The notes under the pieces are model-generated. The model did not search any database. It was not told the origin of the DNA and saw nothing but the letters and a program-made list of their open reading frames with translations. This document shows positions 1-64,000 of a stretch of 64,000 nucleotides of DNA, one piece after another; the first letter of the stretch is position 1; each line of letters opens with the position of its first letter. Source of the stretch: Curvibacter sp. AEP1-3 (GTDB lineage Bacteria; Pseudomonadota; Gammaproteobacteria; Burkholderiales; Burkholderiaceae_C). The position numbers and the translations under genes were made by a program. The stretch spans positions 3,591,845 through 3,655,844 of the forward strand of contig NZ_CP015698.1 in NCBI RefSeq assembly GCF_002163715.1. Reading direction: 5' to 3'.

Positions 1-432
1 GGCAACGTGTTCATGCGCTATGCGTTCAACTCCGGCTTGACCGTGTCCGAAGAGCTGTCGCGTTGGCTGTTTGTGTGGGTGACTTTCCTGGGCGCAGTGA
101 TCGCATTGCGCGATAACGCCCACCTTGGCACCGACATGTTGGTGAGCAAGTTCGGCCCGACCGGCAAGCGCATCTTCATGGGCATTTCGCTCTTGTTGAT
201 GATCTATTGCCTGTGGCTCATCTTCAAAGGCACCTACGACCAATTTCTGGTGAACAAGGACTCTGAGAGCCCGGTGATGGAAGTGTCCATGGGCTGGTTC
301 TATGCGGGCGGCATGGTGTTTTCGGCCTTGAGCTTCCCGATCCTGGCGCTGGAGCTTTTCCGCCTCGTGACCGGCCAGATTGCCGACAAGGACCTGATGC
401 TGATTCAGGAATCTGAAGAAGCCCCTCACTAA
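1..432 (+). CDS. dctQ: TRAP transporter small permease DctQ (5' end missing)
   Basis: Small membrane subunit of a tripartite ATP-independent periplasmic (TRAP) transporter; it pairs with the large permease DctM. The reading frame is open from base 1 and already shows the conserved NVFMRY and SEELSRWLFVW stretches, so the true start and first membrane helix lie upstream of the window. About three hydrophobic segments remain, with the family-typical R-N-A-H-L loop after the second. It ends 18 bases before dctM, as in a dctQM operon. The substrate cannot be read from this subunit. Confidence 0.9.
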   Translation, partial: GNVFMRYAFNSGLTVSEELSRWLFVWVTFLGAVIALRDNAHLGTDMLVSKFGPTGKRIFMGISLLLMIYCLWLIFKGTYDQFLVNKDSESPVMEVSMGWFYAGGMVFSALSFPILALELFRLVTGQIADKDLMLIQESEEAPH

Positions 433-450
433 GCCCCGGAGCCCCTTGAC

Positions 451-1728
451 ATGACGATCATTATTTTTCTGGGTTCCCTGATGGCGGCTATGGCTGTCGG
501 CGTGCCTATCGCTTTTTCCCTGCTCTTGTGCGGTGCCGCCTTGATGTGGCACCTCAACATGTTCGATGCGCAAATCCTTGCGCAGAACCTGCTCGAAGGC
601 TCCAACAGCTTCCCGCTGCTGGCGGTGCCCTTCTTCATGCTGGCCGGTGAAATCATGAACGCAGGCGGCTTGTCCCGCCGCATCGTGAACTTTGCCATGG
701 CCCTGGTAGGCCACGTCAAAGGAGGCCTGGGGTACGTGACCATTGTGGCGGCCGTGATCATGGCCTCGCTCTCCGGCTCCGCCGTGGCAGATGCCGCAGC
801 GCTCACCGCCTTGTTGCTGCCCATGATGGTGGCGGCCGGGCATGACAAAGGCCGCTCTGCAGGCCTGATTGCGTCGGCGGGCATCATTGCACCGGTCATC
901 CCGCCGAGCATCGGCTTTGTGATCTTCGGTGTGGCAGCCAATGTCTCCATTTCCAAGCTGTTCATGGCGGGCATTTTTCCCGGCCTGATGTTGGCTCTGT
1001 CTTTGGTAGGAACATGGTGGTGGCTGGCTCGCAAAGAGCACATCACCCCTCCGCCCCGCAAAAACCTGGCCGAAGTTCTGGAAGCCATGCGTCTGGCAAC
1101 CTGGGCATTGGTGCTGCCGTTCATCATCGTGTTCGGCCTGAAGTTCGGAGTCTTCACCCCCACGGAAGCGGCGGTAGTGGCGGCGGTGTACTCGCTGTTT
1201 GTGTCCACCGTGATTTATCGTGAGTTGAACTTCAAGAAGCTGGTGCCCTTGTTCGTCACTGCCGCCAAAACCAGTGCGGTGGTGATGTTCCTCGTCGCAG
1301 CTGCCATGGTGTCTGCCTGGTTGATCACCGTGGCCAACCTGCCCGCTCAAGTGGTGGCCTTGCTGGAACCCCTGCTGGACAGCCCCAAGCTGCTGATGTT
1401 TGCCATCATGGTGCTGGTGATCGTGGTGGGTACGGCGCTGGACATGACCCCGACCATTCTGTTGCTGACCCCCGTGCTGATGCCGGTGGTCAAAGCGGCA
1501 GGCATCGACCCGGTTTACTTCGGCGTGCTGTTCATCATCAACAACGCCATCGGCCTGATCACGCCGCCGGTGGGCACCGTGCTGAATGCGGTGGCCGGTG
1601 TGGGCAAGGTCAGCATGGACGAGGTAACCAAAGGCGTGGTGCCTTTCATGATTGCCCAGTTCGCCATCATGTTTTTGATGGTGCTGTTCCCGCAGCTGGT
1701 GATGGTGCCGGCCCGCTGGTTCTATTGA
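451..1728 (+). CDS. dctM: TRAP transporter large permease DctM
   Basis: Membrane transport subunit of a TRAP system driven by an ion gradient. The 425 residues match the usual family length and form about a dozen hydrophobic helices. Family landmarks are visible: the PVIPPSIGFVIFG stretch near residue 150, the MTPTILLLTPVLMP segment near 330 and the AIGLITPPVGTVL motif near 365. The gene follows dctQ directly. A 9-bp hairpin separates it from the binding-protein gene dctP downstream. The order Q-M-P is one of the common arrangements. Confidence 0.93.
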   Translation: MTIIIFLGSLMAAMAVGVPIAFSLLLCGAALMWHLNMFDAQILAQNLLEGSNSFPLLAVPFFMLAGEIMNAGGLSRRIVNFAMALVGHVKGGLGYVTIVAAVIMASLSGSAVADAAALTALLLPMMVAAGHDKGRSAGLIASAGIIAPVIPPSIGFVIFGVAANVSISKLFMAGIFPGLMLALSLVGTWWWLARKEHITPPPRKNLAEVLEAMRLATWALVLPFIIVFGLKFGVFTPTEAAVVAAVYSLFVSTVIYRELNFKKLVPLFVTAAKTSAVVMFLVAAAMVSAWLITVANLPAQVVALLEPLLDSPKLLMFAIMVLVIVVGTALDMTPTILLLTPVLMPVVKAAGIDPVYFGVLFIINNAIGLITPPVGTVLNAVAGVGKVSMDEVTKGVVPFMIAQFAIMFLMVLFPQLVMVPARWFY

Positions 1729-1741
1729 CCCCATTCCAAGC

Positions 1742-1769
1742 CTGTGCGTGATGGGTACGCCACGCACAG
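1742..1769 (+). promoter_or_regulatory. Perfect 9-bp hairpin between dctM and dctP
   Basis: CTGTGCGTG at 1742-1750 is followed after ten bases by its exact reverse complement CACGCACAG at 1761-1769. No clear T-run follows. Such structures between permease and binding-protein genes can set different mRNA levels for the two parts; that role is inferred. Confidence 0.6.
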
Positions 1770-1827
1770 AATTCTTATTCACCGCGTACGCCTGTTTTCA
1801 CCCAACTAACTGTCCAGGAGACAACTC

Positions 1828-2832
1828 ATGAAGCGACTGTTTATCAAATCCGTCTTGGCAACCGTGGCATTGGCCGCGTGTGGGCTGGCATCTGCCCAGG
1901 ACATCAAGGAACGCACGATCAAGTTCGGCTTGAACAGCCCTGAAGGTCACCCCGCTGTGGCCGGCATGCGCAAGTTCGCATCTGCCGTGGAAGCCAAATC
2001 CGGCGGCAAGATGAAGGTGCAGTTGTTCCTGAACGGCGCGCTCGGCAGCGACCAGGCGACCCTGTCCGCATTGAAGGGCGGCACCGTGGAAATGGCCGTG
2101 ATGAACTCCGGCATTCTGGCCAGCGAAGTGAAAGCCCTCGAAGTGTTCGACTTCCCATTCATGTTTGCCAATGAAAAAGAAGCGGATGCCATCGTGGACG
2201 GCCCCATCGGCCAGAAGATGCACGCCGCTTTGGCCGACAAGGGCATCATCGGTTTGTCGTACTGGGAACTGGGCTTCCGCAACATCACGACCGGCAAAAA
2301 GCAGATCACCAAGGTGGACGACATTGCCGGCCTGAAGCTGCGCGTGATTCCCAACGCGATCAACGTGGACTGGGTGAAAGCACTGGGCGCGAACCCCACA
2401 CCCCTGCCGTTCCCTGAGGTGTACGCCGCATTGGAGCAGGGCGCGATTGACGGCCAAGAGAACCCGATTGCCGTGATTGCGGCCAACAAGTTCTGGGAAG
2501 TGCAGAAGAACGTGGCCCTGACCAACCACCAGTACAACCCCCAGTCTGTGATCTTCAGCAAGAAGGTGTGGGACACCATGTCTCCCGCTGAAAAGAAAAT
2601 CATTGACGACTCCGCAGATGAAGCCGTGAAGGCCCAGCGCGAGGCCAACCGTGCTGCCTTGAACAACAACCTCGAGTTGCTCAAGAAGAACGGCATGACG
2701 ATTACGACCCTGCCCGCGGCCGAAATCGCCAAACTGCGTGAGAAGATGAAGCCCGTGATTGACAAGCACAGCGCTGCCCTGGGCACCGTGGTGGCTGAAG
2801 TGCAGGCCGAGTTGGCCAAGATGCGCAAGTAA
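1828..2832 (+). CDS. dctP: TRAP transporter substrate-binding protein DctP
   Basis: Periplasmic solute receptor that hands substrate to DctQM. The 334-residue protein has a clear signal peptide (positively charged start, hydrophobic core, cleavage near A-S-A-Q at about residue 24). The mature part shows the DctP fold signatures: KFGLNSPEGHP near the start, GLKLRVIPN with the arginine that normally grips a substrate carboxylate, and GAIDGQENP near residue 210. An AGGAG ribosome-binding site precedes the ATG. The downstream dehydroquinase and shikimate dehydrogenase-like genes suggest a hydroaromatic acid such as quinate or shikimate as ligand (inference). Confidence 0.92.
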   Translation: MKRLFIKSVLATVALAACGLASAQDIKERTIKFGLNSPEGHPAVAGMRKFASAVEAKSGGKMKVQLFLNGALGSDQATLSALKGGTVEMAVMNSGILASEVKALEVFDFPFMFANEKEADAIVDGPIGQKMHAALADKGIIGLSYWELGFRNITTGKKQITKVDDIAGLKLRVIPNAINVDWVKALGANPTPLPFPEVYAALEQGAIDGQENPIAVIAANKFWEVQKNVALTNHQYNPQSVIFSKKVWDTMSPAEKKIIDDSADEAVKAQREANRAALNNNLELLKKNGMTITTLPAAEIAKLREKMKPVIDKHSAALGTVVAEVQAELAKMRK

Positions 2833-2841
2833 TCACACCGT

Positions 2842-2869
2842 GTGGAGCGGCCCGCGAGGGACGCTCCAC
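2842..2869 (+). promoter_or_regulatory. Hairpin between dctP and the dehydroquinase gene
   Basis: GTGGAGCG at 2842-2849 pairs with CGCTCCAC at 2862-2869 across a 12-base loop. It sits between the dctP stop and the AGAGG ribosome-binding site of the next gene. There is no T-run, so it is more likely an mRNA-processing or stabilising stem than a full terminator. Confidence 0.55.
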
Positions 2870-2898
2870 GATTGATTCCATCTTCTCTAGAGGTTTGT

Positions 2899-3345
2899 AT
2901 GAAAGTCCTGATGCTCCACGGCATTAACCACAACATGTTCGGCAAGCGCGATCCGGTGCAGTACGGCACCATCACGCTCGATGAAATCAACGCCGACCTG
3001 GCGGCCTTGGGCCGTGAATTGGGTGTGGACGTGGAGACCTTTCAAACCAACCATGAAGGCGCCATGTGCGAACGCATTCACCAGGGCTATACCGATGGTG
3101 TGGACGCGGTCCTCATCAACGCCGGTGCCTGGACGCATTACAGCTACGGCATCCGCGACGCGCTGGCCATCCTGACCTGCCCTATCGTGGAGTTGCACAT
3201 GTCCAATATTCATGCCCGTGAGGAATTCCGCCATAAGTCAGTGTTCGCGGAAATCGTCAAGGGCCAGATCGCAGGCTTCGGCGTGGACAGCTATCTGCTG
3301 GCCCTGCGCGCCGGGGTATCTGCGGCGAAAGCTGCGAAAAAATGA
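2899..3345 (+). CDS. aroQ: Type II 3-dehydroquinate dehydratase
   Basis: Interconverts 3-dehydroquinate and 3-dehydroshikimate. The 148 residues fit the small type II family. Active-site residues are in place: R17 and Y22 on the lid loop (GKRDPVQYG), N74 and H80 (NAGAWTH), catalytic H100 (ELHMSN) and R111 in HAREEFRH. The start was set at 2899 because AGAGG lies 5 bases upstream and the family begins here; an upstream in-frame start would add 19 unrelated residues. It overlaps the next gene by 4 bases. Its place behind a TRAP transporter points to a catabolic rather than biosynthetic role. Confidence 0.9.
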   Translation: MKVLMLHGINHNMFGKRDPVQYGTITLDEINADLAALGRELGVDVETFQTNHEGAMCERIHQGYTDGVDAVLINAGAWTHYSYGIRDALAILTCPIVELHMSNIHAREEFRHKSVFAEIVKGQIAGFGVDSYLLALRAGVSAAKAAKK

Positions 3346-4181
3346 TCATCAACGGCAATACAGAGCTCATTGTTCATCTCGGTTACCCGACCCACGCCTT
3401 CAAGGCGCCCATGATCTACAACCCCTGGTTTGAAAAAGCCGGGGTCAATGCCGTGGTGGTCCCCATGGGCTCCAAGCCCGAAGACTTCCCCGGCTTTTTG
3501 CGCAGCGTGTTCCAGCTCTCCAACATCCGGGGCGCTTTGATCACCATGCCGCACAAGGTGGTGACGACCACGTTGGTGGATGAACTGTCCCCCACGGCGC
3601 AGATTGCAGGAGCCTGTAACGCCGTGCGCCTGGGGCCCCAAGGCCAGTTGCAAGGCGACATGTTCGATGGCGCCGGCTTCGTGCGCGGGGTGCTGCGTAA
3701 AGGCTTGGTTCTTAAGGGCGCTCGTGCCTTGGTCGTGGGAAGCGGTGGCGTGGGCTGTGCGATTGCCGCATCGCTGGCAGCCGAGGGCTTGTCGGCGTTG
3801 GCGCTGTTCGATGTGAATGCAGAGGCCGCTGAGGGGCTGGCAGCACGTTTGCGCCAGCACTACCCGCAGATTGACGTCAGCACCGGGTCGACCGACCCGG
3901 CAGGTTTTGACCTGGTCGTGAACGCCACGCCTCTGGGCATGAACGAGGGCGACCCTATGCCCCTGGATGTGTCACGCCTGTCGGCCAGCACCTTTGTGGG
4001 TGAAGTGGTCATGAAATCCGAAACCACGGCGTTTCTCGCTGAAGCCATTCTGCGCGGATGCAGAGTGCAGGTAGGCTCGGACATGCTGTTTGAGCAGATT
4101 CCGGCGTATCTCGAATTCTTCGGCCTGCCCAGCACCAGCGCCGATGAGCTGCGTTCGCTGGCAACCTTGCAATACCAATAG
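3342..4181 (+). CDS. Shikimate dehydrogenase-like protein (divergent AroE family)
   Basis: NAD(P)-dependent oxidoreductase of the AroE/YdiB family, 279 residues. The catalytic lysine K72 (TMPHK), N93 (GACN) and D109 are present, as is a Rossmann loop GSGGVG at 133-138. The N-terminal HSKSP motif, whose two serines bind the shikimate carboxylate in AroE, reads A-F-K-A-P (residues 19-23), so both serines are lost. Substrate preference is therefore probably altered (quinate, an aminoshikimate-like compound or another hydroaromatic acid). It is coupled to the dehydroquinase by an ATGA overlap and ends at a terminator. Confidence 0.82.
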   Translation: MIINGNTELIVHLGYPTHAFKAPMIYNPWFEKAGVNAVVVPMGSKPEDFPGFLRSVFQLSNIRGALITMPHKVVTTTLVDELSPTAQIAGACNAVRLGPQGQLQGDMFDGAGFVRGVLRKGLVLKGARALVVGSGGVGCAIAASLAAEGLSALALFDVNAEAAEGLAARLRQHYPQIDVSTGSTDPAGFDLVVNATPLGMNEGDPMPLDVSRLSASTFVGEVVMKSETTAFLAEAILRGCRVQVGSDMLFEQIPAYLEFFGLPSTSADELRSLATLQYQ

Positions 4182-4202
4182 GCCTGCAAGCGGGCCTTTT
4201 TT
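4180..4202 (+). terminator. Rho-independent terminator after the TRAP/aroQ operon
   Basis: A 7-bp stem (AGGCCTG paired with CGGGCCT, one G-T wobble) with a CAAG loop is followed at once by six T residues. It overlaps the stop codon of the preceding gene and faces the convergent glycosyltransferase gene. Confidence 0.85.
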
Positions 4203-4209
4203 CAGGTGT

Positions 4210-5994
4210 TTATCGGGCGGCTGTGAGCAGCCACTCGCGGCGGAACAGCCAGTCCTGTACCTGCCAGAGGTTGTCCAGCGTGACTTCGCCGTCCTTGTGC
4301 CGGCTCTTCACGTGCCAGCGCTGCGCCAGCAGGGTGCACTGGGGTAGGCAAGACGGAGGCTCGTTCAAGTCTTCCTGCAGCCAGATCACGGCATCAAATT
4401 CATTCAGCAAGCGTGCCAAGCGTTCCTTGGGCGGCATTTCGGGATAGAGCGCGCCGGTGTTGCGGCCTTCAGCGTCATAGGGCGTGATGCGGGCGCCATG
4501 CAACTGGAAGTGATAGCGCTCGTACTGCCCGGTAAAGCCGTTGGGCACAGCGACCCGCTGGCCTTTCATTTGGGCTTCCATTGCAGGGCTGTAGCCTGCC
4601 TCGTCCTTGGAAATGGGCTGGACCATGAGCGTGAAGCAGCCATACACCGCAAGTACCGCTACAAGGCTGGCGTTGGCAGCCCATGATTTTCGATAAAAAC
4701 CGACTATGGCGCCCGCGATACCTGCGCTGGCAGCTATCAAAGTAATAGCGACTTCCGTGGTCGAGGCCATCCCCAACGTGCCCATGACCCAGCTGATACG
4801 CCCCAGCATCACCAGCGCCGGCAGGGTGATCAGCAGCGTCAGCCAGAACCAGACGCGCGGTAGCCGGTCCCACACCAGTGCCATGGCAATAGCCACCGCA
4901 GGCATGGCCGGAATCACATAGCGCTCCGAGCGCTGGTTGGGGATGGTGAACACCACCAGCCACACCACCACCCAGGCCAGAAGCACCCACAACGCGGGGC
5001 TCAGTCGCTTCGGCTGGAGCAGCGTGCCGGTGTGGCGCAAGGCCAGCAGGCAAAAGCCCAACACCGGCAGAGCCAGCAGGCCGCCGTTGGCCGGGTAAGC
5101 CAGCAACTGGGTCCACATGGGGTAAGGGCCGGAGAGGGCAGCTTGCCAGTAGCCCATGCTGCTGGACATCTTGCCCGCGTTCTCGGCCACGACAAACTCC
5201 TGCCAGACGCTTGCCGGGTCCGGGTCCAGCACAAACCACAAGGCAAAGATTCCAACGCCAATCAGCGTGCTCCAGCCCGTGCCTATGGTCGTGCGAATGG
5301 CCGGGCGCCAGCTCCAGGGCGTGCTCAGCAGCACCGCGCACCACAAGGCGGCAGCGGCCGGTGCCACCAGCGCAAAAGACTTGTAGGCTGCGCCCAAGCC
5401 CATCGCGATGCCGAACAAGGTGTAGGCGAGCGGGCCGGGCGTGGCGTCTGCCGGGTGCCCCATGCCCGTGGTGCTTTCACGCAAGCGCAGCCAAAGCACC
5501 CACCACATGGGCAAGGCCAGCCAGAAGGTTTCGGGTGCGGAGGTGAGGTACACCCGCCCGTAGCGGAAGGTGCAGAAAAACAGCAGATACAAGGCAGCCG
5601 CCACGCAGGCAGTGCGCAGGCGCTTGGATGCCTCGCTCATGCGATAGGCAAAAAACGCCAGCAAGGCAGTGGTGGCGAACGTGTAAATGATGCTGGGCAA
5701 GCGCAGTGCGAACAGACTCCAGGTCTGGCCCCAGCCACCTGCCACCATGGCCTGCCAGATCAGCAAGGGCGGTTTGGTATTGCGGGTGCCCACCAGTTCG
5801 GACTGCAGTGGCAGCCAGTGGCCGCTCTCGGCAGTCATGCGCGCGATGTGGATATACACCATCTCGTCGCCGTTGGTGGGCGCGTAACCACCACCCAGAC
5901 CGAACAGGTACAGCGCAGCTGCTACAAAAACAAGAGCTAGCCACGCACGTTCGGTGAGCGCTAGAGGCCCGAAAGGCTTGTGGATAGGCCCCAT
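4210..5994 (-). CDS. ArnT-like glycosyltransferase (GT-C fold, GT83/PMT family)
   Basis: Integral membrane enzyme predicted to move a sugar from an undecaprenyl-phosphate carrier onto a periplasmic acceptor such as lipid A or LPS core. The 594 residues start with a short cytoplasmic tail and a membrane helix, then the first periplasmic loop with the acidic pair D43-E44 (NGDEMVY) expected for GT-C catalysis. About a dozen helices and a soluble C-terminal domain follow. It is the last gene of a minus-strand operon with GT9 and GtrA genes. Two copies of the dispersed 49-base repeat lie inside it, near residues 10-25 (antisense) and near residues 415-428. Confidence 0.85.
   Translation of the reverse strand: MGPIHKPFGPLALTERAWLALVFVAAALYLFGLGGGYAPTNGDEMVYIHIARMTAESGHWLPLQSELVGTRNTKPPLLIWQAMVAGGWGQTWSLFALRLPSIIYTFATTALLAFFAYRMSEASKRLRTACVAAALYLLFFCTFRYGRVYLTSAPETFWLALPMWWVLWLRLRESTTGMGHPADATPGPLAYTLFGIAMGLGAAYKSFALVAPAAAALWCAVLLSTPWSWRPAIRTTIGTGWSTLIGVGIFALWFVLDPDPASVWQEFVVAENAGKMSSSMGYWQAALSGPYPMWTQLLAYPANGGLLALPVLGFCLLALRHTGTLLQPKRLSPALWVLLAWVVVWLVVFTIPNQRSERYVIPAMPAVAIAMALVWDRLPRVWFWLTLLITLPALVMLGRISWVMGTLGMASTTEVAITLIAASAGIAGAIVGFYRKSWAANASLVAVLAVYGCFTLMVQPISKDEAGYSPAMEAQMKGQRVAVPNGFTGQYERYHFQLHGARITPYDAEGRNTGALYPEMPPKERLARLLNEFDAVIWLQEDLNEPPSCLPQCTLLAQRWHVKSRHKDGEVTLDNLWQVQDWLFRREWLLTAAR
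4708..4750 (-). repeat. Dispersed 49-base repeat, copy inside the ArnT-like gene
   Basis: On the minus strand it reads GCTAT, seven bases, ATAGC, then TGCCA, GCGC, eleven bases, GCGCC. It is in the same orientation as the gene and codes for an alanine- and isoleucine-rich part of a membrane helix. Confidence 0.75.
5921..5969 (+). repeat. Dispersed 49-base repeat, copy at the ArnT-like N-terminus
   Basis: Plus-strand copy, antisense to the gene. It aligns without gaps; the 3' half is perfect (GCGCTAGAGGCC) and the first stem is degraded (GCTAC / AGAGC). It encodes part of the N-terminal tail and first membrane helix. Confidence 0.7.
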
Positions 5995-6001
5995 GGTCTG
6001 C

Positions 6002-6484
6002 TCAGTCGCGCTTGCGTTTGAAGGTCCAACGGTCGTTGGCCAGAAAGTTGCTTACGCTGGCGGCCACAATGGCGATGATGTTTGCCAGGCGGTAATCCAT
6101 GCTGCCAGACAGCAATAGGGTTAGCACATATTGCATGCCGCTGCCGAATGCGGAGGCTGTGACGTACTGCCCGAACTCCATGCCCAAGAGGCGCAGGCTC
6201 ACCGGTTGCACCTCGCCCGCTTCCAGGGTCTTGACCCGGTCGGACCAGGTCCACAACCGGTTCCAAGTGAAGTTGTTCAGGGTGGCCAGTGCGATGGCCA
6301 GAGCCAGCGAGAAGTAGGGCTTGTTGTAGCCGGCTTCGATGTGGTTGAACAGGTACTCGTGCCCGAAGTGCAAGACCGCCAAGTTCACCACCGTGCCGCT
6401 GGCACCGACGATGCCGAACTTGATGTAGCGGTAGCGCTCCAGCAGCCCGAGTGCCCAGAGCACCAAACGTTGCACAGCGCTCAT
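6002..6484 (-). CDS. GtrA family membrane protein
   Basis: Small four-helix membrane protein (160 residues) of the GtrA/DPMS family, thought to flip undecaprenyl-phosphate-linked sugars across the inner membrane. Visible signatures are the opening YIKFGIVGASGTVVNLAVL stretch and the NFTWNRLWTW motif near residue 85. The start overlaps the end of the GT9 gene by 4 bases and the stop lies 7 bases before the ArnT-like start, so the three are translationally linked. Together they suggest supply (GtrA) and transfer (ArnT-like) of a lipid-linked sugar. Confidence 0.88.
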   Translation of the reverse strand: MSAVQRLVLWALGLLERYRYIKFGIVGASGTVVNLAVLHFGHEYLFNHIEAGYNKPYFSLALAIALATLNNFTWNRLWTWSDRVKTLEAGEVQPVSLRLLGMEFGQYVTASAFGSGMQYVLTLLLSGSMDYRLANIIAIVAASVSNFLANDRWTFKRKRD

Positions 6485-7728
6485 GCTGCGGCACCTGCAC
6501 TGGCAGATGCATTATTCAAAAATGCCAGTGCCTGGTCCAGCACCGGATCGGGTGCAATGCGCTTGAGGCACTGGTTGTCGCCGTCACAAAAAGTCAGGCG
6601 GTGGTTGTAGGCGGTAAGGCACGGGGAGCAGGCAATGCCGCTTTCCAGAATGATGGTGCGATGCCCCAAGGGACCATACAGCTTGCCGGTTTCCGGCCCG
6701 AAGAACACCATGGTCTGAATAGGAGTGACCGTGGCGAAGTGGCTGGGGCCGCCGTCGTTGGTGATCAGCAGGGCACTGGCGTGCATGAGCATGAGCAGCT
6801 CGCGGATGCTCTTGGTGTAGCCGGTGAGGTTCAGGCAGGCCGCGTCGCCCACTTGGGCTTGCAGGTCACGCGCCAGCACAGCGTCGTCTTTCAGGCCGAT
6901 CAGGCCGACTGCATAGCCGGCATTGCACAGCCCTTGCACCACGCGCGCATAGTGGCTGGCAGGCCAAGCCCGCTCAGGCAGGATGCCGCCGCCGGCATAA
7001 ACCAGCACGAGACGCCGTTCTCGTGTCACAGGGTGGTCGCTCTCCAGCTTGCTGCGGTAAGTTTCCAGCTCGGTATCGGTGAACTTGACGGAAAGCTCGG
7101 TGTCCACCGGTGTGTTCCGGATCGCAGCGGGGCGGTTGCGCGGCATGCTGTACGGCGCATCCAGCGCATCCACCAGTGACAAAAACTGCTTGCTGATGTG
7201 CTGGTAGGGGTTGTACGGAATGCTGTGGTTGATGAAACTGCCGCGGTACAGGCCTTCCTGCGTGTGCGGGGTGAACCCCACCCGCACCGGCGCACCGGTG
7301 CTGAAAGACAGCAGGGCGCTCACACGCGAAAACAGCTCACAGTCGATGACTGCATCCAGCCCGATACTTCGGAACTTCAGGCTGACTTTGAGAATGTCCG
7401 AAATCAGCGAGCCGCCCGAACTGTCGTCCAGCGTGTGCATGTGCTCCACGTCCGTGAGCGACAGCAGTTTGGAGACTTCCTGGTTCTTTTTGAGCTGCAG
7501 GATGTGGACGGCAGCACCGGGATACTTGCGGCGTAACTCTGCAAACATGGGGCCTGCCAGCACGATGCTACCCATCTCAGACAGCAGGATGACCAGGATG
7601 TTTTTCGGCGCAGCCGGCATACGGGCCGGTGTGCCGAATAGCCCCGTCAACCGGACCCATGCAGACACACCGCCGCAGAGTAGCTGGCCGGCCCAGCGGT
7701 CAATGAAGCGTTGTGTCTGGATGTTCAT
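6481..7728 (-). CDS. Glycosyltransferase family 9 protein (heptosyltransferase-like)
   Basis: Predicted cytosolic GT-B fold enzyme of 415 residues that adds a heptose or similar sugar to LPS core. It has the GT9 layout: an N-terminal KNILVILLSEMGSIVLAGP stretch, a central PVRVGFT segment, and the C-terminal nucleotide-sugar region with LLITNDGGPSHFA, where GT9 enzymes carry D-x-G-P-x-H. After that comes a four-cysteine patch (C-SPC and CDGDNQC) sometimes seen in this family. First gene of a three-gene envelope operon; it ends 4 bases inside gtrA. The exact sugar is unknown. Confidence 0.82.
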   Translation of the reverse strand: MNIQTQRFIDRWAGQLLCGGVSAWVRLTGLFGTPARMPAAPKNILVILLSEMGSIVLAGPMFAELRRKYPGAAVHILQLKKNQEVSKLLSLTDVEHMHTLDDSSGGSLISDILKVSLKFRSIGLDAVIDCELFSRVSALLSFSTGAPVRVGFTPHTQEGLYRGSFINHSIPYNPYQHISKQFLSLVDALDAPYSMPRNRPAAIRNTPVDTELSVKFTDTELETYRSKLESDHPVTRERRLVLVYAGGGILPERAWPASHYARVVQGLCNAGYAVGLIGLKDDAVLARDLQAQVGDAACLNLTGYTKSIRELLMLMHASALLITNDGGPSHFATVTPIQTMVFFGPETGKLYGPLGHRTIILESGIACSPCLTAYNHRLTFCDGDNQCLKRIAPDPVLDQALAFLNNASASAGAAA

Positions 7729-7737
7729 GGGCAGTGC

Positions 7738-8922
7738 TTACTTCAGGCCGGCAGCGGCACGCAGCGCAGCTGCCTTGTCAGTGCGCTCCCAGGTGAACTC
7801 GGGCTCTTCGCGGCCGAAGTGGCCGTACGCCGCGGTCTTTTCGTAGATGGGGCGCAGCAGGTCCAGCATCTGGATGATGCCCTTGGGGCGCAGGTCGAAG
7901 TGTTCGTTCACCAGGGCGGCGATCTGGTCGTCAGGGATGACGCCGGTGCCTTCGGTGTATACGGTCACGTTCATGGGCTTGGCCACGCCGATGGCGTAGG
8001 CCACTTGCACCTGGCACTGGCGCGCCAGACCGGCGGCCACCACGTTCTTGGCCACATAGCGGGCTGCATAGGCGGCAGAACGGTCCACCTTGGACGGGTC
8101 TTTGCCGGAGAATGCGCCACCGCCGTGGGGGCAGGCGCCACCGTAAGTGTCCACAATGATTTTGCGACCGGTCAGGCCGCAATCACCCTGGGGTCCGCCG
8201 ATCACAAAACGGCCGGTGGGGTTGATCAGATAGCGGGTGTTCTGCAGCCACTCTTTGGGCAACACCGGCTTGATGATTTCTTCAATGATGGCTTCGGTGA
8301 ACGAGGCCTTCATCTTGTGCTGGGTTTCGGACTGGTCAGGGCTGTGCTGGGTAGACAGCACCACGGTGTCGATGCTATGGGGCTTGCCGTCCACATAGCG
8401 CATGGTCACCTGGCTCTTGGCGTCCGGACGCAGGAAGGGCAGGCGGCCATCTTTGCGCAGTTGCGCCTGGCGCTCCACCAGACGGTGGGCGTAGTAGATG
8501 GGGGCGGGCATCAGCTCGGGCGTTTCGTCACAGGCGTAGCCGAACATCAGGCCCTGGTCGCCGGCACCGATGTTGAGGTGGTCGTCAGACGCATGGTCCA
8601 CGCCCTGGGCGATGTCGTTGGACTGCTTGTCGTAAGCGACCAGCACCGCGCAACCTTTGTAGTCGATGCCGTATTCGGTGTTGTCGTAGCCGATGCGTTT
8701 GATGGTGTCGCGAGCAACCTGGATGTAGTCCACATGCGCGTTGGTGGTGATTTCACCGGCCAGAACCACCAGACCGGTGTTGGTCAGGGTTTCGGCCGCC
8801 ACGCGGGAGCGGGGGTCTTGTTTGAAAATCGCATCGAGAATCGCGTCAGAAATCTGGTCTGCCACCTTGTCAGGGTGACCTTCAGATACGGATTCAGAGG
8901 TAAAGAGGAAATCGTTCGCCAT
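7738..8922 (-). CDS. metK: S-adenosylmethionine synthetase
   Basis: Makes S-adenosylmethionine from ATP and methionine in the cytosol. The 394 residues equal the usual length. Signatures: GHPDK near residue 16, the [12 protein letters not shown] loop near 117 and the glycine-rich phosphate loop [16 protein letters not shown] near 265. The start was placed at 8922, where GGAG lies 7 bases upstream; the eight-codon upstream extension is not family-like. A long imperfect hairpin lies in the leader. The gene diverges from the acyltransferase pair. Confidence 0.97.
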
Positions 8923-8949
8923 AGTAGTTCTCCAAAAAAACATCAAGAC

Positions 8950-8983
8950 GCGTTGCTTGAGCTTTGGAGCTTTCAGCGAACGC
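8950..8983 (-). promoter_or_regulatory. Long imperfect hairpin in the metK leader
   Basis: On the minus strand GCGTT at the 5' end pairs with AACGC at the 3' end, with an inner GC pair, a TG/CA step and an AGCT/AGCT stem around a CCAA loop. It ends 27 bases before the metK start. I cannot match it to a known SAM riboswitch class. Confidence 0.45.
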
Positions 8984-9101
8984 TTTAGCAGATACGCCGG
9001 AATCGGCGAGGCACAATGGCTTCTTTTTGATCAGTTGCCCCTGTGAAGTCACCCTGCAAGTAGTTCTATAACTCGGTGACATCGTGAATTTTAGCCCACC
9101 C

Positions 9102-9962
9102 ATGGCCTTTGTATTTCAATTCCTCTCCCGCTGGCCTTTGTGGTTGTTGCACCGCTTGGGGGCTGTGTGCGGTTGGCTGGTCTACGCGCTGTCCCCCGGC
9201 TACCGCAGTCGCTTGCAGGACAACGCCAGTCAGGCAGGAATTCTCGATGCAGACCGACGCAAAGCAGTGGCAGCTGCCGGTCGAATGGTGATGGAGCTTC
9301 CCCGGCTATGGCTGGGTGCCCCGGTGCCGGTGATGTGGGACGGTGCCCATCACATTGAGCAAGCGCTGGCTGAGCAGCGCGGGATTATTTTTTTGACACC
9401 TCACTTGGGCAGTTTTGAGGTGACTGCACAGGCCTTTGCAAGTCGCTTCGGGGTATCCGGCGCGCCCATGACGGTGCTGTACCGGCCCGCCCGTCAAGCG
9501 TGGCTGCGCCGGATTATTGAGGCCAGTCGTGCGCGACCGGGTCTGCACACTGCACCTGCCAACCTGGCGGGAGTGAAGCAGCTGATCAAAGCCCTGCGGT
9601 CAGGGCAGTGTGTGGGTCTGCTGCCCGACCAAGTGCCCCCTGGGGGTCAAGGCGCTTGGGTTCCTTTTTTTGCACGCGATGCTTACACCATGACGCTGGC
9701 CGCGAGGTTGGCCCAGCAAACCGGTGCCCGTCTGGTCTTGGCGTGGGGTGAGCGTTTGCCGGCCGGTGCGGGTTACAAAGTCTGTGTGCGGCCTTACGAG
9801 CTGGCCTTGTCACTGGACTTGACGGAAGCCACCGCCCAGATCAATGCCGCCATGGAGCAGGTCATCAGGGAATTGCCTTCTCAATACCTGTGGGGCTACG
9901 CGCGCTATAAACAACCCCGGCGGCCGGACCTGGCAGTCGGACAGGAAAGCCATAAAGAATGA
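9102..9962 (+). CDS. Lipid A biosynthesis acyltransferase (LpxL/HtrB family), first copy
   Basis: Inner-membrane enzyme that transfers an acyl chain from acyl-ACP to a lipid A precursor. A hydrophobic N-terminal anchor is followed by the LPLAT catalytic motif H-x4-E (TPHLGSFE, H101 and E106 counted from 9102) and the GLLPDQVPPGG stretch typical of the family. The start at 9102 is preferred, as the region from 9084 adds only six residues. It overlaps the second copy by 4 bases, suggesting coupled production of primary and secondary acylation enzymes. Confidence 0.88.
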   Translation: MAFVFQFLSRWPLWLLHRLGAVCGWLVYALSPGYRSRLQDNASQAGILDADRRKAVAAAGRMVMELPRLWLGAPVPVMWDGAHHIEQALAEQRGIIFLTPHLGSFEVTAQAFASRFGVSGAPMTVLYRPARQAWLRRIIEASRARPGLHTAPANLAGVKQLIKALRSGQCVGLLPDQVPPGGQGAWVPFFARDAYTMTLAARLAQQTGARLVLAWGERLPAGAGYKVCVRPYELALSLDLTEATAQINAAMEQVIRELPSQYLWGYARYKQPRRPDLAVGQESHKE

Positions 9963-10819
9963 GTCGTTGGATATTGCGTTGCATTGAGGTACTGGGCCGG
10001 TTGCCGCTGCCGTTGCTTCGGGGTTTGGGGGTCGTGTTTGGTTGGGCTTTGTACCTGCTGGTTCGCTCACGGCGGAGGGTGGTGGATATCAACCTGACAA
10101 TCTGCTTCCCCGAATGGACGCCCTCATTCCGTAGCAGGCAATCGATCCGCACTTTTGTCGCGTTCGCCCAAGCGTGGCTGGATCGAGGCTGGTTATGGCA
10201 TGCAAGCCCTGAGGTACTCAGGGAGCGCTTACGCTTGTGCGGAGCTCTCGAAGAATTGGCGGGCGAAGCGCCCACTGTTTTGTTCGCCCCGCATTTCGTC
10301 GGCTTGGATGCCGGATGGACAGCCTTGACCCAGCAGGGCAAGCGCAGCTATACGACCATCTATACCGACCAAGCCAACAAAGTGGCTGACGCTTGGATAT
10401 TGGCCGGGCGCAAGCGATTCGGCGGACGGTTGTTCGGTCGGGTTGAGGGGGTGAAGCCCATCATTGCGGGACTGAAGGCAGGAGAGCCGCTGTACCTCTT
10501 GCCCGACATGAATTTCGGTCCGGAAGAGTCCTTGTTCGTGCCGTTTTATGGTCGCCCGGCCGCGACCGTTCCATCCCTGTCGCGCTTTGCCCGCTTGTCG
10601 CGCGCAAAGGTGGTACCCATCCTTTGCCGCCTGACGTCCACCGGCTACGAGATCGAGGTACTCCCCGCTTGGATGGATTTTCCCAGTGGGGACTTGGAGG
10701 CAGATACGGCCCGCATGAACCGCACGCTGGAAACTTACATCAAACAGATGCCCGAGCAGTATTACTGGGTGCACAAACGGTTTAAAGACCAGCCTGCGGG
10801 CATGACGCCGCCTTACTGA
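9959..10819 (+). CDS. Lipid A biosynthesis acyltransferase (LpxL/HtrB family), second copy
   Basis: Paralogue of the preceding gene, 286 residues, with the same layout: N-terminal membrane anchor, catalytic H-x4-D (APHFVGLD, H112 and D117) and the YLLPDMNFGPEESLFVPF segment that corresponds to the second conserved block. The change from Glu to Asp in the dyad and the different flanks imply another acyl chain or acceptor position than copy one. It begins in an ATGA overlap and its stop overlaps the convergent engB stop by 7 bases. Confidence 0.88.
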   Translation: MSRWILRCIEVLGRLPLPLLRGLGVVFGWALYLLVRSRRRVVDINLTICFPEWTPSFRSRQSIRTFVAFAQAWLDRGWLWHASPEVLRERLRLCGALEELAGEAPTVLFAPHFVGLDAGWTALTQQGKRSYTTIYTDQANKVADAWILAGRKRFGGRLFGRVEGVKPIIAGLKAGEPLYLLPDMNFGPEESLFVPFYGRPAATVPSLSRFARLSRAKVVPILCRLTSTGYEIEVLPAWMDFPSGDLEADTARMNRTLETYIKQMPEQYYWVHKRFKDQPAGMTPPY

Positions 10820-11547
10820 GCGTCGGTGGCAGGAATTGCCTGCGCCTCCAGGGATGGTGTATCGGGGTGTGCCCAGTCCCATAGCAGCGTAGCCACTTCG
10901 TCGATGCCGGTGCGCTTGGTCGCAGAAAACAGACGGACTTCGCCCCCGCCGGCTTGTAGCTTGGTAATGGACAGCACTTTGGCGCCCTCAGAGCGGGTCA
11001 ACTTGTCGGCCTTGGTCAAAACGACCAGGAATTTCAAGCCTTCTGCTACGCGGGGGCGAATGACGTCCAGCAGGATTTCATCCAACTCAGTCATGCCATG
11101 TCGCGGATCGCACATGAGCACAATGGCCTTCAAGTTCTTGCGCGTGACCAGGTAATTTGCCATCACCTGTTGCCAGCGGATTTTGTCCTGCTTGGGAACG
11201 GCCGCATAGCCATAACCCGGCAAATCGGTCAGCACGGCGTCGGTGGCGCCTTGTTTGCCCAAGGCAAACAAGTTGATGTGCTGGGTGCGCCCGGGCTTCT
11301 TGGAGGCGAATGCCAGCTGCTTCTGCTGGGTCAGTGTGTTGATGCAGGTGGATTTGCCCGCGTTGGAACGTCCGACAAAGGCAATTTCAGGTACGTCCAG
11401 CTCGGGCAGGAAGTGCAGTTGGGGGGCGGTGGTCAGGAATCGGGCGGTATGCAGCCAGCCTAGTGCGATGGTGGCTGCGCTTTTCTCAGGAGGGGCTGAA
11501 ATCGTCTTGGAAGGGGTCGCGCCCTTTGGGTTTTGTGTTGTGGTCAT
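10813..11547 (-). CDS. engB: Ribosome biogenesis GTP-binding protein EngB (YihA/YsxC)
   Basis: Small cytosolic GTPase needed for large ribosomal subunit assembly. G motifs are in order: GRSNAGKS (G1) near residue 55, DLPGYGYA (G3) near 105 and LTKADK (G4) near 175. At 244 residues it is a little longer than average, owing to a low-complexity N-terminal tail. The start at 11547 is preferred over one 22 codons upstream because the extension would run into the divergent cytochrome promoter region. The 3' end overlaps the acyltransferase gene. Confidence 0.93.
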   Translation of the reverse strand: MTTTQNPKGATPSKTISAPPEKSAATIALGWLHTARFLTTAPQLHFLPELDVPEIAFVGRSNAGKSTCINTLTQQKQLAFASKKPGRTQHINLFALGKQGATDAVLTDLPGYGYAAVPKQDKIRWQQVMANYLVTRKNLKAIVLMCDPRHGMTELDEILLDVIRPRVAEGLKFLVVLTKADKLTRSEGAKVLSITKLQAGGGEVRLFSATKRTGIDEVATLLWDWAHPDTPSLEAQAIPATDAQ

Positions 11548-11617
11548 TGATTTGGAAGGTAAACCCAGAGCTGCATTGTAGAATGGCGCTGTTCCGCCCA
11601 CCAGACACAACATCCCT

Positions 11618-12256
11618 ATGAAGTTGATTGCTCAATTGATCATCGCAGCCTCCGTGGCTACGCTCGCTGTTTCTTCCTTTGCGGAAGAGCCGAAAAAAGA
11701 GGCCGCTGCAGTTGCAAAGCCGGATCTGGCCAAGGGTGAGGCAAGCTATGGCGCTGTGTGCGCTGCTTGCCACGGCGCCGACGGCAACTCTGGTACGCCC
11801 GCCTACCCCAAGCTGGCACAACAGCACCCCGAATACCTGGTGAAGCAGTTGCAGGAGTTCAAGTCCGACAAACGCAATAACGCGGTCATGAAGGGCTTTG
11901 CGTCTGCGTTGAGCGACGAGGACATGAAAAACATCGCTTACTGGGTGACCAGTAAAAAAGCCAAACCCGGTTTCGCGAAAGACAAAGAACTGGTGACCTT
12001 GGGTGAGCGTATTTACCGCGGTGGCATTGCAGACCGTCAGGTCGCTGCCTGTGCCGGTTGCCACAGCCCGAACGGCGCTGGTATTCCTTCCCAATACCCT
12101 CGCTTGAGCGGCCAGCATGCCGATTACACCGTGGCCCAACTGACAGCATTCCGCGACGGAGTCCGCAAGAACAACCTGCAAATGACACAAGTGGCTGCGA
12201 AGCTGAATGACCGCGAAATCAAGGCGGTAGCCGACTACGTCGCCGGGCTGCGCTAA
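11618..12256 (+). CDS. Diheme cytochrome c4-type protein
   Basis: Periplasmic electron carrier of 212 residues with a signal peptide (cleavage near S-S-F-A, about residue 23) and two c-type haem sites, CAACH and CAGCH, spaced as in cytochrome c4. This two-domain layout with similar halves is typical of proteins that shuttle electrons from the bc1 complex to terminal oxidases. The gene sits just before the haem-attachment genes resB and ccsB, which would mature it, but a terminator separates them. Confidence 0.92.
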   Translation: MKLIAQLIIAASVATLAVSSFAEEPKKEAAAVAKPDLAKGEASYGAVCAACHGADGNSGTPAYPKLAQQHPEYLVKQLQEFKSDKRNNAVMKGFASALSDEDMKNIAYWVTSKKAKPGFAKDKELVTLGERIYRGGIADRQVAACAGCHSPNGAGIPSQYPRLSGQHADYTVAQLTAFRDGVRKNNLQMTQVAAKLNDREIKAVADYVAGLR

Positions 12257-12313
12257 AGCGTCGGCTTTCTGTGGTTCTTGAGGGAACCAAAGGGAGCGCA
12301 GACAACCCAACAG

Positions 12314-12348
12314 GCGGGACCATCAACACGATGGCCCGCTTTTTTTTT
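12314..12348 (+). terminator. Rho-independent terminator after the cytochrome c4 gene
   Basis: GCGGG and CCAT pair with ATGG and CCCGC around a short A-rich loop, and nine T residues follow. It isolates the cytochrome gene from resB. Confidence 0.85.
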
Positions 12349-12362
12349 GATGATTTTCCTCC

Positions 12363-14483
12363 ATGACTGTTTCAACCCAAGGCATTGAGCTCAATGTCGG
12401 TTCCCGTGCCTGGCGTGCCGGCGTGGAGCTGCTGTCCTCCATGCGGTTTGCCATCTCACTTTTGACGGTGATTTGCATTGCTTCGATCATCGGAACCGTT
12501 CTCAAGCAGCACGAACCGGTCGGGAACTACGTCAACCAGTTTGGCCCGTTCTGGGCGGAAGTTTTTCAGCGCGCCAGTCTTTTCAATGTTTACAGCGCAT
12601 GGTGGTTTTTGCTGATCCTGGCGTTTCTGGTGGTGAGCACTTCGCTATGTGTGGCCCGGAACACACCCAAGATACTGGCTGATTTGCGCTCTTACAAGGA
12701 AAACATCCGGGAGCAAAGCCTGAAGGCTTTCGGGCATAAAGCGCAGGCGCAGATGCAAGAGTCGCCGGAGGCTGCCGCCCGTCGTTTGGGTGGCTTGCTG
12801 GCAGGTGGCGGTTGGAAGGTCAAGCTCCAATCCCGCGAGACTGCAAAGGGCACGGGGTGGATGTTGGCCGCCAAAGCGGGTGCTGCCAACAAGCTGGGCT
12901 ACATCGCTGCCCACAGTGCCATTGTGCTGGTGTGCCTGGGGGGCTTGCTGGATGGTGATCTGGTCGTGCGTGCGCAAATGTTGTTTGCCGGTAAAGTTCC
13001 TTTCAAGGGTGGCGGGATGATTGCGGATGTTCCTGCTGAACACCGCCTGAGCGAGCGCAACCCGACATTCCGGGGTAACCTGATGGTGGCTGAAGGGACC
13101 CAGTCCAGCACCGCCATCCTGAGCCAGTCGGACGGCATTCTGTTGCAGGAGCTCCCCTTCGCTGTAGAGCTCAAAAAATTCATTGTGGAGTACTACTCCA
13201 CCGGCATGCCCAAGCTGTTTGCCAGTGACATCGTTATTCACGATAAAGCCACGGGAGAAAAGATCCCTGCCCGCGTGGAAGTGAACCATCCGGCGAGCTA
13301 CAAAGGCATTGAAATTTACCAGTCCAGTTTTGATGACGGTGGTTCGGCCCTGAAGTTCAAGGCGCAACCTCTTCGTGCCGGAGGTGCTGCTTTCGACTTG
13401 CAGGGCATTGTGGGTGGCAGCAGCGCCATTGCCAGCCGCGACAGTGGCAATGCAGATGACTTGACGGTGGAATACACGGGGCTGCGGGTGATCAACGTTG
13501 AAAACCTGTCTGCGGATGCCGGTGCCAAAACGGATGTGCGAGGTGTGGACTTGCGCTCTGCGGTAGATGCCCAGCTGGGCGCTGCCAACAAACACAAAGA
13601 GGGCAAAAGTCTGCGCAATATCGGGCCTAGCTTCAGTTACAAGTTGCGCGACAAAGCCGGACAGGCGAGGGAGTTCAACAACTACATGCTGCCAGCCGAC
13701 CTCGGTGACGGCACCTCAGTGTTTTTGCTGGGCATGCGTGAGAGCCCCTCGGAACCGTTCCGTTATCTGCGGGTACCTGCGGATGCAGATGGTGGCATGG
13801 ATGGTTTTCTCCGCTTGAGCCGCGCGCTGGCAGATCCTGAACTGCGTAAAGAGGCGGTCAGGCGCTACGCGACCAAAGCAATCGATTCCAAGCGCCCGGA
13901 CTTGGTGGAGCAGCTCGCCGGGTCTGCGAATCGTGCGTTGACATTGTTTGCCGGTACAGACAAGTCGACAGCAGGTTTACAAGCTATCTCTGACTTTATT
14001 GAGGCGAATGTGCCGGAAACCGAGCGGAATAAAGCAGGCGAAGTGCTGGTTCGCATATTGAATGGTGTGCTCTACGAATTGGCCCAACTCAGCCGAGAAA
14101 AAGCGGGGTTGAAGCCCTTGCCCGCTGATGCCGCTACGCAAACCTTCATGACCCAAGCCGTACTGGCCCTTAGTGATGTGCCTCTGTATCCGGCTCCCTT
14201 CGTGCTTTCTCTGACCGACTTCACCCAAGTACAGGCCAGCGTGTTTCAGGTTGCCCGGGCACCGGGTAAGACCGTGGTGTATCTGGGTTGTGCACTCTTG
14301 ATTCTCGGGGTCTTTGCCATGTTGTATGTGCGTGAGCGCCGATTGTGGATATGGTTGGAGCCTGTAGAAACAGGCTCTGGCATGACAGCGGCCACGATGG
14401 CGCTGTCCACCAACAGAAAAACCATGGATGGCGACAAAGAGTTCGACCACCTGAAACGCCGCCTGTTAGCCTGGAAGGAATAA
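12363..14483 (+). CDS. resB: Cytochrome c biogenesis protein ResB (Ccs1)
   Basis: One half of the system II haem-ligation machine that attaches haem to periplasmic apocytochromes. The 706 residues have three N-terminal membrane helices (about residues 22-45, 78-98 and 175-197), a large periplasmic domain and a final helix near 640-660 followed by a cytoplasmic tail. The motif FAISLLTVICIASIIGTVL in helix one is typical. It precedes ccsB by 3 bases, the usual pair. The ATG lies 15 bases after the terminator T-run. Confidence 0.93.
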   Translation: MTVSTQGIELNVGSRAWRAGVELLSSMRFAISLLTVICIASIIGTVLKQHEPVGNYVNQFGPFWAEVFQRASLFNVYSAWWFLLILAFLVVSTSLCVARNTPKILADLRSYKENIREQSLKAFGHKAQAQMQESPEAAARRLGGLLAGGGWKVKLQSRETAKGTGWMLAAKAGAANKLGYIAAHSAIVLVCLGGLLDGDLVVRAQMLFAGKVPFKGGGMIADVPAEHRLSERNPTFRGNLMVAEGTQSSTAILSQSDGILLQELPFAVELKKFIVEYYSTGMPKLFASDIVIHDKATGEKIPARVEVNHPASYKGIEIYQSSFDDGGSALKFKAQPLRAGGAAFDLQGIVGGSSAIASRDSGNADDLTVEYTGLRVINVENLSADAGAKTDVRGVDLRSAVDAQLGAANKHKEGKSLRNIGPSFSYKLRDKAGQAREFNNYMLPADLGDGTSVFLLGMRESPSEPFRYLRVPADADGGMDGFLRLSRALADPELRKEAVRRYATKAIDSKRPDLVEQLAGSANRALTLFAGTDKSTAGLQAISDFIEANVPETERNKAGEVLVRILNGVLYELAQLSREKAGLKPLPADAATQTFMTQAVLALSDVPLYPAPFVLSLTDFTQVQASVFQVARAPGKTVVYLGCALLILGVFAMLYVRERRLWIWLEPVETGSGMTAATMALSTNRKTMDGDKEFDHLKRRLLAWKE

Positions 14484-14486
14484 GAA

Positions 14487-15836
14487 ATGAGCGCACTACC
14501 CGCCAACGAAACAGTAGGTACCGATGGGTCGGTGACCTTGGAATTGAACGCCAGCTATTTCAAGCGCTCGATGTGGGAATGGCTGTTTGCAGTGCTTGTC
14601 ATGGCAGGCGGTGTGTTTGCCTTTGTGCAATACCAGTCCGCCATGGACGTGTACGAAAAAGGCATCTTGTTGGGGGCCATGCCTGCTGCCATCTGGCTGG
14701 GATGGCTTTGGAAGCCACTGCAACGACTGATGCTGGTGGTTGCCGCTTTTTCATTGCTAGGAATTAACACTTACCAGAACGACCTTGCACGTGCAGAAAC
14801 GGTGTTCTGGCTGAAGTACTTCTTGTCCAGCCAATCTGCGATTTTGTGGATGAGCATGCTGTTTTTCATGGCGACGCTTTTCTATTGGATTGGTGTGTTC
14901 GCCAAAGGGCGGGCTGACGGTTTGGAACTGGTCGCTTCCCGCTTGGTATGGGCCGCGGTGACTATGGCACTCATCGGGACCATGGTGCGTTGGTACGAGA
15001 GCTATCTGCTGGGTGCAGACATCGGCCACATTCCGGTGAGTAACCTCTACGAAGTGTTCGTGATGTTCTGCTGGATGACAGCTGTGTTTTACTTGTACTT
15101 CGAAGCGCAATACAAAACCCGCGCGCTGGGTGCCTTCGTCATGCTGGTGGTGAGTGCTGCGGTCGGTTTCTTGCTCTGGTACACCGTGGAGCGGCAAGCC
15201 CAAGAAATCCAGCCTTTGGTCCCGGCTTTGAAAAGCTGGTGGATGAAATTGCACGTCCCTGCCAACTTCATCGGCTACGGTACCTTTGCTTTGGCCGCGA
15301 TGGTGGCTTTTGCCTACCTGATCAAGCAGCAAGCGTCGGAGACCAAGTGGTACCGCATGGCGCCGCTCTGGCTCTTGGGCGTGGTCTTGTGCTTTGAGCC
15401 CATCGTGTTTCGCAAGTCTTCGGTCACCGGCTTGAGTGACTACTGGGCCATGTACTTCGGCATTTCTGCCTTGATCGTCGCCGGCATTTTATTGGGGCGC
15501 AAAGCAATCGCAGCCAAGTTGCCCGATTTCGAAGTGCTGGACGACGTGATGTACAAGTCCATCGCGGTCGGATTCGCGTTTTTCACGATCGCTACCGTGC
15601 TGGGCGCCTTGTGGGCTGCAGAAGCCTGGGGTGGCTATTGGAGCTGGGATCCCAAAGAAACCTGGGCCTTGATCGTCTGGCTGAACTACGCTGCTTGGTT
15701 ACATATGCGGCTGATGAAAGGCCTGCGTGGCACAGTAGCCGCCTGGTGGGCACTGGCGGGGCTGGCAGTCACAACCTTCGCCTTCATCGGGGTGAACATG
15801 TTCCTTAGCGGGTTGCACAGCTACGGAACTTTGTAA
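14487..15836 (+). CDS. ccsB: Cytochrome c biogenesis protein CcsB (CcsA/ResC family)
   Basis: Haem-handling partner of ResB in system II cytochrome c maturation. The 449-residue membrane protein has about ten helices and the tryptophan-rich haem-binding signature WGGYWSWDPKETW near residue 375, flanked by helices carrying conserved histidines. It follows resB within the same operon. msrP comes 45 bases later, so cytochrome maturation and methionine sulfoxide repair may be co-transcribed. Confidence 0.95.
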   Translation: MSALPANETVGTDGSVTLELNASYFKRSMWEWLFAVLVMAGGVFAFVQYQSAMDVYEKGILLGAMPAAIWLGWLWKPLQRLMLVVAAFSLLGINTYQNDLARAETVFWLKYFLSSQSAILWMSMLFFMATLFYWIGVFAKGRADGLELVASRLVWAAVTMALIGTMVRWYESYLLGADIGHIPVSNLYEVFVMFCWMTAVFYLYFEAQYKTRALGAFVMLVVSAAVGFLLWYTVERQAQEIQPLVPALKSWWMKLHVPANFIGYGTFALAAMVAFAYLIKQQASETKWYRMAPLWLLGVVLCFEPIVFRKSSVTGLSDYWAMYFGISALIVAGILLGRKAIAAKLPDFEVLDDVMYKSIAVGFAFFTIATVLGALWAAEAWGGYWSWDPKETWALIVWLNYAAWLHMRLMKGLRGTVAAWWALAGLAVTTFAFIGVNMFLSGLHSYGTL

Positions 15837-15881
15837 GAAAACACGGTCTCCCACGACCAAACTGGAAACAAGGAAGTCACC

Positions 15882-16889
15882 ATGCATATCAAGTCCTCCT
15901 CTAACGGGTTCGAACATCCGGTTTCCAGCGAAATCACACCGCAGGTGGTCTATCAAGACCGGCGCCGCCTACTCAAACACATGGCAACGGGCGTCGCAGG
16001 CGCGGGTTTGGCGACCTGGGCTTCCCGAAAAGCCATAGCCCAAGGTGCAGGCTGGGGCGCAAAGCCCGGCAAGCTGGCTGCGCTCAACACCAAAGCCACG
16101 TCGGTGGACGGGGCGGTCACGTCCGAGAAGGTCACACCCTACAAAGACGCCAGCACCTACAACAATTTCTACGAATTCGGTACCGACAAGGCGGACCCCG
16201 CGGTCAACGCCCATACCCTCAAAACCACACCGTGGACGGTGGAGGTGGAGGGCCTCGTCAAAAAACCGGGCAAGTTTGCGATGGAAGACCTGCTCAAACT
16301 CAGCCCCATGGAAGAGCGGATCTATCGCCTGCGTTGCGTAGAGGGCTGGTCCATGGTGATCCCGTGGGTGGGCTATTCACTGGCTGAGCTGATCAAGAAG
16401 GTAGAGCCTTTGGGGAGCGCCAAGTATGTGGAGTTCGTGACGCTGGCAGACCCCAAAACCATGCCTTTTGTAGGTTCCAGAGTCCTGGATTGGCCCTACG
16501 TGGAAGGCCTGCGTTTGGATGAAGCCCAGCATCCGCTGACGTTACTGACCTTTGGCATGTACGGCGAGATATTGCCGAACCAGAGCGGGGCTCCGGTACG
16601 GCTGGTGGTGCCGTGGAAATACGGCTTCAAGAGCGGCAAGAGCATCGTGAAGATCCGCTTCACCGAGAAGCCACCGGCCACCGCTTGGAATAAGGCTGCA
16701 GCGAATGAATATGGCTTCTATTCCAACGTGAATCCGAACGTGGATCACCCACGCTGGAGCCAAGCCACGGAGCGTCGCATTGGCGAAGATGGCTTGTTTG
16801 CCAAAAAGCGCAAGACCTTGATGTTCAACGGCTATGAGGCCCAAGTGGGTCAGTTGTACGCCGGCATGGACTTGAAGAAGTTTTTCTAA
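15882..16889 (+). CDS. msrP: Protein-methionine-sulfoxide reductase catalytic subunit MsrP
   Basis: Periplasmic molybdopterin enzyme that reduces methionine sulfoxide in exported proteins. The 335-residue protein has a Tat signal ([12 protein letters not shown] near residues 26-37) and would depend on the tatABC genes at 55529-57024. The molybdenum-ligating cysteine lies in [11 protein letters not shown] near residue 152, within the sulfite-oxidase-type fold. It is paired with msrQ 12 bases downstream, the standard two-gene unit. Confidence 0.95.
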
Positions 16890-16901
16890 ATCCGGCGGAC
16901 G

Positions 16902-17519
16902 TTGATGAACACGTGGTTGCTACACCGCGGTGCCAAACCGTGCCTGCTTTTGGCGATTTGCGCTCCCTTGGCCTATCTGGTGTGGGCTGCGGTGGCCGAA
17001 CAGTTGGGTGCAAATCCGGCTGAAGCCCTGATCCGGTCCACAGGAGATTGGACCTTGCGTTTGCTCTGCCTGACGCTGTTGATCACCCCACTACGGGTCG
17101 TCACTGGCTGGTCCGGATTAGCCCGCTTTCGCCGCATGGTGGGCGTTTCGACTTTTTGCTACGGCCTTCTTCACTTGGCTGCTTACAGCTGGTTGGACAT
17201 GGGGCTGGAGCTTGCTGACATCGTTGTCGACATCGTAAAGCGGCCGTTTATTCTGGTCGGCTTTGCAGGGATGGTGTTGCTCACTGCGTTGGCTGCCACG
17301 TCCTTCAACCGGGCGATCAAAGCGATGGGGGCAAAGCGGTGGCAGACTTTGCACCGAAGTGTGTACGCGATTGCTGTATTCGCCATCCTCCACTTCTTCT
17401 GGATGCGCGCCGGCAAAAACAATTTCGCAGAGGTGGCGGTATATGCCGCCATTCTGAGTGCTTTGCTCGGGTGGCGTGCCCGGAATTTTTGGATAAAAAG
17501 GACTGCTGGCGCCCGTTGA
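16902..17519 (+). CDS. msrQ: Haem-binding membrane subunit MsrQ
   Basis: Inner-membrane b-type haem protein that passes electrons from the quinone pool or a flavin reductase to MsrP. The 205 residues form about six helices, with family signatures GDWTLRLLCLTLLITPLR and the histidine in RRMVGVSTFCYGLLHL. The last six codons and the TGA stop lie inside a copy of the dispersed 49-base repeat, so the natural C-terminus appears to have been shaped by that element. Confidence 0.93.
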   Translation: MMNTWLLHRGAKPCLLLAICAPLAYLVWAAVAEQLGANPAEALIRSTGDWTLRLLCLTLLITPLRVVTGWSGLARFRRMVGVSTFCYGLLHLAAYSWLDMGLELADIVVDIVKRPFILVGFAGMVLLTALAATSFNRAIKAMGAKRWQTLHRSVYAIAVFAILHFFWMRAGKNNFAEVAVYAAILSALLGWRARNFWIKRTAGAR

Positions 17520-17549
17520 ATATGCGCGAGCAGCTATTCTTTTTATAGC
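17500..17549 (-). repeat. Dispersed 49-base repeat, copy over the msrQ stop
   Basis: Minus-strand copy with a perfect first stem (GCTAT, seven bases, ATAGC) and GCGC, eleven bases, GCGCCAG. It supplies the last codons and stop of msrQ and fills the gap up to the convergent lysA. Confidence 0.85.
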
Positions 17550-17551
17550 GT

Positions 17552-18835
17552 TTAGAGCAGCTTTTCGCCGCGGATCTGGTCGGCAAAGCTGTCGCGCTGA
17601 CGGATCAAATGGCTCTGTGCACCGTCCACCAACACCTCGGCAGCTTTAGGGCGGGAGTTGTAGTTGCTTGACATGCTCATGCAGTAAGCGCCTGCCGACA
17701 GAACTGCGAGCTTGTCGCCTGACTGCACTTGCAGTGTGCGGTCGTGACCGATCCAGTCCCCGCTCTCGCACACCGGGCCCACTACGTCAAACACTTCAGC
17801 GCCCGATGATTGAGAGGCCGCCTGCTTAACAGGCACGATGGTGTGGAAGGCCTGGTACATGGCCGGGCGGGGCAGGTCGTTCATGGCCGCGTCCACGATA
17901 CAGAAATTCTTCTGTTCTCCGGGCTTCATGTACAGAACCTCAGTCACACAGACGCCTGCGTTACCCACCAGGGAGCGTCCGGGCTCAATCATGAGCTGCC
18001 GCTGGCCGAAGCCACGTGTGTCGAGCTTGGCGAGCAGCTTGTGCCACAGGGCGTCGGCAGCCGGAGGCGTGTCTCCGTTGTAGTTGATACCCAAGCCGCC
18101 GCCGAAGTCGATATGGTGAATGGCGATGCCTGCGGCTTCAATCGACTCCACCAGATCCAGCATGCGGTCCATGGCATCGAGGTAGGGCGTTTCCTCCGTG
18201 ATCTGGGAGCCGATGTGGCAGTCGATACCCACGACCTTCAGGCCGGGCAGCGCGGCAGCGCGCTGGTAGGTCATCAGCGTGCGTTCGTGCGCGATGCCGA
18301 ACTTGTTGCCTTTGAGGCCGGTGGAGATGTAGGGGTGCGTCTTGGGGTCGACGTTGGGGTTGACGCGGATGCTGATAGGGGCCTGCATGCCCATGCCGAG
18401 CGCGACCTCGTTCAAGACATCGATCTCGGCTTCGCTTTCCACGTTGAAGCAGCCGATGCCAACTTCCAGGGCGCGGGCCATTTCAGCACGTGTTTTTCCG
18501 ACGCCAGAAAAAATGACCTTGCCAGCATCGGCACCGGCGGCCAGGACTCGCGCTAATTCGCCTTCAGACACGATGTCGAAGCCGCATCCGGCTTTGGCGA
18601 ACAATTGCAGAATGGCCAAGGAAGAGTTGGCCTTCATCGCATAGCAAATGCGGGCATTGCGCCCTGCAAAGCCGCGCTGGTAGGCCGCGAGCGCGTCCAG
18701 CATGGAGGCCTTGGAATAAACAAACAGCGGCGTACCATGGGTGCTGGCCAACGCATCCAGCGAGCAGCCCTCCACGTGGAGCTGACTGTTCTCATAATGG
18801 ACGTGGGGCTGGCCGGGTAGAAGAGTGGCGCTCAT
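17552..18835 (-). CDS. lysA: Diaminopimelate decarboxylase
   Basis: Pyridoxal-phosphate enzyme that forms lysine from meso-diaminopimelate. The 427 residues carry the PLP lysine K68 (CYAMKAN), the HIGSQI block near residue 205 and the IDFGGGLGI phosphate-binding loop near 245. The start at 18835 gives the normal family length; the reading frame upstream for 44 codons is only overlap with lptM. The ATG overlaps the lptM stop by 4 bases, the classic lptM-lysA arrangement. Confidence 0.95.
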   Translation of the reverse strand: MSATLLPGQPHVHYENSQLHVEGCSLDALASTHGTPLFVYSKASMLDALAAYQRGFAGRNARICYAMKANSSLAILQLFAKAGCGFDIVSEGELARVLAAGADAGKVIFSGVGKTRAEMARALEVGIGCFNVESEAEIDVLNEVALGMGMQAPISIRVNPNVDPKTHPYISTGLKGNKFGIAHERTLMTYQRAAALPGLKVVGIDCHIGSQITEETPYLDAMDRMLDLVESIEAAGIAIHHIDFGGGLGINYNGDTPPAADALWHKLLAKLDTRGFGQRQLMIEPGRSLVGNAGVCVTEVLYMKPGEQKNFCIVDAAMNDLPRPAMYQAFHTIVPVKQAASQSSGAEVFDVVGPVCESGDWIGHDRTLQVQSGDKLAVLSAGAYCMSMSSNYNSRPKAAEVLVDGAQSHLIRQRDSFADQIRGEKLL

Positions 18836-19014
18836 GGTGCAGGTGTGGTGTCTGAAGCTTTGGTGGCTGGAAGGGGCGTTGTGCTGCTGGCCGGCGACAC
18901 TTTGGGTGGAACTTTGGGTAGAAAAAGCGGGCCTGTTTGGCCGCATGCCCCCAAAGTAAGCACACAAATCAGCGGGATCAAGCCTCTGACTAGAATTCGC
19001 GTTCGATTCAACAT
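18832..19014 (-). CDS. lptM: LptM-like small lipoprotein
   Basis: Sixty-residue lipoprotein of the LptM (YifL) type; in Escherichia coli LptM helps mature the LPS translocon LptDE. A short charged start and hydrophobic stretch end in the lipobox LGAC, followed by [10 protein letters not shown], which is the hallmark of the family, and a proline/serine/threonine-rich tail. It is coupled to lysA by a 4-base overlap. The start lies only 12 bases from the divergent cyaY start, and a TACAAT box (minus strand, 19026-19021) would place transcription start at about the ATG. Confidence 0.85.
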
Positions 19015-19026
19015 AGTGAAATTGTA

Positions 19027-19359
19027 ATGACCGACCCAGAATTCATGAGTCTTGCCGAGTCTTTGTTGCGTGCTTTGGAGTTGTCATGCGATCGCATCAA
19101 CGACGAATCGGATGCTGATGTGGACAACCAGCGGGTTGGCAGCATGGTGACACTGACTTTTGCTAATCGCACCCAGATCATCGTGAATTTGCAGAAACCC
19201 TTGCATGAGGTCTGGATGGCAGCCAAGTCTGGTGGCTACCATTACAAATGGTCTGGCACCGAATGGCAGGACACCAAAGGGCAGGGCGAATTTTTCGCGG
19301 CCTTGAGTGCCAATGCCAGCCAGCAAGCCGGCATGGACTTGGTGTTTACAGCGGGCTAG
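19027..19359 (+). CDS. cyaY: Iron-sulfur cluster assembly protein CyaY (frataxin)
   Basis: Bacterial frataxin, 110 residues, an iron-binding regulator of iron-sulfur cluster assembly. The acidic first helix ([18 protein letters not shown]) and the strand motifs [14 protein letters not shown] and GGYHYKW match the frataxin fold. It is divergent from lptM-lysA with 12 bases between start codons and convergent with the PBP1A gene, whose stop codon shares the palindrome CTAG with the cyaY stop. Confidence 0.93.
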
Positions 19360-21716
19360 TTTTTGAAAAGATCGATAATTTTTTTCTTTTCATCCGCAGC
19401 GGCAGGGGCTTCAGCTGGCGTATCCGGTTTATCACTCAATCCCAGAGTGCTAACGCCAGCCCCGTGTGTGAATTCCTCGTAGTACCACTCATTGCCTAGT
19501 TTCACGACACCTTCCGGTGCAGTGGGCTCTGAAACTGGTACGCCCTTCAGGGCCGTCTCCATGAAGCTGATCCAGACAGGCAGGCTCAGGCCTCCACCGG
19601 TTTCGCGGTCACCCAGCTTGCGGGGCGTGTCGTATCCTATCCAGGTGATGGCAGTGAGAGTGGGCTGATAACCAGCAAACCACGCGTCCATGGAGTCGTT
19701 GGTCGTGCCGGTTTTGCCGTACAAGTCCGGCCGCTTTAAGGTGGCCTGTGCACGTGCAGCAGTTCCAGACCGGGTTATTTCCTGCAAAAAGCTGCTCATC
19801 ATGAAGGCATTGCGCTCGTCAATGGCACGCTCTGTGTCTGCCAAAACCGGCGGCTCTGTCTCTACCAATACTTTGCCCCGTTGTTCGCTGACTTTGGTAA
19901 TGAGCCAAGGGTTCACTCTGTAGCCACCGTTTGCGAACACAGAGTAAGCACTTGCCATTTGCATCGGTGTCACCGCGCCGGCACCCAAAGCCATAGTGAG
20001 ATACGCGGGGTGCTTGTCCGCCTCAAAGCCGAAACGGGTGATCCACTCTTGTGCGTAGGGTGCGCCTATGGAGTTGAGAACCCGGATGGAAATCATGTTC
20101 TTGGATTTGGCCAGGCCGCGTCGCAGGGTCATGGGTCCTTCAAAAGTACCATCGTAGTTTTTGGGTTCCCAAGGTTGTCCGCCGGTTACGCCTGCATCAA
20201 AAAACAAAGGCGCGTCGTTGACAACGGTTGCTGGACCGAAACCCTTCTCCAAGGCCGCAGAGTAGATAAAGGGCTTGAAGCTAGAGCCAGGTTGGCGCCA
20301 CGCTTGTGTGACGTGGTTGAATTTGTTTTTGTTGAAGTCAAAGCCGCCGACCAGTGCTTTGATCGATCCGTCCCGAGGGTCTAGGGCTACGAAAGCACCT
20401 TCCACTTCCGGTAGTTGGGTAATTTCCCACGTTCCTTTGGCCGTTTTTGCAACCCGGATCAAGGCCCCCTTGCGGAGTTTGATGTTAGGGGGCGCTTTGT
20501 CGGATAGGCCGGACTGGGCTGGCTTCAGGCCGTCACCAATGATCTCCACAATTTCTCCACCCTGACGCTGTGCTTTGATGTGCTTGGCGTCTGCCTCCAG
20601 CACGACGGCAGCCATCACGTCTCCGTTGTCGGGGTGTTCGTCCAAGGCTTCATCAATTGCATCTTCCAGTTCCTGGCCCTTGGCAGGTAGTTCCAGAAAC
20701 TTCTCAGGGCCGCGGTAGACCTGACGACGCTCAAAGTCCATGATGCCCCGCCGAAGTGCGCGGTAAGCCGCGATTTGCTGTTCGGATTTGAGAGTTGTGA
20801 AGACGTTCAGGCCGCGCGTGTAGGTCTCTTCTCCATACTGAGAAAACATCAGTTGCCGCACCATTTCGGCGACATATTCCGCATGTATCGGGTTTGCGCC
20901 CGGGCCGTTCTTGACCTTTAGTTCTTCATTTCGGGCTGTCTCAGCTTCTTCATCTGTGATGAATCCGTTCTCGAGCATGCGATCAATGATGTACTGCTGG
21001 CGTGCTCTCGCGCGTTTCGGATTACTGATCGGGTTGTAAGCGGAGGGGGCCTTAGGGAGGCCCGCCAGCATGGCAGCTTCCGCAATTGAGATGTCCTTCA
21101 GTGGCTTCCCGAAGTAAGTTTCAGCAGCCGCTGCAAAACCGTATGCACGATTCCCCAAGAAGATCTGGTTCATATAGATCTCAAGGATCTGATCTTTGGA
21201 CAGCAAATGTTCTAGTTTAAAAGTCAGCAGAATTTCATAGATCTTGCGAGTGAATGTTTTTTCCGAGGTCAGGTAGACATTGCGCGCGACCTGCATGGTG
21301 ATGGTTGATGCCCCCTGACTTTTGACGCGCCCTACGTTAGCCAACCCCGCGCGGATCACGCCGATATAGTCCACCCCGCCATGCTGATAGAAACGTGCAT
21401 CCTCAACGGCTAGGATCGCGTCTGTCATGGCTTTGGGGATTTCCTTGATGGGGGTGAGTTTTCGGCGCTCTTCACCGAACTCCCCGATCAAGTCCCCCTC
21501 TGCTGAATAAATTCTTAAAGGCAGCTTGGGGCGGTAATCAGACAGGTCGCTAATGTCCGGAAGGTTGGGGTAGGCCATGGACAACGCGAGTGCGACCAAT
21601 GCCAGTATGGAAAAAATGCCAGCTGTGGCGAGGCCCACGAGCCAAAAAAGAGTGACCAATGCCCAATGTCGTGTCTTGGGTTTGGCAGTTTTGATGGAGT
21701 CTTGTGGATCTGGCAT
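19356..21716 (-). CDS. mrcA: Penicillin-binding protein 1A (class A PBP)
   Basis: Bifunctional cell-wall synthase with an N-terminal membrane anchor, a glycosyltransferase domain ([10 protein letters not shown] near residue 100) and a transpeptidase domain with SSFK, SKN and KTGTTN motifs. The region between them fits the OB-like insert of PBP1A. About 786 residues from 21716; a start at 21740 is equally possible because neither has a good ribosome-binding site. It is transcribed away from pilM, a neighbour order common in beta- and gammaproteobacteria. Confidence 0.93.
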
Positions 21717-21854
21717 AGCAATCTTGGGCGTTCGGATCATTATAAAAATGACACCGTTGAGGGCCTCACTGGCAGGCATGGATGAAGGATCACATCCTGC
21801 ATCCTGAAATGCTGACGACCCCGCTAAGATGAAATCGTATCCGAAAGGCGGCGT

Positions 21855-21889
21855 TTAACGTCTGCTTTTGACAACGTTATAAATTGTCA
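21855..21889 (+). promoter_or_regulatory. Candidate pilM promoter with overlapping inverted repeat
   Basis: TTAACG at 21855 and TATAAA at 21878 are 17 bases apart and resemble a sigma-70 promoter facing pilM. TGACAA at 21869-21874 and TTGTCA at 21884-21889 form an inverted repeat that brackets the -10 box and could bind a regulator. Confidence 0.4.
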
Positions 21890-21990
21890 GAAAGTGAAAA
21901 AACCTTTGCCGCTCAATACTCTTGCTGATAGCATTCAAGTGAATTCTTAAGTTTGACTGGCCTGTTGTCAGTCCGTTTCAGGGGACCATT

Positions 21991-23070
21991 TTGATCTCAT
22001 TGGGGTCTTTATTCAGCCGGCAGCCCGCTCCCATGCTCGGGTTGGACATCAGCTCGTCCAGCGTAAAGCTGGTGGAGTTGGGGCGTGACAAAGCCGGCAA
22101 TCTGGTTCTGGAGCGATGCGCCATTGAACCGTTGGAGCGCGGCTGGATTACCGATGGCAACGTCGAAAAATTCGATGAAGTTGCAGATGCCGTCAGAAAG
22201 CTCGTCAAAAAGAGTGGCACAAAGACTAAGAATGTGGCGATGGCATTGCCACCTTCAGCTGTCATCACCAAGAAAATCATCTTGCCTGGCGGCATGTCTG
22301 ACATGGAGCTTGAACAGCAAGTTGAGTCTGAAGCTAACCAATACATTCCTTTCCCTTTAGACGAAGTAAGTTTGGATTTCTGCGTCATCGGTCCGAGCGC
22401 TGCTTCCGCAGGTGACATTGAAGTGCTTATCGCGGCTTCCCGTCGGGAAAAAGTTCAAGACATTCAGGGACTTGCCGAAGCTGCAGGCTTGACTCCTGTG
22501 ATTGTTGATGTGGAGTCCTATGCATCCCGTCTGGCAGCCGGTCGGTTGATTGAAAACTTGCCCAGCAAAGGCGCTGGTTTGATCGTGGCGCTGTTCGAAA
22601 TAGGTGCAATGACGACCAGCATGCAAGTAATGCGGGACGATGAGGTGTTGTATGACCGTGATCAGGCATTCGGTGGCGCACAGCTGACACAGCTCATTGT
22701 TAGGCAGTATGGCTTTTCGCAGGAAGAAGCAGAGAGCAAAAAACGCAGTGGCGAGTTGCCAGATGATTACGAATCTACTGTATTGAAGCCATTCATCGAA
22801 ACCATGGTTCAGGAGCTTGGCCGCGCGTTGCAGTTCTTTTTTACCAGTACTCCACATAACAAGGTGGACTACATCATGCTGGCGGGCGGTTCTGCAGCAT
22901 TGCCGGGCTTAACCAACGCAGTCACCCAACACACTACCTTCCCTTGCAGCTTGTTGAATCCTTTTGACGGGATGGAAATTGGCGATGGAGTCAGGCTCAA
23001 AAGAATGACGAGAGAGGCGCCCTCTTATCTGACATCTTGCGGTCTGGCATTGCGGAGGTTTTCGCAATGA
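21991..23070 (+). CDS. pilM: Type IV pilus assembly protein PilM
   Basis: Cytoplasmic actin-like ATPase of the type IV pilus alignment complex; it binds the N-terminus of PilN. The 359 residues contain the phosphate-binding LDISSSSVKLVEL stretch near residue 18 and the IMLAGGSAALPGL block near 295. The start codon is TTG at 21991, backed by AGGGG six bases upstream and by the usual family N-terminus. It is the first gene of pilMNOPQ and overlaps pilN by 4 bases. Confidence 0.95.
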   Translation: MISLGSLFSRQPAPMLGLDISSSSVKLVELGRDKAGNLVLERCAIEPLERGWITDGNVEKFDEVADAVRKLVKKSGTKTKNVAMALPPSAVITKKIILPGGMSDMELEQQVESEANQYIPFPLDEVSLDFCVIGPSAASAGDIEVLIAASRREKVQDIQGLAEAAGLTPVIVDVESYASRLAAGRLIENLPSKGAGLIVALFEIGAMTTSMQVMRDDEVLYDRDQAFGGAQLTQLIVRQYGFSQEEAESKKRSGELPDDYESTVLKPFIETMVQELGRALQFFFTSTPHNKVDYIMLAGGSAALPGLTNAVTQHTTFPCSLLNPFDGMEIGDGVRLKRMTREAPSYLTSCGLALRRFSQ

Positions 23071-23729
23071 TATTGATTAATCTATTGCCTCACCGTGAGG
23101 TTGCGCGCAAACGACGCAAGGATTTATTCAACGTTTCCTTGGGTGCATCCGCATTACTTGGCGGAGTTATTGCTGGAACTATATTCCTTTGGTATCAAGC
23201 TGCCATTACTCAGCAACAAGGAAGTAACTTAGTCTTGGAAACTGAGATTAAAAAGCTTGAAGGGCAGATAAAAGATATTGCAGGCTTGGAGGCGGAAATC
23301 GCTGCATTGCGAGCTCGCCAGCAAGCGGTTGAAGACCTGCAGTCGGATAGAAATTTGCCGGTTCATTTGATGACTGAACTGGTTAATCAGTTGCCTGATG
23401 GAGTGTATATCAATCGGATGGTGCAGCAGGATCAGCAAGTATCTCTTGCTGGTATAGCTCAGTCCAACGAGCGCGTCTCTGAGTTGCTTCGTAATCTAGC
23501 CAATAACACACCTTGGTTTACTAAACCAGAATTAATTGAAATAACTTCCGGTTCAGCGACTATTTCTTCAAAGGAACAGAAGAGAGTTTATAACTTCACA
23601 ATCAAAGTGAAATTGATGCGAACGAGTGAGGCTGAAAAGCTGGGAGCCAAAACCGCTGAGGTTGTGTCTAGTCCTAGTAGCAGCCCTGGCATACCGGCGT
23701 CTGGTGTCAATGCAAAATCTCCGTCCTAG
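23067..23729 (+). CDS. pilN: Type IV pilus assembly protein PilN
   Basis: Inner-membrane bitopic protein linking PilM to PilO. The 220 residues begin with the PilM-binding motif INLLPHRE, then one membrane helix near residues 22-43, a coiled-coil stretch and a ferredoxin-like periplasmic domain. The start at 23067 is set by GGAGG eight bases upstream and by that motif. From here to about 26500 the DNA is clearly richer in A and T than the rest of the window. Confidence 0.94.
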   Translation: MILINLLPHREVARKRRKDLFNVSLGASALLGGVIAGTIFLWYQAAITQQQGSNLVLETEIKKLEGQIKDIAGLEAEIAALRARQQAVEDLQSDRNLPVHLMTELVNQLPDGVYINRMVQQDQQVSLAGIAQSNERVSELLRNLANNTPWFTKPELIEITSGSATISSKEQKRVYNFTIKVKLMRTSEAEKLGAKTAEVVSSPSSSPGIPASGVNAKSPS

Positions 23730-23735
23730 GTACTT

Positions 23736-24401
23736 ATGCCCATTAGCCCAAACCCCTCATTTGACTTTGCAGTGATCCAGCAAAAGCTGGTGGCGCAGTT
23801 CCGTGATCTGGATCCCAAGGACCCTTCGCTTTGGCCATCCGCTCCTCGCTATGCCCTATTTGTATTTAGCGCTGCGGTCATAGTGATAGTTCTGTGGTTT
23901 ACATGGCTTACTGGTTCTCAAGAGTCTCTTCAGCAAGAGCAAGATAAAGAAGTAAAGCTGAGAGAAGATTACAAAACCAAGCTAACTAAAGCAGTCAATC
24001 TCGATGTTTTAAAGAAGCAGCGTGAACAGGTACAACAGTACGTAACGCAACTGGAAAAACAGTTGCCAAGCAAAGCTGAGATGGACGCATTGCTTTCGGA
24101 TATCAATCAAGCCGGTCTAGGGCGAAGTCTCCAGTTTGAATTGTTTCGTCCTGGGCAGGTCGCAGTTAAAGAATATTATGCTGAGCTTCCTATCACAATA
24201 AGAGTCACGGGAAAATATCATGATATTGGCAACTTTGCTTCCGACATAGCGAACCTCTCACGCATCGTAACCCTCAATAACCTTTCCCTTGCTCCGCGAA
24301 CTGATGGAACATTGATATTAGATGCTACTGCGAAGACATTCCGCTATTTGGATCCTGACGAAGTGAAGGCGCAGCGAAAAGCGACTGGAGCCCAGAAATG
24401 A
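23736..24401 (+). CDS. pilO: Type IV pilus assembly protein PilO
   Basis: Partner of PilN in the inner-membrane alignment complex, 221 residues. One membrane helix near residues 44-65, a coiled coil through about residue 120, then a periplasmic ferredoxin-like domain with LSLAPRTDGTLILDATAKTF at the end. It overlaps pilP by 4 bases. Confidence 0.93.
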   Translation: MPISPNPSFDFAVIQQKLVAQFRDLDPKDPSLWPSAPRYALFVFSAAVIVIVLWFTWLTGSQESLQQEQDKEVKLREDYKTKLTKAVNLDVLKKQREQVQQYVTQLEKQLPSKAEMDALLSDINQAGLGRSLQFELFRPGQVAVKEYYAELPITIRVTGKYHDIGNFASDIANLSRIVTLNNLSLAPRTDGTLILDATAKTFRYLDPDEVKAQRKATGAQK

Positions 24402-24940
24402 ATAGGTTGATCGGTTTAACCGGCTTTTTGTTGCTGGCTCTTTTGAGTGCTTGTGGATCAAGCAGCGAAGACGACCTTAGGCAATGGATCGTTGAAGAGA
24501 GAAATCAAACTCGTCCAAAGGTCGCTCCAATCCCTGCTCCAAAGCAGTTTGTGCCGGAAGCTTATACAAATACAGCTGCGATTGAACCGTTCAGTAATGT
24601 CAAGTTAACCCAAGCTTTGAAGAGGGAGTCGTCGCAGGCAGTAACTAACGGAGCATTGATTGCTCCTGAGCTGGCGCGAAGAAAGGAGCCGTTGGAGGCT
24701 TTTCCTTTGGATTCGATGTCCTTGGTCGGTAATCTTACAAAAACTGGCCAACCAGTTGCTTTGGTAAAGGTTGATAATTTGTTATACCAAGTGAAGTTGG
24801 GTAATTATCTTGGCCAAAATTATGGCAAGGTTACAAAAATCACTGAAACGCAGGTCACTCTCCGCGAGATAGTTCAGGACGCTGTGGGGGAATGGATTGA
24901 GCGAGCAGCAACTCTAGAGTTGCAAGAGAAGGCGAAATGA
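24398..24940 (+). CDS. pilP: Type IV pilus lipoprotein PilP
   Basis: Inner-membrane lipoprotein that connects PilNO with the PilQ secretin. The 180-residue protein has a lipobox (LLSAC, cysteine near residue 19), a flexible proline-rich linker and a beta domain ending in the KVDNLLYQVKLGNYLGQNYG block conserved in the family. It overlaps both neighbours by 4 bases. Confidence 0.94.
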   Translation: MNRLIGLTGFLLLALLSACGSSSEDDLRQWIVEERNQTRPKVAPIPAPKQFVPEAYTNTAAIEPFSNVKLTQALKRESSQAVTNGALIAPELARRKEPLEAFPLDSMSLVGNLTKTGQPVALVKVDNLLYQVKLGNYLGQNYGKVTKITETQVTLREIVQDAVGEWIERAATLELQEKAK

Positions 24941-27027
24941 CAAACCGAATTAATTTAATTGGAACGCGCATGTTGAAAAAAATCGGCTTTGTGTTGTCTG
25001 TTTTGCTCGGGCACGCGGCTTTTGCTCAAGGTTCTATCGAGGCCGTTTCTGGCTCTGTTCAGGGCGGAAGCGAAGTTGTGAGAATTGATTTGTCGCAAGC
25101 GCTGACTTCGTTGCCTACAGGGTTTGCAATCCAGTCACCTGCAAGGATTGCATTGGATTTCCCCGGCGTATCCAATGCGATGGGTCGTTCTACTGTCGAA
25201 ATCAATCAAGGGAATCTCAAATCTGTTAGCGTGGTTCAAGCAGGTGAGCGCACCCGTGTGGTCTTGAATTTGAAACAAGCTGCTGCCTACAAGGCTGAAA
25301 TCCAAGGCAAGTCGCTCCTTGTTTCTTTGGATGCAACAGAGTCTGCCAACGCCAAACCGATCAATGCATTTTCCGAGACGACTAGCAGGGTAACGGCTCC
25401 GTTGAGGGATATCGACTTTAGGCGCGGTACTGATGGATCGGGAAGAGTGGTTGTTACCTTGCCCAACAATCAAGTTGGGGTAGACATCCGCCAACAAGGT
25501 CAAGGTTTGGTTGTCGAATTCATGAAATCCAGTTTGCCAGAGGGCTTACGCCGGAAGCTGGATGTTGCAGATTTTGGCACTCCAGTGAAGTCTGTATCTA
25601 CAACTCAATCTGGTGATCGAGTTCGTATGGTTATCGAGCCTAAAGGTGATTGGGAGCACAGTGCTTACCAGAGTGACGAGCAATTCGTGGTTGAGATTAA
25701 AGAAGTGAAGGTGGATCCAAAGAAATTGACGCAAGGTGTTGGCTATAACGGCCAAAAGCTATCGCTGAATTTCCAGAATATTGAAGTGCGTTCGCTCTTG
25801 CAAGTGATTGCAGATTTCACTAATTTTAATATCGTGACCTCTGACTCTGTTTCAGGATCGGTGACATTGCGTTTGCAGGACGTCCCTTGGGACCAAGCGC
25901 TGGACATCATTTTGCAGGCTAAGGGCCTAGGTATGCGCAAGACGGGCAATGTTCTGTGGGTTGCCCCGAAGGATGAGATTGCGGCCAAAGAAAAGTTAGA
26001 TCTTGAAACAGTTGTTGCAGTACAGAATCTTGAACCCCTTCGTACCCAAGCATTCCAAATCAATTACGGCAAAGCAGCAGATATTGCGGCGGGCCTGATT
26101 GCAGCTGGTTCCGGACCGGGCCAAGGTGTTACGGCAAGTCGAATTCTGAGTTCTCGAGGTAGCGTGATTTTTGAAACACGCACAAATCAATTATTTGTCA
26201 CTGATATTCCGAGTAAATTGGAGCAAGTTCAACAGTTGATTGCAAAAATTGATATTGCTGTTCGACAAGTTTTGATTGAGGCGCGTATCGTTGAGGCGTC
26301 CGATAGTTTCGGAAAATCGTTAGGCGTCAAATTGGGTGGAGGCGGCACTGCAGCTGCTTCCGGCGATAAGCCGGGAATTGCATTGGGCTCAAGTTATGTC
26401 GTTGGTTCGGCAGCGACAACTTCCGGCAACTTTGTAAATCTCCCATCCACAGGTGCACTTGGCTCCAGTACTCCCGGGCAATTTGCAGTTTCTATTTTTG
26501 GCGCTGGCGCTGACAGGTTCTTGAACCTTGAGATTTCCGCCCTCGAGGCTGAAGGCAAAGGCAAGGTGGTCTCCAGTCCTCGAGTCGTTACTGCAGACCA
26601 GATCAAGGCGCTGATTGAACAGGGCACGGAATTGCCATATCAAGTGGCCTCGTCTAGCGGTGCTACTTCGATCGCGTTCCGGAAGGCTAACTTGAAACTG
26701 GAAGTACTGCCGCAGATCACCCCTGAAGGAAACATCATCCTCACCCTGGATGTGACCAAGGACACTGTCGGTCAGAGCACTCCTGCTGGATTTGCAATTG
26801 ATACCAAGCACGTGCAAACGCAAGTATTGGTTGAGAACGGTGGCACCGTAGTTATCGGCGGCATCTTTACAGAAAGCTCGACCGACAGCGAAACCAAAGT
26901 TCCATTCTTCGGTGACTTGCCTGGATTGGGCGTCTTGTTCCGCAACCGGGCAAAGGAAATCACCAAGCGTGAAATGCTGGTGTTCATCACACCTAAGGTC
27001 ATTGCAGACAAGGTGGTTGGCCGGTAA
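24937..27027 (+). CDS. pilQ: Type IV pilus secretin PilQ
   Basis: Outer-membrane ring through which the pilus is extruded. The 696 residues hold a signal peptide (cleavage near A-F-A-Q), two AMIN peptidoglycan-binding domains (about 40-140 and 160-260), an STN-like and N1 domain (about 270-450) and the C-terminal secretin domain with GTELPYQ and VVIGGIFTES motifs. The start may be 24937 (ATGA overlap) or the methionine at 24970, which gives a more ordinary signal peptide. Last pil gene; aroK follows after 28 bases. Confidence 0.95.
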   Translation: MTNRINLIGTRMLKKIGFVLSVLLGHAAFAQGSIEAVSGSVQGGSEVVRIDLSQALTSLPTGFAIQSPARIALDFPGVSNAMGRSTVEINQGNLKSVSVVQAGERTRVVLNLKQAAAYKAEIQGKSLLVSLDATESANAKPINAFSETTSRVTAPLRDIDFRRGTDGSGRVVVTLPNNQVGVDIRQQGQGLVVEFMKSSLPEGLRRKLDVADFGTPVKSVSTTQSGDRVRMVIEPKGDWEHSAYQSDEQFVVEIKEVKVDPKKLTQGVGYNGQKLSLNFQNIEVRSLLQVIADFTNFNIVTSDSVSGSVTLRLQDVPWDQALDIILQAKGLGMRKTGNVLWVAPKDEIAAKEKLDLETVVAVQNLEPLRTQAFQINYGKAADIAAGLIAAGSGPGQGVTASRILSSRGSVIFETRTNQLFVTDIPSKLEQVQQLIAKIDIAVRQVLIEARIVEASDSFGKSLGVKLGGGGTAAASGDKPGIALGSSYVVGSAATTSGNFVNLPSTGALGSSTPGQFAVSIFGAGADRFLNLEISALEAEGKGKVVSSPRVVTADQIKALIEQGTELPYQVASSSGATSIAFRKANLKLEVLPQITPEGNIILTLDVTKDTVGQSTPAGFAIDTKHVQTQVLVENGGTVVIGGIFTESSTDSETKVPFFGDLPGLGVLFRNRAKEITKREMLVFITPKVIADKVVGR

Positions 27028-27055
27028 CTCTGGCATTGGTTGAGATGGGCCTCAC

Positions 27056-27586
27056 TTGAGTATCAGTCTTGTTGGTCTTCCCGGTTCAGGGAAGACCACA
27101 GTGGGGCGTCAGTTGGCGCGCCGCTTGCGCATTCCTTTCGTAGATTCGGATCACGCCATTGAGGCGCGTATCGGTTGCTCGATTCGTGAGTTTTTTGACC
27201 GCGAGGGTGAGTCTCGTTTTCGAGATATCGAAGAAGAGGTTCTTGATGCCCTCTCGGCAGATGTGAATTGCGTGCTCTCCACCGGAGGCGGCGCAGTCCT
27301 CAGGCCGAATAATCGGCATCATTTGCATTCGCGAGGTAAAGTGATTTATCTCAAATCCACGCCCGAAGAGTTATTTCGTCGCCTCCGGCACGATGTGAGT
27401 CGACCACTGCTCCAGGTTGCTGATCCATTGACTCGAATGCGAGAGCTGTTTTCAGTTCGTGATCCTTTGTACCGCGAAACTGCGCACTTTGTATTGGAAA
27501 CCGGTCGTCCCTCAGTGGCGACGTTGGTGAACATGATCGTCATGCAGCTTGAGCTTTCAGGGGCGATTCCTTCCGCTGACGGGTAG
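27056..27586 (+). CDS. aroK: Shikimate kinase
   Basis: Phosphorylates shikimate in aromatic amino acid biosynthesis. The 176 residues open with the P-loop GLPGSGKTTVG, then DSDHAIE (substrate and magnesium binding) and STGGGAVLR (shikimate site). The start must be the TTG at 27056: an in-frame TGA stands at 27041 and there is no ATG or GTG between it and the P-loop. It follows pilQ and precedes aroB, the usual pilQ-aroK-aroB order. Confidence 0.95.
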   Translation: MSISLVGLPGSGKTTVGRQLARRLRIPFVDSDHAIEARIGCSIREFFDREGESRFRDIEEEVLDALSADVNCVLSTGGGAVLRPNNRHHLHSRGKVIYLKSTPEELFRRLRHDVSRPLLQVADPLTRMRELFSVRDPLYRETAHFVLETGRPSVATLVNMIVMQLELSGAIPSADG

Positions 27587-27627
27587 CAACGCTGCTGCAG
27601 CACCTGAAAGCCCTAAACTAAGCGGCT

Positions 27628-28734
27628 ATGACAATTCAGGCGCACCAAACCGTAAACATTTCTTTGGCCGAACGCAGCTACCTGATTCACATCGGTGGCG
27701 AACTCATTGACAACCCAGAGATCTTCGCTGGCTTGCCCAATGGCAAAACGGCAGTCATTGTGAGTAACACTACTGTGGCCCCGTTGTATGCGGAGAAGCT
27801 AAAAGTTGCTCTCGCTGGAAAGTATTCCAAAGTGCTGGCCATGGAACTCCCTGATGGTGAGTCTTACAAGCATTGGGAAACTTTGAACTTGATTTTCGGT
27901 GTGCTGTTGCAGAACACCTGCGATCGAAAAACTGTCCTGTTTGCTTTGGGGGGAGGGGTCGTCGGGGACATGACCGGATTCGCTGCCGCAAGCTATATGC
28001 GCGGCGTACCCTTTGTTCAGGTGCCGACCACCCTCTTGGCACAAGTGGACTCTTCAGTGGGCGGAAAAACCGGAATAAACCATCCACTTGGTAAAAACAT
28101 GGTGGGTGCCTTCTACCAACCTCAAATGGTGGTGTGTGACCTTGATGTATTGAAAACACTGCCGCCAAGGGAGGTCAGCGCTGGACTGGCGGAAGTTATC
28201 AAATACGGTCCCATCGCCGATATGGAGTTTCTGTCTTGGATTGAGAACCATATGGAGAGCTTGGTGCGACTGGATGCCAAGGCGCTAGCGCACGCAGTAA
28301 AGCGAAGCTGTGAGTTGAAGGCCTGGGTTGTGGGGCAAGATGAGCGTGAGTCCGGCCTGCGTGCCATTTTGAATTTCGGCCACACCTTCGGGCATGCAAT
28401 CGAAGCGGGCTTGGGTTATGGCGAATGGTTGCACGGCGAGGCTGTTGGCTGCGGCATGGTCATGGCTGCCCACCTATCCCAGCGCCTGGGCTTGGTGGAT
28501 ACAGCGTTTGTCGAACGACTCACCCGGATCATTGCATCGGCGGGATTACCAATCCGTGGCCCCAGCTTGGATGCCTCCGATAACGCCGGTCGCTATCTTG
28601 AACTCATGCGCCATGACAAGAAGTCCGAGGCCGGTGAAATCCGGTTCGTCTTGATTGACGGTCCCGGGCGCGCGGTTATGCGTGCAGCGCCTGACACCTT
28701 GGTGCGAGAAGTCATCGATACATGCTGCGCTTGA
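27628..28734 (+). CDS. aroB: 3-Dehydroquinate synthase
   Basis: NAD- and metal-dependent cyclase that makes 3-dehydroquinate from DAHP. The 368 residues fit the family. Visible motifs: [15 protein letters not shown] near residue 108, [20 protein letters not shown] near 132 and the metal-site histidines in [11 protein letters not shown] and WLHGEAV. It works with aroK upstream. The 3' side holds a copy of the dispersed repeat. Confidence 0.96.
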
Positions 28735-28736
28735 CT

Positions 28737-28785
28737 GCTATCGAAAACATAGCTGCTTGCGCGTATTGAACGGGCGCTAGACGCT
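28737..28785 (+). repeat. Dispersed 49-base repeat, copy between aroB and the dgt-like gene
   Basis: One of the best copies: GCTAT, seven bases, ATAGC, TGCTT, GCGC, eleven bases, GCGCTAG. It starts 2 bases after the aroB stop and fills the gap to the next start, so it would lie in that gene's leader. Confidence 0.88.
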
Positions 28786-28791
28786 GTATTG

Positions 28792-29964
28792 ATGACCAAT
28801 CTCCAACCCTATGCATGCCAGCCTGACCAGAGTAGAGGTCGGCGCTTTCCTGAGGCTGATGCTCCGACACGTACACCCTTTCAGCGCGACAGGGACCGTA
28901 TCGTCCACTCTACGGCCTTCCGTCGACTGGTCTACAAAACGCAAGTCTTCATCAATCATGAGGGCGACCTGTTCAGAACCCGTTTGACTCACTCGTTGGA
29001 GGTTGCACAGCTCGGCCGGTCTATGGCGAGAACCTTGGGCTTGAATGAAGATCTGGTAGAAACCATTGCTTTGGCGCATGACCTGGGCCACACTCCTTTC
29101 GGCCACGCCGGACAAGACGCGCTACATGAATGCATGGTCTCTTACGGTGGCTTTGAGCACAATCTCCAGAGTCTGCGCGTAGTGGATCATCTGGAGGCCC
29201 GTTACCCGGGTTTTGACGGGTTGAATCTCTGTTTTGAGTCCCGCGAAGGCATTTTGAAGCATTGCTCCAAAAACAATGCGATGTCCTTGGAGCTATGGGA
29301 AGCTGACTTCCCCGGGCAAAGTGGCGGGGTCGCCAAGCGATTCTTGCAAGGTGGGCAACCGAGCCTGGAAGCGCAACTGTGTAATTTGGCTGACGAGATT
29401 GCCTACAACTGCCACGATATAGATGACGGAGTCCGGTCGGGACTGCTCAGCATGGACCAGATGTTGGAAGTGCCCTTGTTCCGGAAGTATTCGGACCAAG
29501 CGGCAAGTCAACAGTCGGATTTCGCGCAAGCCAAAAAACAGCGGCGTTGGCTCTACGAGACCATACGACTTATGCTCAGTGATATGGTGTATGACGTGTT
29601 GGCTGCAACCCGCGCTCAACTGGAAGAGGTAATGCCCCAAGACGTGAACGCTGTACGCGTAGCACCGGCGCTAGTGCTGTTCAGTGCCGAAATGCGCGCG
29701 CAAACCCGGGAGCTCAAGCACTTCTTGTTCAAGCACCTCTATCGGCATCAGCAAGTAATGGACACCATGGGGAAGGCCAAGTGCGTTGTGGGGGACTTGT
29801 TTGATGCCTATGTCGCTTCACCCGCAGAAATGCACCAGGATGACGAGGCAATGAAAGACATCTCTCTTCAACGCCAGGTCAGTGACTACATCGCGGGTAT
29901 GACAGACCGATTTGCTTTGCGGGAGCATGAGCGGCTCACTGGGCAGAGGTTGTTCCATGTCTGA
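28792..29964 (+). CDS. dgt: Deoxyguanosinetriphosphate triphosphohydrolase-like protein (HD domain)
   Basis: Predicted dNTP triphosphohydrolase of the type 2 subfamily, 390 residues. The HD-domain metal ligands are visible: H in TRLTHSLEVAQ, the HD pair in ALAHDLGHTPFGHAG, and a later D in YNCHDIDDG. The opening GRRFPE and FQRDRDRIVHSTAFRRL stretch is characteristic. ATG at 28792 is preferred to the TTG directly before it. The gene overlaps the DUF1415 gene by 8 bases. Confidence 0.92.
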   Translation: MTNLQPYACQPDQSRGRRFPEADAPTRTPFQRDRDRIVHSTAFRRLVYKTQVFINHEGDLFRTRLTHSLEVAQLGRSMARTLGLNEDLVETIALAHDLGHTPFGHAGQDALHECMVSYGGFEHNLQSLRVVDHLEARYPGFDGLNLCFESREGILKHCSKNNAMSLELWEADFPGQSGGVAKRFLQGGQPSLEAQLCNLADEIAYNCHDIDDGVRSGLLSMDQMLEVPLFRKYSDQAASQQSDFAQAKKQRRWLYETIRLMLSDMVYDVLAATRAQLEEVMPQDVNAVRVAPALVLFSAEMRAQTRELKHFLFKHLYRHQQVMDTMGKAKCVVGDLFDAYVASPAEMHQDDEAMKDISLQRQVSDYIAGMTDRFALREHERLTGQRLFHV

Positions 29965-30541
29965 ATTGAGTAATCAGCAGCCCAGTGCAGATGACGCAGT
30001 GGTCAAGTCTATGCAACGGTGGTTGGAGCGGGCCGTCATCGGTCTCAACCTGTGTCCTTTCGCCAAAGCCGTGCACGTCAAGAATCAGGTGCGCTATGTG
30101 GTTTGTCGTGCGACCGAGCCAGCTGATGTGCTGGATGTACTTCGCGAAGAGCTTCTGGGACTCGCTCAAGCGGATCCACAGTTGCGCGACACGACGCTGC
30201 TGATCCTTCCGGATGCGTTTGTGGACTTTGTGGACTTCAACGATTTCTTGTATTCCGCTGACAAAGCACTCCGCAAATTGAAGCTCGATGGGGAGCTGCA
30301 AATCGCTAGCTTCCACCCTGAATTCCAGTTTGCAGACGCGGAGCCCGATGACATCGGCAACTTCACCAACCGGGCACCGTACCCGACACTTCATCTCCTG
30401 CGTGAAGCCAGTATCGATAAGGCGGTAGAAGCATTCCCCGCTGCTGAGCAGATTTACGAAAAGAACATTGCCACTCTGCAGCGGCTGGGCCCCGAAGGGT
30501 GGTCAGCATTGCAAGTCGGCCCTGACATTGCGCCCTTGTGA
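29957..30541 (+). CDS. DUF1415 family protein
   Basis: Cytosolic protein of unknown function, 194 residues. It matches the DUF1415 family by the opening WLERAVIGLNLCPFAK and by the central SFHPEFQFA and NRAPYPTLHLLRE stretches. The start at 29957 is supported by AGAGG seven bases upstream. It overlaps the dgt-like gene, hinting at co-expression, but the context does not fix a role. Confidence 0.88.
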   Translation: MSELSNQQPSADDAVVKSMQRWLERAVIGLNLCPFAKAVHVKNQVRYVVCRATEPADVLDVLREELLGLAQADPQLRDTTLLILPDAFVDFVDFNDFLYSADKALRKLKLDGELQIASFHPEFQFADAEPDDIGNFTNRAPYPTLHLLREASIDKAVEAFPAAEQIYEKNIATLQRLGPEGWSALQVGPDIAPL

Positions 30542-30558
30542 TGGGGCGAAAACATTAA

Positions 30559-31473
30559 ATGAAAAAAAACAAAGCACAGCCTGCGCAAGTCGGCGGCACA
30601 CAACCCTCTGGGCAAATCGCGCCTGAAATCCGCCCCGGTCAGTCAGTGGAATTGCTCAAAGAGCTGCATATCCTCACGCGCGACGGAAAGTTGAACCAGG
30701 ACTCCCGCCGCAAGCTCAAGCAGGTTTATCACCTCTATCAGTTCATTGAAAAACTGATGAATGAACTTCCGGTAACAGAAGGCCTCAGCTTCACCTTGGC
30801 AGACCACGGTGCGGGAAAGTCTTATCTCGGGTTCATTCTGTACGACTTGTACTTCAAGAACCTCCCGCACAGTCACTTGTACGGAATTGAAACCCGCGCT
30901 GATCTGGTGGAGAAATCCAAAGCCTTGGCCACCAAGCTTCAGTTTGAACGCATGAGCTTTCTGAATGTGAGTGTGGCGGAGTCCACCAGCTTGCAAGAGC
31001 TTCCTCCTAGCTTCGATGTCGTCACCGCTTTACATGCTTGCGATATCGCGACGGACGATGCCATTGCGTTCGGACTGGAGAAAAAGGTGAGGGCGTTCGT
31101 GCTCGTGCCCTGCTGCCAGGCAGAGCTTGCCCGTCACTTGAATCAGAACAAGGCCATGAACTTGACGCGCACACCGCTGGCCGAGCTCTGGCGCCATCCT
31201 CTGCACACCCGTGAGATGGGTAGCCAGCTCACCAATGTGCTGCGATGCCTGTATCTGGAGGCTCACGGCTACCAAGTGACCGTGACTGAACTGGTGGGCT
31301 GGGAGCACAGCATGAAAAATGAGTTGATTCTGGCTCGCTACACGGGGCAGAAAAAACGTGCCGCTGCGGAGCGTTTGCGCGCGATTTTGGGCGAATTCGG
31401 GCTCACATCCCTGCTTGACACGCGGTTTACATTGCCGGTTGACAATACGGCTGACAACGTAGCGGTGGTCTAA
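30559..31473 (+). CDS. Class I SAM-dependent methyltransferase (METTL25/Methyltransf_32-like)
   Basis: Predicted methyltransferase of 304 residues. A Rossmann-type SAM site is visible as ADHGAGKSYL near residue 86, followed by the acidic YGIETR and the ALHACDIATDDAI and VLVPCCQ motifs found in the Methyltransf_32 family. The substrate is unknown; relatives are thought to act on RNA or protein. It lies 17 bases after the DUF1415 gene. Confidence 0.8.
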   Translation: MKKNKAQPAQVGGTQPSGQIAPEIRPGQSVELLKELHILTRDGKLNQDSRRKLKQVYHLYQFIEKLMNELPVTEGLSFTLADHGAGKSYLGFILYDLYFKNLPHSHLYGIETRADLVEKSKALATKLQFERMSFLNVSVAESTSLQELPPSFDVVTALHACDIATDDAIAFGLEKKVRAFVLVPCCQAELARHLNQNKAMNLTRTPLAELWRHPLHTREMGSQLTNVLRCLYLEAHGYQVTVTELVGWEHSMKNELILARYTGQKKRAAAERLRAILGEFGLTSLLDTRFTLPVDNTADNVAVV

Positions 31474-31519
31474 AGCGTTAGCTGGGCTGAAGTGAACCGT
31501 TCCAGAACCGGAGAGAAAT

Positions 31520-31987
31520 ATGCAAAAGATCATGAAATGGGCAAGCATTGCCTTGGTAGTAGCCACTTTGGGTGCATGCGCGAGCAGCAGCCCGGATGTC
31601 ATCCAGCGCGGTGATGCGCAGCGTATGGCCCAGGTACAAGACGGGGTCATCCTGTCCGTGCGCAATGTGGTGGTGGACGGCAGCCAGTCCGGCGTAGGCG
31701 CCGCTGTAGGCGGAGTAGTGGGTGCCATCGGTGGCTACGGCGGCAGTGGTGTGCAACGCGAGGCGCAAGTCCTGGGTGTATTGGCTGGCGTGGCAGGCGC
31801 TGCTGCAGGTAACGCGCTGGAGCGCTTGTCTACCAAAGAAGAAGCGGTTGAAATTCTCGTTCAACTCAAAGGTGGCGATCGCCGTGCCATCGTTCAAGCC
31901 AAGGGTGGAGAGCAATTGGCAGCGGGTGATGCCGTGATTATTGTCACCACCGGTGGCAAAGTCCGAGTGACCAAAGCGCCCAAATAA
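31520..31987 (+). CDS. Glycine-zipper outer-membrane lipoprotein (SlyB/Pcp-like)
   Basis: Small lipoprotein, 155 residues, with a lipobox (LGAC, cysteine near residue 20). A central glycine-zipper 2TM segment (GVGAAVGGVVGAIGG, then a second glycine/alanine-rich helix) is followed by a C-terminal beta domain ending in VVIIVTTGGKVRVTKAP. This layout matches SlyB and the 17-kDa antigen family, which support outer-membrane integrity. A hairpin follows the stop. Confidence 0.85.
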   Translation: MQKIMKWASIALVVATLGACASSSPDVIQRGDAQRMAQVQDGVILSVRNVVVDGSQSGVGAAVGGVVGAIGGYGGSGVQREAQVLGVLAGVAGAAAGNALERLSTKEEAVEILVQLKGGDRRAIVQAKGGEQLAAGDAVIIVTTGGKVRVTKAPK

Positions 31988-32001
31988 TTGATATGAATCA
32001 A

Positions 32002-32018
32002 AGCCCGGTTTTCGGGCT
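32002..32018 (+). terminator. Possible terminator after the SlyB-like gene
   Basis: AGCCCG pairs with CGGGCT around a five-base loop, 15 bases after the stop. The following T-run is short (GATTTG), so termination may be partial. Confidence 0.5.
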
Positions 32019-32040
32019 GATTTGACAATCGGGGTTCATG

Positions 32041-32058
32041 TGGGCGCATAGGCGCCCA
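32041..32058 (+). promoter_or_regulatory. Perfect 7-bp hairpin ahead of the MBL-fold gene
   Basis: TGGGCGC and GCGCCCA pair around an ATAG loop, 8 bases upstream of the AAGGG ribosome-binding site. It would form in the leader RNA close to the start codon. Confidence 0.5.
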
Positions 32059-32078
32059 CTTTGCATAAGGGCCCCGCC

Positions 32079-32855
32079 ATGGCTGTTGAACTCTACAAAG
32101 ACGCCCATCACTGCTGTGTGATGTTCACGGATCTCGTGTCCGACGAAACCGAAGCGGTGCAGGCCAATCAGTTTCTCATCGTCGACCATGGAGAAGGTGT
32201 GATCCTTGATCCGGGTGGCAATATGACCTACAACGAGCTGAATCTGACGATGCGCAAGTACATCGCGCCTCAGCACCTCGACTACATCATCGCCTCCCAC
32301 GCCGACCCGGACATCATTGCCTCCCTGGACCGCTGGATGACATCCACCCAGGCCAAGTTGTTGATTTCACAGCTTTGGGCTCGTTTCGCCCCTCACTTCT
32401 GCAAAATCGGCAAGACGGAAGACCGCATCATTCCCATTCCCGATGAAGGGGGCAAACTCCGCTTCGGCAAAACCGAGCTGTGGCTGTTACCCGCGCACTT
32501 TCTGCATGCCGAGGGTAATTTCCAGTTCTATGACCCCGTGAGCAAGATCCTTTTTTCCGGCGACCTGGGTGTTTCCATGCTCAGTGGTCAGGACGCGCGC
32601 AAACCCATCACCAACTTGATGCCTATGCCTCATGGCATGGAGGCGTTTCACCGCCGCTACATGGTCAGCAACAAAATCCTCAAGCTTTGGGTACGCATGG
32701 TTCGTGGGCTGGAGATTTCAATGATCGTTCCGCAGCATGGCGCGCCCTTGCAAGGGGCTGCCATTGCCCAGTTGCTGGATTGGTTGGATAACCTGTCATG
32801 CGGTATTGATCTCATGGGCACGCCCCAATACCAATTGCCGGTGACGAGCTTGTAA
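32079..32855 (+). CDS. MBL-fold protein with oxygen-binding diiron (ODP)-type domain
   Basis: Metallo-beta-lactamase fold protein, 258 residues, resembling the diiron domain of flavodiiron proteins but lacking the flavodoxin part. Metal ligands are visible as H-A-D-P-D (SHADPDIIAS), the histidine in LPAHFLHAEGNF, the aspartate in FSGDLG and the late histidine in VPQHGAPL. The family is linked to oxygen or nitric oxide sensing or reduction. Start 32079 follows AAGGG; the TTG at 32061 lies before the ribosome-binding site. A stand-alone role as sensor is inferred. Confidence 0.82.
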   Translation: MAVELYKDAHHCCVMFTDLVSDETEAVQANQFLIVDHGEGVILDPGGNMTYNELNLTMRKYIAPQHLDYIIASHADPDIIASLDRWMTSTQAKLLISQLWARFAPHFCKIGKTEDRIIPIPDEGGKLRFGKTELWLLPAHFLHAEGNFQFYDPVSKILFSGDLGVSMLSGQDARKPITNLMPMPHGMEAFHRRYMVSNKILKLWVRMVRGLEISMIVPQHGAPLQGAAIAQLLDWLDNLSCGIDLMGTPQYQLPVTSL

Positions 32856-32891
32856 GCGGGTTGAGGCTGTGATCCGCTACCATCGCGGCCC

Positions 32892-33587
32892 ATGGCACGA
32901 CTTCCCCGCTTGGCAATTGCCGGACATCTGCACCACGTTTTGCAGCGCGGTGCGCATGGCCAGTCCATCTGCTCGGCCACGGAGGATTACGAAGAGCTGC
33001 TGAATGCGATACACCTCGCGGCCCGAAAACATCAGGTCGCTGTGCATGGTTATGTGCTGCTGCAGGATCACTTCCATTTGTTATTGACGCCTGCTAATGA
33101 GCAGGGCTTGGCGCTCATGATGCAGTCCTTGGGGCGTACTTATGTGCGCTACTTCAACCGCAAATACGCCCGCAAAGGTACCTTGTGGGAGGGGCGCTTC
33201 AAATCTGCGGTTTTGCAGCCACGCCACGCCTTAGCGGCACTGACATTTATGGACCTCCATCCGCAGCGCGCCGGTATCGGATTGCCGCCTTCAGACTATC
33301 CGTGGACCAGTTACTCGCATTACAGCGGCGCCATCATGGACAAGCGTATCGTGACCCACCCCGCCTATTGGGCATTGGGCAATACGCCTTTCGCGCGCGA
33401 GGCGGCCTACCAAGCGGCGGCCCGGGAGGGCCTCAATTCAGTGCAACTCCATCAAATTACTGACTCGGTGACCCGTGGATGGGCGTTGGCGGACGATGAT
33501 TTCGTTGCAGAGTTGCAAAAAAATACCTCGCGACGCCTGGTTCGCAGAACGCCAGGACGGCCCCGCAAGGTAACTGCTCCAGACTGA
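32892..33587 (+). CDS. REP-associated tyrosine transposase (RAYT, Y1/HUH family)
   Basis: Single-strand DNA transposase of 231 residues. The HUH metal motif is H60-F61-H62 (LQDHFHLLL), the nucleophile is probably Y84 (GRTYVRYFNRKY), and the GTLWEGRFKS block is the RAYT signature. The N-terminal HHVLQRG is also typical. A basic C-terminus (TPGRPRK) may bind DNA. RAYTs are domesticated enzymes that act on short palindromic genomic repeats rather than moving themselves. A copy of the 49-base repeat starts 5 bases after its stop codon. Confidence 0.9.
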   Translation: MARLPRLAIAGHLHHVLQRGAHGQSICSATEDYEELLNAIHLAARKHQVAVHGYVLLQDHFHLLLTPANEQGLALMMQSLGRTYVRYFNRKYARKGTLWEGRFKSAVLQPRHALAALTFMDLHPQRAGIGLPPSDYPWTSYSHYSGAIMDKRIVTHPAYWALGNTPFAREAAYQAAAREGLNSVQLHQITDSVTRGWALADDDFVAELQKNTSRRLVRRTPGRPRKVTAPD

Positions 33588-33592
33588 ATATC

Positions 33593-33638
33593 GCCCCTAG
33601 CGCTTACTGGATAAGCGCAGACAGCTATTCATTTGATG
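33593..33638 (-). repeat. Dispersed 49-base repeat, copy next to the RAYT gene
   Basis: Minus-strand copy whose second stem is the best in the window: GCGCTTA and TAAGCGC pair perfectly around five bases. The first stem is degraded (CACAT instead of GCTAT). It begins 5 bases after the transposase stop. Confidence 0.82.
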
Positions 33639-33643
33639 TGTCC

Positions 33644-33682
33644 CTATTTGATTTTTTTGAATCTGATGAGAGATTCAAATAG
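33644..33682. repeat. Nested inverted repeats upstream of gltB
   Basis: TTTGAATCT (33656-33664) and AGATTCAAA (33671-33679) form a perfect 9-bp inverted repeat around six bases. An outer CTATTTGA (33644) also pairs with TCAAATAG (33675). The inner repeat ends 26 bases before the sigma-54 -24 box and could be an activator site or a remnant of a mobile repeat. Confidence 0.6.
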
Positions 33683-33705
33683 TGTCTGACCCCATTTAAA
33701 TTTCT

Positions 33706-33720
33706 TGGCACTTTTGTTGC
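33706..33720 (+). promoter_or_regulatory. Sigma-54 (-24/-12) promoter of gltBD
   Basis: TGGCAC, five bases, TTGC, with exactly ten bases between the invariant GG (33707-33708) and GC (33719-33720). This fits the RpoN consensus well. Transcription would start near 33732, about 33 bases before the gltB ATG. It suggests nitrogen control of glutamate synthase through an enhancer-binding protein such as NtrC; no clear NtrC site was seen. Confidence 0.72.
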
Positions 33721-33764
33721 GTTGCAGTATTCTTCAAGTCCACTGTAATTTTCAGGAGTGCGCC

Positions 33765-38537
<4,773 letters not shown>

Positions 38538-38571
38538 GGCGAGCCTGATCTAACGCACAAGGACGTACATC

Positions 38572-40038
38572 ATGGGAAAAGTCACTGGCTTCATGGAGTT
38601 TGAGCGCATCGAAGAGGGCTACAAGCCCGTTACTGAGCGCCTGAAGAACTACAAAGAGTTCGTTATCGGTCTGGACGATGCACAGGCTAACAAGCAAGCT
38701 GCGCGCTGCATGGACTGCGGTACGCCGTTCTGCAATAACGGCTGCCCGGTCAACAACATCATTCCGGACTTCAACGACCTCGTCTTCCGCAAGGACTGGA
38801 AGGCCGCAATCGACACGCTGCACAGCACCAACAACTTCCCCGAGTTCACCGGCCGTATCTGCCCCGCACCTTGCGAAGCAGCCTGCACCTTGAACGTCAA
38901 CGAAGAAGCGGTGGGCATCAAGTCGATCGAGCACGCCATCATTGATCGTGCCTGGCATGAAGGTTGGGTCAAGCCCCAGCCCTCTACCGTCAAGACCGGC
39001 AAAAAGGTGGCCGTGGTGGGCTCCGGCCCAGCGGGTATGGCTGCTGCCCAGCAGTTGGCCCGCGTCGGCCACGACGTCACATTATTCGAGAAGAACGACC
39101 GCATCGGCGGCCTGCTGCGCTACGGCATTCCTGACTTCAAGATGGAAAAGTCCCACATCGACCGCCGCGCTGAGCAGTTGATCGCCGAAGGCGTGACCAT
39201 CCGCACCGGCGTGTTGGTGGGTGAAATGCCCAAGGGCTCCAAAGTCACCAACTGGGCCAAGGAAACTGTTTCCCCCGAGCAGCTCAAAAAGGACTTTGAC
39301 GCCGTGCTGCTGACCGGCGGATCCGAGCAGTCCCGCGACTTGCCAGTTCCCGGCCGCGATCTGGACGGTATCCATTTCGCCATGGAGTTCCTGCCCCAGC
39401 AAAACAAGGTCAATGCCGGCGACAAGCTCAAAAACCAACTGCGCGCTGACGGAAAACACGTCATCGTCATCGGCGGTGGCGACACCGGCTCTGACTGCGT
39501 GGGCACCTCCAACCGCCACGGTGCGGTCAGCGTGACCCAGTTCGAGGTGATGCCCCAGCCTCCGGCTGAAGAGAACCGTCCGCTCACCTGGCCTTACTGG
39601 CCTCTGAAGCTGCGCACCAGCTCCAGCCATGAAGAAGGTTGCGAGCGCGTGTTCTCCATCTCCACCAAAGAGTTCATCGGCGAAAAAGGCAAAGTCACGG
39701 GTCTCAAGACCGTGCAAGTCGAGTTCAAGGATGGCAAGTTGGTGGACGTACCCGGCACTGAAAAGGTGCTCAAGGCCGACCTCGTACTGCTGGCCATGGG
39801 CTTTGTGAACCCGGTCGCAACAGTGCTGGAGTCCTTTGGCATTGAAAAAGACGCTCGCGGCAACGCTAAAGCCACGACCGACATCGCTGGCGGCTACGCT
39901 ACCAATGTGCCCAAGGTTTTTGCGGCTGGCGATATCCGCCGCGGTCAATCCCTGGTGGTGTGGGCCATCCGCGAAGGCCGCCAAGCCGCACGTGCGGTGG
40001 ACGAGTTCTTGATGGGCTTTACCGAACTGCCACGCTGA
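38572..40038 (+). CDS. gltD: Glutamate synthase (NADPH) small subunit
   Basis: Flavin-dependent subunit that feeds NADPH electrons to GltB. The 488 residues contain N-terminal iron-sulfur cysteines (CMDCGTPFC and CPAPCEAAC), the FAD site [16 protein letters not shown] near residue 148 and the NADPH site [11 protein letters not shown] near 300. The C-terminal [16 protein letters not shown] is characteristic. It lies 34 bases after gltB under the same promoter and ends in a pair of hairpins. Confidence 0.97.
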
Positions 40039-40058
40039 TAAGGGTTTTCCCCCTTATC
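40037..40058 (+). terminator. First hairpin after gltD
   Basis: GATAAGGG at 40037 pairs with CCCTTATC at 40051 around a TTTTCC loop. It overlaps the gltD stop codon. Only a weak T-rich region follows. Confidence 0.55.
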
Positions 40059-40063
40059 ATTCC

Positions 40064-40095
40064 AAGGCCGGGCACATCCCGGCCTTGTTGCTTTT
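40064..40095 (+). terminator. Second hairpin, directly before mlaF
   Basis: AAGGCCGGG at 40064 and CCCGGCCTT at 40078 form a perfect 9-bp stem with a CACAT loop, followed by GTTGCTTTT and then the mlaF ATG. It is probably the gltBD terminator, but it occupies the place where an mlaF ribosome-binding site should be. Confidence 0.65.
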
Positions 40096-40935
40096 ATGGC
40101 CACCACTCCTTCCTCTGCTCTGGTTGAACTGAAAAACGTTTCCTTTGGATACGGGGAGCGGCGCATTCTCGATGGCGTGTCCCTGACAGTGCCGCGCGGC
40201 AAGGTGACGGCCCTCATGGGCGCGTCTGGTGGTGGCAAAACGACGGTGCTTCGTCTCATCGGAGGGCAAATCCGGGTGCAAAGCGGGCAGGTGCTGCTCC
40301 ACGGCCCCGACGCGGGTGATGTGCCACAGGACATTTCTAGTCTGGGCTCTGAGGCCTTGTATGCTGCCCGCCGTCGTATGGGCATGTTGTTCCAGTTCGG
40401 TGCCTTGTTCACGGATTTGAGTGTGTTTGACAACGTGGCCTTTCCCTTGCGGGAGCACACCGGTCTATCGGAAGCACTGGTTCGCGACATCGTCCTGATG
40501 AAGCTCAACGCGGTGGGCTTGCGAGGCGCGCGAGATTTGATGCCTTCTGAAATCTCCGGTGGCATGGCGCGTCGCGTCGCACTGGCGCGTGCCATTGCCT
40601 TGGACCCCGAGTTAGTGATGTACGACGAACCGTTCGCCGGCCTGGATCCGATTTCCCTGGGTACTGCTGCGCGGCTCATCCGCCAACTGAACGATGCCAT
40701 GGGGCTGACCAGCATCATCGTGTCGCACGATCTGGAGGAAACTTTCCACATCGCCGATCAGGTCATTGTGTTGGCCAACGGCAAGATTGCTGCCCAAGGC
40801 ACACCGCAAGAGGTGCGTGCCAGTACGGATCCGTTGGTGCACCAGTTTGTGAATGCTTTGCCTGAAGGACCTGTACGCTTCCATTACCCCGCAGTGCCGG
40901 TAGAGGCCGACTTCTCAACAGAGGTAGCGCGATGA
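40096..40935 (+). CDS. mlaF: Phospholipid transport ABC ATPase MlaF
   Basis: ATP-binding subunit of the MlaFEDB complex that moves phospholipids between the inner and outer membranes. Walker A GASGGGKTT (42-50), signature EISGGMARR, and Walker B LVMYDEPFAG are all present in 279 residues. No ribosome-binding site is visible because the ATG comes directly after a strong hairpin and a T-run. It overlaps mlaE by 4 bases and opens an mlaFEDACB cluster. Confidence 0.95.
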   Translation: MATTPSSALVELKNVSFGYGERRILDGVSLTVPRGKVTALMGASGGGKTTVLRLIGGQIRVQSGQVLLHGPDAGDVPQDISSLGSEALYAARRRMGMLFQFGALFTDLSVFDNVAFPLREHTGLSEALVRDIVLMKLNAVGLRGARDLMPSEISGGMARRVALARAIALDPELVMYDEPFAGLDPISLGTAARLIRQLNDAMGLTSIIVSHDLEETFHIADQVIVLANGKIAAQGTPQEVRASTDPLVHQFVNALPEGPVRFHYPAVPVEADFSTEVAR

Positions 40936-41714
40936 AGTTTTTGCATCCCGCCGAGCTGGGTTTTGCTGTCCGTAGCAAGTTGGCGGATTGGGGTGCGGGT
41001 GCGCGCTTGATGGGGCGACTCGTGGCCTCCTTGGGCGCGGTGTTGCGTCGACCGGCATTGCTGCGTGACCAGATCCACTTCATGGGCAACTATTCGCTGG
41101 CCATCATCGCGGTGTCCGGCGTGTTTGTCGGCTTTGTGATGGGCTTGCAGTACTACTATGGCTTGCAGCGCTTCGGTGCGGCCGACTCGGTAGGCATGCT
41201 GATTAGCCTGAGCCTGGTACGTGAGTTCGGGCCGGTGTTGACTGCTTTGCTGTTTGCGGGAAGGGCTGGAACCTCCTTGACCGCCGAAATCGGCCTGATG
41301 AAGGCGGGTGAGCAACTTAGCGCCATGGAGATGATGGCGGTGGACCCCGTCTCGCGCATTCTTGCACCGCGATTCTGGGGTGCGGTGATCGCCATGCCTA
41401 TATTGGCAGCGGTGTTCAGTGCTGTCGGCGTATTGGGAGGGTGGATTGTCAGCGTGCCCATGATCGGCATTGACTCAGGCGCGTTCTGGAGCCAAATGCA
41501 AAGCGGTGTGGATGTCTGGGTCGACGTGGGCAATGGCGTCATCAAGAGCGTGGTGTTCGGTTTTGCAGTGAGTTTCATTGCTTTGCTGCAGGGCTTCGAG
41601 GCGCAGCCAACACCCGAGGGCGTTGCCCGGGCCACGACGCGTACCGTGGTGGTGGCATCGCTCACCGTACTGGCGTTGGACTTTGTCCTTACCGCCATGA
41701 TGTTCAGTATCTAG
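40932..41714 (+). CDS. mlaE: Phospholipid transport permease MlaE
   Basis: Inner-membrane permease of the Mla lipid transporter, 260 residues with about five to six helices. The VGFVMGLQYYYGLQRFGA and EFGPVLTALLFAGRAGTSLTAEIG stretches are family signatures. It lies between mlaF (4-base overlap) and mlaD (10 bases). Confidence 0.95.
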   Translation: MKFLHPAELGFAVRSKLADWGAGARLMGRLVASLGAVLRRPALLRDQIHFMGNYSLAIIAVSGVFVGFVMGLQYYYGLQRFGAADSVGMLISLSLVREFGPVLTALLFAGRAGTSLTAEIGLMKAGEQLSAMEMMAVDPVSRILAPRFWGAVIAMPILAAVFSAVGVLGGWIVSVPMIGIDSGAFWSQMQSGVDVWVDVGNGVIKSVVFGFAVSFIALLQGFEAQPTPEGVARATTRTVVVASLTVLALDFVLTAMMFSI

Positions 41715-41724
41715 GGGAAGAAAA

Positions 41725-42204
41725 ATGCAACGCTCCAAAAATGATGTGTGGGTGGGCCTGTTTGTGCTGCTGGGGGCTTTGGCGCTAGTGTTTTTGGCGC
41801 TGCAGTCGGCAAACCTCCTGTCTTTCAGCGTGGACAAGGGTTACCCGGTGACGGCCAAGTTCGACAACATCGGCGGTCTCAAGCCCAAGGCCGCGGTCAA
41901 AAGTGCCGGTGTGGTGGTGGGGCGTGTGGAGTCCATCGGGTTCGATGACAAAACCTTTCAGGCCAAAGTCCAGTTGTCCATGGACAAGCGCTTTGCCTTT
42001 CCCAAAGACAGCTCGCTCAAAATTTTGACGAGTGGGCTGCTCGGTGAACAGTACATCGGCATCGAAGCGGGTGCTGATGCAGCCAACCTTGCTGCTGGCG
42101 ACGTGATCGGCACCACCCAAAGCGCCGTGGTGCTGGAAAACCTGATCAGCCAGTTTCTTTACAGCAAGGCCGCGGACGGCCCCACTGACAAATCTGCAAA
42201 ATGA
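41725..42204 (+). CDS. mlaD: Phospholipid-binding MCE-domain protein MlaD
   Basis: Membrane-anchored MCE protein that forms the hexameric periplasmic ring of the Mla complex. The 159 residues have one N-terminal helix (about 8-28) and a single MCE domain with KFDNIGGLKPKAAVKSAGVVVG and GLLGEQYIGIE. It overlaps mlaA by 4 bases. Confidence 0.94.
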   Translation: MQRSKNDVWVGLFVLLGALALVFLALQSANLLSFSVDKGYPVTAKFDNIGGLKPKAAVKSAGVVVGRVESIGFDDKTFQAKVQLSMDKRFAFPKDSSLKILTSGLLGEQYIGIEAGADAANLAAGDVIGTTQSAVVLENLISQFLYSKAADGPTDKSAK

Positions 42205-42914
42205 CCCGCCTATCGCTCCGCTGGCTGGCGTTGCTGGCCCTTTTTGCCACACTGCAAGGCTGCGCTACGGTGGCCAGCCCGGATCCCCGTGACCCTTGGG
42301 AGTCCATGAACCGGTCGGTGTTCGGGTTCAACGATGCGGTGGATCGCGCGGTCATCAAGCCGGTTGCAGTGGCATACAAACAAACCTTACCATCCTGGAC
42401 GCGAACAGGCATTAACAATTTCTTTGCCAATCTTGACGATGTCTGGTCGGCGGTCAACAACGCGCTGACGTTAAGACGCCAAGCCTTTGGCGATAGCGTA
42501 GGCCGCGTCATGGTGAATACGACCATCGGATTGGGCGGTTTGTTCGATGTGGCCAGCGATTTGAATATTGAGCGGCACCCTGCGAACTTCAACATCACTT
42601 TCGGGCATTGGGGAGTGGGGGCTGGCCCATATGTGGTGTTGCCCTTGCTAGGACCTTTCACTTTGCGGGAAGTGGCAGCACTTCCTGTGGATCGCCAGGG
42701 GAACTTGGTGAATCAGGTGGCTGATGAAGGCACGCGAACCGGCCTGACTGTGGTTGATCTTGTGGACACGCGGTCCACGTTTTTGGATTCTGAGGGTGTT
42801 GTCAATGGTGCGGCGCTGGACCGGTACTCCTTCATCCGCGATAGCTATTTGCAGCGACAGCGGTACTTGGTCTATGACGGCAATCCGCCGGACGAAGAGC
42901 CCCAAGAGCCGTAG
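42201..42914 (+). CDS. mlaA: Outer-membrane phospholipid lipoprotein MlaA (VacJ)
   Basis: Outer-membrane lipoprotein that removes misplaced phospholipids from the outer leaflet. Lipobox LQGC with the cysteine near residue 21, then the VacJ signatures DPWESMNRSVFGFND and GPYVVLPLLGPFTLRE in 237 residues. MlaA genes are often separate from the mla operon in enteric bacteria; here it is embedded between mlaD and mlaC. Confidence 0.95.
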   Translation: MTRLSLRWLALLALFATLQGCATVASPDPRDPWESMNRSVFGFNDAVDRAVIKPVAVAYKQTLPSWTRTGINNFFANLDDVWSAVNNALTLRRQAFGDSVGRVMVNTTIGLGGLFDVASDLNIERHPANFNITFGHWGVGAGPYVVLPLLGPFTLREVAALPVDRQGNLVNQVADEGTRTGLTVVDLVDTRSTFLDSEGVVNGAALDRYSFIRDSYLQRQRYLVYDGNPPDEEPQEP

Positions 42915-42984
42915 GGTTAGGGGCTGTAGGCGCAGACTGAATGAGTGATGTGCATAATTTGAACTCGTTTGATGGGAATGAATA

Positions 42985-43626
42985 ATGTTGAGTAAACGTG
43001 GTTTTCTGGGGTTGGCAAGCTCTATGGCGCTGGTTGCAGGCTTGGTATTTGCCCCTGCGGCACATGCCGATGACGAGGCTCCTGACGCGTTGATCAAGCG
43101 CTTGTCGGTCGATGTTCTGGATACCATCAAGGCAGACAAATCCATCCGTACCGGTGACACTGCAAAGATAGTGACCTTGGTGGACACGCGCATCATGCCC
43201 AACGTGAACTTCCAGCGCATGACAGCTTCCGCGGTGGGGCCGGGCTGGCGCCAGGCGACGCCCGAGCAGCAAAAGCGCTTACAAGACGAATTCAAGATTC
43301 TTTTGGTTCGCACCTATGCCGGAGCGTTGGCTCAGGTCAATGACCAAACTATCGCCATGAAGCCTATGCGCATGGCACCTGAAGATAAAGAAGTCATCGT
43401 TCGTACCGAAATCAAAGGTAAGGGTGACCCCATCCAGCTGGACTACCGCCTTGAGAAAACCCCCGGAGTGGGCGCCGGCTGGAAGATTTACAACCTGAAC
43501 GTTCTGGGCGTCTGGCTGGTGGAAACCTACCGTAGCCAGTTTGCCCAGCAGATCAATGCCAAGGGTGTTGATGGTTTGATTGACGCCTTGGCCGAACAAA
43601 ACAAGGCCAACGCCAAGAAAGGCTGA
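42985..43626 (+). CDS. mlaC: Periplasmic phospholipid-binding protein MlaC
   Basis: Periplasmic shuttle carrying phospholipid between MlaA and MlaD, 213 residues. Signal peptide cleaved near A-H-A (about residue 28). The tail contains the YKIYNLNVLGVWLVETYR-like block (here W-K-I-Y-N-L-N-V-L-G-V) typical of the family. Only one base separates it from the GTG start of mlaB. Confidence 0.94.
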   Translation: MLSKRGFLGLASSMALVAGLVFAPAAHADDEAPDALIKRLSVDVLDTIKADKSIRTGDTAKIVTLVDTRIMPNVNFQRMTASAVGPGWRQATPEQQKRLQDEFKILLVRTYAGALAQVNDQTIAMKPMRMAPEDKEVIVRTEIKGKGDPIQLDYRLEKTPGVGAGWKIYNLNVLGVWLVETYRSQFAQQINAKGVDGLIDALAEQNKANAKKG

Positions 43627-43627
43627 T

Positions 43628-43894
43628 GTGCTGAACCTGCCTGCCACCATGACACATGAAGTCGCCCCGGCCTGCCTGTCGGAGCTTCGCGACGGACTGC
43701 AGCACGAAGCTGCGACCGTCGTTGTCGATGGCGAGCGTTTGCAGCGCTTTGACTCCTCTGCGCTGGCCGTCTTGCTGGAGTTGCGGCGCGAGTGCGCCAA
43801 GGCGGGCAAAGTATTTGCGGTGCAAAAGCTCCCCGCTCGTTTGCGCGATCTGGCCGCCCTGTACGGGATTGACGCTCTGCTCAAGCCCGCCTGA
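43628..43894 (+). CDS. mlaB: STAS-domain protein MlaB
   Basis: Small cytosolic STAS protein, 88 residues, that binds MlaF and stabilises the complex. The serine pair in RFDSSALAVLLEL sits at the site that carries the conserved residue of STAS domains. The GTG at 43628 is chosen because it directly follows the mlaC stop and gives the family N-terminus; the ATG seven codons later is an alternative. Confidence 0.85.
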   Translation: MLNLPATMTHEVAPACLSELRDGLQHEAATVVVDGERLQRFDSSALAVLLELRRECAKAGKVFAVQKLPARLRDLAALYGIDALLKPA

Positions 43895-43923
43895 AGTCGG
43901 CAGCGTAAAATCGCGGGTTCTTT

Positions 43924-44850
43924 ATGCCCGCCATCTCCTTCCAATCCATCTCCAAGACGTATCCCTTGCCCAAGGGGCCGAAAGGCACCACCTTCAAGGC
44001 AGTCGATAACGTCAGTCTCAACATCGAAGAGGGCGAGTTTTTTGGTCTTCTCGGGCCCAACGGTGCTGGCAAAACAACCCTGATCAGCATGCTCGCGGGC
44101 CTGTCCCGCCCCACGAGTGGCAGTGTGCAAGTGCTGGGCAGCGACGTGCAAAGCGATTTCGCCGACGCTCGCCGCAAGCTGGGTGTGGTGCCACAAGAGC
44201 TGGTGTTTGATCCCTTCTTCAATGTGCGCGAGATGCTGCGCATCCAGTCCGGTTATTTCGGGCTTAGGAATAACGACGCTTGGGTAGATGAGCTGCTGGA
44301 AGGCCTGGGCCTGGCCGACAAGGCCAACGCCAACATGCGCCAACTCTCCGGTGGCATGAAGCGCCGTGTGTTGGTGGCGCAGGCCTTGGTGCACAAGCCG
44401 CCCGTCATCGTGCTGGATGAACCCACCGCGGGTGTGGATGTGGAACTGCGCCAGACGCTGTGGCAGTTTGTCGCCAACCTCAACAAACAGGGCAGCACCG
44501 TGTTGCTGACCACCCACTATCTGGAAGAGGCCGAAGCCTTGTGCGGGCGCATTGCCATGCTCAAGACCGGCCGCATTGTGGCTTTGGACAAAACCAGCGA
44601 CCTGCTCAAGGCGGCCAGCAGCAATGTGCTGCGCTTCAAGACGGCCGATGTGCTGCCTCCTGAACTCGCTGCACGTGCCCGCATCACCGGCCGTATTGTT
44701 CAGTTGCCAGCCAACAACGCGCTCGAAATTGAAAACTACCTCGCCGCGGTGCGTCAGGCCGGCGTCACGGTGGATGACGTGGAGATCCGCAAAGCCGATC
44801 TGGAGGATGTGTTCCTCGATGTCATGAACCAGCAAGGAGCACAGGCATGA
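43924..44850 (+). CDS. ABC-2 transporter ATP-binding protein (YadG-like)
   Basis: ATPase of an ABC-2 exporter, 308 residues. Walker A GPNGAGKTT near residue 45, signature LSGGMKRR near 142 and Walker B VIVLDEPTAGVD near 160. The C-terminal region after residue 230 is an extension typical of YadG-like proteins. It overlaps the permease gene by 4 bases. The substrate is unknown; its fixed place beside mla genes in related bacteria hints at an envelope role. Confidence 0.9.
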   Translation: MPAISFQSISKTYPLPKGPKGTTFKAVDNVSLNIEEGEFFGLLGPNGAGKTTLISMLAGLSRPTSGSVQVLGSDVQSDFADARRKLGVVPQELVFDPFFNVREMLRIQSGYFGLRNNDAWVDELLEGLGLADKANANMRQLSGGMKRRVLVAQALVHKPPVIVLDEPTAGVDVELRQTLWQFVANLNKQGSTVLLTTHYLEEAEALCGRIAMLKTGRIVALDKTSDLLKAASSNVLRFKTADVLPPELAARARITGRIVQLPANNALEIENYLAAVRQAGVTVDDVEIRKADLEDVFLDVMNQQGAQA

Positions 44851-45602
44851 ACGGCTGGCAAACTCTGCTCTACAAAGAGACCCTGCGCTTCTGGAAGGTT
44901 GCGGCCCAAACCATTGCCGGGCCAGTGCTGACCGCCATGCTGTACCTGCTGATCTTCGGCCACGCACTGGAGAGCCATGTGAAGGTGTACGACCAGGTCA
45001 GTTACACCGCCTTTCTGGTGCCGGGCCTGGCCATGATGAGCTTGTTGCAGAACGCATTTGCCAACAGCTCGTCCTCGCTCATCATGAGCAAGGTCATGGG
45101 GAATCTGGTGTTCCTTTTGCTGACGCCCCTGTCGTATTTCAACTGGTTTGTTGCCTATGTGGGTGCCGCTGTGATTCGCGGTTTGGTTGTGGCGCTGGGG
45201 GTGTTTGTGGTGGCAGCATTTTTTGCGCCCATGAGCTATGCGGCGCCTGTCTGGATTCTGGTGTTCGCCGTGCTGGGCGCTACCCTGATGGGCGCACTGG
45301 GCTTGATTGCAGGCCTGTGGGCCGAGAAGTTTGACCAGCTTGCCGCCTTCCAGAACTTTGTGGTCATGCCCATGACGTTCTTGAGCGGCGTGTTTTATTC
45401 CATCCATTCCTTGCCTGCGTTCTGGCAAGGGGTGAGTCACTTCAACCCGTTTTTCTACATGATCGACGGCTTCCGTTTCGGCTTCTTCGGCATCAGCGAC
45501 GTGTCCCCGTGGATGAGCCTTGCTGTCGTCGGTGGTGCCACCGTGGTGGTGAGCCTGATTGCCCTTCAACTGCTGCGCAGCGGCTACAAAATCCGCAGCT
45601 GA
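44847..45602 (+). CDS. ABC-2 transporter permease (YadH-like)
   Basis: Membrane subunit for the preceding ATPase, 251 residues with six predicted helices. The FLVPGLAMMSLLQNAFANSSSS and MTFLSGVFYSIHSLPAFWQ stretches match the ABC-2 permease family. It ends 7 bases before the BolA-like gene. Confidence 0.9.
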   Translation: MNGWQTLLYKETLRFWKVAAQTIAGPVLTAMLYLLIFGHALESHVKVYDQVSYTAFLVPGLAMMSLLQNAFANSSSSLIMSKVMGNLVFLLLTPLSYFNWFVAYVGAAVIRGLVVALGVFVVAAFFAPMSYAAPVWILVFAVLGATLMGALGLIAGLWAEKFDQLAAFQNFVVMPMTFLSGVFYSIHSLPAFWQGVSHFNPFFYMIDGFRFGFFGISDVSPWMSLAVVGGATVVVSLIALQLLRSGYKIRS

Positions 45603-45609
45603 GATTCCT

Positions 45610-45852
45610 ATGACCGCAGACCAACTCCAAGCCATCATCACCGCAGGCCTCGCCTGCGACCATTGCGCGCTCGAAGGCGATGGCCGCCACTGGTACGCCA
45701 CCATCGTGTCGCCTGAATTTGAAGGCAAACGCCTGGTGCAGCGCCAACGGCTGGTCTACGCCACCCTGGGCAACCGCATGCAAACCGACGAGGTGCACGC
45801 CTTGTCCATGAAAACCTTCTCGCCCACCGAATGGGCAGCCCAGTCCGCCTGA
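45610..45852 (+). CDS. BolA family protein (IbaG-like)
   Basis: Small BolA-type protein of 80 residues, part of iron-sulfur cluster handling with monothiol glutaredoxins. The conserved C-terminal block [13 protein letters not shown] and the [10 protein letters not shown] stretch are visible, with an H in the [12 protein letters not shown] region. In many proteobacteria an ibaG gene sits between mla genes and murA; here hisG follows instead. The start at 45610 fits the family; the longer reading frame overlaps the permease gene. Confidence 0.88.
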
Positions 45853-45878
45853 GGCGCACGCAACCCCGAGAGCCCGCC

Positions 45879-46529
45879 ATGAGCGCAGACATGATCACCC
45901 TGGCCCTGTCCAAAGGCCGCATTTTTGAAGAAACCGTGCCGCTGCTCAAAGCTGCTGGTATTGAAGTGCTGGACGACCCCGAGAAGTCCCGCAAATTGAT
46001 TCTGGAAACCAACCAGCCCAACGTGAGGGTGTTGGTGGTCCGTGCGACCGACGTGCCCACCTATGTGCAGTACGGTGGCGCCGACCTCGGCATTACCGGC
46101 AAAGACACATTGCTGGAACACGGCAGCCAAGGCCTGTACCAGCCGCTGGATTTGCAAATTGCCAAGTGCCGCATCAGCGTGGCAGTGCGCGCGGACTTTG
46201 ACTATGCGTCTGCCGTCAAGCAGGGCTCCCGCCTGAAAGTGGCAACGAAATACGTGGCCATTGCCCGTGACTTCTTTGCCAGCAAGGGCGTGCACGTGGA
46301 TCTGATCAAGCTCTACGGCAGCATGGAGTTGGCTCCCTTGGTCGGCCTGGCCGACGCGATTGTGGATCTGGTGTCCACCGGCAACACGCTCAAGGCCAAC
46401 CACCTCGTCGAGGTGGAGCGCATCATGGACATCAGTTCCCGCCTGGTGGTCAACCAAGCTGCGCTCAAGCTCAAACAAGAACCTATCCGCAAGATCATCG
46501 ACGCGTTTGCAGGCGCCGTAGCCCCATAA
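45879..46529 (+). CDS. hisG: ATP phosphoribosyltransferase, short form
   Basis: First enzyme of histidine biosynthesis, joining ATP and PRPP. At 216 residues it is the short form, which lacks the C-terminal regulatory domain and normally needs HisZ as partner; no hisZ lies in this window. The [15 protein letters not shown] start and the [27 protein letters not shown] block (Y-G-S-M-E-L) are typical. Start at 45879; the upstream in-frame extension overlaps the BolA-like gene. Confidence 0.95.
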
Positions 46530-46545
46530 CCTCGGAATTCCATTT

Positions 46546-46593
46546 GCTATGACTTTTGTAGCTGCTCCCGCACGTCTATCCACCGCTGATGCC
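46546..46593 (+). repeat. Dispersed 49-base repeat, copy over the hisD start
   Basis: The 5' half is a good match (GCTAT, seven bases, GTAGC, TGCTC); the 3' half is weaker (CCGCTGATGCC). The hisD ATG at 46549 overlaps the first arm of the stem. Confidence 0.6.
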
Positions 46594-47865
46594 GCATTTG
46601 AAGCGCAATTCAAGGCGCGCTTGCATTGGTCTGCGGATACCGATGCGGCTATCGAGCAGCGTGTGGCCGACATCCTGGCTGACGTGCAGCAGCGTGGCGA
46701 TGCGGCGGTGCTGGAGTACACCGCCCGTTTCGATGGCCTGAACGTCACCGACATGAAGGCGTTGGAGCTGACCCAGGCCGAGCTCAAGGCGGCTTTCGAC
46801 AGTATTCCCGCAGATCAGCGTGCTGCGCTGGAGGCGGCCGCAAAGCGGGTGCGCAGCTACCACGAAGCGCAAAAGAAGGCCTCTGGCGAGAGCTGGAGCT
46901 ACCGCGACGAAGACGGCACGCTCTTGGGCCAAAAGGTCACGCCCTTGGACCGCGTGGGCATTTATGTGCCCGGCGGCAAAGCGGCTTATCCCAGCAGCGT
47001 GTTGATGAACGCCATCCCTGCCCACGTAGCAGGGGTCGGCGAAATCATCATGGTAGTACCTACGCCTAAAGGTGAAAAGAATGCCCTGGTGCTGGCCGCC
47101 GCCTATGTGGCCGGCGTGACGCGTGCGTTCACCATCGGCGGCGCGCAAGCGGTGGCCGCATTGGCCTATGGCACCGCCACCATCCCTGCCGTGCACAAAA
47201 TCACCGGCCCCGGCAACGCCTATGTGGCCGCCGCCAAGCGCCGCGTGTTCGGTACCGTGGGCATCGACATGATTGCCGGCCCTAGCGAGATTCTGGTGCT
47301 GGCCGACGGCACCACCCCCCCGGACTGGGTGGCCATGGATTTGTTCAGCCAAGCCGAGCATGACGAGCTGGCGCAAAGCATTTTGCTGTGCCCGGACGCG
47401 GCCTACATCGAACAAGTGCAGCAAAGCATCAACCGCCTGCTGCCCGAAATGCCACGCGCCGAGATCATTGCCAAAAGCCTCACTGGCCGTGGCGCCTTGA
47501 TCCAGACCCGCAGCATGGAAGAGGCCTGCGAGATTAGCAACCGCATTGCGCCCGAGCATTTGGAGGTCTCCAGCAACGCCCCCCATAAGTGGGAACCTCT
47601 GCTCAAGCACGCCGGTGCGATCTTCCTGGGCGCCTACACCTCCGAGAGCCTGGGCGACTACTGCGCCGGCCCCAACCACGTGCTGCCTACCAGTGGCACT
47701 GCGCGATTTAGCAGCCCGCTGGGCGTATACGACTTTCAGAAGCGCAGCAGCCTCATCGAGGTGAGCGAGCAGGGCGCCCAAGCGTTGGGGCAGATTGCCT
47801 CTGTGCTGGCGCATGGCGAGGGCCTGCAAGCCCATGCACGTGCGGCGGAAATGCGATTGAAGTAA
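46549..47865 (+). CDS. hisD: Histidinol dehydrogenase
   Basis: Zinc enzyme that carries out the last two oxidations to histidine. The 438 residues contain the [19 protein letters not shown] and [15 protein letters not shown] signatures and the zinc/substrate residues in [10 protein letters not shown] (near residue 265) and the C-terminal segment with GPNHVLPT. It follows hisG by 19 bases. Its first 15 codons lie in a repeat-like sequence. Confidence 0.97.
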
Positions 47866-47867
47866 GA

Positions 47868-48281
47868 ATGGGCGTATCAGGACGACCAATCCACATGCGC
47901 ACCACACTTCATACTCCCCACGCCTTCTCCACACTGCGGCAAGCGGCTGCGTGTTTTGTTCTGGGCCTTGTCGCAGTTTCGACGGCCCAGGCCATGACGA
48001 TCCGCGAAATGCGGGCCTTGGAGAAGACGGAAAAGCAAGGCAGCACCTATACCGACTACTACCTGGTCGGTGTCATGGAAGGCGCGCTCGAGGCCCACAC
48101 CCAAGCGGTACGCGCAGGTGCCAGCGCCAGCATCTGCCTCAATGGCCGCCGTCTGGAGCCCAGCATGGCCAAGAACCTGTACACCACCGAACTGAAGCGC
48201 AACGCCGACCTGTATGAGGCCGACATGCCGGTGCAGCTGGTGATGGTGAATGCGCTGGGGACGGTGTACCCCTGCCTCTGA
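47868..48281 (+). CDS. Small exported protein of unknown function
   Basis: Protein of 137 residues (128 if the start is the ATG at 47895) with a signal peptide ending near A-Q-A. The mature part of about 95 residues has two cysteines (in ASICLNG and the final VYPCL) that could form a disulfide, and a YLVGVMEGALEAH helix. The layout recalls small Rap1a/Tai-type periplasmic immunity proteins, but the similarity is too weak to assign. It begins 3 bases after hisD and marks the start of the accessory patch in the his cluster. Confidence 0.7.
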   Translation: MGVSGRPIHMRTTLHTPHAFSTLRQAAACFVLGLVAVSTAQAMTIREMRALEKTEKQGSTYTDYYLVGVMEGALEAHTQAVRAGASASICLNGRRLEPSMAKNLYTTELKRNADLYEADMPVQLVMVNALGTVYPCL

Positions 48282-48301
48282 GGCGTTGGGGCAATGGATT
48301 T

Positions 48302-48350
48302 GCTATCAATTCGGTAGCTACTCCGGCATATGCGCTGGGCGCTAGCGGCT
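48302..48350 (+). repeat. Dispersed 49-base repeat, copy between the exported protein and GFA genes
   Basis: GCTAT, seven bases, GTAGC, TACTC, a degraded second stem (CGGC), eleven bases, GCGCTAG. It is followed by an A/T-rich AAAAAAGATATTCTTTTTCT stretch that is itself nearly palindromic and may terminate both converging genes. Confidence 0.78.
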
Positions 48351-48388
48351 AAAAAAGATATTCTTTTTCTAGCGGGTGAAGTAGATTT

Positions 48389-48790
48389 TCAGGCCTTGCG
48401 GTCCGCGATATGGTTCACCCCGTCACTGACGGGTAGCGTTCCAAGCTCATGTGGATTGACGTCTTCCAAGCATCCCACGTTGTAGGCGTACTGTCCGGCC
48501 TGGGACCGGCTCTGGTTGTGCGTGTGGATGCCACATACCTTGCAAAAGTAATGTTTGGCAGACCGTGTGTTGAACTGGTAGAGCTGGAGTGATTCCGCCC
48601 CCTGAAGAACTCTCAGGCCCGTGACGGGTACCGATGCCACCGCAGCGCCTTTTCGCTTGCAGATGGAGCAGTTGCAACGCCGCGCATTCACGATTCCATC
48701 CGGCAAATCAAGCTCGAGTACCACGGCTCCACAGTGGCATGAGGCACGGTGCTTGGCCCTGATCTCAACGGAGCCTACTTGTCTGGTCAT
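48389..48790 (-). CDS. GFA family (CENP-V/GFA zinc-binding) protein
   Basis: Zinc-binding beta-fold protein related to glutathione-dependent formaldehyde-activating enzyme, 133 residues. Metal cysteines are in order: C18 and C20 (SCHCGAV), C39, C41 and C44 (CNCSICKRKG), C83 and C86 (CKVCGIHT). The start at 48790 has AAGG a few bases upstream. It lies on the opposite strand inside the his cluster, which marks it as an insertion. The substrate is unknown. Confidence 0.87.
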   Translation of the reverse strand: MTRQVGSVEIRAKHRASCHCGAVVLELDLPDGIVNARRCNCSICKRKGAAVASVPVTGLRVLQGAESLQLYQFNTRSAKHYFCKVCGIHTHNQSRSQAGQYAYNVGCLEDVNPHELGTLPVSDGVNHIADRKA

Positions 48791-49046
48791 GAGGGCCTTC
48801 GCGGGTCGATGTGGATCGTCGGTTTTGCATGCAGAGGTCACCCTCTGATCTGAGCGGCTGCAACCCGGTAGGGTATCCGGGCTTGATGAATCTCCGGCGA
48901 CAAACCCACTTTTGCTTTGTTCAGGCGCTCATTCGGAGTGGAGCCTTGGTTCAGTTGAGTGGTCATTGCGAAACGCATGCCCAACCTTGCCGACGAGCCA
49001 TTGAGACGGAACGGAATGTCAACGAAAACAAACAGTTGAAAATTCA

Positions 49047-49076
49047 CACGAACTTCGTGCAACACGAATTTCGTGT
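49047..49076 (+). promoter_or_regulatory. Twin operator palindromes of the toxin-antitoxin pair
   Basis: CACGAA-C-TTCGTG (49047-49059) and ACACGAA-T-TTCGTGT (49062-49076) are perfect palindromes sharing the same half-site, with centres 16 bp apart. They end 14 bases before the antitoxin ATG. This is the expected layout for autoregulation by a ribbon-helix-helix antitoxin. Confidence 0.8.
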
Positions 49077-49090
49077 AAACTGGCCTCAAG

Positions 49091-49318
49091 ATGAAAAACG
49101 TCACCATCACCGTCGAAGACGCCACCCTAGAATGGGTGCGGATCGAGGCGGCGCGCCGCAATACCAGTGTGTCGCGGCTGGTGGGCGAGATGTTGACCGA
49201 GAAGATGCAACACGACGACGCCTATGCCCGAGCCCAGCGCGATTGGGTGGCGGATACCTCCAGCTTCAGCTCGGGTGGCAAGGCTTACCCGGCACGGGGC
49301 CAGCAACACAATGGCTAG
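49091..49318 (+). CDS. Ribbon-helix-helix antitoxin (VapB/CopG-like)
   Basis: Seventy-five-residue protein with an N-terminal ribbon-helix-helix DNA-binding part (VTITVEDATLEWVRIEAARRN, then SVSRLVGEML) and a polar C-terminal tail that would wrap the toxin. It overlaps the PIN-domain gene by 8 bases. Two matched palindromes upstream are its likely operators. The pair lies inside the his gene cluster. Confidence 0.85.
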   Translation: MKNVTITVEDATLEWVRIEAARRNTSVSRLVGEMLTEKMQHDDAYARAQRDWVADTSSFSSGGKAYPARGQQHNG

Positions 49319-49775
49319 CCCGCTCGACACCTCCGGCGCCATCGTCTTTGTCGACACCAACGTGCTGTTGGCCGCCGATGATGCGTTCGATGCTCCTCGC
49401 CAAACCCGTGTGCGCGAATGGCTGCAGGCCTTGTGGCAGCGCAGGGCAGGGCGCTTAAGCACGCAGGTGCTCAACGCCTATTACGTGGGTGCCACCCGCC
49501 ACTTCGCTATGCCACAGGGCGATGCACGCGCCAAGCTGCGCCGCTACCAGCTCTGGCAGCCCTGGCAGATTGACCACCAGACAGTAGAAACCGCCTGGGG
49601 CGTGGAAGCCCGCTTTGGCCTGCCGTATTGGGATGCGCTTATCGTCGCCGCCGCCGCGCAGAGCGGTGCGAGCCACGTGCTGTCCTTCGATCTGCAGCAC
49701 GGCCAGCAAATCGACGGCATCACCATCCTGAATCCTTTGCAAGCCACGCCTGCCGACTTGGCGCTGGCCGACTAG
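49311..49775 (+). CDS. PIN-domain toxin-like protein (VapC family)
   Basis: Predicted ribonuclease toxin of 154 residues. PIN acidic residues D15 (VDTNVLL), D108 (YWDALIVAAA) and D127 (SFDLQHGQ) are present. At the site where related VapC proteins have a glutamate after QVLN or QVLQ (pattern Q-V-L-x-E-F/Y), this one has A56 (STQVLNAYYVGATR). Loss of that metal ligand may weaken or abolish nuclease activity. The start at 49311 overlaps the antitoxin gene; hisC follows 19 bases after the stop. Confidence 0.85.
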   Translation: MASPLDTSGAIVFVDTNVLLAADDAFDAPRQTRVREWLQALWQRRAGRLSTQVLNAYYVGATRHFAMPQGDARAKLRRYQLWQPWQIDHQTVETAWGVEARFGLPYWDALIVAAAAQSGASHVLSFDLQHGQQIDGITILNPLQATPADLALAD

Positions 49776-49794
49776 TTTTTTTGAAAGCCCTCGC

Positions 49795-50943
49795 ATGACT
49801 ACCTCTGCCGACTTTGCTGCTGACGTTCAGGCGCTTATTGCGCGCCGCATCCGCCAGGACGTGCAGGGCATGCATGCCTACGCGGTCCAGGATTCCAAAG
49901 ACATGGTCAAGCTCGATGCCATGGAAAACCCGTTTTCCCTGCCACCTGAACTGCAAGCCGAGTTGGGCCAGCGCCTGGGCGCGCTGGCGCTCAACCGCTA
50001 CCCCGATGGCCGGGTCAACGACTTGCGCACCGCCTTGGCGCAGTACGTGGGCATGCCCGCAGGCCACGACATCATGCTGGGTAATGGTTCGGACGAGCTG
50101 ATCTCTCTGCTCTCCATGGCCTGCGACGTACCCGCCCAGCCCGGCGAGGCCCGCCCCGTGGTGCTGGCGCCCACGCCCGGCTTTGTGATGTACGCCATGA
50201 GCGCCCAGCTGCAGGGGCTGGACTTTGTGGGCGTGCCGCTGACTGAAGACTTTGCCCTCGATGTGCCTGCCATGGTGCAGGCCATTGTCGAGAAGCAGCC
50301 CGCCATCGTGTACCTGGCCTACCCCAACAACCCCACCGCCAATTTGTGGGATGCCGACGCCATGGCCACCGTGATTGCCGCAGCCAGGCAGGCCGGGAGC
50401 ATCGTGGCGGTGGACGAGGCCTACCAACCGTTTTCCAGCAGCACCTACATGGACGTGATCCGTGCCAACCCCGCCACCCATCCCCATGTGGTGCTGATGC
50501 GCACCCTGAGCAAGTTCGGCCTGGCCGGTGTGCGCTTGGGCTACATGGTGGGGCCGGCTGCGCTGATTGCGCAGGTGGACAAGGTGCGCCCGCCGTACAA
50601 CATCAGCGTGCTGAACTACGAGTGCGCCTTGTTTGCCCTAGAGCATCAAGATGCTTTTGCCGTGCAAGCCCAAGAGATATGTGCGCAACGCGCTATTCTT
50701 TTAGGAGCGTTGCGTGCGATGCCCGGTGTGAAAGCGTGGGACAGCGATGCCAACATGGTGCTGGTGCGCTTCCCCGGCTCGGACGATGCTGCGCAAAAAA
50801 CATTCGACGGATTGAAGGCGCGCGGGGTGCTGGTCAAGAACGTTTCTAAAATGCACCCATTGCTGGCCCGCTGTTTGCGTTTGACCGTCGGCACCGCCGA
50901 AGAAAACGCCCGACTGATTCAGGCCTTGCAGGAAACCTTATGA
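49795..50943 (+). CDS. hisC: Histidinol-phosphate aminotransferase
   Basis: PLP enzyme that converts imidazole acetol phosphate to histidinol phosphate. The 382 residues include [11 protein letters not shown] near the start, YPNNPTAN near residue 178, the aspartate in VDEAYQPF and the PLP lysine in [14 protein letters not shown] near 241. It overlaps hisB by 4 bases. A degenerate copy of the dispersed repeat sits at 50659-50708, where the codon choice changes (CGCTATTCTTTTA). Confidence 0.96.
50659..50708 (-). repeat. Degenerate dispersed-repeat copy inside hisC
   Basis: On the minus strand it matches ATAGC, GCGC with correct spacing and the flanking GCT and GGC ends, but both second arms are altered. 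It is the weakest of the eleven copies. Confidence 0.45.
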
Positions 50944-51572
50944 GCACCAATTACCCGATCACCGAAGTCCCCGCCTCCATGCCCGCGCGCATTGCCGAAG
51001 TGTCCCGCAACACTGCTGAAACCAAAATTCGCGTGCGAGTGAACCTGGACGGCACGGGTGTGAGCCGCCTGTCCACCGGCATCGGCTTTTTCGACCACAT
51101 GCTCGACCAGATCGCCCGCCACGGGTTGATTGACCTCGACATCGAAGCCGAAGGCGACTTGCACATCGACGGGCACCACACGGTGGAAGATGTGGGCATC
51201 ACCCTGGGTCAGGCCTTTGCCAAGGCGGTGGGCGACAAGAAAGGCATCCGCCGTTATGGCCACGCTTATGTGCCCTTGGACGAAGCGCTGAGCCGCGTAG
51301 TGATCGACTTTTCCGGCCGCCCGCAGTTGGAAATGCATGTGCCCTTCAAGAGCGGCATGATCGGAGCGTTTGACACCCAGCTCACGCACGAGTTCTTCCA
51401 AGGCTTTGTGAACCACGCCTCGGTGACCCTGCACATTGACAACCTCAAGGGCGAGAACGCCCACCACCAGGCCGAGACCGTTTTCAAGGCTTTTGCCCGG
51501 GCACTGCGCTCTGCTCTGGAGTTCGACCCGCGCGCATTGGGTGTGATTCCCTCCACCAAAGGTTCGCTCTGA
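50940..51572 (+). CDS. hisB: Imidazoleglycerol-phosphate dehydratase
   Basis: Manganese enzyme of histidine biosynthesis, 210 residues, the single-function form without the phosphatase domain. Metal histidines lie in [25 protein letters not shown] and the later VNHAS segment. It starts inside the hisC stop (ATGA) and its TGA overlaps the hisH ATG by one base. Confidence 0.96.
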
Positions 51573-52234
51573 TGAAAAAGGTCGCTGTCGTTGATTACGG
51601 CATGGGCAATTTGCGCTCCGTCACCCAGGCGGTGATGCACGTGGCCGAGGGCACCGGTGTCGAGGTCGTTTGGGCCCGCACCCCGCAAGAAGTGATGGAT
51701 GCCGAGCGCGTGGTGCTGCCCGGCCAGGGTGGCATGCGCGATTGCATGCGCGAGTTGCATGATTCCGGCATGTTCGACGCCGTGATGCACGCTGCAGCGC
51801 ACAAACCCTTGATGGGGGTGTGCGTGGGCATGCAAATGCTGCTGGATCACTCGGAAGAGCTGGATACTCCTTGTTTGGGCTTGATTCCTGGCGAAGTGGT
51901 CAAGTTTGACCTCGCCGGTCAGCTGCAAGCTGACGGCAGCCGCTTCAAAGTACCCCAAATGGGCTGGAACCGCGTGTGGCAAAGCGGCGGCCAAGATGCC
52001 GCCACGCGCCATCCGGTGTGGGGCGATGTGCCGGATGGCAGCTACTTCTACTTTGTGCACAGCTACTACGCCCGACCGTCAGATGCGCGCCACAGCGCGG
52101 GCGAGACCGACTATGGCCAACGCTTCTCCTGTGCGATTGCGCGCGATAATATTTTCGCAACACAATTCCACCCCGAGAAAAGCGCTGAACACGGTTTGGC
52201 CCTGTACCGCAACTTCCTGCACTGGAACCCTTGA
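51572..52234 (+). CDS. hisH: Imidazole glycerol phosphate synthase, glutaminase subunit HisH
   Basis: Class I glutamine amidotransferase that supplies ammonia to HisF. The 220 residues show [10 protein letters not shown] at the start, the nucleophile cysteine in [10 protein letters not shown] near residue 86 and the catalytic His-Glu pair in QFHPEKS near 205. It lies between hisB and hisA; a 68-base gap follows. Confidence 0.96.
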
Positions 52235-52302
52235 ATCTTTATCCTTGCCGCATCTCTGCACCTGGCAAAGCGACTCTCTTTTCCCTCCAACCCTGAAGCA
52301 CC

Positions 52303-53043
52303 ATGCTTTTAATTCCTGCGATTGACCTCAAAGACGGCCACTGCGTTCGCCTCAAACAAGGCGATATGGACCAATCCACTACCTTTGGCGAAGACCCTTC
52401 GGTCATGGCCCGGAGCTGGGTCGACAAGGGCGCGCGTCGCCTCCATCTGGTGGATTTGAACGGCGCCTTTGCCGGTCACCCCAAGAACGAGCAGGCCATC
52501 CGTAAGATCCTCAAGGAAGTGGGAAGCGAAATCGACGTGCAGCTGGGCGGCGGTATACGCGATCTGGACACCATCGAGCGCTACTTGGACGCCGGGTTGC
52601 GCTACGTCATCATCGGCACCGCAGCGGTCAAGAACCCCGGCTTTTTGCAGGACGCCTGCACCGCGTTCGGCGGCCACATCATCGTGGGCCTGGACGCACG
52701 TGACGGCAAAGTAGCCACCGACGGCTGGAGCAAGCTCACCCGCCACGATGTGGTGGACCTAGGCAAGAAGTTTGAAGACTACGGTGTCGAGTCCATCATC
52801 TACACCGACATCGGCCGCGACGGCATGCTCTCGGGCATCAACATCGACGCCACGGTCAAGCTTGCCCAAGCGCTGACCATCCCCGTGATCGCATCCGGTG
52901 GCCTGTCCAACATGGCTGATATCGAAGCTTTGTGCGAAGTAGAGGACGAAGGCGTAGAAGGTGTGATCTGTGGCCGCGCGATTTACAGCGGCGATCTCGA
53001 CTTCGAAAAAGCACAGCAACGCGCTGACGAGTTGAACGGCTAA
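52303..53043 (+). CDS. hisA: ProFAR isomerase HisA
   Basis: TIM-barrel sugar isomerase, 246 residues. The catalytic aspartates are D8 (PAIDLKDG) and the one in [10 protein letters not shown] near residue 130; two phosphate-binding glycine loops are visible (QLGGGIRD and ASGGLSN). It is followed by hisF after 3 bases. Confidence 0.96.
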
Positions 53044-53046
53044 ACA

Positions 53047-53826
53047 GTGTTAGCCAAAAGAATCATTCCTTGCCTGGACGTGACCGGCGGTCGCGTCGTC
53101 AAAGGCGTCAACTTTGTCGAGCTGCGAGACGCCGGAGACCCGGTGGAAATTGCCGCCCGCTATAACGACCAGGGCGCTGACGAACTCACGTTTCTCGACA
53201 TCACCGCGACCAGTGATGGCCGTGACCTGATCCTGCACATCATTGAGGCGGTGGCCTCCCAGGTGTTCATTCCGCTTACCGTCGGTGGCGGCGTGCGTAC
53301 TGTGGACGATGTACGCCGTCTGCTGAATGCCGGCGCTGACAAAACCAGTTTCAACTCCGCGGCCATAGCCAACCCGCAAGTCATTGAAGACGCCTCGCTC
53401 AAGTATGGCGCGCAGTGCATTGTGGTGGCCATAGATGCCAAGCGCCGCTCCGAAGAAGACGCCTTGGTCCGTGGCCCCGGTTGGGATGTGTACAGCCATG
53501 GCGGCCGCAAAAACACCGGCCTCGATGCTGTGGCCTGGGCGACCGAGATGGCCCGGCGCGGCGCTGGCGAAATCCTGTTGACCAGCATGGACCGCGATGG
53601 CACCAAAAGCGGTTTTGACCTCGCTCTGACACGCGCAGTGGCTGATGCCATCAGCGTGCCGGTGATTGCCAGCGGCGGTGTGGGTAACCTCGACCACCTA
53701 GCAGACGGTGTGCAGCAGGGCGGTGCCGATGCGGTGTTGGCTGCCAGCATTTTCCACTACGGTGAATACACAGTAGGCCAAGCCAAAGCGCGCATGGCGG
53801 AGCGGGGCATTCCAGTCAGAATTTAA
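53047..53826 (+). CDS. hisF: Imidazole glycerol phosphate synthase, cyclase subunit HisF
   Basis: TIM-barrel partner of HisH, 259 residues. The key aspartates are D11 ([13 protein letters not shown]) and the one in [11 protein letters not shown] near residue 130; [13 protein letters not shown] and [11 protein letters not shown] are the phosphate loops. It starts with GTG at 53047. A copy of the dispersed repeat fills the gap to hisI. Confidence 0.96.
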
Positions 53827-53834
53827 GTGTTTTT

Positions 53835-53883
53835 GGCCTCTGGCGTCCGTCAATGCTGCGCGAGCAGCTATCAAAGAAATAGC
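53835..53883 (-). repeat. Dispersed 49-base repeat, copy between hisF and hisI
   Basis: Minus-strand copy with perfect first stem (GCTAT, seven bases, ATAGC), TGCTC, GCGC, eleven bases, ACGCCAG and AGGCC. It occupies nearly the whole gap and ends 3 bases before the hisI ATG, so it also replaces the ribosome-binding region. Confidence 0.88.
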
Positions 53884-53885
53884 AA

Positions 53886-54299
53886 ATGGAATCTCCGACA
53901 AACCCTCCAGTGAGCTGGATCAAGCACATCCGCTGGGACTCCAAGGGTCTGGTGCCTGTCATCGCCCAAGAGCAAAGCAGCGGTGATGTGCTTATGTTCG
54001 CGTGGATGAACCGCGAAGCTTTGCAAAAGACGGTGGAACTGGGGCAGGCGGTGTATTTCAGCCGTTCGCGGGACAAGCTCTGGTTCAAGGGCGAGGAGTC
54101 CGGCCATGTGCAGAAAGTCCATGAAATCCGCATGGACTGTGACAGTGACGTTATCTTGCTCAAAGTGACCCAGCTTGGCCACGAGCCCGGCATCGCTTGC
54201 CACACCGGCCGCCACAGCTGTTTCTTCAGTGTGTTGAAAGACGGTGTATGGCAGGCGGTGGACCCTGTGCTCAAAGACCCTGAATCCATTTACAAATAA
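53886..54299 (+). CDS. hisI: Phosphoribosyl-AMP cyclohydrolase
   Basis: Zinc enzyme of histidine biosynthesis, 137 residues, single-function form. The metal residues are in MDCDSD and in CHTGRHSCF near residue 105; [14 protein letters not shown] text (here M-F-A-W-M-N-R-E-A) is typical. Ribosome-binding sequence is poor because the repeat copy ends just before the ATG. hisE follows as a separate gene. Confidence 0.95.
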
Positions 54300-54315
54300 A
54301 GCGCGTACTCAAGCT

Positions 54316-54696
54316 ATGCATGACAAGCCCACTTCTCAAGACTCGCTGGCCCATTTGGCGGCAGTCATCGAGAGCCGCAAAGCCGCTAATGGGGGTGACC
54401 CGGAAGCCAGCTATGTGGCCCGCCTGCTGCACAAAGGCCCTGACGCTTTTTTGAAGAAAATCGGTGAAGAAGCCACCGAAGTGGTGCTGGCCGCCAAAGA
54501 CGCGGACCATGGCGGTGACAAAGCCAAGATCGTCTACGAAATGGCAGACCTGTGGTTCCACAGCATGGTGGCGCTATCCCATTACGGCCTGAGCCCTGCT
54601 GACGTCATCACCGAACTGGAGCGCCGCCTGGGCACCAGCGGACTGGAAGAAAAGGCCTTGCGCAAGGCAGTCGCCCGTGAAGCAGAATCCAAATAA
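54316..54696 (+). CDS. hisE: Phosphoribosyl-ATP pyrophosphatase
   Basis: Second enzyme of the pathway, hydrolysing PR-ATP; all-alpha MazG-like fold of 126 residues. The metal-binding helix motif [16 protein letters not shown] and the [13 protein letters not shown] helix are visible. Start at 54316; the longer reading frame overlaps hisI in another frame. Last his gene. Confidence 0.95.
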
Positions 54697-54705
54697 GGAG
54701 TCGCC

Positions 54706-55107
54706 ATGAGCCAGGATTTCACCACTCCCGCTACGCCGGACCAAGCCCTGTTGCTCAAGTTGCAGGGGCTCAACACCATAGGCACCATCAGCTATGTGCT
54801 GCACCTCATCGTGGCAGTGGCAGCGTTCATTCCCGGTGGGCAGTTCGGCATGACCTTGCTGGTTGTTGCCTTGATTCTGGACATGGTCAAGCGCGAAGAC
54901 GCAGCGGGCACCTGGCATGCATCGCACTTCCGGTGGCGCATCCGTTCTGTCATTTTTGCGGGGCTGGCCTACTTGCTGACATTTCCGCTGTTTTTGTTGT
55001 TCTACTTTCCCGGAGCGATTGCCTGGGCTGTCATATCTGTGTGGTTTCTCTACCGTATCGTGACGGGCTTTGTGGCAATGAACAAAGGTCAGGAGATTGG
55101 TGCATGA
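54706..55107 (+). CDS. DUF4870-type membrane protein
   Basis: Small membrane protein, 133 residues, with about three hydrophobic helices (residues 28-50, 72-100 and 103-122 approximately) and a polar N-terminus. The HFRWRIRSVIF and FLYRIVTGF stretches match the DUF4870-like family that lies between hisE and the HIT gene in related bacteria. Function unknown. It overlaps the HIT gene by 4 bases. Confidence 0.82.
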   Translation: MSQDFTTPATPDQALLLKLQGLNTIGTISYVLHLIVAVAAFIPGGQFGMTLLVVALILDMVKREDAAGTWHASHFRWRIRSVIFAGLAYLLTFPLFLLFYFPGAIAWAVISVWFLYRIVTGFVAMNKGQEIGA

Positions 55108-55481
55108 GCGAGCACACCCACAGCGCCCACGATCCGAACTGCATTTTTTGCAAAATCGTGGCCAAGCAGATCCCGTCCAAGGCGGTGTACGAGGACGAGC
55201 ATGTCTATGCTTTCCACGACATTAACCCCTGGGCGCCGGTGCACTTTTTGCTAATCCCCAAGGCGCACATTCCGAGCATGGCTCACGTAGGCGCCGAGCA
55301 TCATGCCCTGATGGGTCACATGATGGCCCTGGTTCCCAAACTGGCTTTGCAGGAAGGGTGCAACCCTTACCCCGAAGGCGGCTACCGTCTGGTAACCAAT
55401 ACCGGCCTGGAAGGCGGGCAGGAAGTCCATCACTTGCATTTTCATGTCATGGGCGGTCCGCGCCCTTGGCTGCGGGGTTGA
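55104..55481 (+). CDS. hinT: HIT family purine nucleoside phosphoramidase (HinT)
   Basis: Histidine-triad hydrolase of 125 residues. The N-terminal CIFCKIVAKQIPS and the catalytic triad HHLHFHVMGG near residue 110 are clear. It starts in an ATGA overlap with the DUF4870 gene and lies just before tatA. Confidence 0.93.
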   Translation: MSEHTHSAHDPNCIFCKIVAKQIPSKAVYEDEHVYAFHDINPWAPVHFLLIPKAHIPSMAHVGAEHHALMGHMMALVPKLALQEGCNPYPEGGYRLVTNTGLEGGQEVHHLHFHVMGGPRPWLRG

Positions 55482-55528
55482 GTCTCCCCGGCGGGGACTA
55501 GAATTCAATTAATCGTTAGGAGTACATC

Positions 55529-55762
55529 ATGGGTTCATTTTCTATCTGGCACTGGTTGATCGTTCTGTTGATCGTGGTCATGGTCTTCGGTACCAAGAAG
55601 CTCAAGAACATCGGTTCTGATCTGGGCGGTGCGGTCAAGGGTTTCAAAGACGGCATGAAAGACGGCTCTACACCGGATGACAAACCCGCTGCCCCTGCGC
55701 AGCAAGTGGCCAACGCTTCTGAAAAAACCACGATCGACGTGGAAGCCAAGCAAAAGAACTGA
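55529..55762 (+). CDS. tatA: Twin-arginine translocase subunit TatA
   Basis: Pore-forming subunit of the Tat exporter, 77 residues: an N-terminal helix ([18 protein letters not shown]), the hinge and [20 protein letters not shown] amphipathic helix, and a polar tail. AGGAG precedes the ATG. A TAGAAT box at 55499 with TTGAGT 15 bases upstream may give tatABC its own promoter. Tat substrates in this window include MsrP and the Rieske protein PetA. Confidence 0.95.
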
Positions 55763-55773
55763 GTTAGTCCTGC

Positions 55774-56217
55774 GTGATTGATCTCGGAATTTCCAAAATG
55801 GCGCTGATCGGCGCGGTGGCGCTGATCGTCATCGGGCCGGAGAAGCTTCCCCGCGTCGCCCGCACCGTGGGCGCTTTGCTCGGCAAAGCGCAGCGTTATG
55901 TGGCTGACGTGAAGGCCGAGGTCAACCGCTCCATGGATCTGGATGAGTTGAAAAAAATGCGCGAAACCGTGGAAGACGCGGCGCGTAATGTGGAGAACTC
56001 TATCCAGACCTCGGCCAGCGACTTTGAGAAGTCATGGACCGATGCGACTGACGCGGCGCTGGAGCCCGAAGTGCCCGCCTACAAACACCCGAACAAGAAG
56101 TGGCGCCTCAAGCAGGGGGCCATGCCGCACTGGTACAAGGCCCGCAATGGCGTGCGCACCCGCGCGTTGTCAGGGGCTGCACGGGTGGCCCGGTTCCGTC
56201 CACCCCGCGCCCATTGA
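55774..56217 (+). CDS. tatB: Twin-arginine translocase subunit TatB
   Basis: Receptor subunit of the Tat exporter, 147 residues. N-terminal helix [20 protein letters not shown] with the LPRVARTVG hinge and a long charged amphipathic helix. Start codon GTG at 55774. The tail is longer than average and rich in arginine. It lies between tatA and tatC. Confidence 0.94.
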
Positions 56218-56238
56218 GCGGCGCCCAAATTTTTTCCC

Positions 56239-57024
56239 ATGTCCACTGAAAATCAACCGCAAGACGAGCTTGCAGGCACCGAGCAGCCTTTCGTCCAGCA
56301 TTTGATGGAGCTCCGTGACCGTCTGGTCAAAGCCCTTATTGCGGTGGGCGTTGCGTTAGCCCTCTTGGCTTTGTACCCCGGTCCAGCGGCACTCTATGAC
56401 ATCCTCGCACAGCCGCTGGTAGCCACTTTGCCCGCGGGCGGCAAACTGATTGCGACGTCGGTGATCTCCCCGTTTCTGGTGCCGCTGAAGATCATGCTGA
56501 TGACAGCATTTTTGCTGGCGTTGCCGGTAGTCCTCTGGCAGCTCTGGGCTTTTGTGGCTCCGGGTCTGTACAGCCATGAAAAGAAGCTGGTCTTGCCTTT
56601 GGTGATATCCAGCACTTTGTTGTTTTTCGTGGGTGTCGCGTTCTGTTATTTCTTCGTTTTCGGGCAGGTCTTCAAGTTCATTCAAAGCTTTGCGCCCAAG
56701 AGCATCTCAGCCACTCCGGATATTGAGTACTACTTAGACTTCGTACTGTCGATGTTCTTGGCATTCGGCCTCGCTTTCGAGGTGCCTGTTGTCGTGGTGG
56801 TACTGGCACGCATGGGCTTGGTGAGCATCGAAAAGCTCAAGGCTTTCCGCAGCTACTTCATTGTGTTGGCGTTTGTAGTGGCGGCCATCGTGACGCCGCC
56901 GGATGTGGTGTCTCAGTTGGCACTGGCCATCCCGATGTGCATCTTGTATGAAATCGGTATCTGGGCAGCGCAGGTGTTTATCAAACACACTCAGGCACCC
57001 GAAGAGAAGAGCTCCACGACCTAG
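56239..57024 (+). CDS. tatC: Twin-arginine translocase subunit TatC
   Basis: Membrane core of the Tat receptor, 261 residues with six helices. The cytoplasmic N-terminus carries PFVQHLMELRDRL, with the conserved glutamate, and the FLLALPVVLWQLWAFVAPGL segment is characteristic. It ends the tatABC operon and a terminator follows. Confidence 0.96.
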   Translation: MSTENQPQDELAGTEQPFVQHLMELRDRLVKALIAVGVALALLALYPGPAALYDILAQPLVATLPAGGKLIATSVISPFLVPLKIMLMTAFLLALPVVLWQLWAFVAPGLYSHEKKLVLPLVISSTLLFFVGVAFCYFFVFGQVFKFIQSFAPKSISATPDIEYYLDFVLSMFLAFGLAFEVPVVVVVLARMGLVSIEKLKAFRSYFIVLAFVVAAIVTPPDVVSQLALAIPMCILYEIGIWAAQVFIKHTQAPEEKSSTT

Positions 57025-57030
57025 GCTACA

Positions 57031-57055
57031 AGCCACCGGAATCGGGGGCTTTTTT
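57031..57055 (+). terminator. Bidirectional-looking terminator between tatC and the DegS-like gene
   Basis: AGCC and CCG pair with CGG and GGCT across one mismatch with a GAAT loop, followed by six T residues. It ends 3 bases before the stop of the convergent protease gene. Confidence 0.75.
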
Positions 57056-57057
57056 GT

Positions 57058-58200
57058 TTAGCGCTTCTGCGCTTTGGGCTTGGGACGGACGCCGGGTGTG
57101 AGTTTGAGCTTCAAGGTCTCGTCTTTGCGTTGGACCACAAAGCTCGCCTCAGTGCCTGGCTTCAACGAAGATACCAAGGACAGCAGTTGGGTTACGTCCG
57201 GCACCGGTTTCCCGGCAATGCTCACGATGACATCGCCAGGGCGGATGCCTGCTTGCGCGGCCGGGCCGTTCTGCAATACGCCGGTGATGATGACCCCTTC
57301 TTTGGTTTTGACATCAAAGGTCTCAGCCAATTCGGCAGACAGGTCGTTGGGCTCCACACCGATCCAGCCACGGGTGACTTTGCCGTCTTTCACAATGTCT
57401 TCGAGCACTTGCTTGGCGGTAGCGACCGGAATGGCAAAGCCAATGCCCATGCTGCCGCCTGAGCGTGAATAAATGGCCGTGTTGATACCCAGCAAATTGC
57501 CGTTGGTGTCGACCAATGCGCCGCCGGAGTTGCCGGGGTTGATGGCAGCGTCTGTTTGTATAAAGTTTTCAAAAGTGTTGATGCCGAGTTGGTTGCGGCC
57601 CAGCGCACTGACGATGCCGCTGGTCACGGTCTGGCCGACACCGAAGGGGTTCCCGATGGCGAGCACTTGGTCACCTACCTGCAAGGAGTCAGAGTTGCCA
57701 AGCACGATGGTGGGCAGTTTGTCCATTTCCACTTTCAGCACGGCAAGATCGCTGTCCGGGTCCGTACCGATGACCTTGGCAGGTGCCTTACGTCCGTCAT
57801 TGAAGAACACCTGAATCTCGTCGGCCTCTTCAATCACGTGGTTGTTGGTCAGGATGTAGCCCTCGGGGCTGACGATGACGCCGCTGCCCAGTCCTCCCTG
57901 TGGTTCGTCACCCTGGTCGCCATAGAAGAAGCGGAACCACGGGTCGTTGGCGTTGGGGTTCTTGACGGCCGCTTTGCTGGTGTTGATGCTCACTACGGCC
58001 GAGGAGGCTTTTTGTGCAGCGGCGCGAAGGCTGCCGGGAGGAATTTCGCCTGCTGCCGGTGCGGGTGTCTCAAAGAGGGAGATGGCCCCCCGTGCTCCGC
58101 TGCCGTGGCCGATCCATTGCGGTTTCAAGGTGGCCACCACAAAGTAGGCTGCCAACAGCACCGTGCAGGTTTGGGAAAACAGCAACCAAAGTCTTTTCAT
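57058..58200 (-). CDS. DegS/AlgW-like periplasmic serine protease (S1C, one PDZ)
   Basis: Membrane-anchored periplasmic protease of 380 residues. An N-terminal helix (residues about 5-22) is not followed by a clear cleavage site. The trypsin-like triad is H in LTNNHVIEEAD, D in DSDLAVLKVE and S in PGNSGGALVD. A single PDZ domain fills the C-terminal part, which favours DegS/AlgW (one PDZ) over DegP (two). The start at 58200 is chosen because the upstream frame is not family-like. A role in the envelope stress response is inferred. Confidence 0.9.
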   Translation of the reverse strand: MKRLWLLFSQTCTVLLAAYFVVATLKPQWIGHGSGARGAISLFETPAPAAGEIPPGSLRAAAQKASSAVVSINTSKAAVKNPNANDPWFRFFYGDQGDEPQGGLGSGVIVSPEGYILTNNHVIEEADEIQVFFNDGRKAPAKVIGTDPDSDLAVLKVEMDKLPTIVLGNSDSLQVGDQVLAIGNPFGVGQTVTSGIVSALGRNQLGINTFENFIQTDAAINPGNSGGALVDTNGNLLGINTAIYSRSGGSMGIGFAIPVATAKQVLEDIVKDGKVTRGWIGVEPNDLSAELAETFDVKTKEGVIITGVLQNGPAAQAGIRPGDVIVSIAGKPVPDVTQLLSLVSSLKPGTEASFVVQRKDETLKLKLTPGVRPKPKAQKR

Positions 58201-58281
58201 GCAATCACTCACCAATGGGCACACAACAGTGCGTGCTTTGCGCAAATTGTAGGCTGCTAAGCTTTGCGTTTACCCTGATTT

Positions 58282-58683
58282 ATGGCGAAACCCCGCAGCA
58301 TCATCTTTATCCAGCCTGAGGCCCCCGCCAAGCCGGCATGGGGTGCGGTCTGCAATGGATGCGGCGTTTGCTGTCTGGCGGAACCCTGTCCTGTGGGGAT
58401 GGTGTTGAGCAGGCGTCGAACAGGAGCGTGCGAGGCGCTTCTTTGGGTGGAAGAAGAGCATGTTTATCGCTGTGGCGCGTTGACCGAGCCTCAACACATG
58501 TTGGGTCATTGCTTGCCGCGGTGGATGCAGTTTGCAAAGAAACCATTGGCTTCTTTGCTACGAAGGCTCGCCCCCCGTTGGATATCGGCCGGCTCGGGGT
58601 GTGACAGCACGCTGGAAGTGGCGAGCCCGTCTGGGACAATCCAGCCGAACAAAACGGAGACGAACAAGTCCGCCAACTCATGA
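58282..58683 (+). CDS. Cysteine-rich protein, YkgJ-like
   Basis: Protein of 133 residues with a cysteine cluster CNGCGVCCLAEPC near residues 24-36 and later cysteines in GACEAL, YRCGAL and GHCLPRW, suggesting a zinc or iron-sulfur site as in the YkgJ family. Function is unknown. It overlaps the Nif3-like gene by 4 bases and so is likely co-translated with it. Confidence 0.7.
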   Translation: MAKPRSIIFIQPEAPAKPAWGAVCNGCGVCCLAEPCPVGMVLSRRRTGACEALLWVEEEHVYRCGALTEPQHMLGHCLPRWMQFAKKPLASLLRRLAPRWISAGSGCDSTLEVASPSGTIQPNKTETNKSANS

Positions 58684-59435
58684 TTGAACGCCACGCACTT
58701 CTCCAATCCCTTCAGACGCTGCTGCAACCCGAGCGTTTCAAAGACTATTGCCATAACGGGCTGCAGGTTGAGGGACGAACAGACATTCGACACCTGGTTT
58801 CCGGCGTCACGGCGAGCGAGGCGTTGATTCAGGCAGCCATAGACTGCGGCGCAGATGCCATCCTGGTGCACCATGGTTTGTTCTGGAAAGGCTTCGACGG
58901 CCAGGTGAGTGGCTGGATGCGTAAGCGTCTTTCTTTGCTGCTTTCTCATGACATCAATTTGTTCGCCTACCACCTGCCGCTGGATGCACATCCGGTGCTG
59001 GGTAACAACACACAATTGGGGCGGCTTCTCGGTCTGCAATCACACGCCAGCTTCGGCGAGCAATCGCTGGGGCTCTTGGGGAGTTCGTCCTCCGGCGCGT
59101 GGGAGTCAGACGCCGCACTGGCGCAGCACGTGGAAGCAGTCCTGGATCGGCCCGTAACCTTGGTGTCTGGCCGGCGAGGCCCCGTGAGCCTGGTGGGCTG
59201 GTGCACCGGAGGGGCGCAAGGCTACTTTGAACCCGCCATTGCAGCCGGGGCGCAGGTATTCATTACCGGGGAAATATCTGAACCCCAAGCCCACTATGCA
59301 CGCGAATGCGGTGTGTCTTACATCGCCTGCGGGCACCACGCCAGTGAGCGCTACGGAGCACCAGCTGTGGCGTCCAAAATGGCGGCGGATTTCGGAATCC
59401 GTCACACCTTTATCGATATTCCGAACCCCGCATGA
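58680..59435 (+). CDS. Nif3-like dinuclear metal centre protein (YbgI family)
   Basis: Toroid-forming metal-binding protein of 251 residues. The metal-site motif is ILVHHGLFWKG near residue 61, with further ligands in the LPLDAHPVLGNN and CGHHASERYG segments. The family has been linked to GTP cyclohydrolase-like or peptidase activity, but its biological role is unsettled. It overlaps both neighbours by 4 bases. Confidence 0.9.
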   Translation: MIERHALLQSLQTLLQPERFKDYCHNGLQVEGRTDIRHLVSGVTASEALIQAAIDCGADAILVHHGLFWKGFDGQVSGWMRKRLSLLLSHDINLFAYHLPLDAHPVLGNNTQLGRLLGLQSHASFGEQSLGLLGSSSSGAWESDAALAQHVEAVLDRPVTLVSGRRGPVSLVGWCTGGAQGYFEPAIAAGAQVFITGEISEPQAHYARECGVSYIACGHHASERYGAPAVASKMAADFGIRHTFIDIPNPA

Positions 59436-60478
59436 AATCACACACTATTGCCGTCACCATGGGTGACGCTGCGGGTATAGGCCCTGAAATCATTGCCAAG
59501 GCTTTCCGCGAGGAGCCTGAAGTCCTGCGCGCCTGTTTTGTGGCCGGGGATGTGCAGGCCATGCGGCGGGCCGCGCAGCAGGTCGCCGTCGGACAGGCGC
59601 AGTTGCCAGTTTTTCAGATCAGTACTCCTGAGGAGGCTCTGCTTGCGCCCCCGCGTTGCATTCCCGTGCTGCAGATCGGCGATGCGTTGGCGCCGGTTGC
59701 CATGGGGCAAGTGCAGGCTTGTGCCGGAGAATTTGCCGGGCGCTGCGTTACTTGGGCGGCTGATGCGGCCTTAAAAGGCGAGATTGCCGCCTTGGTCACT
59801 GCTCCGATTCACAAAGAGGCCCTAAGTGCGGCGGGTAAGCCCTACGACAATTACCCCGGACATACCGAGCTTTTGCAGGCGCGGGCTGCAGTAGCCCGTA
59901 ACGTATCCATCGCAGAAATGCCGATGCGCATGATGTTAGCCAACGAGGCTTTGCGGACAGTACTCGTCAGCATCCATGTGTCGTTGCGGGAAGCCTTGGA
60001 TGCAGTGACGTTTGACAATGTGCTGGAAACCATACGCATTACCCGCATGGCTTTGCGGGATGTGCTGGGGCGCGAGCCGCGTATCGCGGTGGCCGGTTTG
60101 AATCCGCATGCGGGGGAGGGTGGCTTGTTTGGCCGGGAAGAGATTGAGACGATCTCGCCTGCGATCGCAGCGGCGCGTGCAGAAGGTGCTGAAGTTCACG
60201 GGCCCATCGCGCCGGATACCGTATTCATGCGAGCACGCCACGCTGATGATCATCCCGGTGAGTTTGACGTGGTCGTGGCGATGTACCACGACCAAGGATT
60301 GATCCCTGTGAAATACATGGGCGTAGAGCAGGGTGTGAATGTGACCCTGGGCTTGCCGCTGGTCCGTACCAGTCCGGACCACGGCACAGCGTTTGACATT
60401 GCCGGCCGGGGGCTCGCCAGTGCGGAAAGCTTGATCGAGGCAGTCCGCATGGCCAAGCGCCTCGCAAATTTGACTTAA
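59432..60478 (+). CDS. pdxA: 4-Hydroxythreonine-4-phosphate dehydrogenase
   Basis: Zinc- and NAD-dependent enzyme of vitamin B6 biosynthesis, 348 residues. GDAAGIGPEI near the start, TAPIHKEALSAAG near 128, PGHTELL near 148 and the C-terminal AMYHDQGLIPVKYMG are all family signatures; histidines in PGHTEL and AMYHDQ are metal ligands. A repeat copy lies just after the stop. Confidence 0.95.
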   Translation: MKSHTIAVTMGDAAGIGPEIIAKAFREEPEVLRACFVAGDVQAMRRAAQQVAVGQAQLPVFQISTPEEALLAPPRCIPVLQIGDALAPVAMGQVQACAGEFAGRCVTWAADAALKGEIAALVTAPIHKEALSAAGKPYDNYPGHTELLQARAAVARNVSIAEMPMRMMLANEALRTVLVSIHVSLREALDAVTFDNVLETIRITRMALRDVLGREPRIAVAGLNPHAGEGGLFGREEIETISPAIAAARAEGAEVHGPIAPDTVFMRARHADDHPGEFDVVVAMYHDQGLIPVKYMGVEQGVNVTLGLPLVRTSPDHGTAFDIAGRGLASAESLIEAVRMAKRLANLT

Positions 60479-60481
60479 ATC

Positions 60482-60530
60482 GGCTTCCGACGCCTGTGGG
60501 TAATGCGCAAGCAGCTACTAAATTTATAGC
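60482..60530 (-). repeat. Dispersed 49-base repeat, copy between pdxA and mscL
   Basis: Minus-strand copy: GCTAT, seven bases, GTAGC, TGCTT, GCGC, eleven bases, GCGTCGG and AAGCC. It starts 4 bases after the pdxA stop and fills most of the convergent gap to mscL. Confidence 0.85.
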
Positions 60531-60550
60531 AGCTGCCTGGTGGTTCCGGA

Positions 60551-60985
60551 TTACTTTTTCAGGCTGTCGCGGATTTCGCGGAGCAACAGCACATCCTCCG
60601 GAGTCACCACAGGTGCGGGTTCTGCTACCGGAGCGGGAGCTTCCTTCTTCAGGCGGTTGATCTGCTTGATCATCAGGAAGATGATGAACGCCAGAATGGC
60701 AAAGTTCACGGCAACGGTGATAAAGCTGCCATAAGCGAAGACAGGGACGCCGGCTTTTTTGAGCGCATCCAGTGTTGTTCCTGTGCCGGGCGGAACGCTG
60801 CCGAGCACCAAAAACAGGTTGGAGAAGTCCAGTTTGCCGACCACTGCGCCGACCAGGGGCATGATCAGGTCGCCAACTACAGAGTCGACGATCTTGCCAA
60901 AAGCTCCACCGATGATCACACCCACAGCCAAGTCGACCACGTTGCCTTTGATGGCGAACTCTTTGAATTCTTGCAACATACCCAT
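60551..60985 (-). CDS. mscL: Large-conductance mechanosensitive channel
   Basis: Homopentameric channel that opens under osmotic shock. The 144 residues have the amphipathic start [20 protein letters not shown], two membrane helices and the [14 protein letters not shown] pore-lining stretch. The C-terminal helix is conserved. It diverges from petA, with a small CCCCG/CGGGG hairpin (61023-61036) in the gap. Confidence 0.96.
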
Positions 60986-61069
60986 GGAAGCGGACTCCTC
61001 AAATTGTTAAAACCGGAAGTATCCCCGAAAACGGGGTCACAAGACCCGTGGAGCCATATGCCGGCCGCG

Positions 61070-61099
61070 TTGAATAACCCTACAGCTCTCAGCTACAAT
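61070..61099 (+). promoter_or_regulatory. Candidate sigma-70 promoter of petABC
   Basis: TTGAAT at 61070 and TACAAT at 61094 are separated by 18 bases and lie about 40 bases before the petA ATG. Both boxes match the consensus at four or five positions. Confidence 0.55.
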
Positions 61100-61138
61100 T
61101 CCCGTCTACCCTACTAGCGATGTTCATTGAGGATTCTC

Positions 61139-61753
61139 ATGAGTGAAACACTTGTCGACAGCAAAAAGATCGACTCCAGCAAACGGACTTGGTTGATAGC
61201 ATCCGGTTGCGCTGGTGCAGTAGGCGGTGTAGCCACCGCCATTCCCTTCGTGAGTACATTCCAGCCCTCGGAGCGCGCAAAAGCGGCCGGTGCTGCAGTG
61301 GAAGTGGACATCGCGGGTCTCAAGCCCGGTGAAAAAATTACCGTTGAATGGCGCGGCAAGCCGGTCTGGATTGTTCGCCGTACCCCTGAGCAGGTTGCCG
61401 CACTGCCTGGCAACGATGCCTTGTTGGCAGACCCTAAGTCTGAGCGCAAGCCCTCAGAATTGACTCCCGAATACGCACGCAACGAAGGCCGCTCCATCAA
61501 GCCGGAGTTCTTCGTGGCGGTGGGTATCTGCTCCCATTTGGGATGCTCTCCCTCGGACAAGTTCCAGACTGGGGCTCAGCCTTCTTTGCCGGATAACTGG
61601 GCAGGTGGCTTTTTGTGCCCTTGCCACGGTTCCACGTTCGATATGGCCGGTCGCGTGTTCAAAAACAAGCCTGCACCAGACAACCTCGAAGTGCCGCCGC
61701 ACATGTTCCTGTCCGACAGCAAGTTGCTGATCGGTGAAGACAAGAAAGCTTGA
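61139..61753 (+). CDS. petA: Ubiquinol-cytochrome c reductase iron-sulfur subunit (Rieske)
   Basis: Rieske protein of the cytochrome bc1 complex, 204 residues. A single N-terminal helix with a Tat-like SSKRTWLIASG start anchors the soluble domain; the 2Fe-2S ligands are in CSHLGC and CPCHGS. The start at 61139 has GAGGA upstream; the longer frame would add four codons. First gene of petABC. Confidence 0.96.
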   Translation: MSETLVDSKKIDSSKRTWLIASGCAGAVGGVATAIPFVSTFQPSERAKAAGAAVEVDIAGLKPGEKITVEWRGKPVWIVRRTPEQVAALPGNDALLADPKSERKPSELTPEYARNEGRSIKPEFFVAVGICSHLGCSPSDKFQTGAQPSLPDNWAGGFLCPCHGSTFDMAGRVFKNKPAPDNLEVPPHMFLSDSKLLIGEDKKA

Positions 61754-61763
61754 GGATTAAGAC

Positions 61764-63179
61764 ATGGCCCGTGAATTCAAGGACATTTCCCCGAACGCGT
61801 CTGCCGGCGAAAAGGTGACCAACTGGTTTGAGAACCGGTTCCCCACTGCTTTCGACGCCTACAAGGTGCACATGTCGGAGTACTACGCTCCGAAGAACTT
61901 TAACTTCTGGTACATCTTCGGCTCACTGGCACTCCTAGTGCTGGTGATCCAGATCGTTACGGGCATCTTCTTGGTGATGCACTACAAGCCGGATGCGAAT
62001 CTGGCTTTCGGTTCTGTGGAATACATCATGCGCGATGTTCCGTGGGGCTGGCTGATCCGATACATGCACTCCACAGGGGCATCCGCCTTCTTCGTTGTGG
62101 TGTACCTGCACATGTTCCGTGGCTTGATCTACGGAAGCTACCGCAAGCCCCGTGAATTGGTTTGGATCTTCGGTTGCGCAATTTTCTTGTGCCTGATGGC
62201 AGAAGCTTTCATGGGCTACCTGTTGCCCTGGGGCCAAATGTCGTACTGGGGTGCTCAAGTGATTGTGAACTTGTTCGCTGCAGTGCCATTGGTCGGACCT
62301 GACTTGGCTTTGTTGATTCGCGGTGATTTCGTGGTCGGTGATGCCACCCTGAACCGCTTCTTCAGTTTCCACGTGATCGCTGTCCCCTTGGTTTTGTTGG
62401 GCTTGGTGGTCGCGCACTTGTTGGCTCTGCATGATGTTGGATCCAACAATCCGGATGGCGTAGAGATCAAGGGTCCCAACGCTCCCCGCGACGCCCAAGG
62501 GCACCCTCTGGATGGCGTTCCATTCCATCCCTACTACACCGTGCATGACATTTTTGCTGTCAGCATGTTCCTGATGGTCTTCACAGCCATCATCTTTTTC
62601 GCGCCTGAATTCGGTGGCTACTTCTTGGAATACAACAACTTTATTCCAGCTGACCCCCTGAAGACCCCAGCGCACATTGCGCCGGTCTGGTACTTCACGC
62701 CCTTCTACTCCATGCTTCGTGCGATCACCAGTGAAATGATGTACGCACTGATTGCCTGCGTGATCGGTGCGGCGGCCTTTGGTGTGATCAAAGCCAAGCT
62801 GCCCAACATATTCAAGGGTGCAATCGTCGGCGCTGCTGTGGTGGTCTCCGTCGCCATGCTGTCTATCGACGCCAAGTTCTGGGGTGTCGTGGTGATGGGT
62901 GGTGCAGTGGTTATCCTGTTCTTCTTGCCTTGGCTCGACAACAGCCCAGTCAAGTCGATCCGGTATCGCCCTGATTGGCATAAGTACCTGTATGGCATCT
63001 TCGTGATCAATTTTGTTGTTCTCGCTTATCTGGGCGTGCAACCACCTTCCCCGATCGGTGAACGCGTCTCGCAAGTGGGCACCTTGTTCTACTTCGGCTT
63101 TTTCTTGTTGATGCCTTGGTGGAGCACGATTGGCGAGAGCAAGCAAGTGCCTTCCCGCGTGACATTTGCAGCTCATTGA
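61764..63179 (+). CDS. petB: Cytochrome b subunit of the bc1 complex
   Basis: Quinol-oxidising core of complex III. The 471 residues form about eight to nine helices. Haem histidines lie in the second and fourth helices (in RYMHSTGASAFFVVVYLHMF and RFFSFHVIAVPLVLLGLVVAH), the Qo-site PEF(Y)-type motif appears as FFAPEFGGYF, and the GQMSYWGAQVI block is typical. It follows petA by 10 bases. Confidence 0.97.
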   Translation: MAREFKDISPNASAGEKVTNWFENRFPTAFDAYKVHMSEYYAPKNFNFWYIFGSLALLVLVIQIVTGIFLVMHYKPDANLAFGSVEYIMRDVPWGWLIRYMHSTGASAFFVVVYLHMFRGLIYGSYRKPRELVWIFGCAIFLCLMAEAFMGYLLPWGQMSYWGAQVIVNLFAAVPLVGPDLALLIRGDFVVGDATLNRFFSFHVIAVPLVLLGLVVAHLLALHDVGSNNPDGVEIKGPNAPRDAQGHPLDGVPFHPYYTVHDIFAVSMFLMVFTAIIFFAPEFGGYFLEYNNFIPADPLKTPAHIAPVWYFTPFYSMLRAITSEMMYALIACVIGAAAFGVIKAKLPNIFKGAIVGAAVVVSVAMLSIDAKFWGVVVMGGAVVILFFLPWLDNSPVKSIRYRPDWHKYLYGIFVINFVVLAYLGVQPPSPIGERVSQVGTLFYFGFFLLMPWWSTIGESKQVPSRVTFAAH

Positions 63180-63197
63180 GCGCCGGAGAAACAATTT

Positions 63198-63953
63198 ATG
63201 AAAAAAATTATTCTGTCTTTGGCATTGGTTCTGGGAGTGGTTTCCGGAGTCCACGCCAGTAGCGGCGGGATCGCCTGGGACAAGGCGCCCTCCAAGACCA
63301 ATGACTTGGCTTCCTTGCAAAATGGCGCCAAAGTGTTTGTGAACTACTGCTTGAATTGCCACTCCGCTGCATTCATGCGCTTCAACCGGTTGAAAGACAT
63401 CGGGCTCACAGATCAACAGATCAAAGACAACCTGTTGTTCACTACCGAAAAAGTGGGTGAAACCATGAAGGCGGCGATTGATCCTCGCCAAGCCAAAGAG
63501 TGGTTTGGAGCGAACCCGCCCGATTTGACCGTGATTGCACGCTCACGTGCAGGTGCGGGTGGTACCGGTGCTGATTACCTCTACACCTATTTGCGCACTT
63601 ATTACGCAGATGACACCAAGGCAACCGGTTGGAACAACCTAGCGTTCCCGAATGTGGGTATGCCACATGTGCTCTGGGAGTTGCAGGGCAAGCGTGTTCC
63701 AATCTACGAAACAGTAGAAAATCACGGCCATGAGGAGCACGTGTTCAAGGGTTGGCAGCAAGTCACACCCGGCACTATGACACCTGCTCAGTACGACCAA
63801 ACCATTGGTGATTTGGTCAACTACTTGCAGTGGATGGCAGAACCTGCGCAAAACACCCGTGTTCGCGTTGGGGTATGGGTCCTATTGTTCTTGTCGGTTT
63901 TGACCTTGTTTGCATGGCGTTTGAATGCCGCGTTCTGGAAGGACGTGAAGTAA
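63198..63953 (+). CDS. petC: Cytochrome c1 subunit of the bc1 complex
   Basis: Membrane-anchored c-type cytochrome that passes electrons to soluble cytochromes such as the c4-type protein at 11618. The 251 residues have a signal peptide (cleavage near V-H-A), a single haem site CLNCH near residue 52 with the methionine ligand likely in the GTMTPAQYD region, and a C-terminal anchor helix (WVLLFLSVLTLFAW). Haem attachment would use ResB-CcsB. It ends petABC; the remaining 47 bases of the window hold only an inverted repeat CCGGCT/AGCCGG. Confidence 0.96.
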   Translation: MKKIILSLALVLGVVSGVHASSGGIAWDKAPSKTNDLASLQNGAKVFVNYCLNCHSAAFMRFNRLKDIGLTDQQIKDNLLFTTEKVGETMKAAIDPRQAKEWFGANPPDLTVIARSRAGAGGTGADYLYTYLRTYYADDTKATGWNNLAFPNVGMPHVLWELQGKRVPIYETVENHGHEEHVFKGWQQVTPGTMTPAQYDQTIGDLVNYLQWMAEPAQNTRVRVGVWVLLFLSVLTLFAWRLNAAFWKDVK

Positions 63954-64000
63954 ATCTTCCGGCTGTCGTGCCGTCCTAGCCGGCGGACAGCGACAGGTTC

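Follow-up and report, generated by a model that had tools for sequence, protein, structure and literature searches.

A motif of about 66 nt is scattered within and between genes of Curvibacter sp. AEP1-3; purifying selection maintains its core as DNA, and it is mostly a DNA-level motif that has been formed and kept in place. We consider it possible, at a probability of roughly 0.4, that the motif is a self-recognition tag on core-genome DNA, similar to a DNA uptake sequence and read by a putative sequence-specific protein. The motif, long and sequence-specific, stands at several hundred chromosomal places; under this model the putative protein would read it there, and it would label core-genome DNA as self, most likely as DNA uptake sequences do. 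Since fragments bearing the motif would be recognized preferentially, the motif would arise by point changes and persist through biased recombination.

An earlier note had listed eleven copies in the window, the stretch of 64,000 nucleotides analyzed here, and each of these positions proved to be a gapless copy in the orientation claimed, 4 on the plus strand and 7 on the minus strand (Table 1). The length given there, about 49 bases, is too short: the conserved unit spans about 66 nt (about -1 to 64, counting from the first G of GCTAT) and is closed by an A/T-rich tail. Module 1, GCTAY-N2-WWW-N2-RTAGC, is an inverted repeat; GCGC-N11-GCGC follows as module 2, and the tail reads YAGNGGC-N2-ATTT-N7-AA. 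A/T-rich centers lie near positions 9, 30, 53, and 63. Model R2 contains 0.63 bits per position over 70 positions, and the motif has a GC content of 48% over this length.

Table 1. Motif copies and the RAYT-like gene in the window. Genomes are numbered (G000, own genome; G509, sister species); scores are from model R1 (E) or the refined matrix W2 (bits).
Feature	Positions	Strand	Context	Score	Remarks and orthologous sites
Copy 1	4684..4753	-	inside arnT-like glycosyltransferase gene (4210-5994 -), same strand	56.8 bits (W2)	residues suggest it codes a membrane-helix-like segment; common to G509, G590, G592; not in G418
Copy 2	5917..5986	+	opposite strand, near start of arnT-like gene	48.1 bits (W2)	present in G590, G592; absent from G509, G418
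Copy 3	17484..17553	-	overlaps 3' end of ferric-reductase-like gene (16902-17519 +)	E 2.6e-17 (R1)	offset constant within 2 nt in all 6 stretches having the ferric-reductase-like gene
Copy 4	28733..28802	+	begins 2 nt past aroB stop codon	E 2.7e-15 (R1)	offset equal within 2 nt in G509, G418, G590, G534; weak in G592 (11.1 bits)
Copy 5	33575..33644	-	divergent form, 3' end of RAYT-like gene	E 5.3e-6 (R1)	left arm GGGACACAT, not GCTAT
Copy 6	38456..38525	-	last codons of gltB, opposite strand	E 3.7e-11 (R1)	79-80 nt ahead of gltB end in 7/7 stretches
Copy 7	46542..46611	+	hisD start codon within copy	E 1e-7 (R1)	offset -7 or -8 from hisD in 7/7 stretches
Copy 8	48298..48367	+	intergenic, 3' of Rap1a-like ORF (47868-48281)	E 1.5e-8 (R1)	present in G509, G592; absent from G590, G418
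Copy 9	50643..50712	-	inside hisC, opposite strand, weakest copy	28.9 bits (W2)	same place in G509, G590, G592; not in G418
Copy 10	53818..53887	-	begins near hisA stop codon	E 5.4e-15 (R1)	offset equal within 1 nt in G509, G418, G590, G592
Copy 11	60465..60534	-	directly after pdxA	E 6.5e-15 (R1)	present in G509, G590; absent from G418, G592
RAYT-like Y1 (HUH) transposase gene	32892..33587	+	231 aa, IS200-like		only PF01797 match at E <= 0.001 in genome

The motif is in clear excess over shuffled sequence, with 67 strict matches genome-wide against 0 for the reversed pattern, and in the window 10 places matched at least 21 of 30 informative bases versus 0.22 per order-2 Markov shuffle. Model R1 recovered 9 window copies at E <= 5.3e-6 and the one at 5944 at E 8.3e-4, while the 50659 copy was not among its matches at E up to 10. 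The latter is detected by W2, which was trained without this copy but with its G592 orthologue, and for that reason we rank it as the weakest of the eleven. W2 gave 0 matches of at least 9 bits in a reversed-sequence control. A matrix scan of 364 kb yielded 49 matches at 8 bits or more, and none either in one order-3 Markov sequence or in the sequence reversed. The density is about 1 per 7 kb, which extrapolates to about 600 per genome, and the best 150 of 3149 candidates in the genome are distributed across the whole chromosome.

Inside genes, third codon positions in module 1 differed at 4 of 108 sites in G509, 0 of 28 in G590, and 0 of 17 in G592, as compared with 540 of 4433, 377 of 1405 (27%), and 380 of 1026 in the flanks (Fisher P 0.004, 0.0003, and 0.0005, respectively). 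Codon positions 1 and 2 outside the core but inside the element are more variable than the flanks. The possibility that orthologous genes carry the same bases at the same codons purely through protein conservation is excluded, because within the core it is the synonymous positions that are conserved.

The two hairpins proposed in the earlier note do not appear to be maintained structures, since the stems do not covary. Across 85 sequences, pairing was 70.1% versus 69.8% after shuffling, with a null result for both stems, and pair 4-14 was unpaired in 33 of 85. Stem 1 is nearly invariant in the first 67 copies, but this is because the search pattern fixed it. A hairpin function was rejected on the lack of covariation.

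About half of the copies overlap coding sequence, as had been claimed: according to a simple in-house gene caller, 28 of 52 lie within predicted genes, 7 across gene ends, and 17 between genes. Intergenic DNA is enriched in the motif all the same, and among the 67 strict copies 40 lie between genes. Among strict copies with context, 15 are convergent, 21 tandem, and 2 divergent, and 29 of 36 lie within 19 nt of a stop codon. For the 30 copies overlapping a gene by at least 30 nt, the strand is the same as that of the gene in 16 and opposite in 14, and two reading frames predominate among the in-gene copies. The motif occurs in both gene orientations, prefers gene 3' ends, and shuns promoters. 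Intergenic copies directly following stop codons would fit an RNA-level element in transcripts, such as a terminator or an RNA-binding site. We regard this as very improbable given the mixed orientation, both in genes and relative to the nearest upstream gene (20 same, 16 opposite, strict copies), the lack of covariation, and the absence of any Rfam match, either in the window at gathering scores or around copy 3 at E <= 1.

Relative to replication, with the origin and terminus placed by GC skew of sparse pieces, the strict copies favor the leading strand (46 of 67, P 0.003) while the best 150 do not (78 of 150, P 0.68). A two-part polarity split fits 47 of the 67 strict copies. With the two sets at odds, we do not count replication polarity among the features of the motif. 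The leading-strand bias of the strict copies is not predicted by the uptake model.

The element was initially read as similar to REP/BIME repeats, and it is indeed dispersed and non-autonomous, but ongoing mobility finds no support in the comparison of species. Orthologous sites are occupied in 48 of 49 cases in the sister species, 15 of 15 in G590, 10 of 11 in G592, and 7 of 13 in G418. No new insertions between the genome and that of its sister species were seen among the 49 testable sites.

Uptake of the element into open reading frames, also suggested earlier, finds no support as a general origin, and in several genes the motif occupies codons that were there before it. No element-length gap is found in rlmI, arnT, or hisC, and the difference in murG is 0-2 residues. 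At the arnT copy, residues are missing in none of 120 homologues; hisC has no gap at its copy against the solved homologues PDB 3euc and 8bj1, and murG has none against 1f0k and a two-residue gap against 3s2u. Some sites may nonetheless have arisen by insertion: G418 shows a clean 52-bp difference upstream of hisH, the imuB linker varies in length (34-38 residues in 8 of 121 sequences, with 53 and 59 the commonest), and a dapF segment has extra residues against solved homologues.

Of 59 rlmI loci, 56 were usable (L198, L199, and L200 were left out for poor cover), comprising 11 carriers, our genome included, and 45 non-carriers. The segment has 42 residues in all 11 carriers and in 26 of the 45 non-carriers; in the remaining 19 it has 38-45 residues, with one of 55. 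Motif scores are graded, from 65 down to -49. In the difference for L208 and L215, nonsynonymous changes contribute 40-64 bits and synonymous changes 39-43 bits. The graded intermediates together with the synonymous bits suggest stepwise adaptation. That the nonsynonymous bits equal or exceed the synonymous ones was counted against the uptake model. They would be in keeping with element DNA being stamped, as single strands annealing at replication forks, onto partly matching sequence, a gapless and copy-based process that would also account for the high information content, the gapless overlay on codons, and the preference of strict copies for one replication strand. We nonetheless give this process very little credence in view of the synonymous bits, the graded intermediates, and the lack of strand bias in the best 150 copies.

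A RAYT-like gene lies within the window and is flanked by the motif. Its protein scores 44 bits against NCBIfam REP_Tyr_transpos, under the cut-off of 80. Of 36 RAYT loci, 21-22 have the core near the ends of the gene; as GGGACNNATYA..RTAGC it is no more than 170 nt from a RAYT end in 22 of the 36 and occurs 0 times elsewhere in 103.6 kb. In G413, the second module of the copy at the RAYT flank looks by eye like that of the copies dispersed in the same genome. Copies at RAYT flanks also seemed, when inspected by eye, to be compensated in module 2. The presence of the core next to RAYT genes hints at an old connection with a transposase, which, like the insertion-like sites, counts against the uptake model.

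These observations, with the single PF01797 gene in the genome, the clean insertion-like site near hisH, and the leading-strand bias of the strict copies, would fit a REP-like repeat that the RAYT-like Y1 transposase mobilizes, or at least used to mobilize, and whose copies are now mostly fixed and in some cases domesticated. A PF01797 gene is, however, present in 280 of 299 family genomes irrespective of the motif, the strict form of which occurs in 64 of these 280 and in 4 of the 19 genomes without the gene (Fisher P 1.0), although two of these 4 are only 70-74% complete. The complete genomes G547 and G561 have at least 149 and at least 150 motif matches and no PF01797 match, while G049, G469, and G556 have the RAYT-like gene and 0, 0, and 1 motif matches among their best 150 candidates. 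RAYT as a required partner was rejected on these grounds. The absence of covariation and of new insertions between sister species, the gapless origin in rlmI, and the conserved sites that unrelated genes also have (hisD and gltB, for example) speak against a REP-like repeat too, which we consider unlikely.

The motif resembles REP/REPIN-RAYT systems in having one single-copy RAYT-like gene, hundreds of dispersed palindromic sequences, and a core beside the gene. It differs in that RAYT is neither necessary nor sufficient, the hairpins do not covary, the copies are not mainly extragenic (28 of 52 are inside genes), and the sites are static across species and some across genera. In-frame placement inside unrelated genes, described in PMC10969869 for the Rickettsia palindromic elements, is a likeness to these elements. 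They are insertions of about 150 bp that modify proteins. The motif differs in having no element-length gap in rlmI, arnT, hisC, and murG, with dapF and the imuB linker ambiguous.

The impression in the earlier note that similar sequence is common in Comamonadaceae is right for part of the family, the named relatives being Comamonadaceae and Rhodoferax. The motif was detected only in some lineages of this one family, with Rhodoferax-related bacteria among the carriers. Strict counts across the 299 family genomes are not copy numbers, since the strict pattern undercounts diverged lineages (G418 has 3 strict matches in its genome and 13 matrix matches in 100 kb). Motif-rich and motif-poor family genomes, 12 of each, are sharply separated in a selected, non-random set (those lacking the RAYT-like gene, together with their sisters and certain others) with matches counted among the best 150 candidates of each. 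Dialects are seen at positions 21-23, with TCG in 24 of 49 copies in G000, CTG in 7 of 13 in G418, and TAG in 6 of 12 in G413. Viral stretches fetched with the strict pattern contain a full copy in 27 of 39 cases and just 3 further copies in their 348 kb.

This sharp split would also be consistent with a chromosome-architecture site, an in-place motif bound by a putative nucleoid-associated or chromosome-organizing protein and serving no role in uptake. The inverted-repeat modules without covariation resemble operator half-sites, and the A/T-rich centers and the chromosome-wide distribution of the best 150 copies point the same way. No sites are closer than 630 bp in the G000 stretch (P 0.014) or 969 bp in G590 (P 0.041); the minimum spacing is not significant in G592 (P 0.30) or G413 (P 0.34), and G534 and G413 each have one place counted on both strands. 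Spacing was not significantly regular in any of four stretches (P of CV 0.13, 0.11, 0.34, and 0.12). This lack of regularity, the inconsistent polarity, and the want of a candidate protein count against an architecture site, and nucleoid proteins do not usually have sites so rich in information. We judge such a site improbable, if somewhat less so than a REP-like repeat. Chi and KOPS are polar, genome-wide chromosome motifs acting at the DNA level; the present motif is likewise genome-wide and DNA-level but far longer, and its polarity is inconsistent.

Returning to the self-recognition tag, the motif, at about 66 bp and about 1 per 7 kb, differs from uptake sequences of 10-12 bp, being several times longer and sparser. 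Its information content is greater than the specification of 600 sites requires, which weighs against an uptake model; copies descended from one mobile ancestor would show such an excess too. PMC3630211 describes uptake sequences as having dialects, core-genome accumulation, permissive intragenic sites, an association with gene ends, and frames limited by stop codons. Like the DUS of Neisseriaceae and the USS of Pasteurellaceae treated there, the motif is dispersed in and between genes, lies in conserved genes, and has dialects, limited frames, and a gene-end association, while its host is outside these two families named in that text.

A literature search with 14 core letters of the motif gave no match, and among the papers listed in searches on repeats in these genera, only the betaproteobacterial repeat element (BRE) was relevant; the searched genus and taxon names are absent from PMC3733652, PMC6006769, and PMC12306157. 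BRE, reported in Rhodoferax, Polaromonas, Delftia, and Acidovorax, is 75-91 bp long, has 69% GC in its Bordetella copies, forms tandem arrays and VNTR, and reaches at most 29 copies (PMC3110155). It too is a betaproteobacterial repeat with some copies wholly inside coding sequence (PMC3110155), but the motif described here, with about 66 bp, 48% GC, a spacing of at least 630 bp in the G000 stretch, and about 600 copies, is set apart from it by BRE's description.

We see about an even chance that part of the Comamonadaceae has a previously undescribed genome-wide DNA code, a bipartite 66-bp motif at about 600 sites, with a core selected even at synonymous codon positions, dialects that shift genome-wide, and a putative reader that marks self DNA for uptake or organizes the chromosome. 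A dispersed palindromic repeat with a RAYT gene nearby is not necessarily a mobile REP, and tests of occupancy, covariation, and synonymous sites can tell a mobile REP from an in-place motif. If our reading is true, a long DNA signal would limit the choice of amino acids in many conserved proteins across part of a large bacterial family, and a putative sequence-specific reader would be implied. These bacteria would then be a third group with a self-DNA motif beside the Neisseriaceae and Pasteurellaceae, or would have a new chromosome-organizing code.

The evidence best supports reading the repeat as a DNA recognition motif that is spread over the whole genome and has a core kept by selection. 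The eleven places that the earlier note had picked out in the window each contain a copy that aligns without gaps. In a consensus scan, 10 places matched 21 or more of the 30 informative bases, versus 0.22 per shuffled window, and a sequence-only model gave E values of at most 5.3e-6 to nine window copies and 8.3e-4 to a tenth. The eleventh, at 50659, is the weakest because its orthologue in the genome G592 was part of the training set; it scores 28.9 bits with the refined matrix, and three relatives have it too. The excess over a control is also genome wide, with the strict pattern occurring 67 times in the 4.38-Mb genome (two contigs) and 0 times when read backwards. In a 364-kb stretch, a 70-position matrix found 49 copies of at least 8 bits, versus 0 in one order-3 Markov sequence and 0 in the reversed sequence, and the refined matrix found 52 of at least 9 bits. 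By extrapolation, a genome would hold about 590 to 630 copies.

The unit is about 66 nt long (67 copies; 84 refined copies), with A/T-rich centres near positions 9, 30, 53, and 63; its parts are listed in the table with the sites discussed below. Its stems are hairpin-like, but the two hairpins proposed earlier are not supported as maintained structures: across 85 sequences from four genomes, pairing was 70.1% versus 69.8% with shuffled partners, covariation was 0.120 versus 0.121 shuffled, and the fourth pair of stem 1 was unpaired in 33 of 85. With pairing no better than shuffled, the arms act like the two separate halves that make up an inverted repeat in a protein operator.

Features of the motif and of individual sites (window positions unless another stretch is named)
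Feature	Position	Observation
Module 1		GCTAY-N2-WWW-N2-RTAGC
Linker	after module 1	TGCTN
Module 2		GCGC, eleven bases, GCGC
Tail		YAGNGGC-N2-ATTT-N7-AA
Ferric-reductase site		occupied in 6/6 stretches with gene
hisA site		5/5 stretches with gene
aroB site		5/6 stretches with gene; sixth at 11 bits
hisC site		4/5 stretches with gene
arnT copy 1		4/5 stretches with gene
arnT copy 2		3/5 stretches with gene
pdxA site		3/5 stretches with gene
Rap1a-like ORF site		3/5 stretches with gene
hisD start codon inside motif	46542-46611	offset identical across the seven genomes compared
rlmI copy, own genome	86544 of 364-kb stretch	64.8 bits
imuB		two copies, 56.5 and 72.3 bits
1148-aa gene	L127:5306-8749	three copies (64.0, 60.5, 35.0 bits)
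Signal-peptide-like N-termini	L125:17320-17925; L048, L025 near 1478-1526	begin in a copy, e.g. MNKRSAIQFIAAGALLAGAGG...
RAYT-like gene	32892-33587 (+)	231 aa; divergent copy at gene end
Block like GGGGTCAGA	33665-33705; flanks L065-L094	beside RAYT genes in 28/36 loci

Protein conservation alone, which would also place the same bases at the same codons, does not explain the motif. At third codon positions of module 1, differences from the own genome (G000) numbered 4/108 in the sister species G509, 0/28 in G590, and 0/17 in G592, versus 540/4433, 377/1405, and 380/1026 at flanking third positions (Fisher P 0.004, 0.0003, and 0.0005; being based on the same G000 copies, the three tests are not independent). 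Since copies were located in G000, any finding bias should oppose this outcome. Module 1 of non-coding copies is constrained in G509 (5/205 vs 120/1394) and G590 (4/75 vs 49/277), and not significantly so in G592 (7/60 vs 43/206). Constraint is weaker over the wider core including module 2, where 14/206, 1/57, and 7/36 third positions differ in G509, G590, and G592. Non-core codon positions 1 and 2 in copies vary more than their flanks (in G590, 28/163 and 25/163 vs 64/1407 and 34/1408). With third positions of module 1 rarely changed and these positions variable, copies therefore occupy tolerant protein segments, and core bases are kept as DNA even where the protein is indifferent.

Comparison of orthologous sites argues against ongoing mobility. 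G509, with flanks about 94% identical to those of G000, has a copy at the matching position for 48 of 49 testable sites; the counts are 15/15 in G590, 10/11 in G592, and 7/13 in the more distant G418, and the hisD start and gltB end sites are occupied in 7/7 (seven stretches, seven genomes). The best insertion-like case is the copy upstream of hisH in G418, a clean 52 bp difference from four relatives. Site lengths at six G000 copies lacking a G418 counterpart differ by 0, 0, -21, -1, 0, and -6, so none of the six has an element-length gap. With the hisD start codon inside the motif at a fixed offset, the motif may affect the start of translation at this gene. Contig C1 of G509 has about 60 kb extra at the place that corresponds to the G000 copy at 191481 of the stretch, containing four copies (60, 16, 37, and 36 bits, the shared one included), below the usual density.

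The earlier proposal that copies are taken into open reading frames is not supported as a general origin and may hold at some sites. In rlmI (56 of 59 fetched loci compared), the motif reaches at least 20 bits in eleven loci, the own one among them, and the surrounding segment is 42 residues long in 11/11 carriers and 26/45 non-carriers, the other 19 having 38-45 residues and one of them 55. Scores fall off gradually from 65 to -49, several loci being intermediate, and among 27 orthologues the bit difference from synonymous codon changes is 39 versus locus L208 and 43 versus L215, that from nonsynonymous changes 40 and 64. Residues are missing at the arnT copy in 0/120 homologues (a few have extra residues just past it), hisC has no gap at the element versus PDB 3euc and 8bj1, and murG has none versus 1f0k, with two extra residues in 3s2u. 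The counter-examples are dapF, with extra residues at the copy versus the two solved homologues shown and a length common to 119/121 family sequences, and imuB, whose variable linker has 34-38 residues in 8/121 sequences and 42-70 in others. Together these support in-place formation for some genes, not all.

The 52 copies in 364 kb comprise 28 inside genes, 7 across gene ends, and 17 intergenic; against a coding fraction of 0.893 from our own gene caller, this is about a threefold enrichment in intergenic DNA. The strict set of 67 (40 intergenic, 16 inside genes, 11 across ends) is intergenic more often than these less selected copies. Among 38 strict copies with context, the gap is convergent for 15, tandem for 21, and divergent for 2 (available positions 2175, 19049, and 7996), the nearest stop codon is at most 19 nt away in 29/36, and the nearest upstream gene has the same orientation as the copy in 20 cases and the opposite one in 16. 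Within genes, 16 of 30 copies are in the same orientation and 14 opposite, same-strand copies taking frame 0 in 10/16 and opposite-strand copies frame 1 in 12/14; these two frames take 7 and 8 of the 16 strict copies inside genes. For three of those 16, a start codon is no more than 15 nt away. Strict copies favour the leading strand (46/67, P 0.003), whereas the best 150 of 3149 candidates do not (78/150, P 0.68), with origin and terminus placed from GC skew of sparse pieces, which suggests positions near 2.75 and 0.55 Mb of contig C1 (assembly numbering).

The impression that the repeat is common in relatives is borne out in part of the own family, where 68/299 genomes have the strict pattern (backward control, 2/299). 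Of 300 genomes drawn from the order, 4 have it, own included, all among the 9 drawn from the own family, and 0/291 outside it; the backward control matched once in each of 4 genomes. With a broader model, six genomes of other families gave 0 matches, and 24 chosen family genomes split sharply, 12 with at least 64 and 12 with 0-2 matches among the at most 150 scored per genome. Both kinds occur within two genera (G368 and G546 rich, G469 poor; G204 and G482 rich, G556 poor). Dialects at positions 21-23 read TCG in 24/49 copies of G000, CTG in 7/13 of G418, and TAG in 6/12 of G413. The strict pattern also occurs in 39 viral contig stretches (L242-L280), 27 with a full copy of at least 20 bits; these may be host DNA flanking prophages.

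The RAYT-like gene is the sole PF01797 match in the own genome. In 22 of 36 RAYT loci (own included, mostly best protein matches), the flank contains GGGACNNATYA..RTAGC no more than 170 nt from the gene; this flank motif occurs 0 times in 103.6 kb elsewhere, which is a real link between core and gene. An old RAYT-borne repeat would account for this flank motif and for the few insertion-like sites. The gene is present in 280/299 family genomes, with the strict motif in 64/280 of these and 4/19 of those without. The complete genomes G547 and G561, with no PF01797 match, have at least 149 and 150 motif matches, which rules out RAYT as a present-day requirement; the gene is present in G049, G469, and G556, with 0, 0, and 1 motif matches among those listed. 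The gene is thus not needed for the motif now and may be its historical source or one more conserved site. The GGGGTCAGA-like block, of which the 364-kb stretch has 10 occurrences, could be an end that belongs to the transposase itself.

The step from such a motif to a function is inferred, and the closest working model would be a DNA uptake sequence. The length and sparseness of the motif speak against this model. In its favour, passages of PMC3630211 describe for uptake sequences dialects, sites in core genes, permissive places inside genes, restricted frames, and a tendency to lie at gene ends. Other repeats appear in passages on the BRE element (PMC3110155) and Rickettsia palindromic elements (PMC10969869); in the searched text of PMC3733652, PMC6006769, and PMC12306157, the genus and taxon names sought occur zero times. 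A chromosome-architecture site would account for these observations as well, with no uptake involved. Under the uptake model, biased recombination would explain why so large a number of bases stays constant at hundreds of sites.
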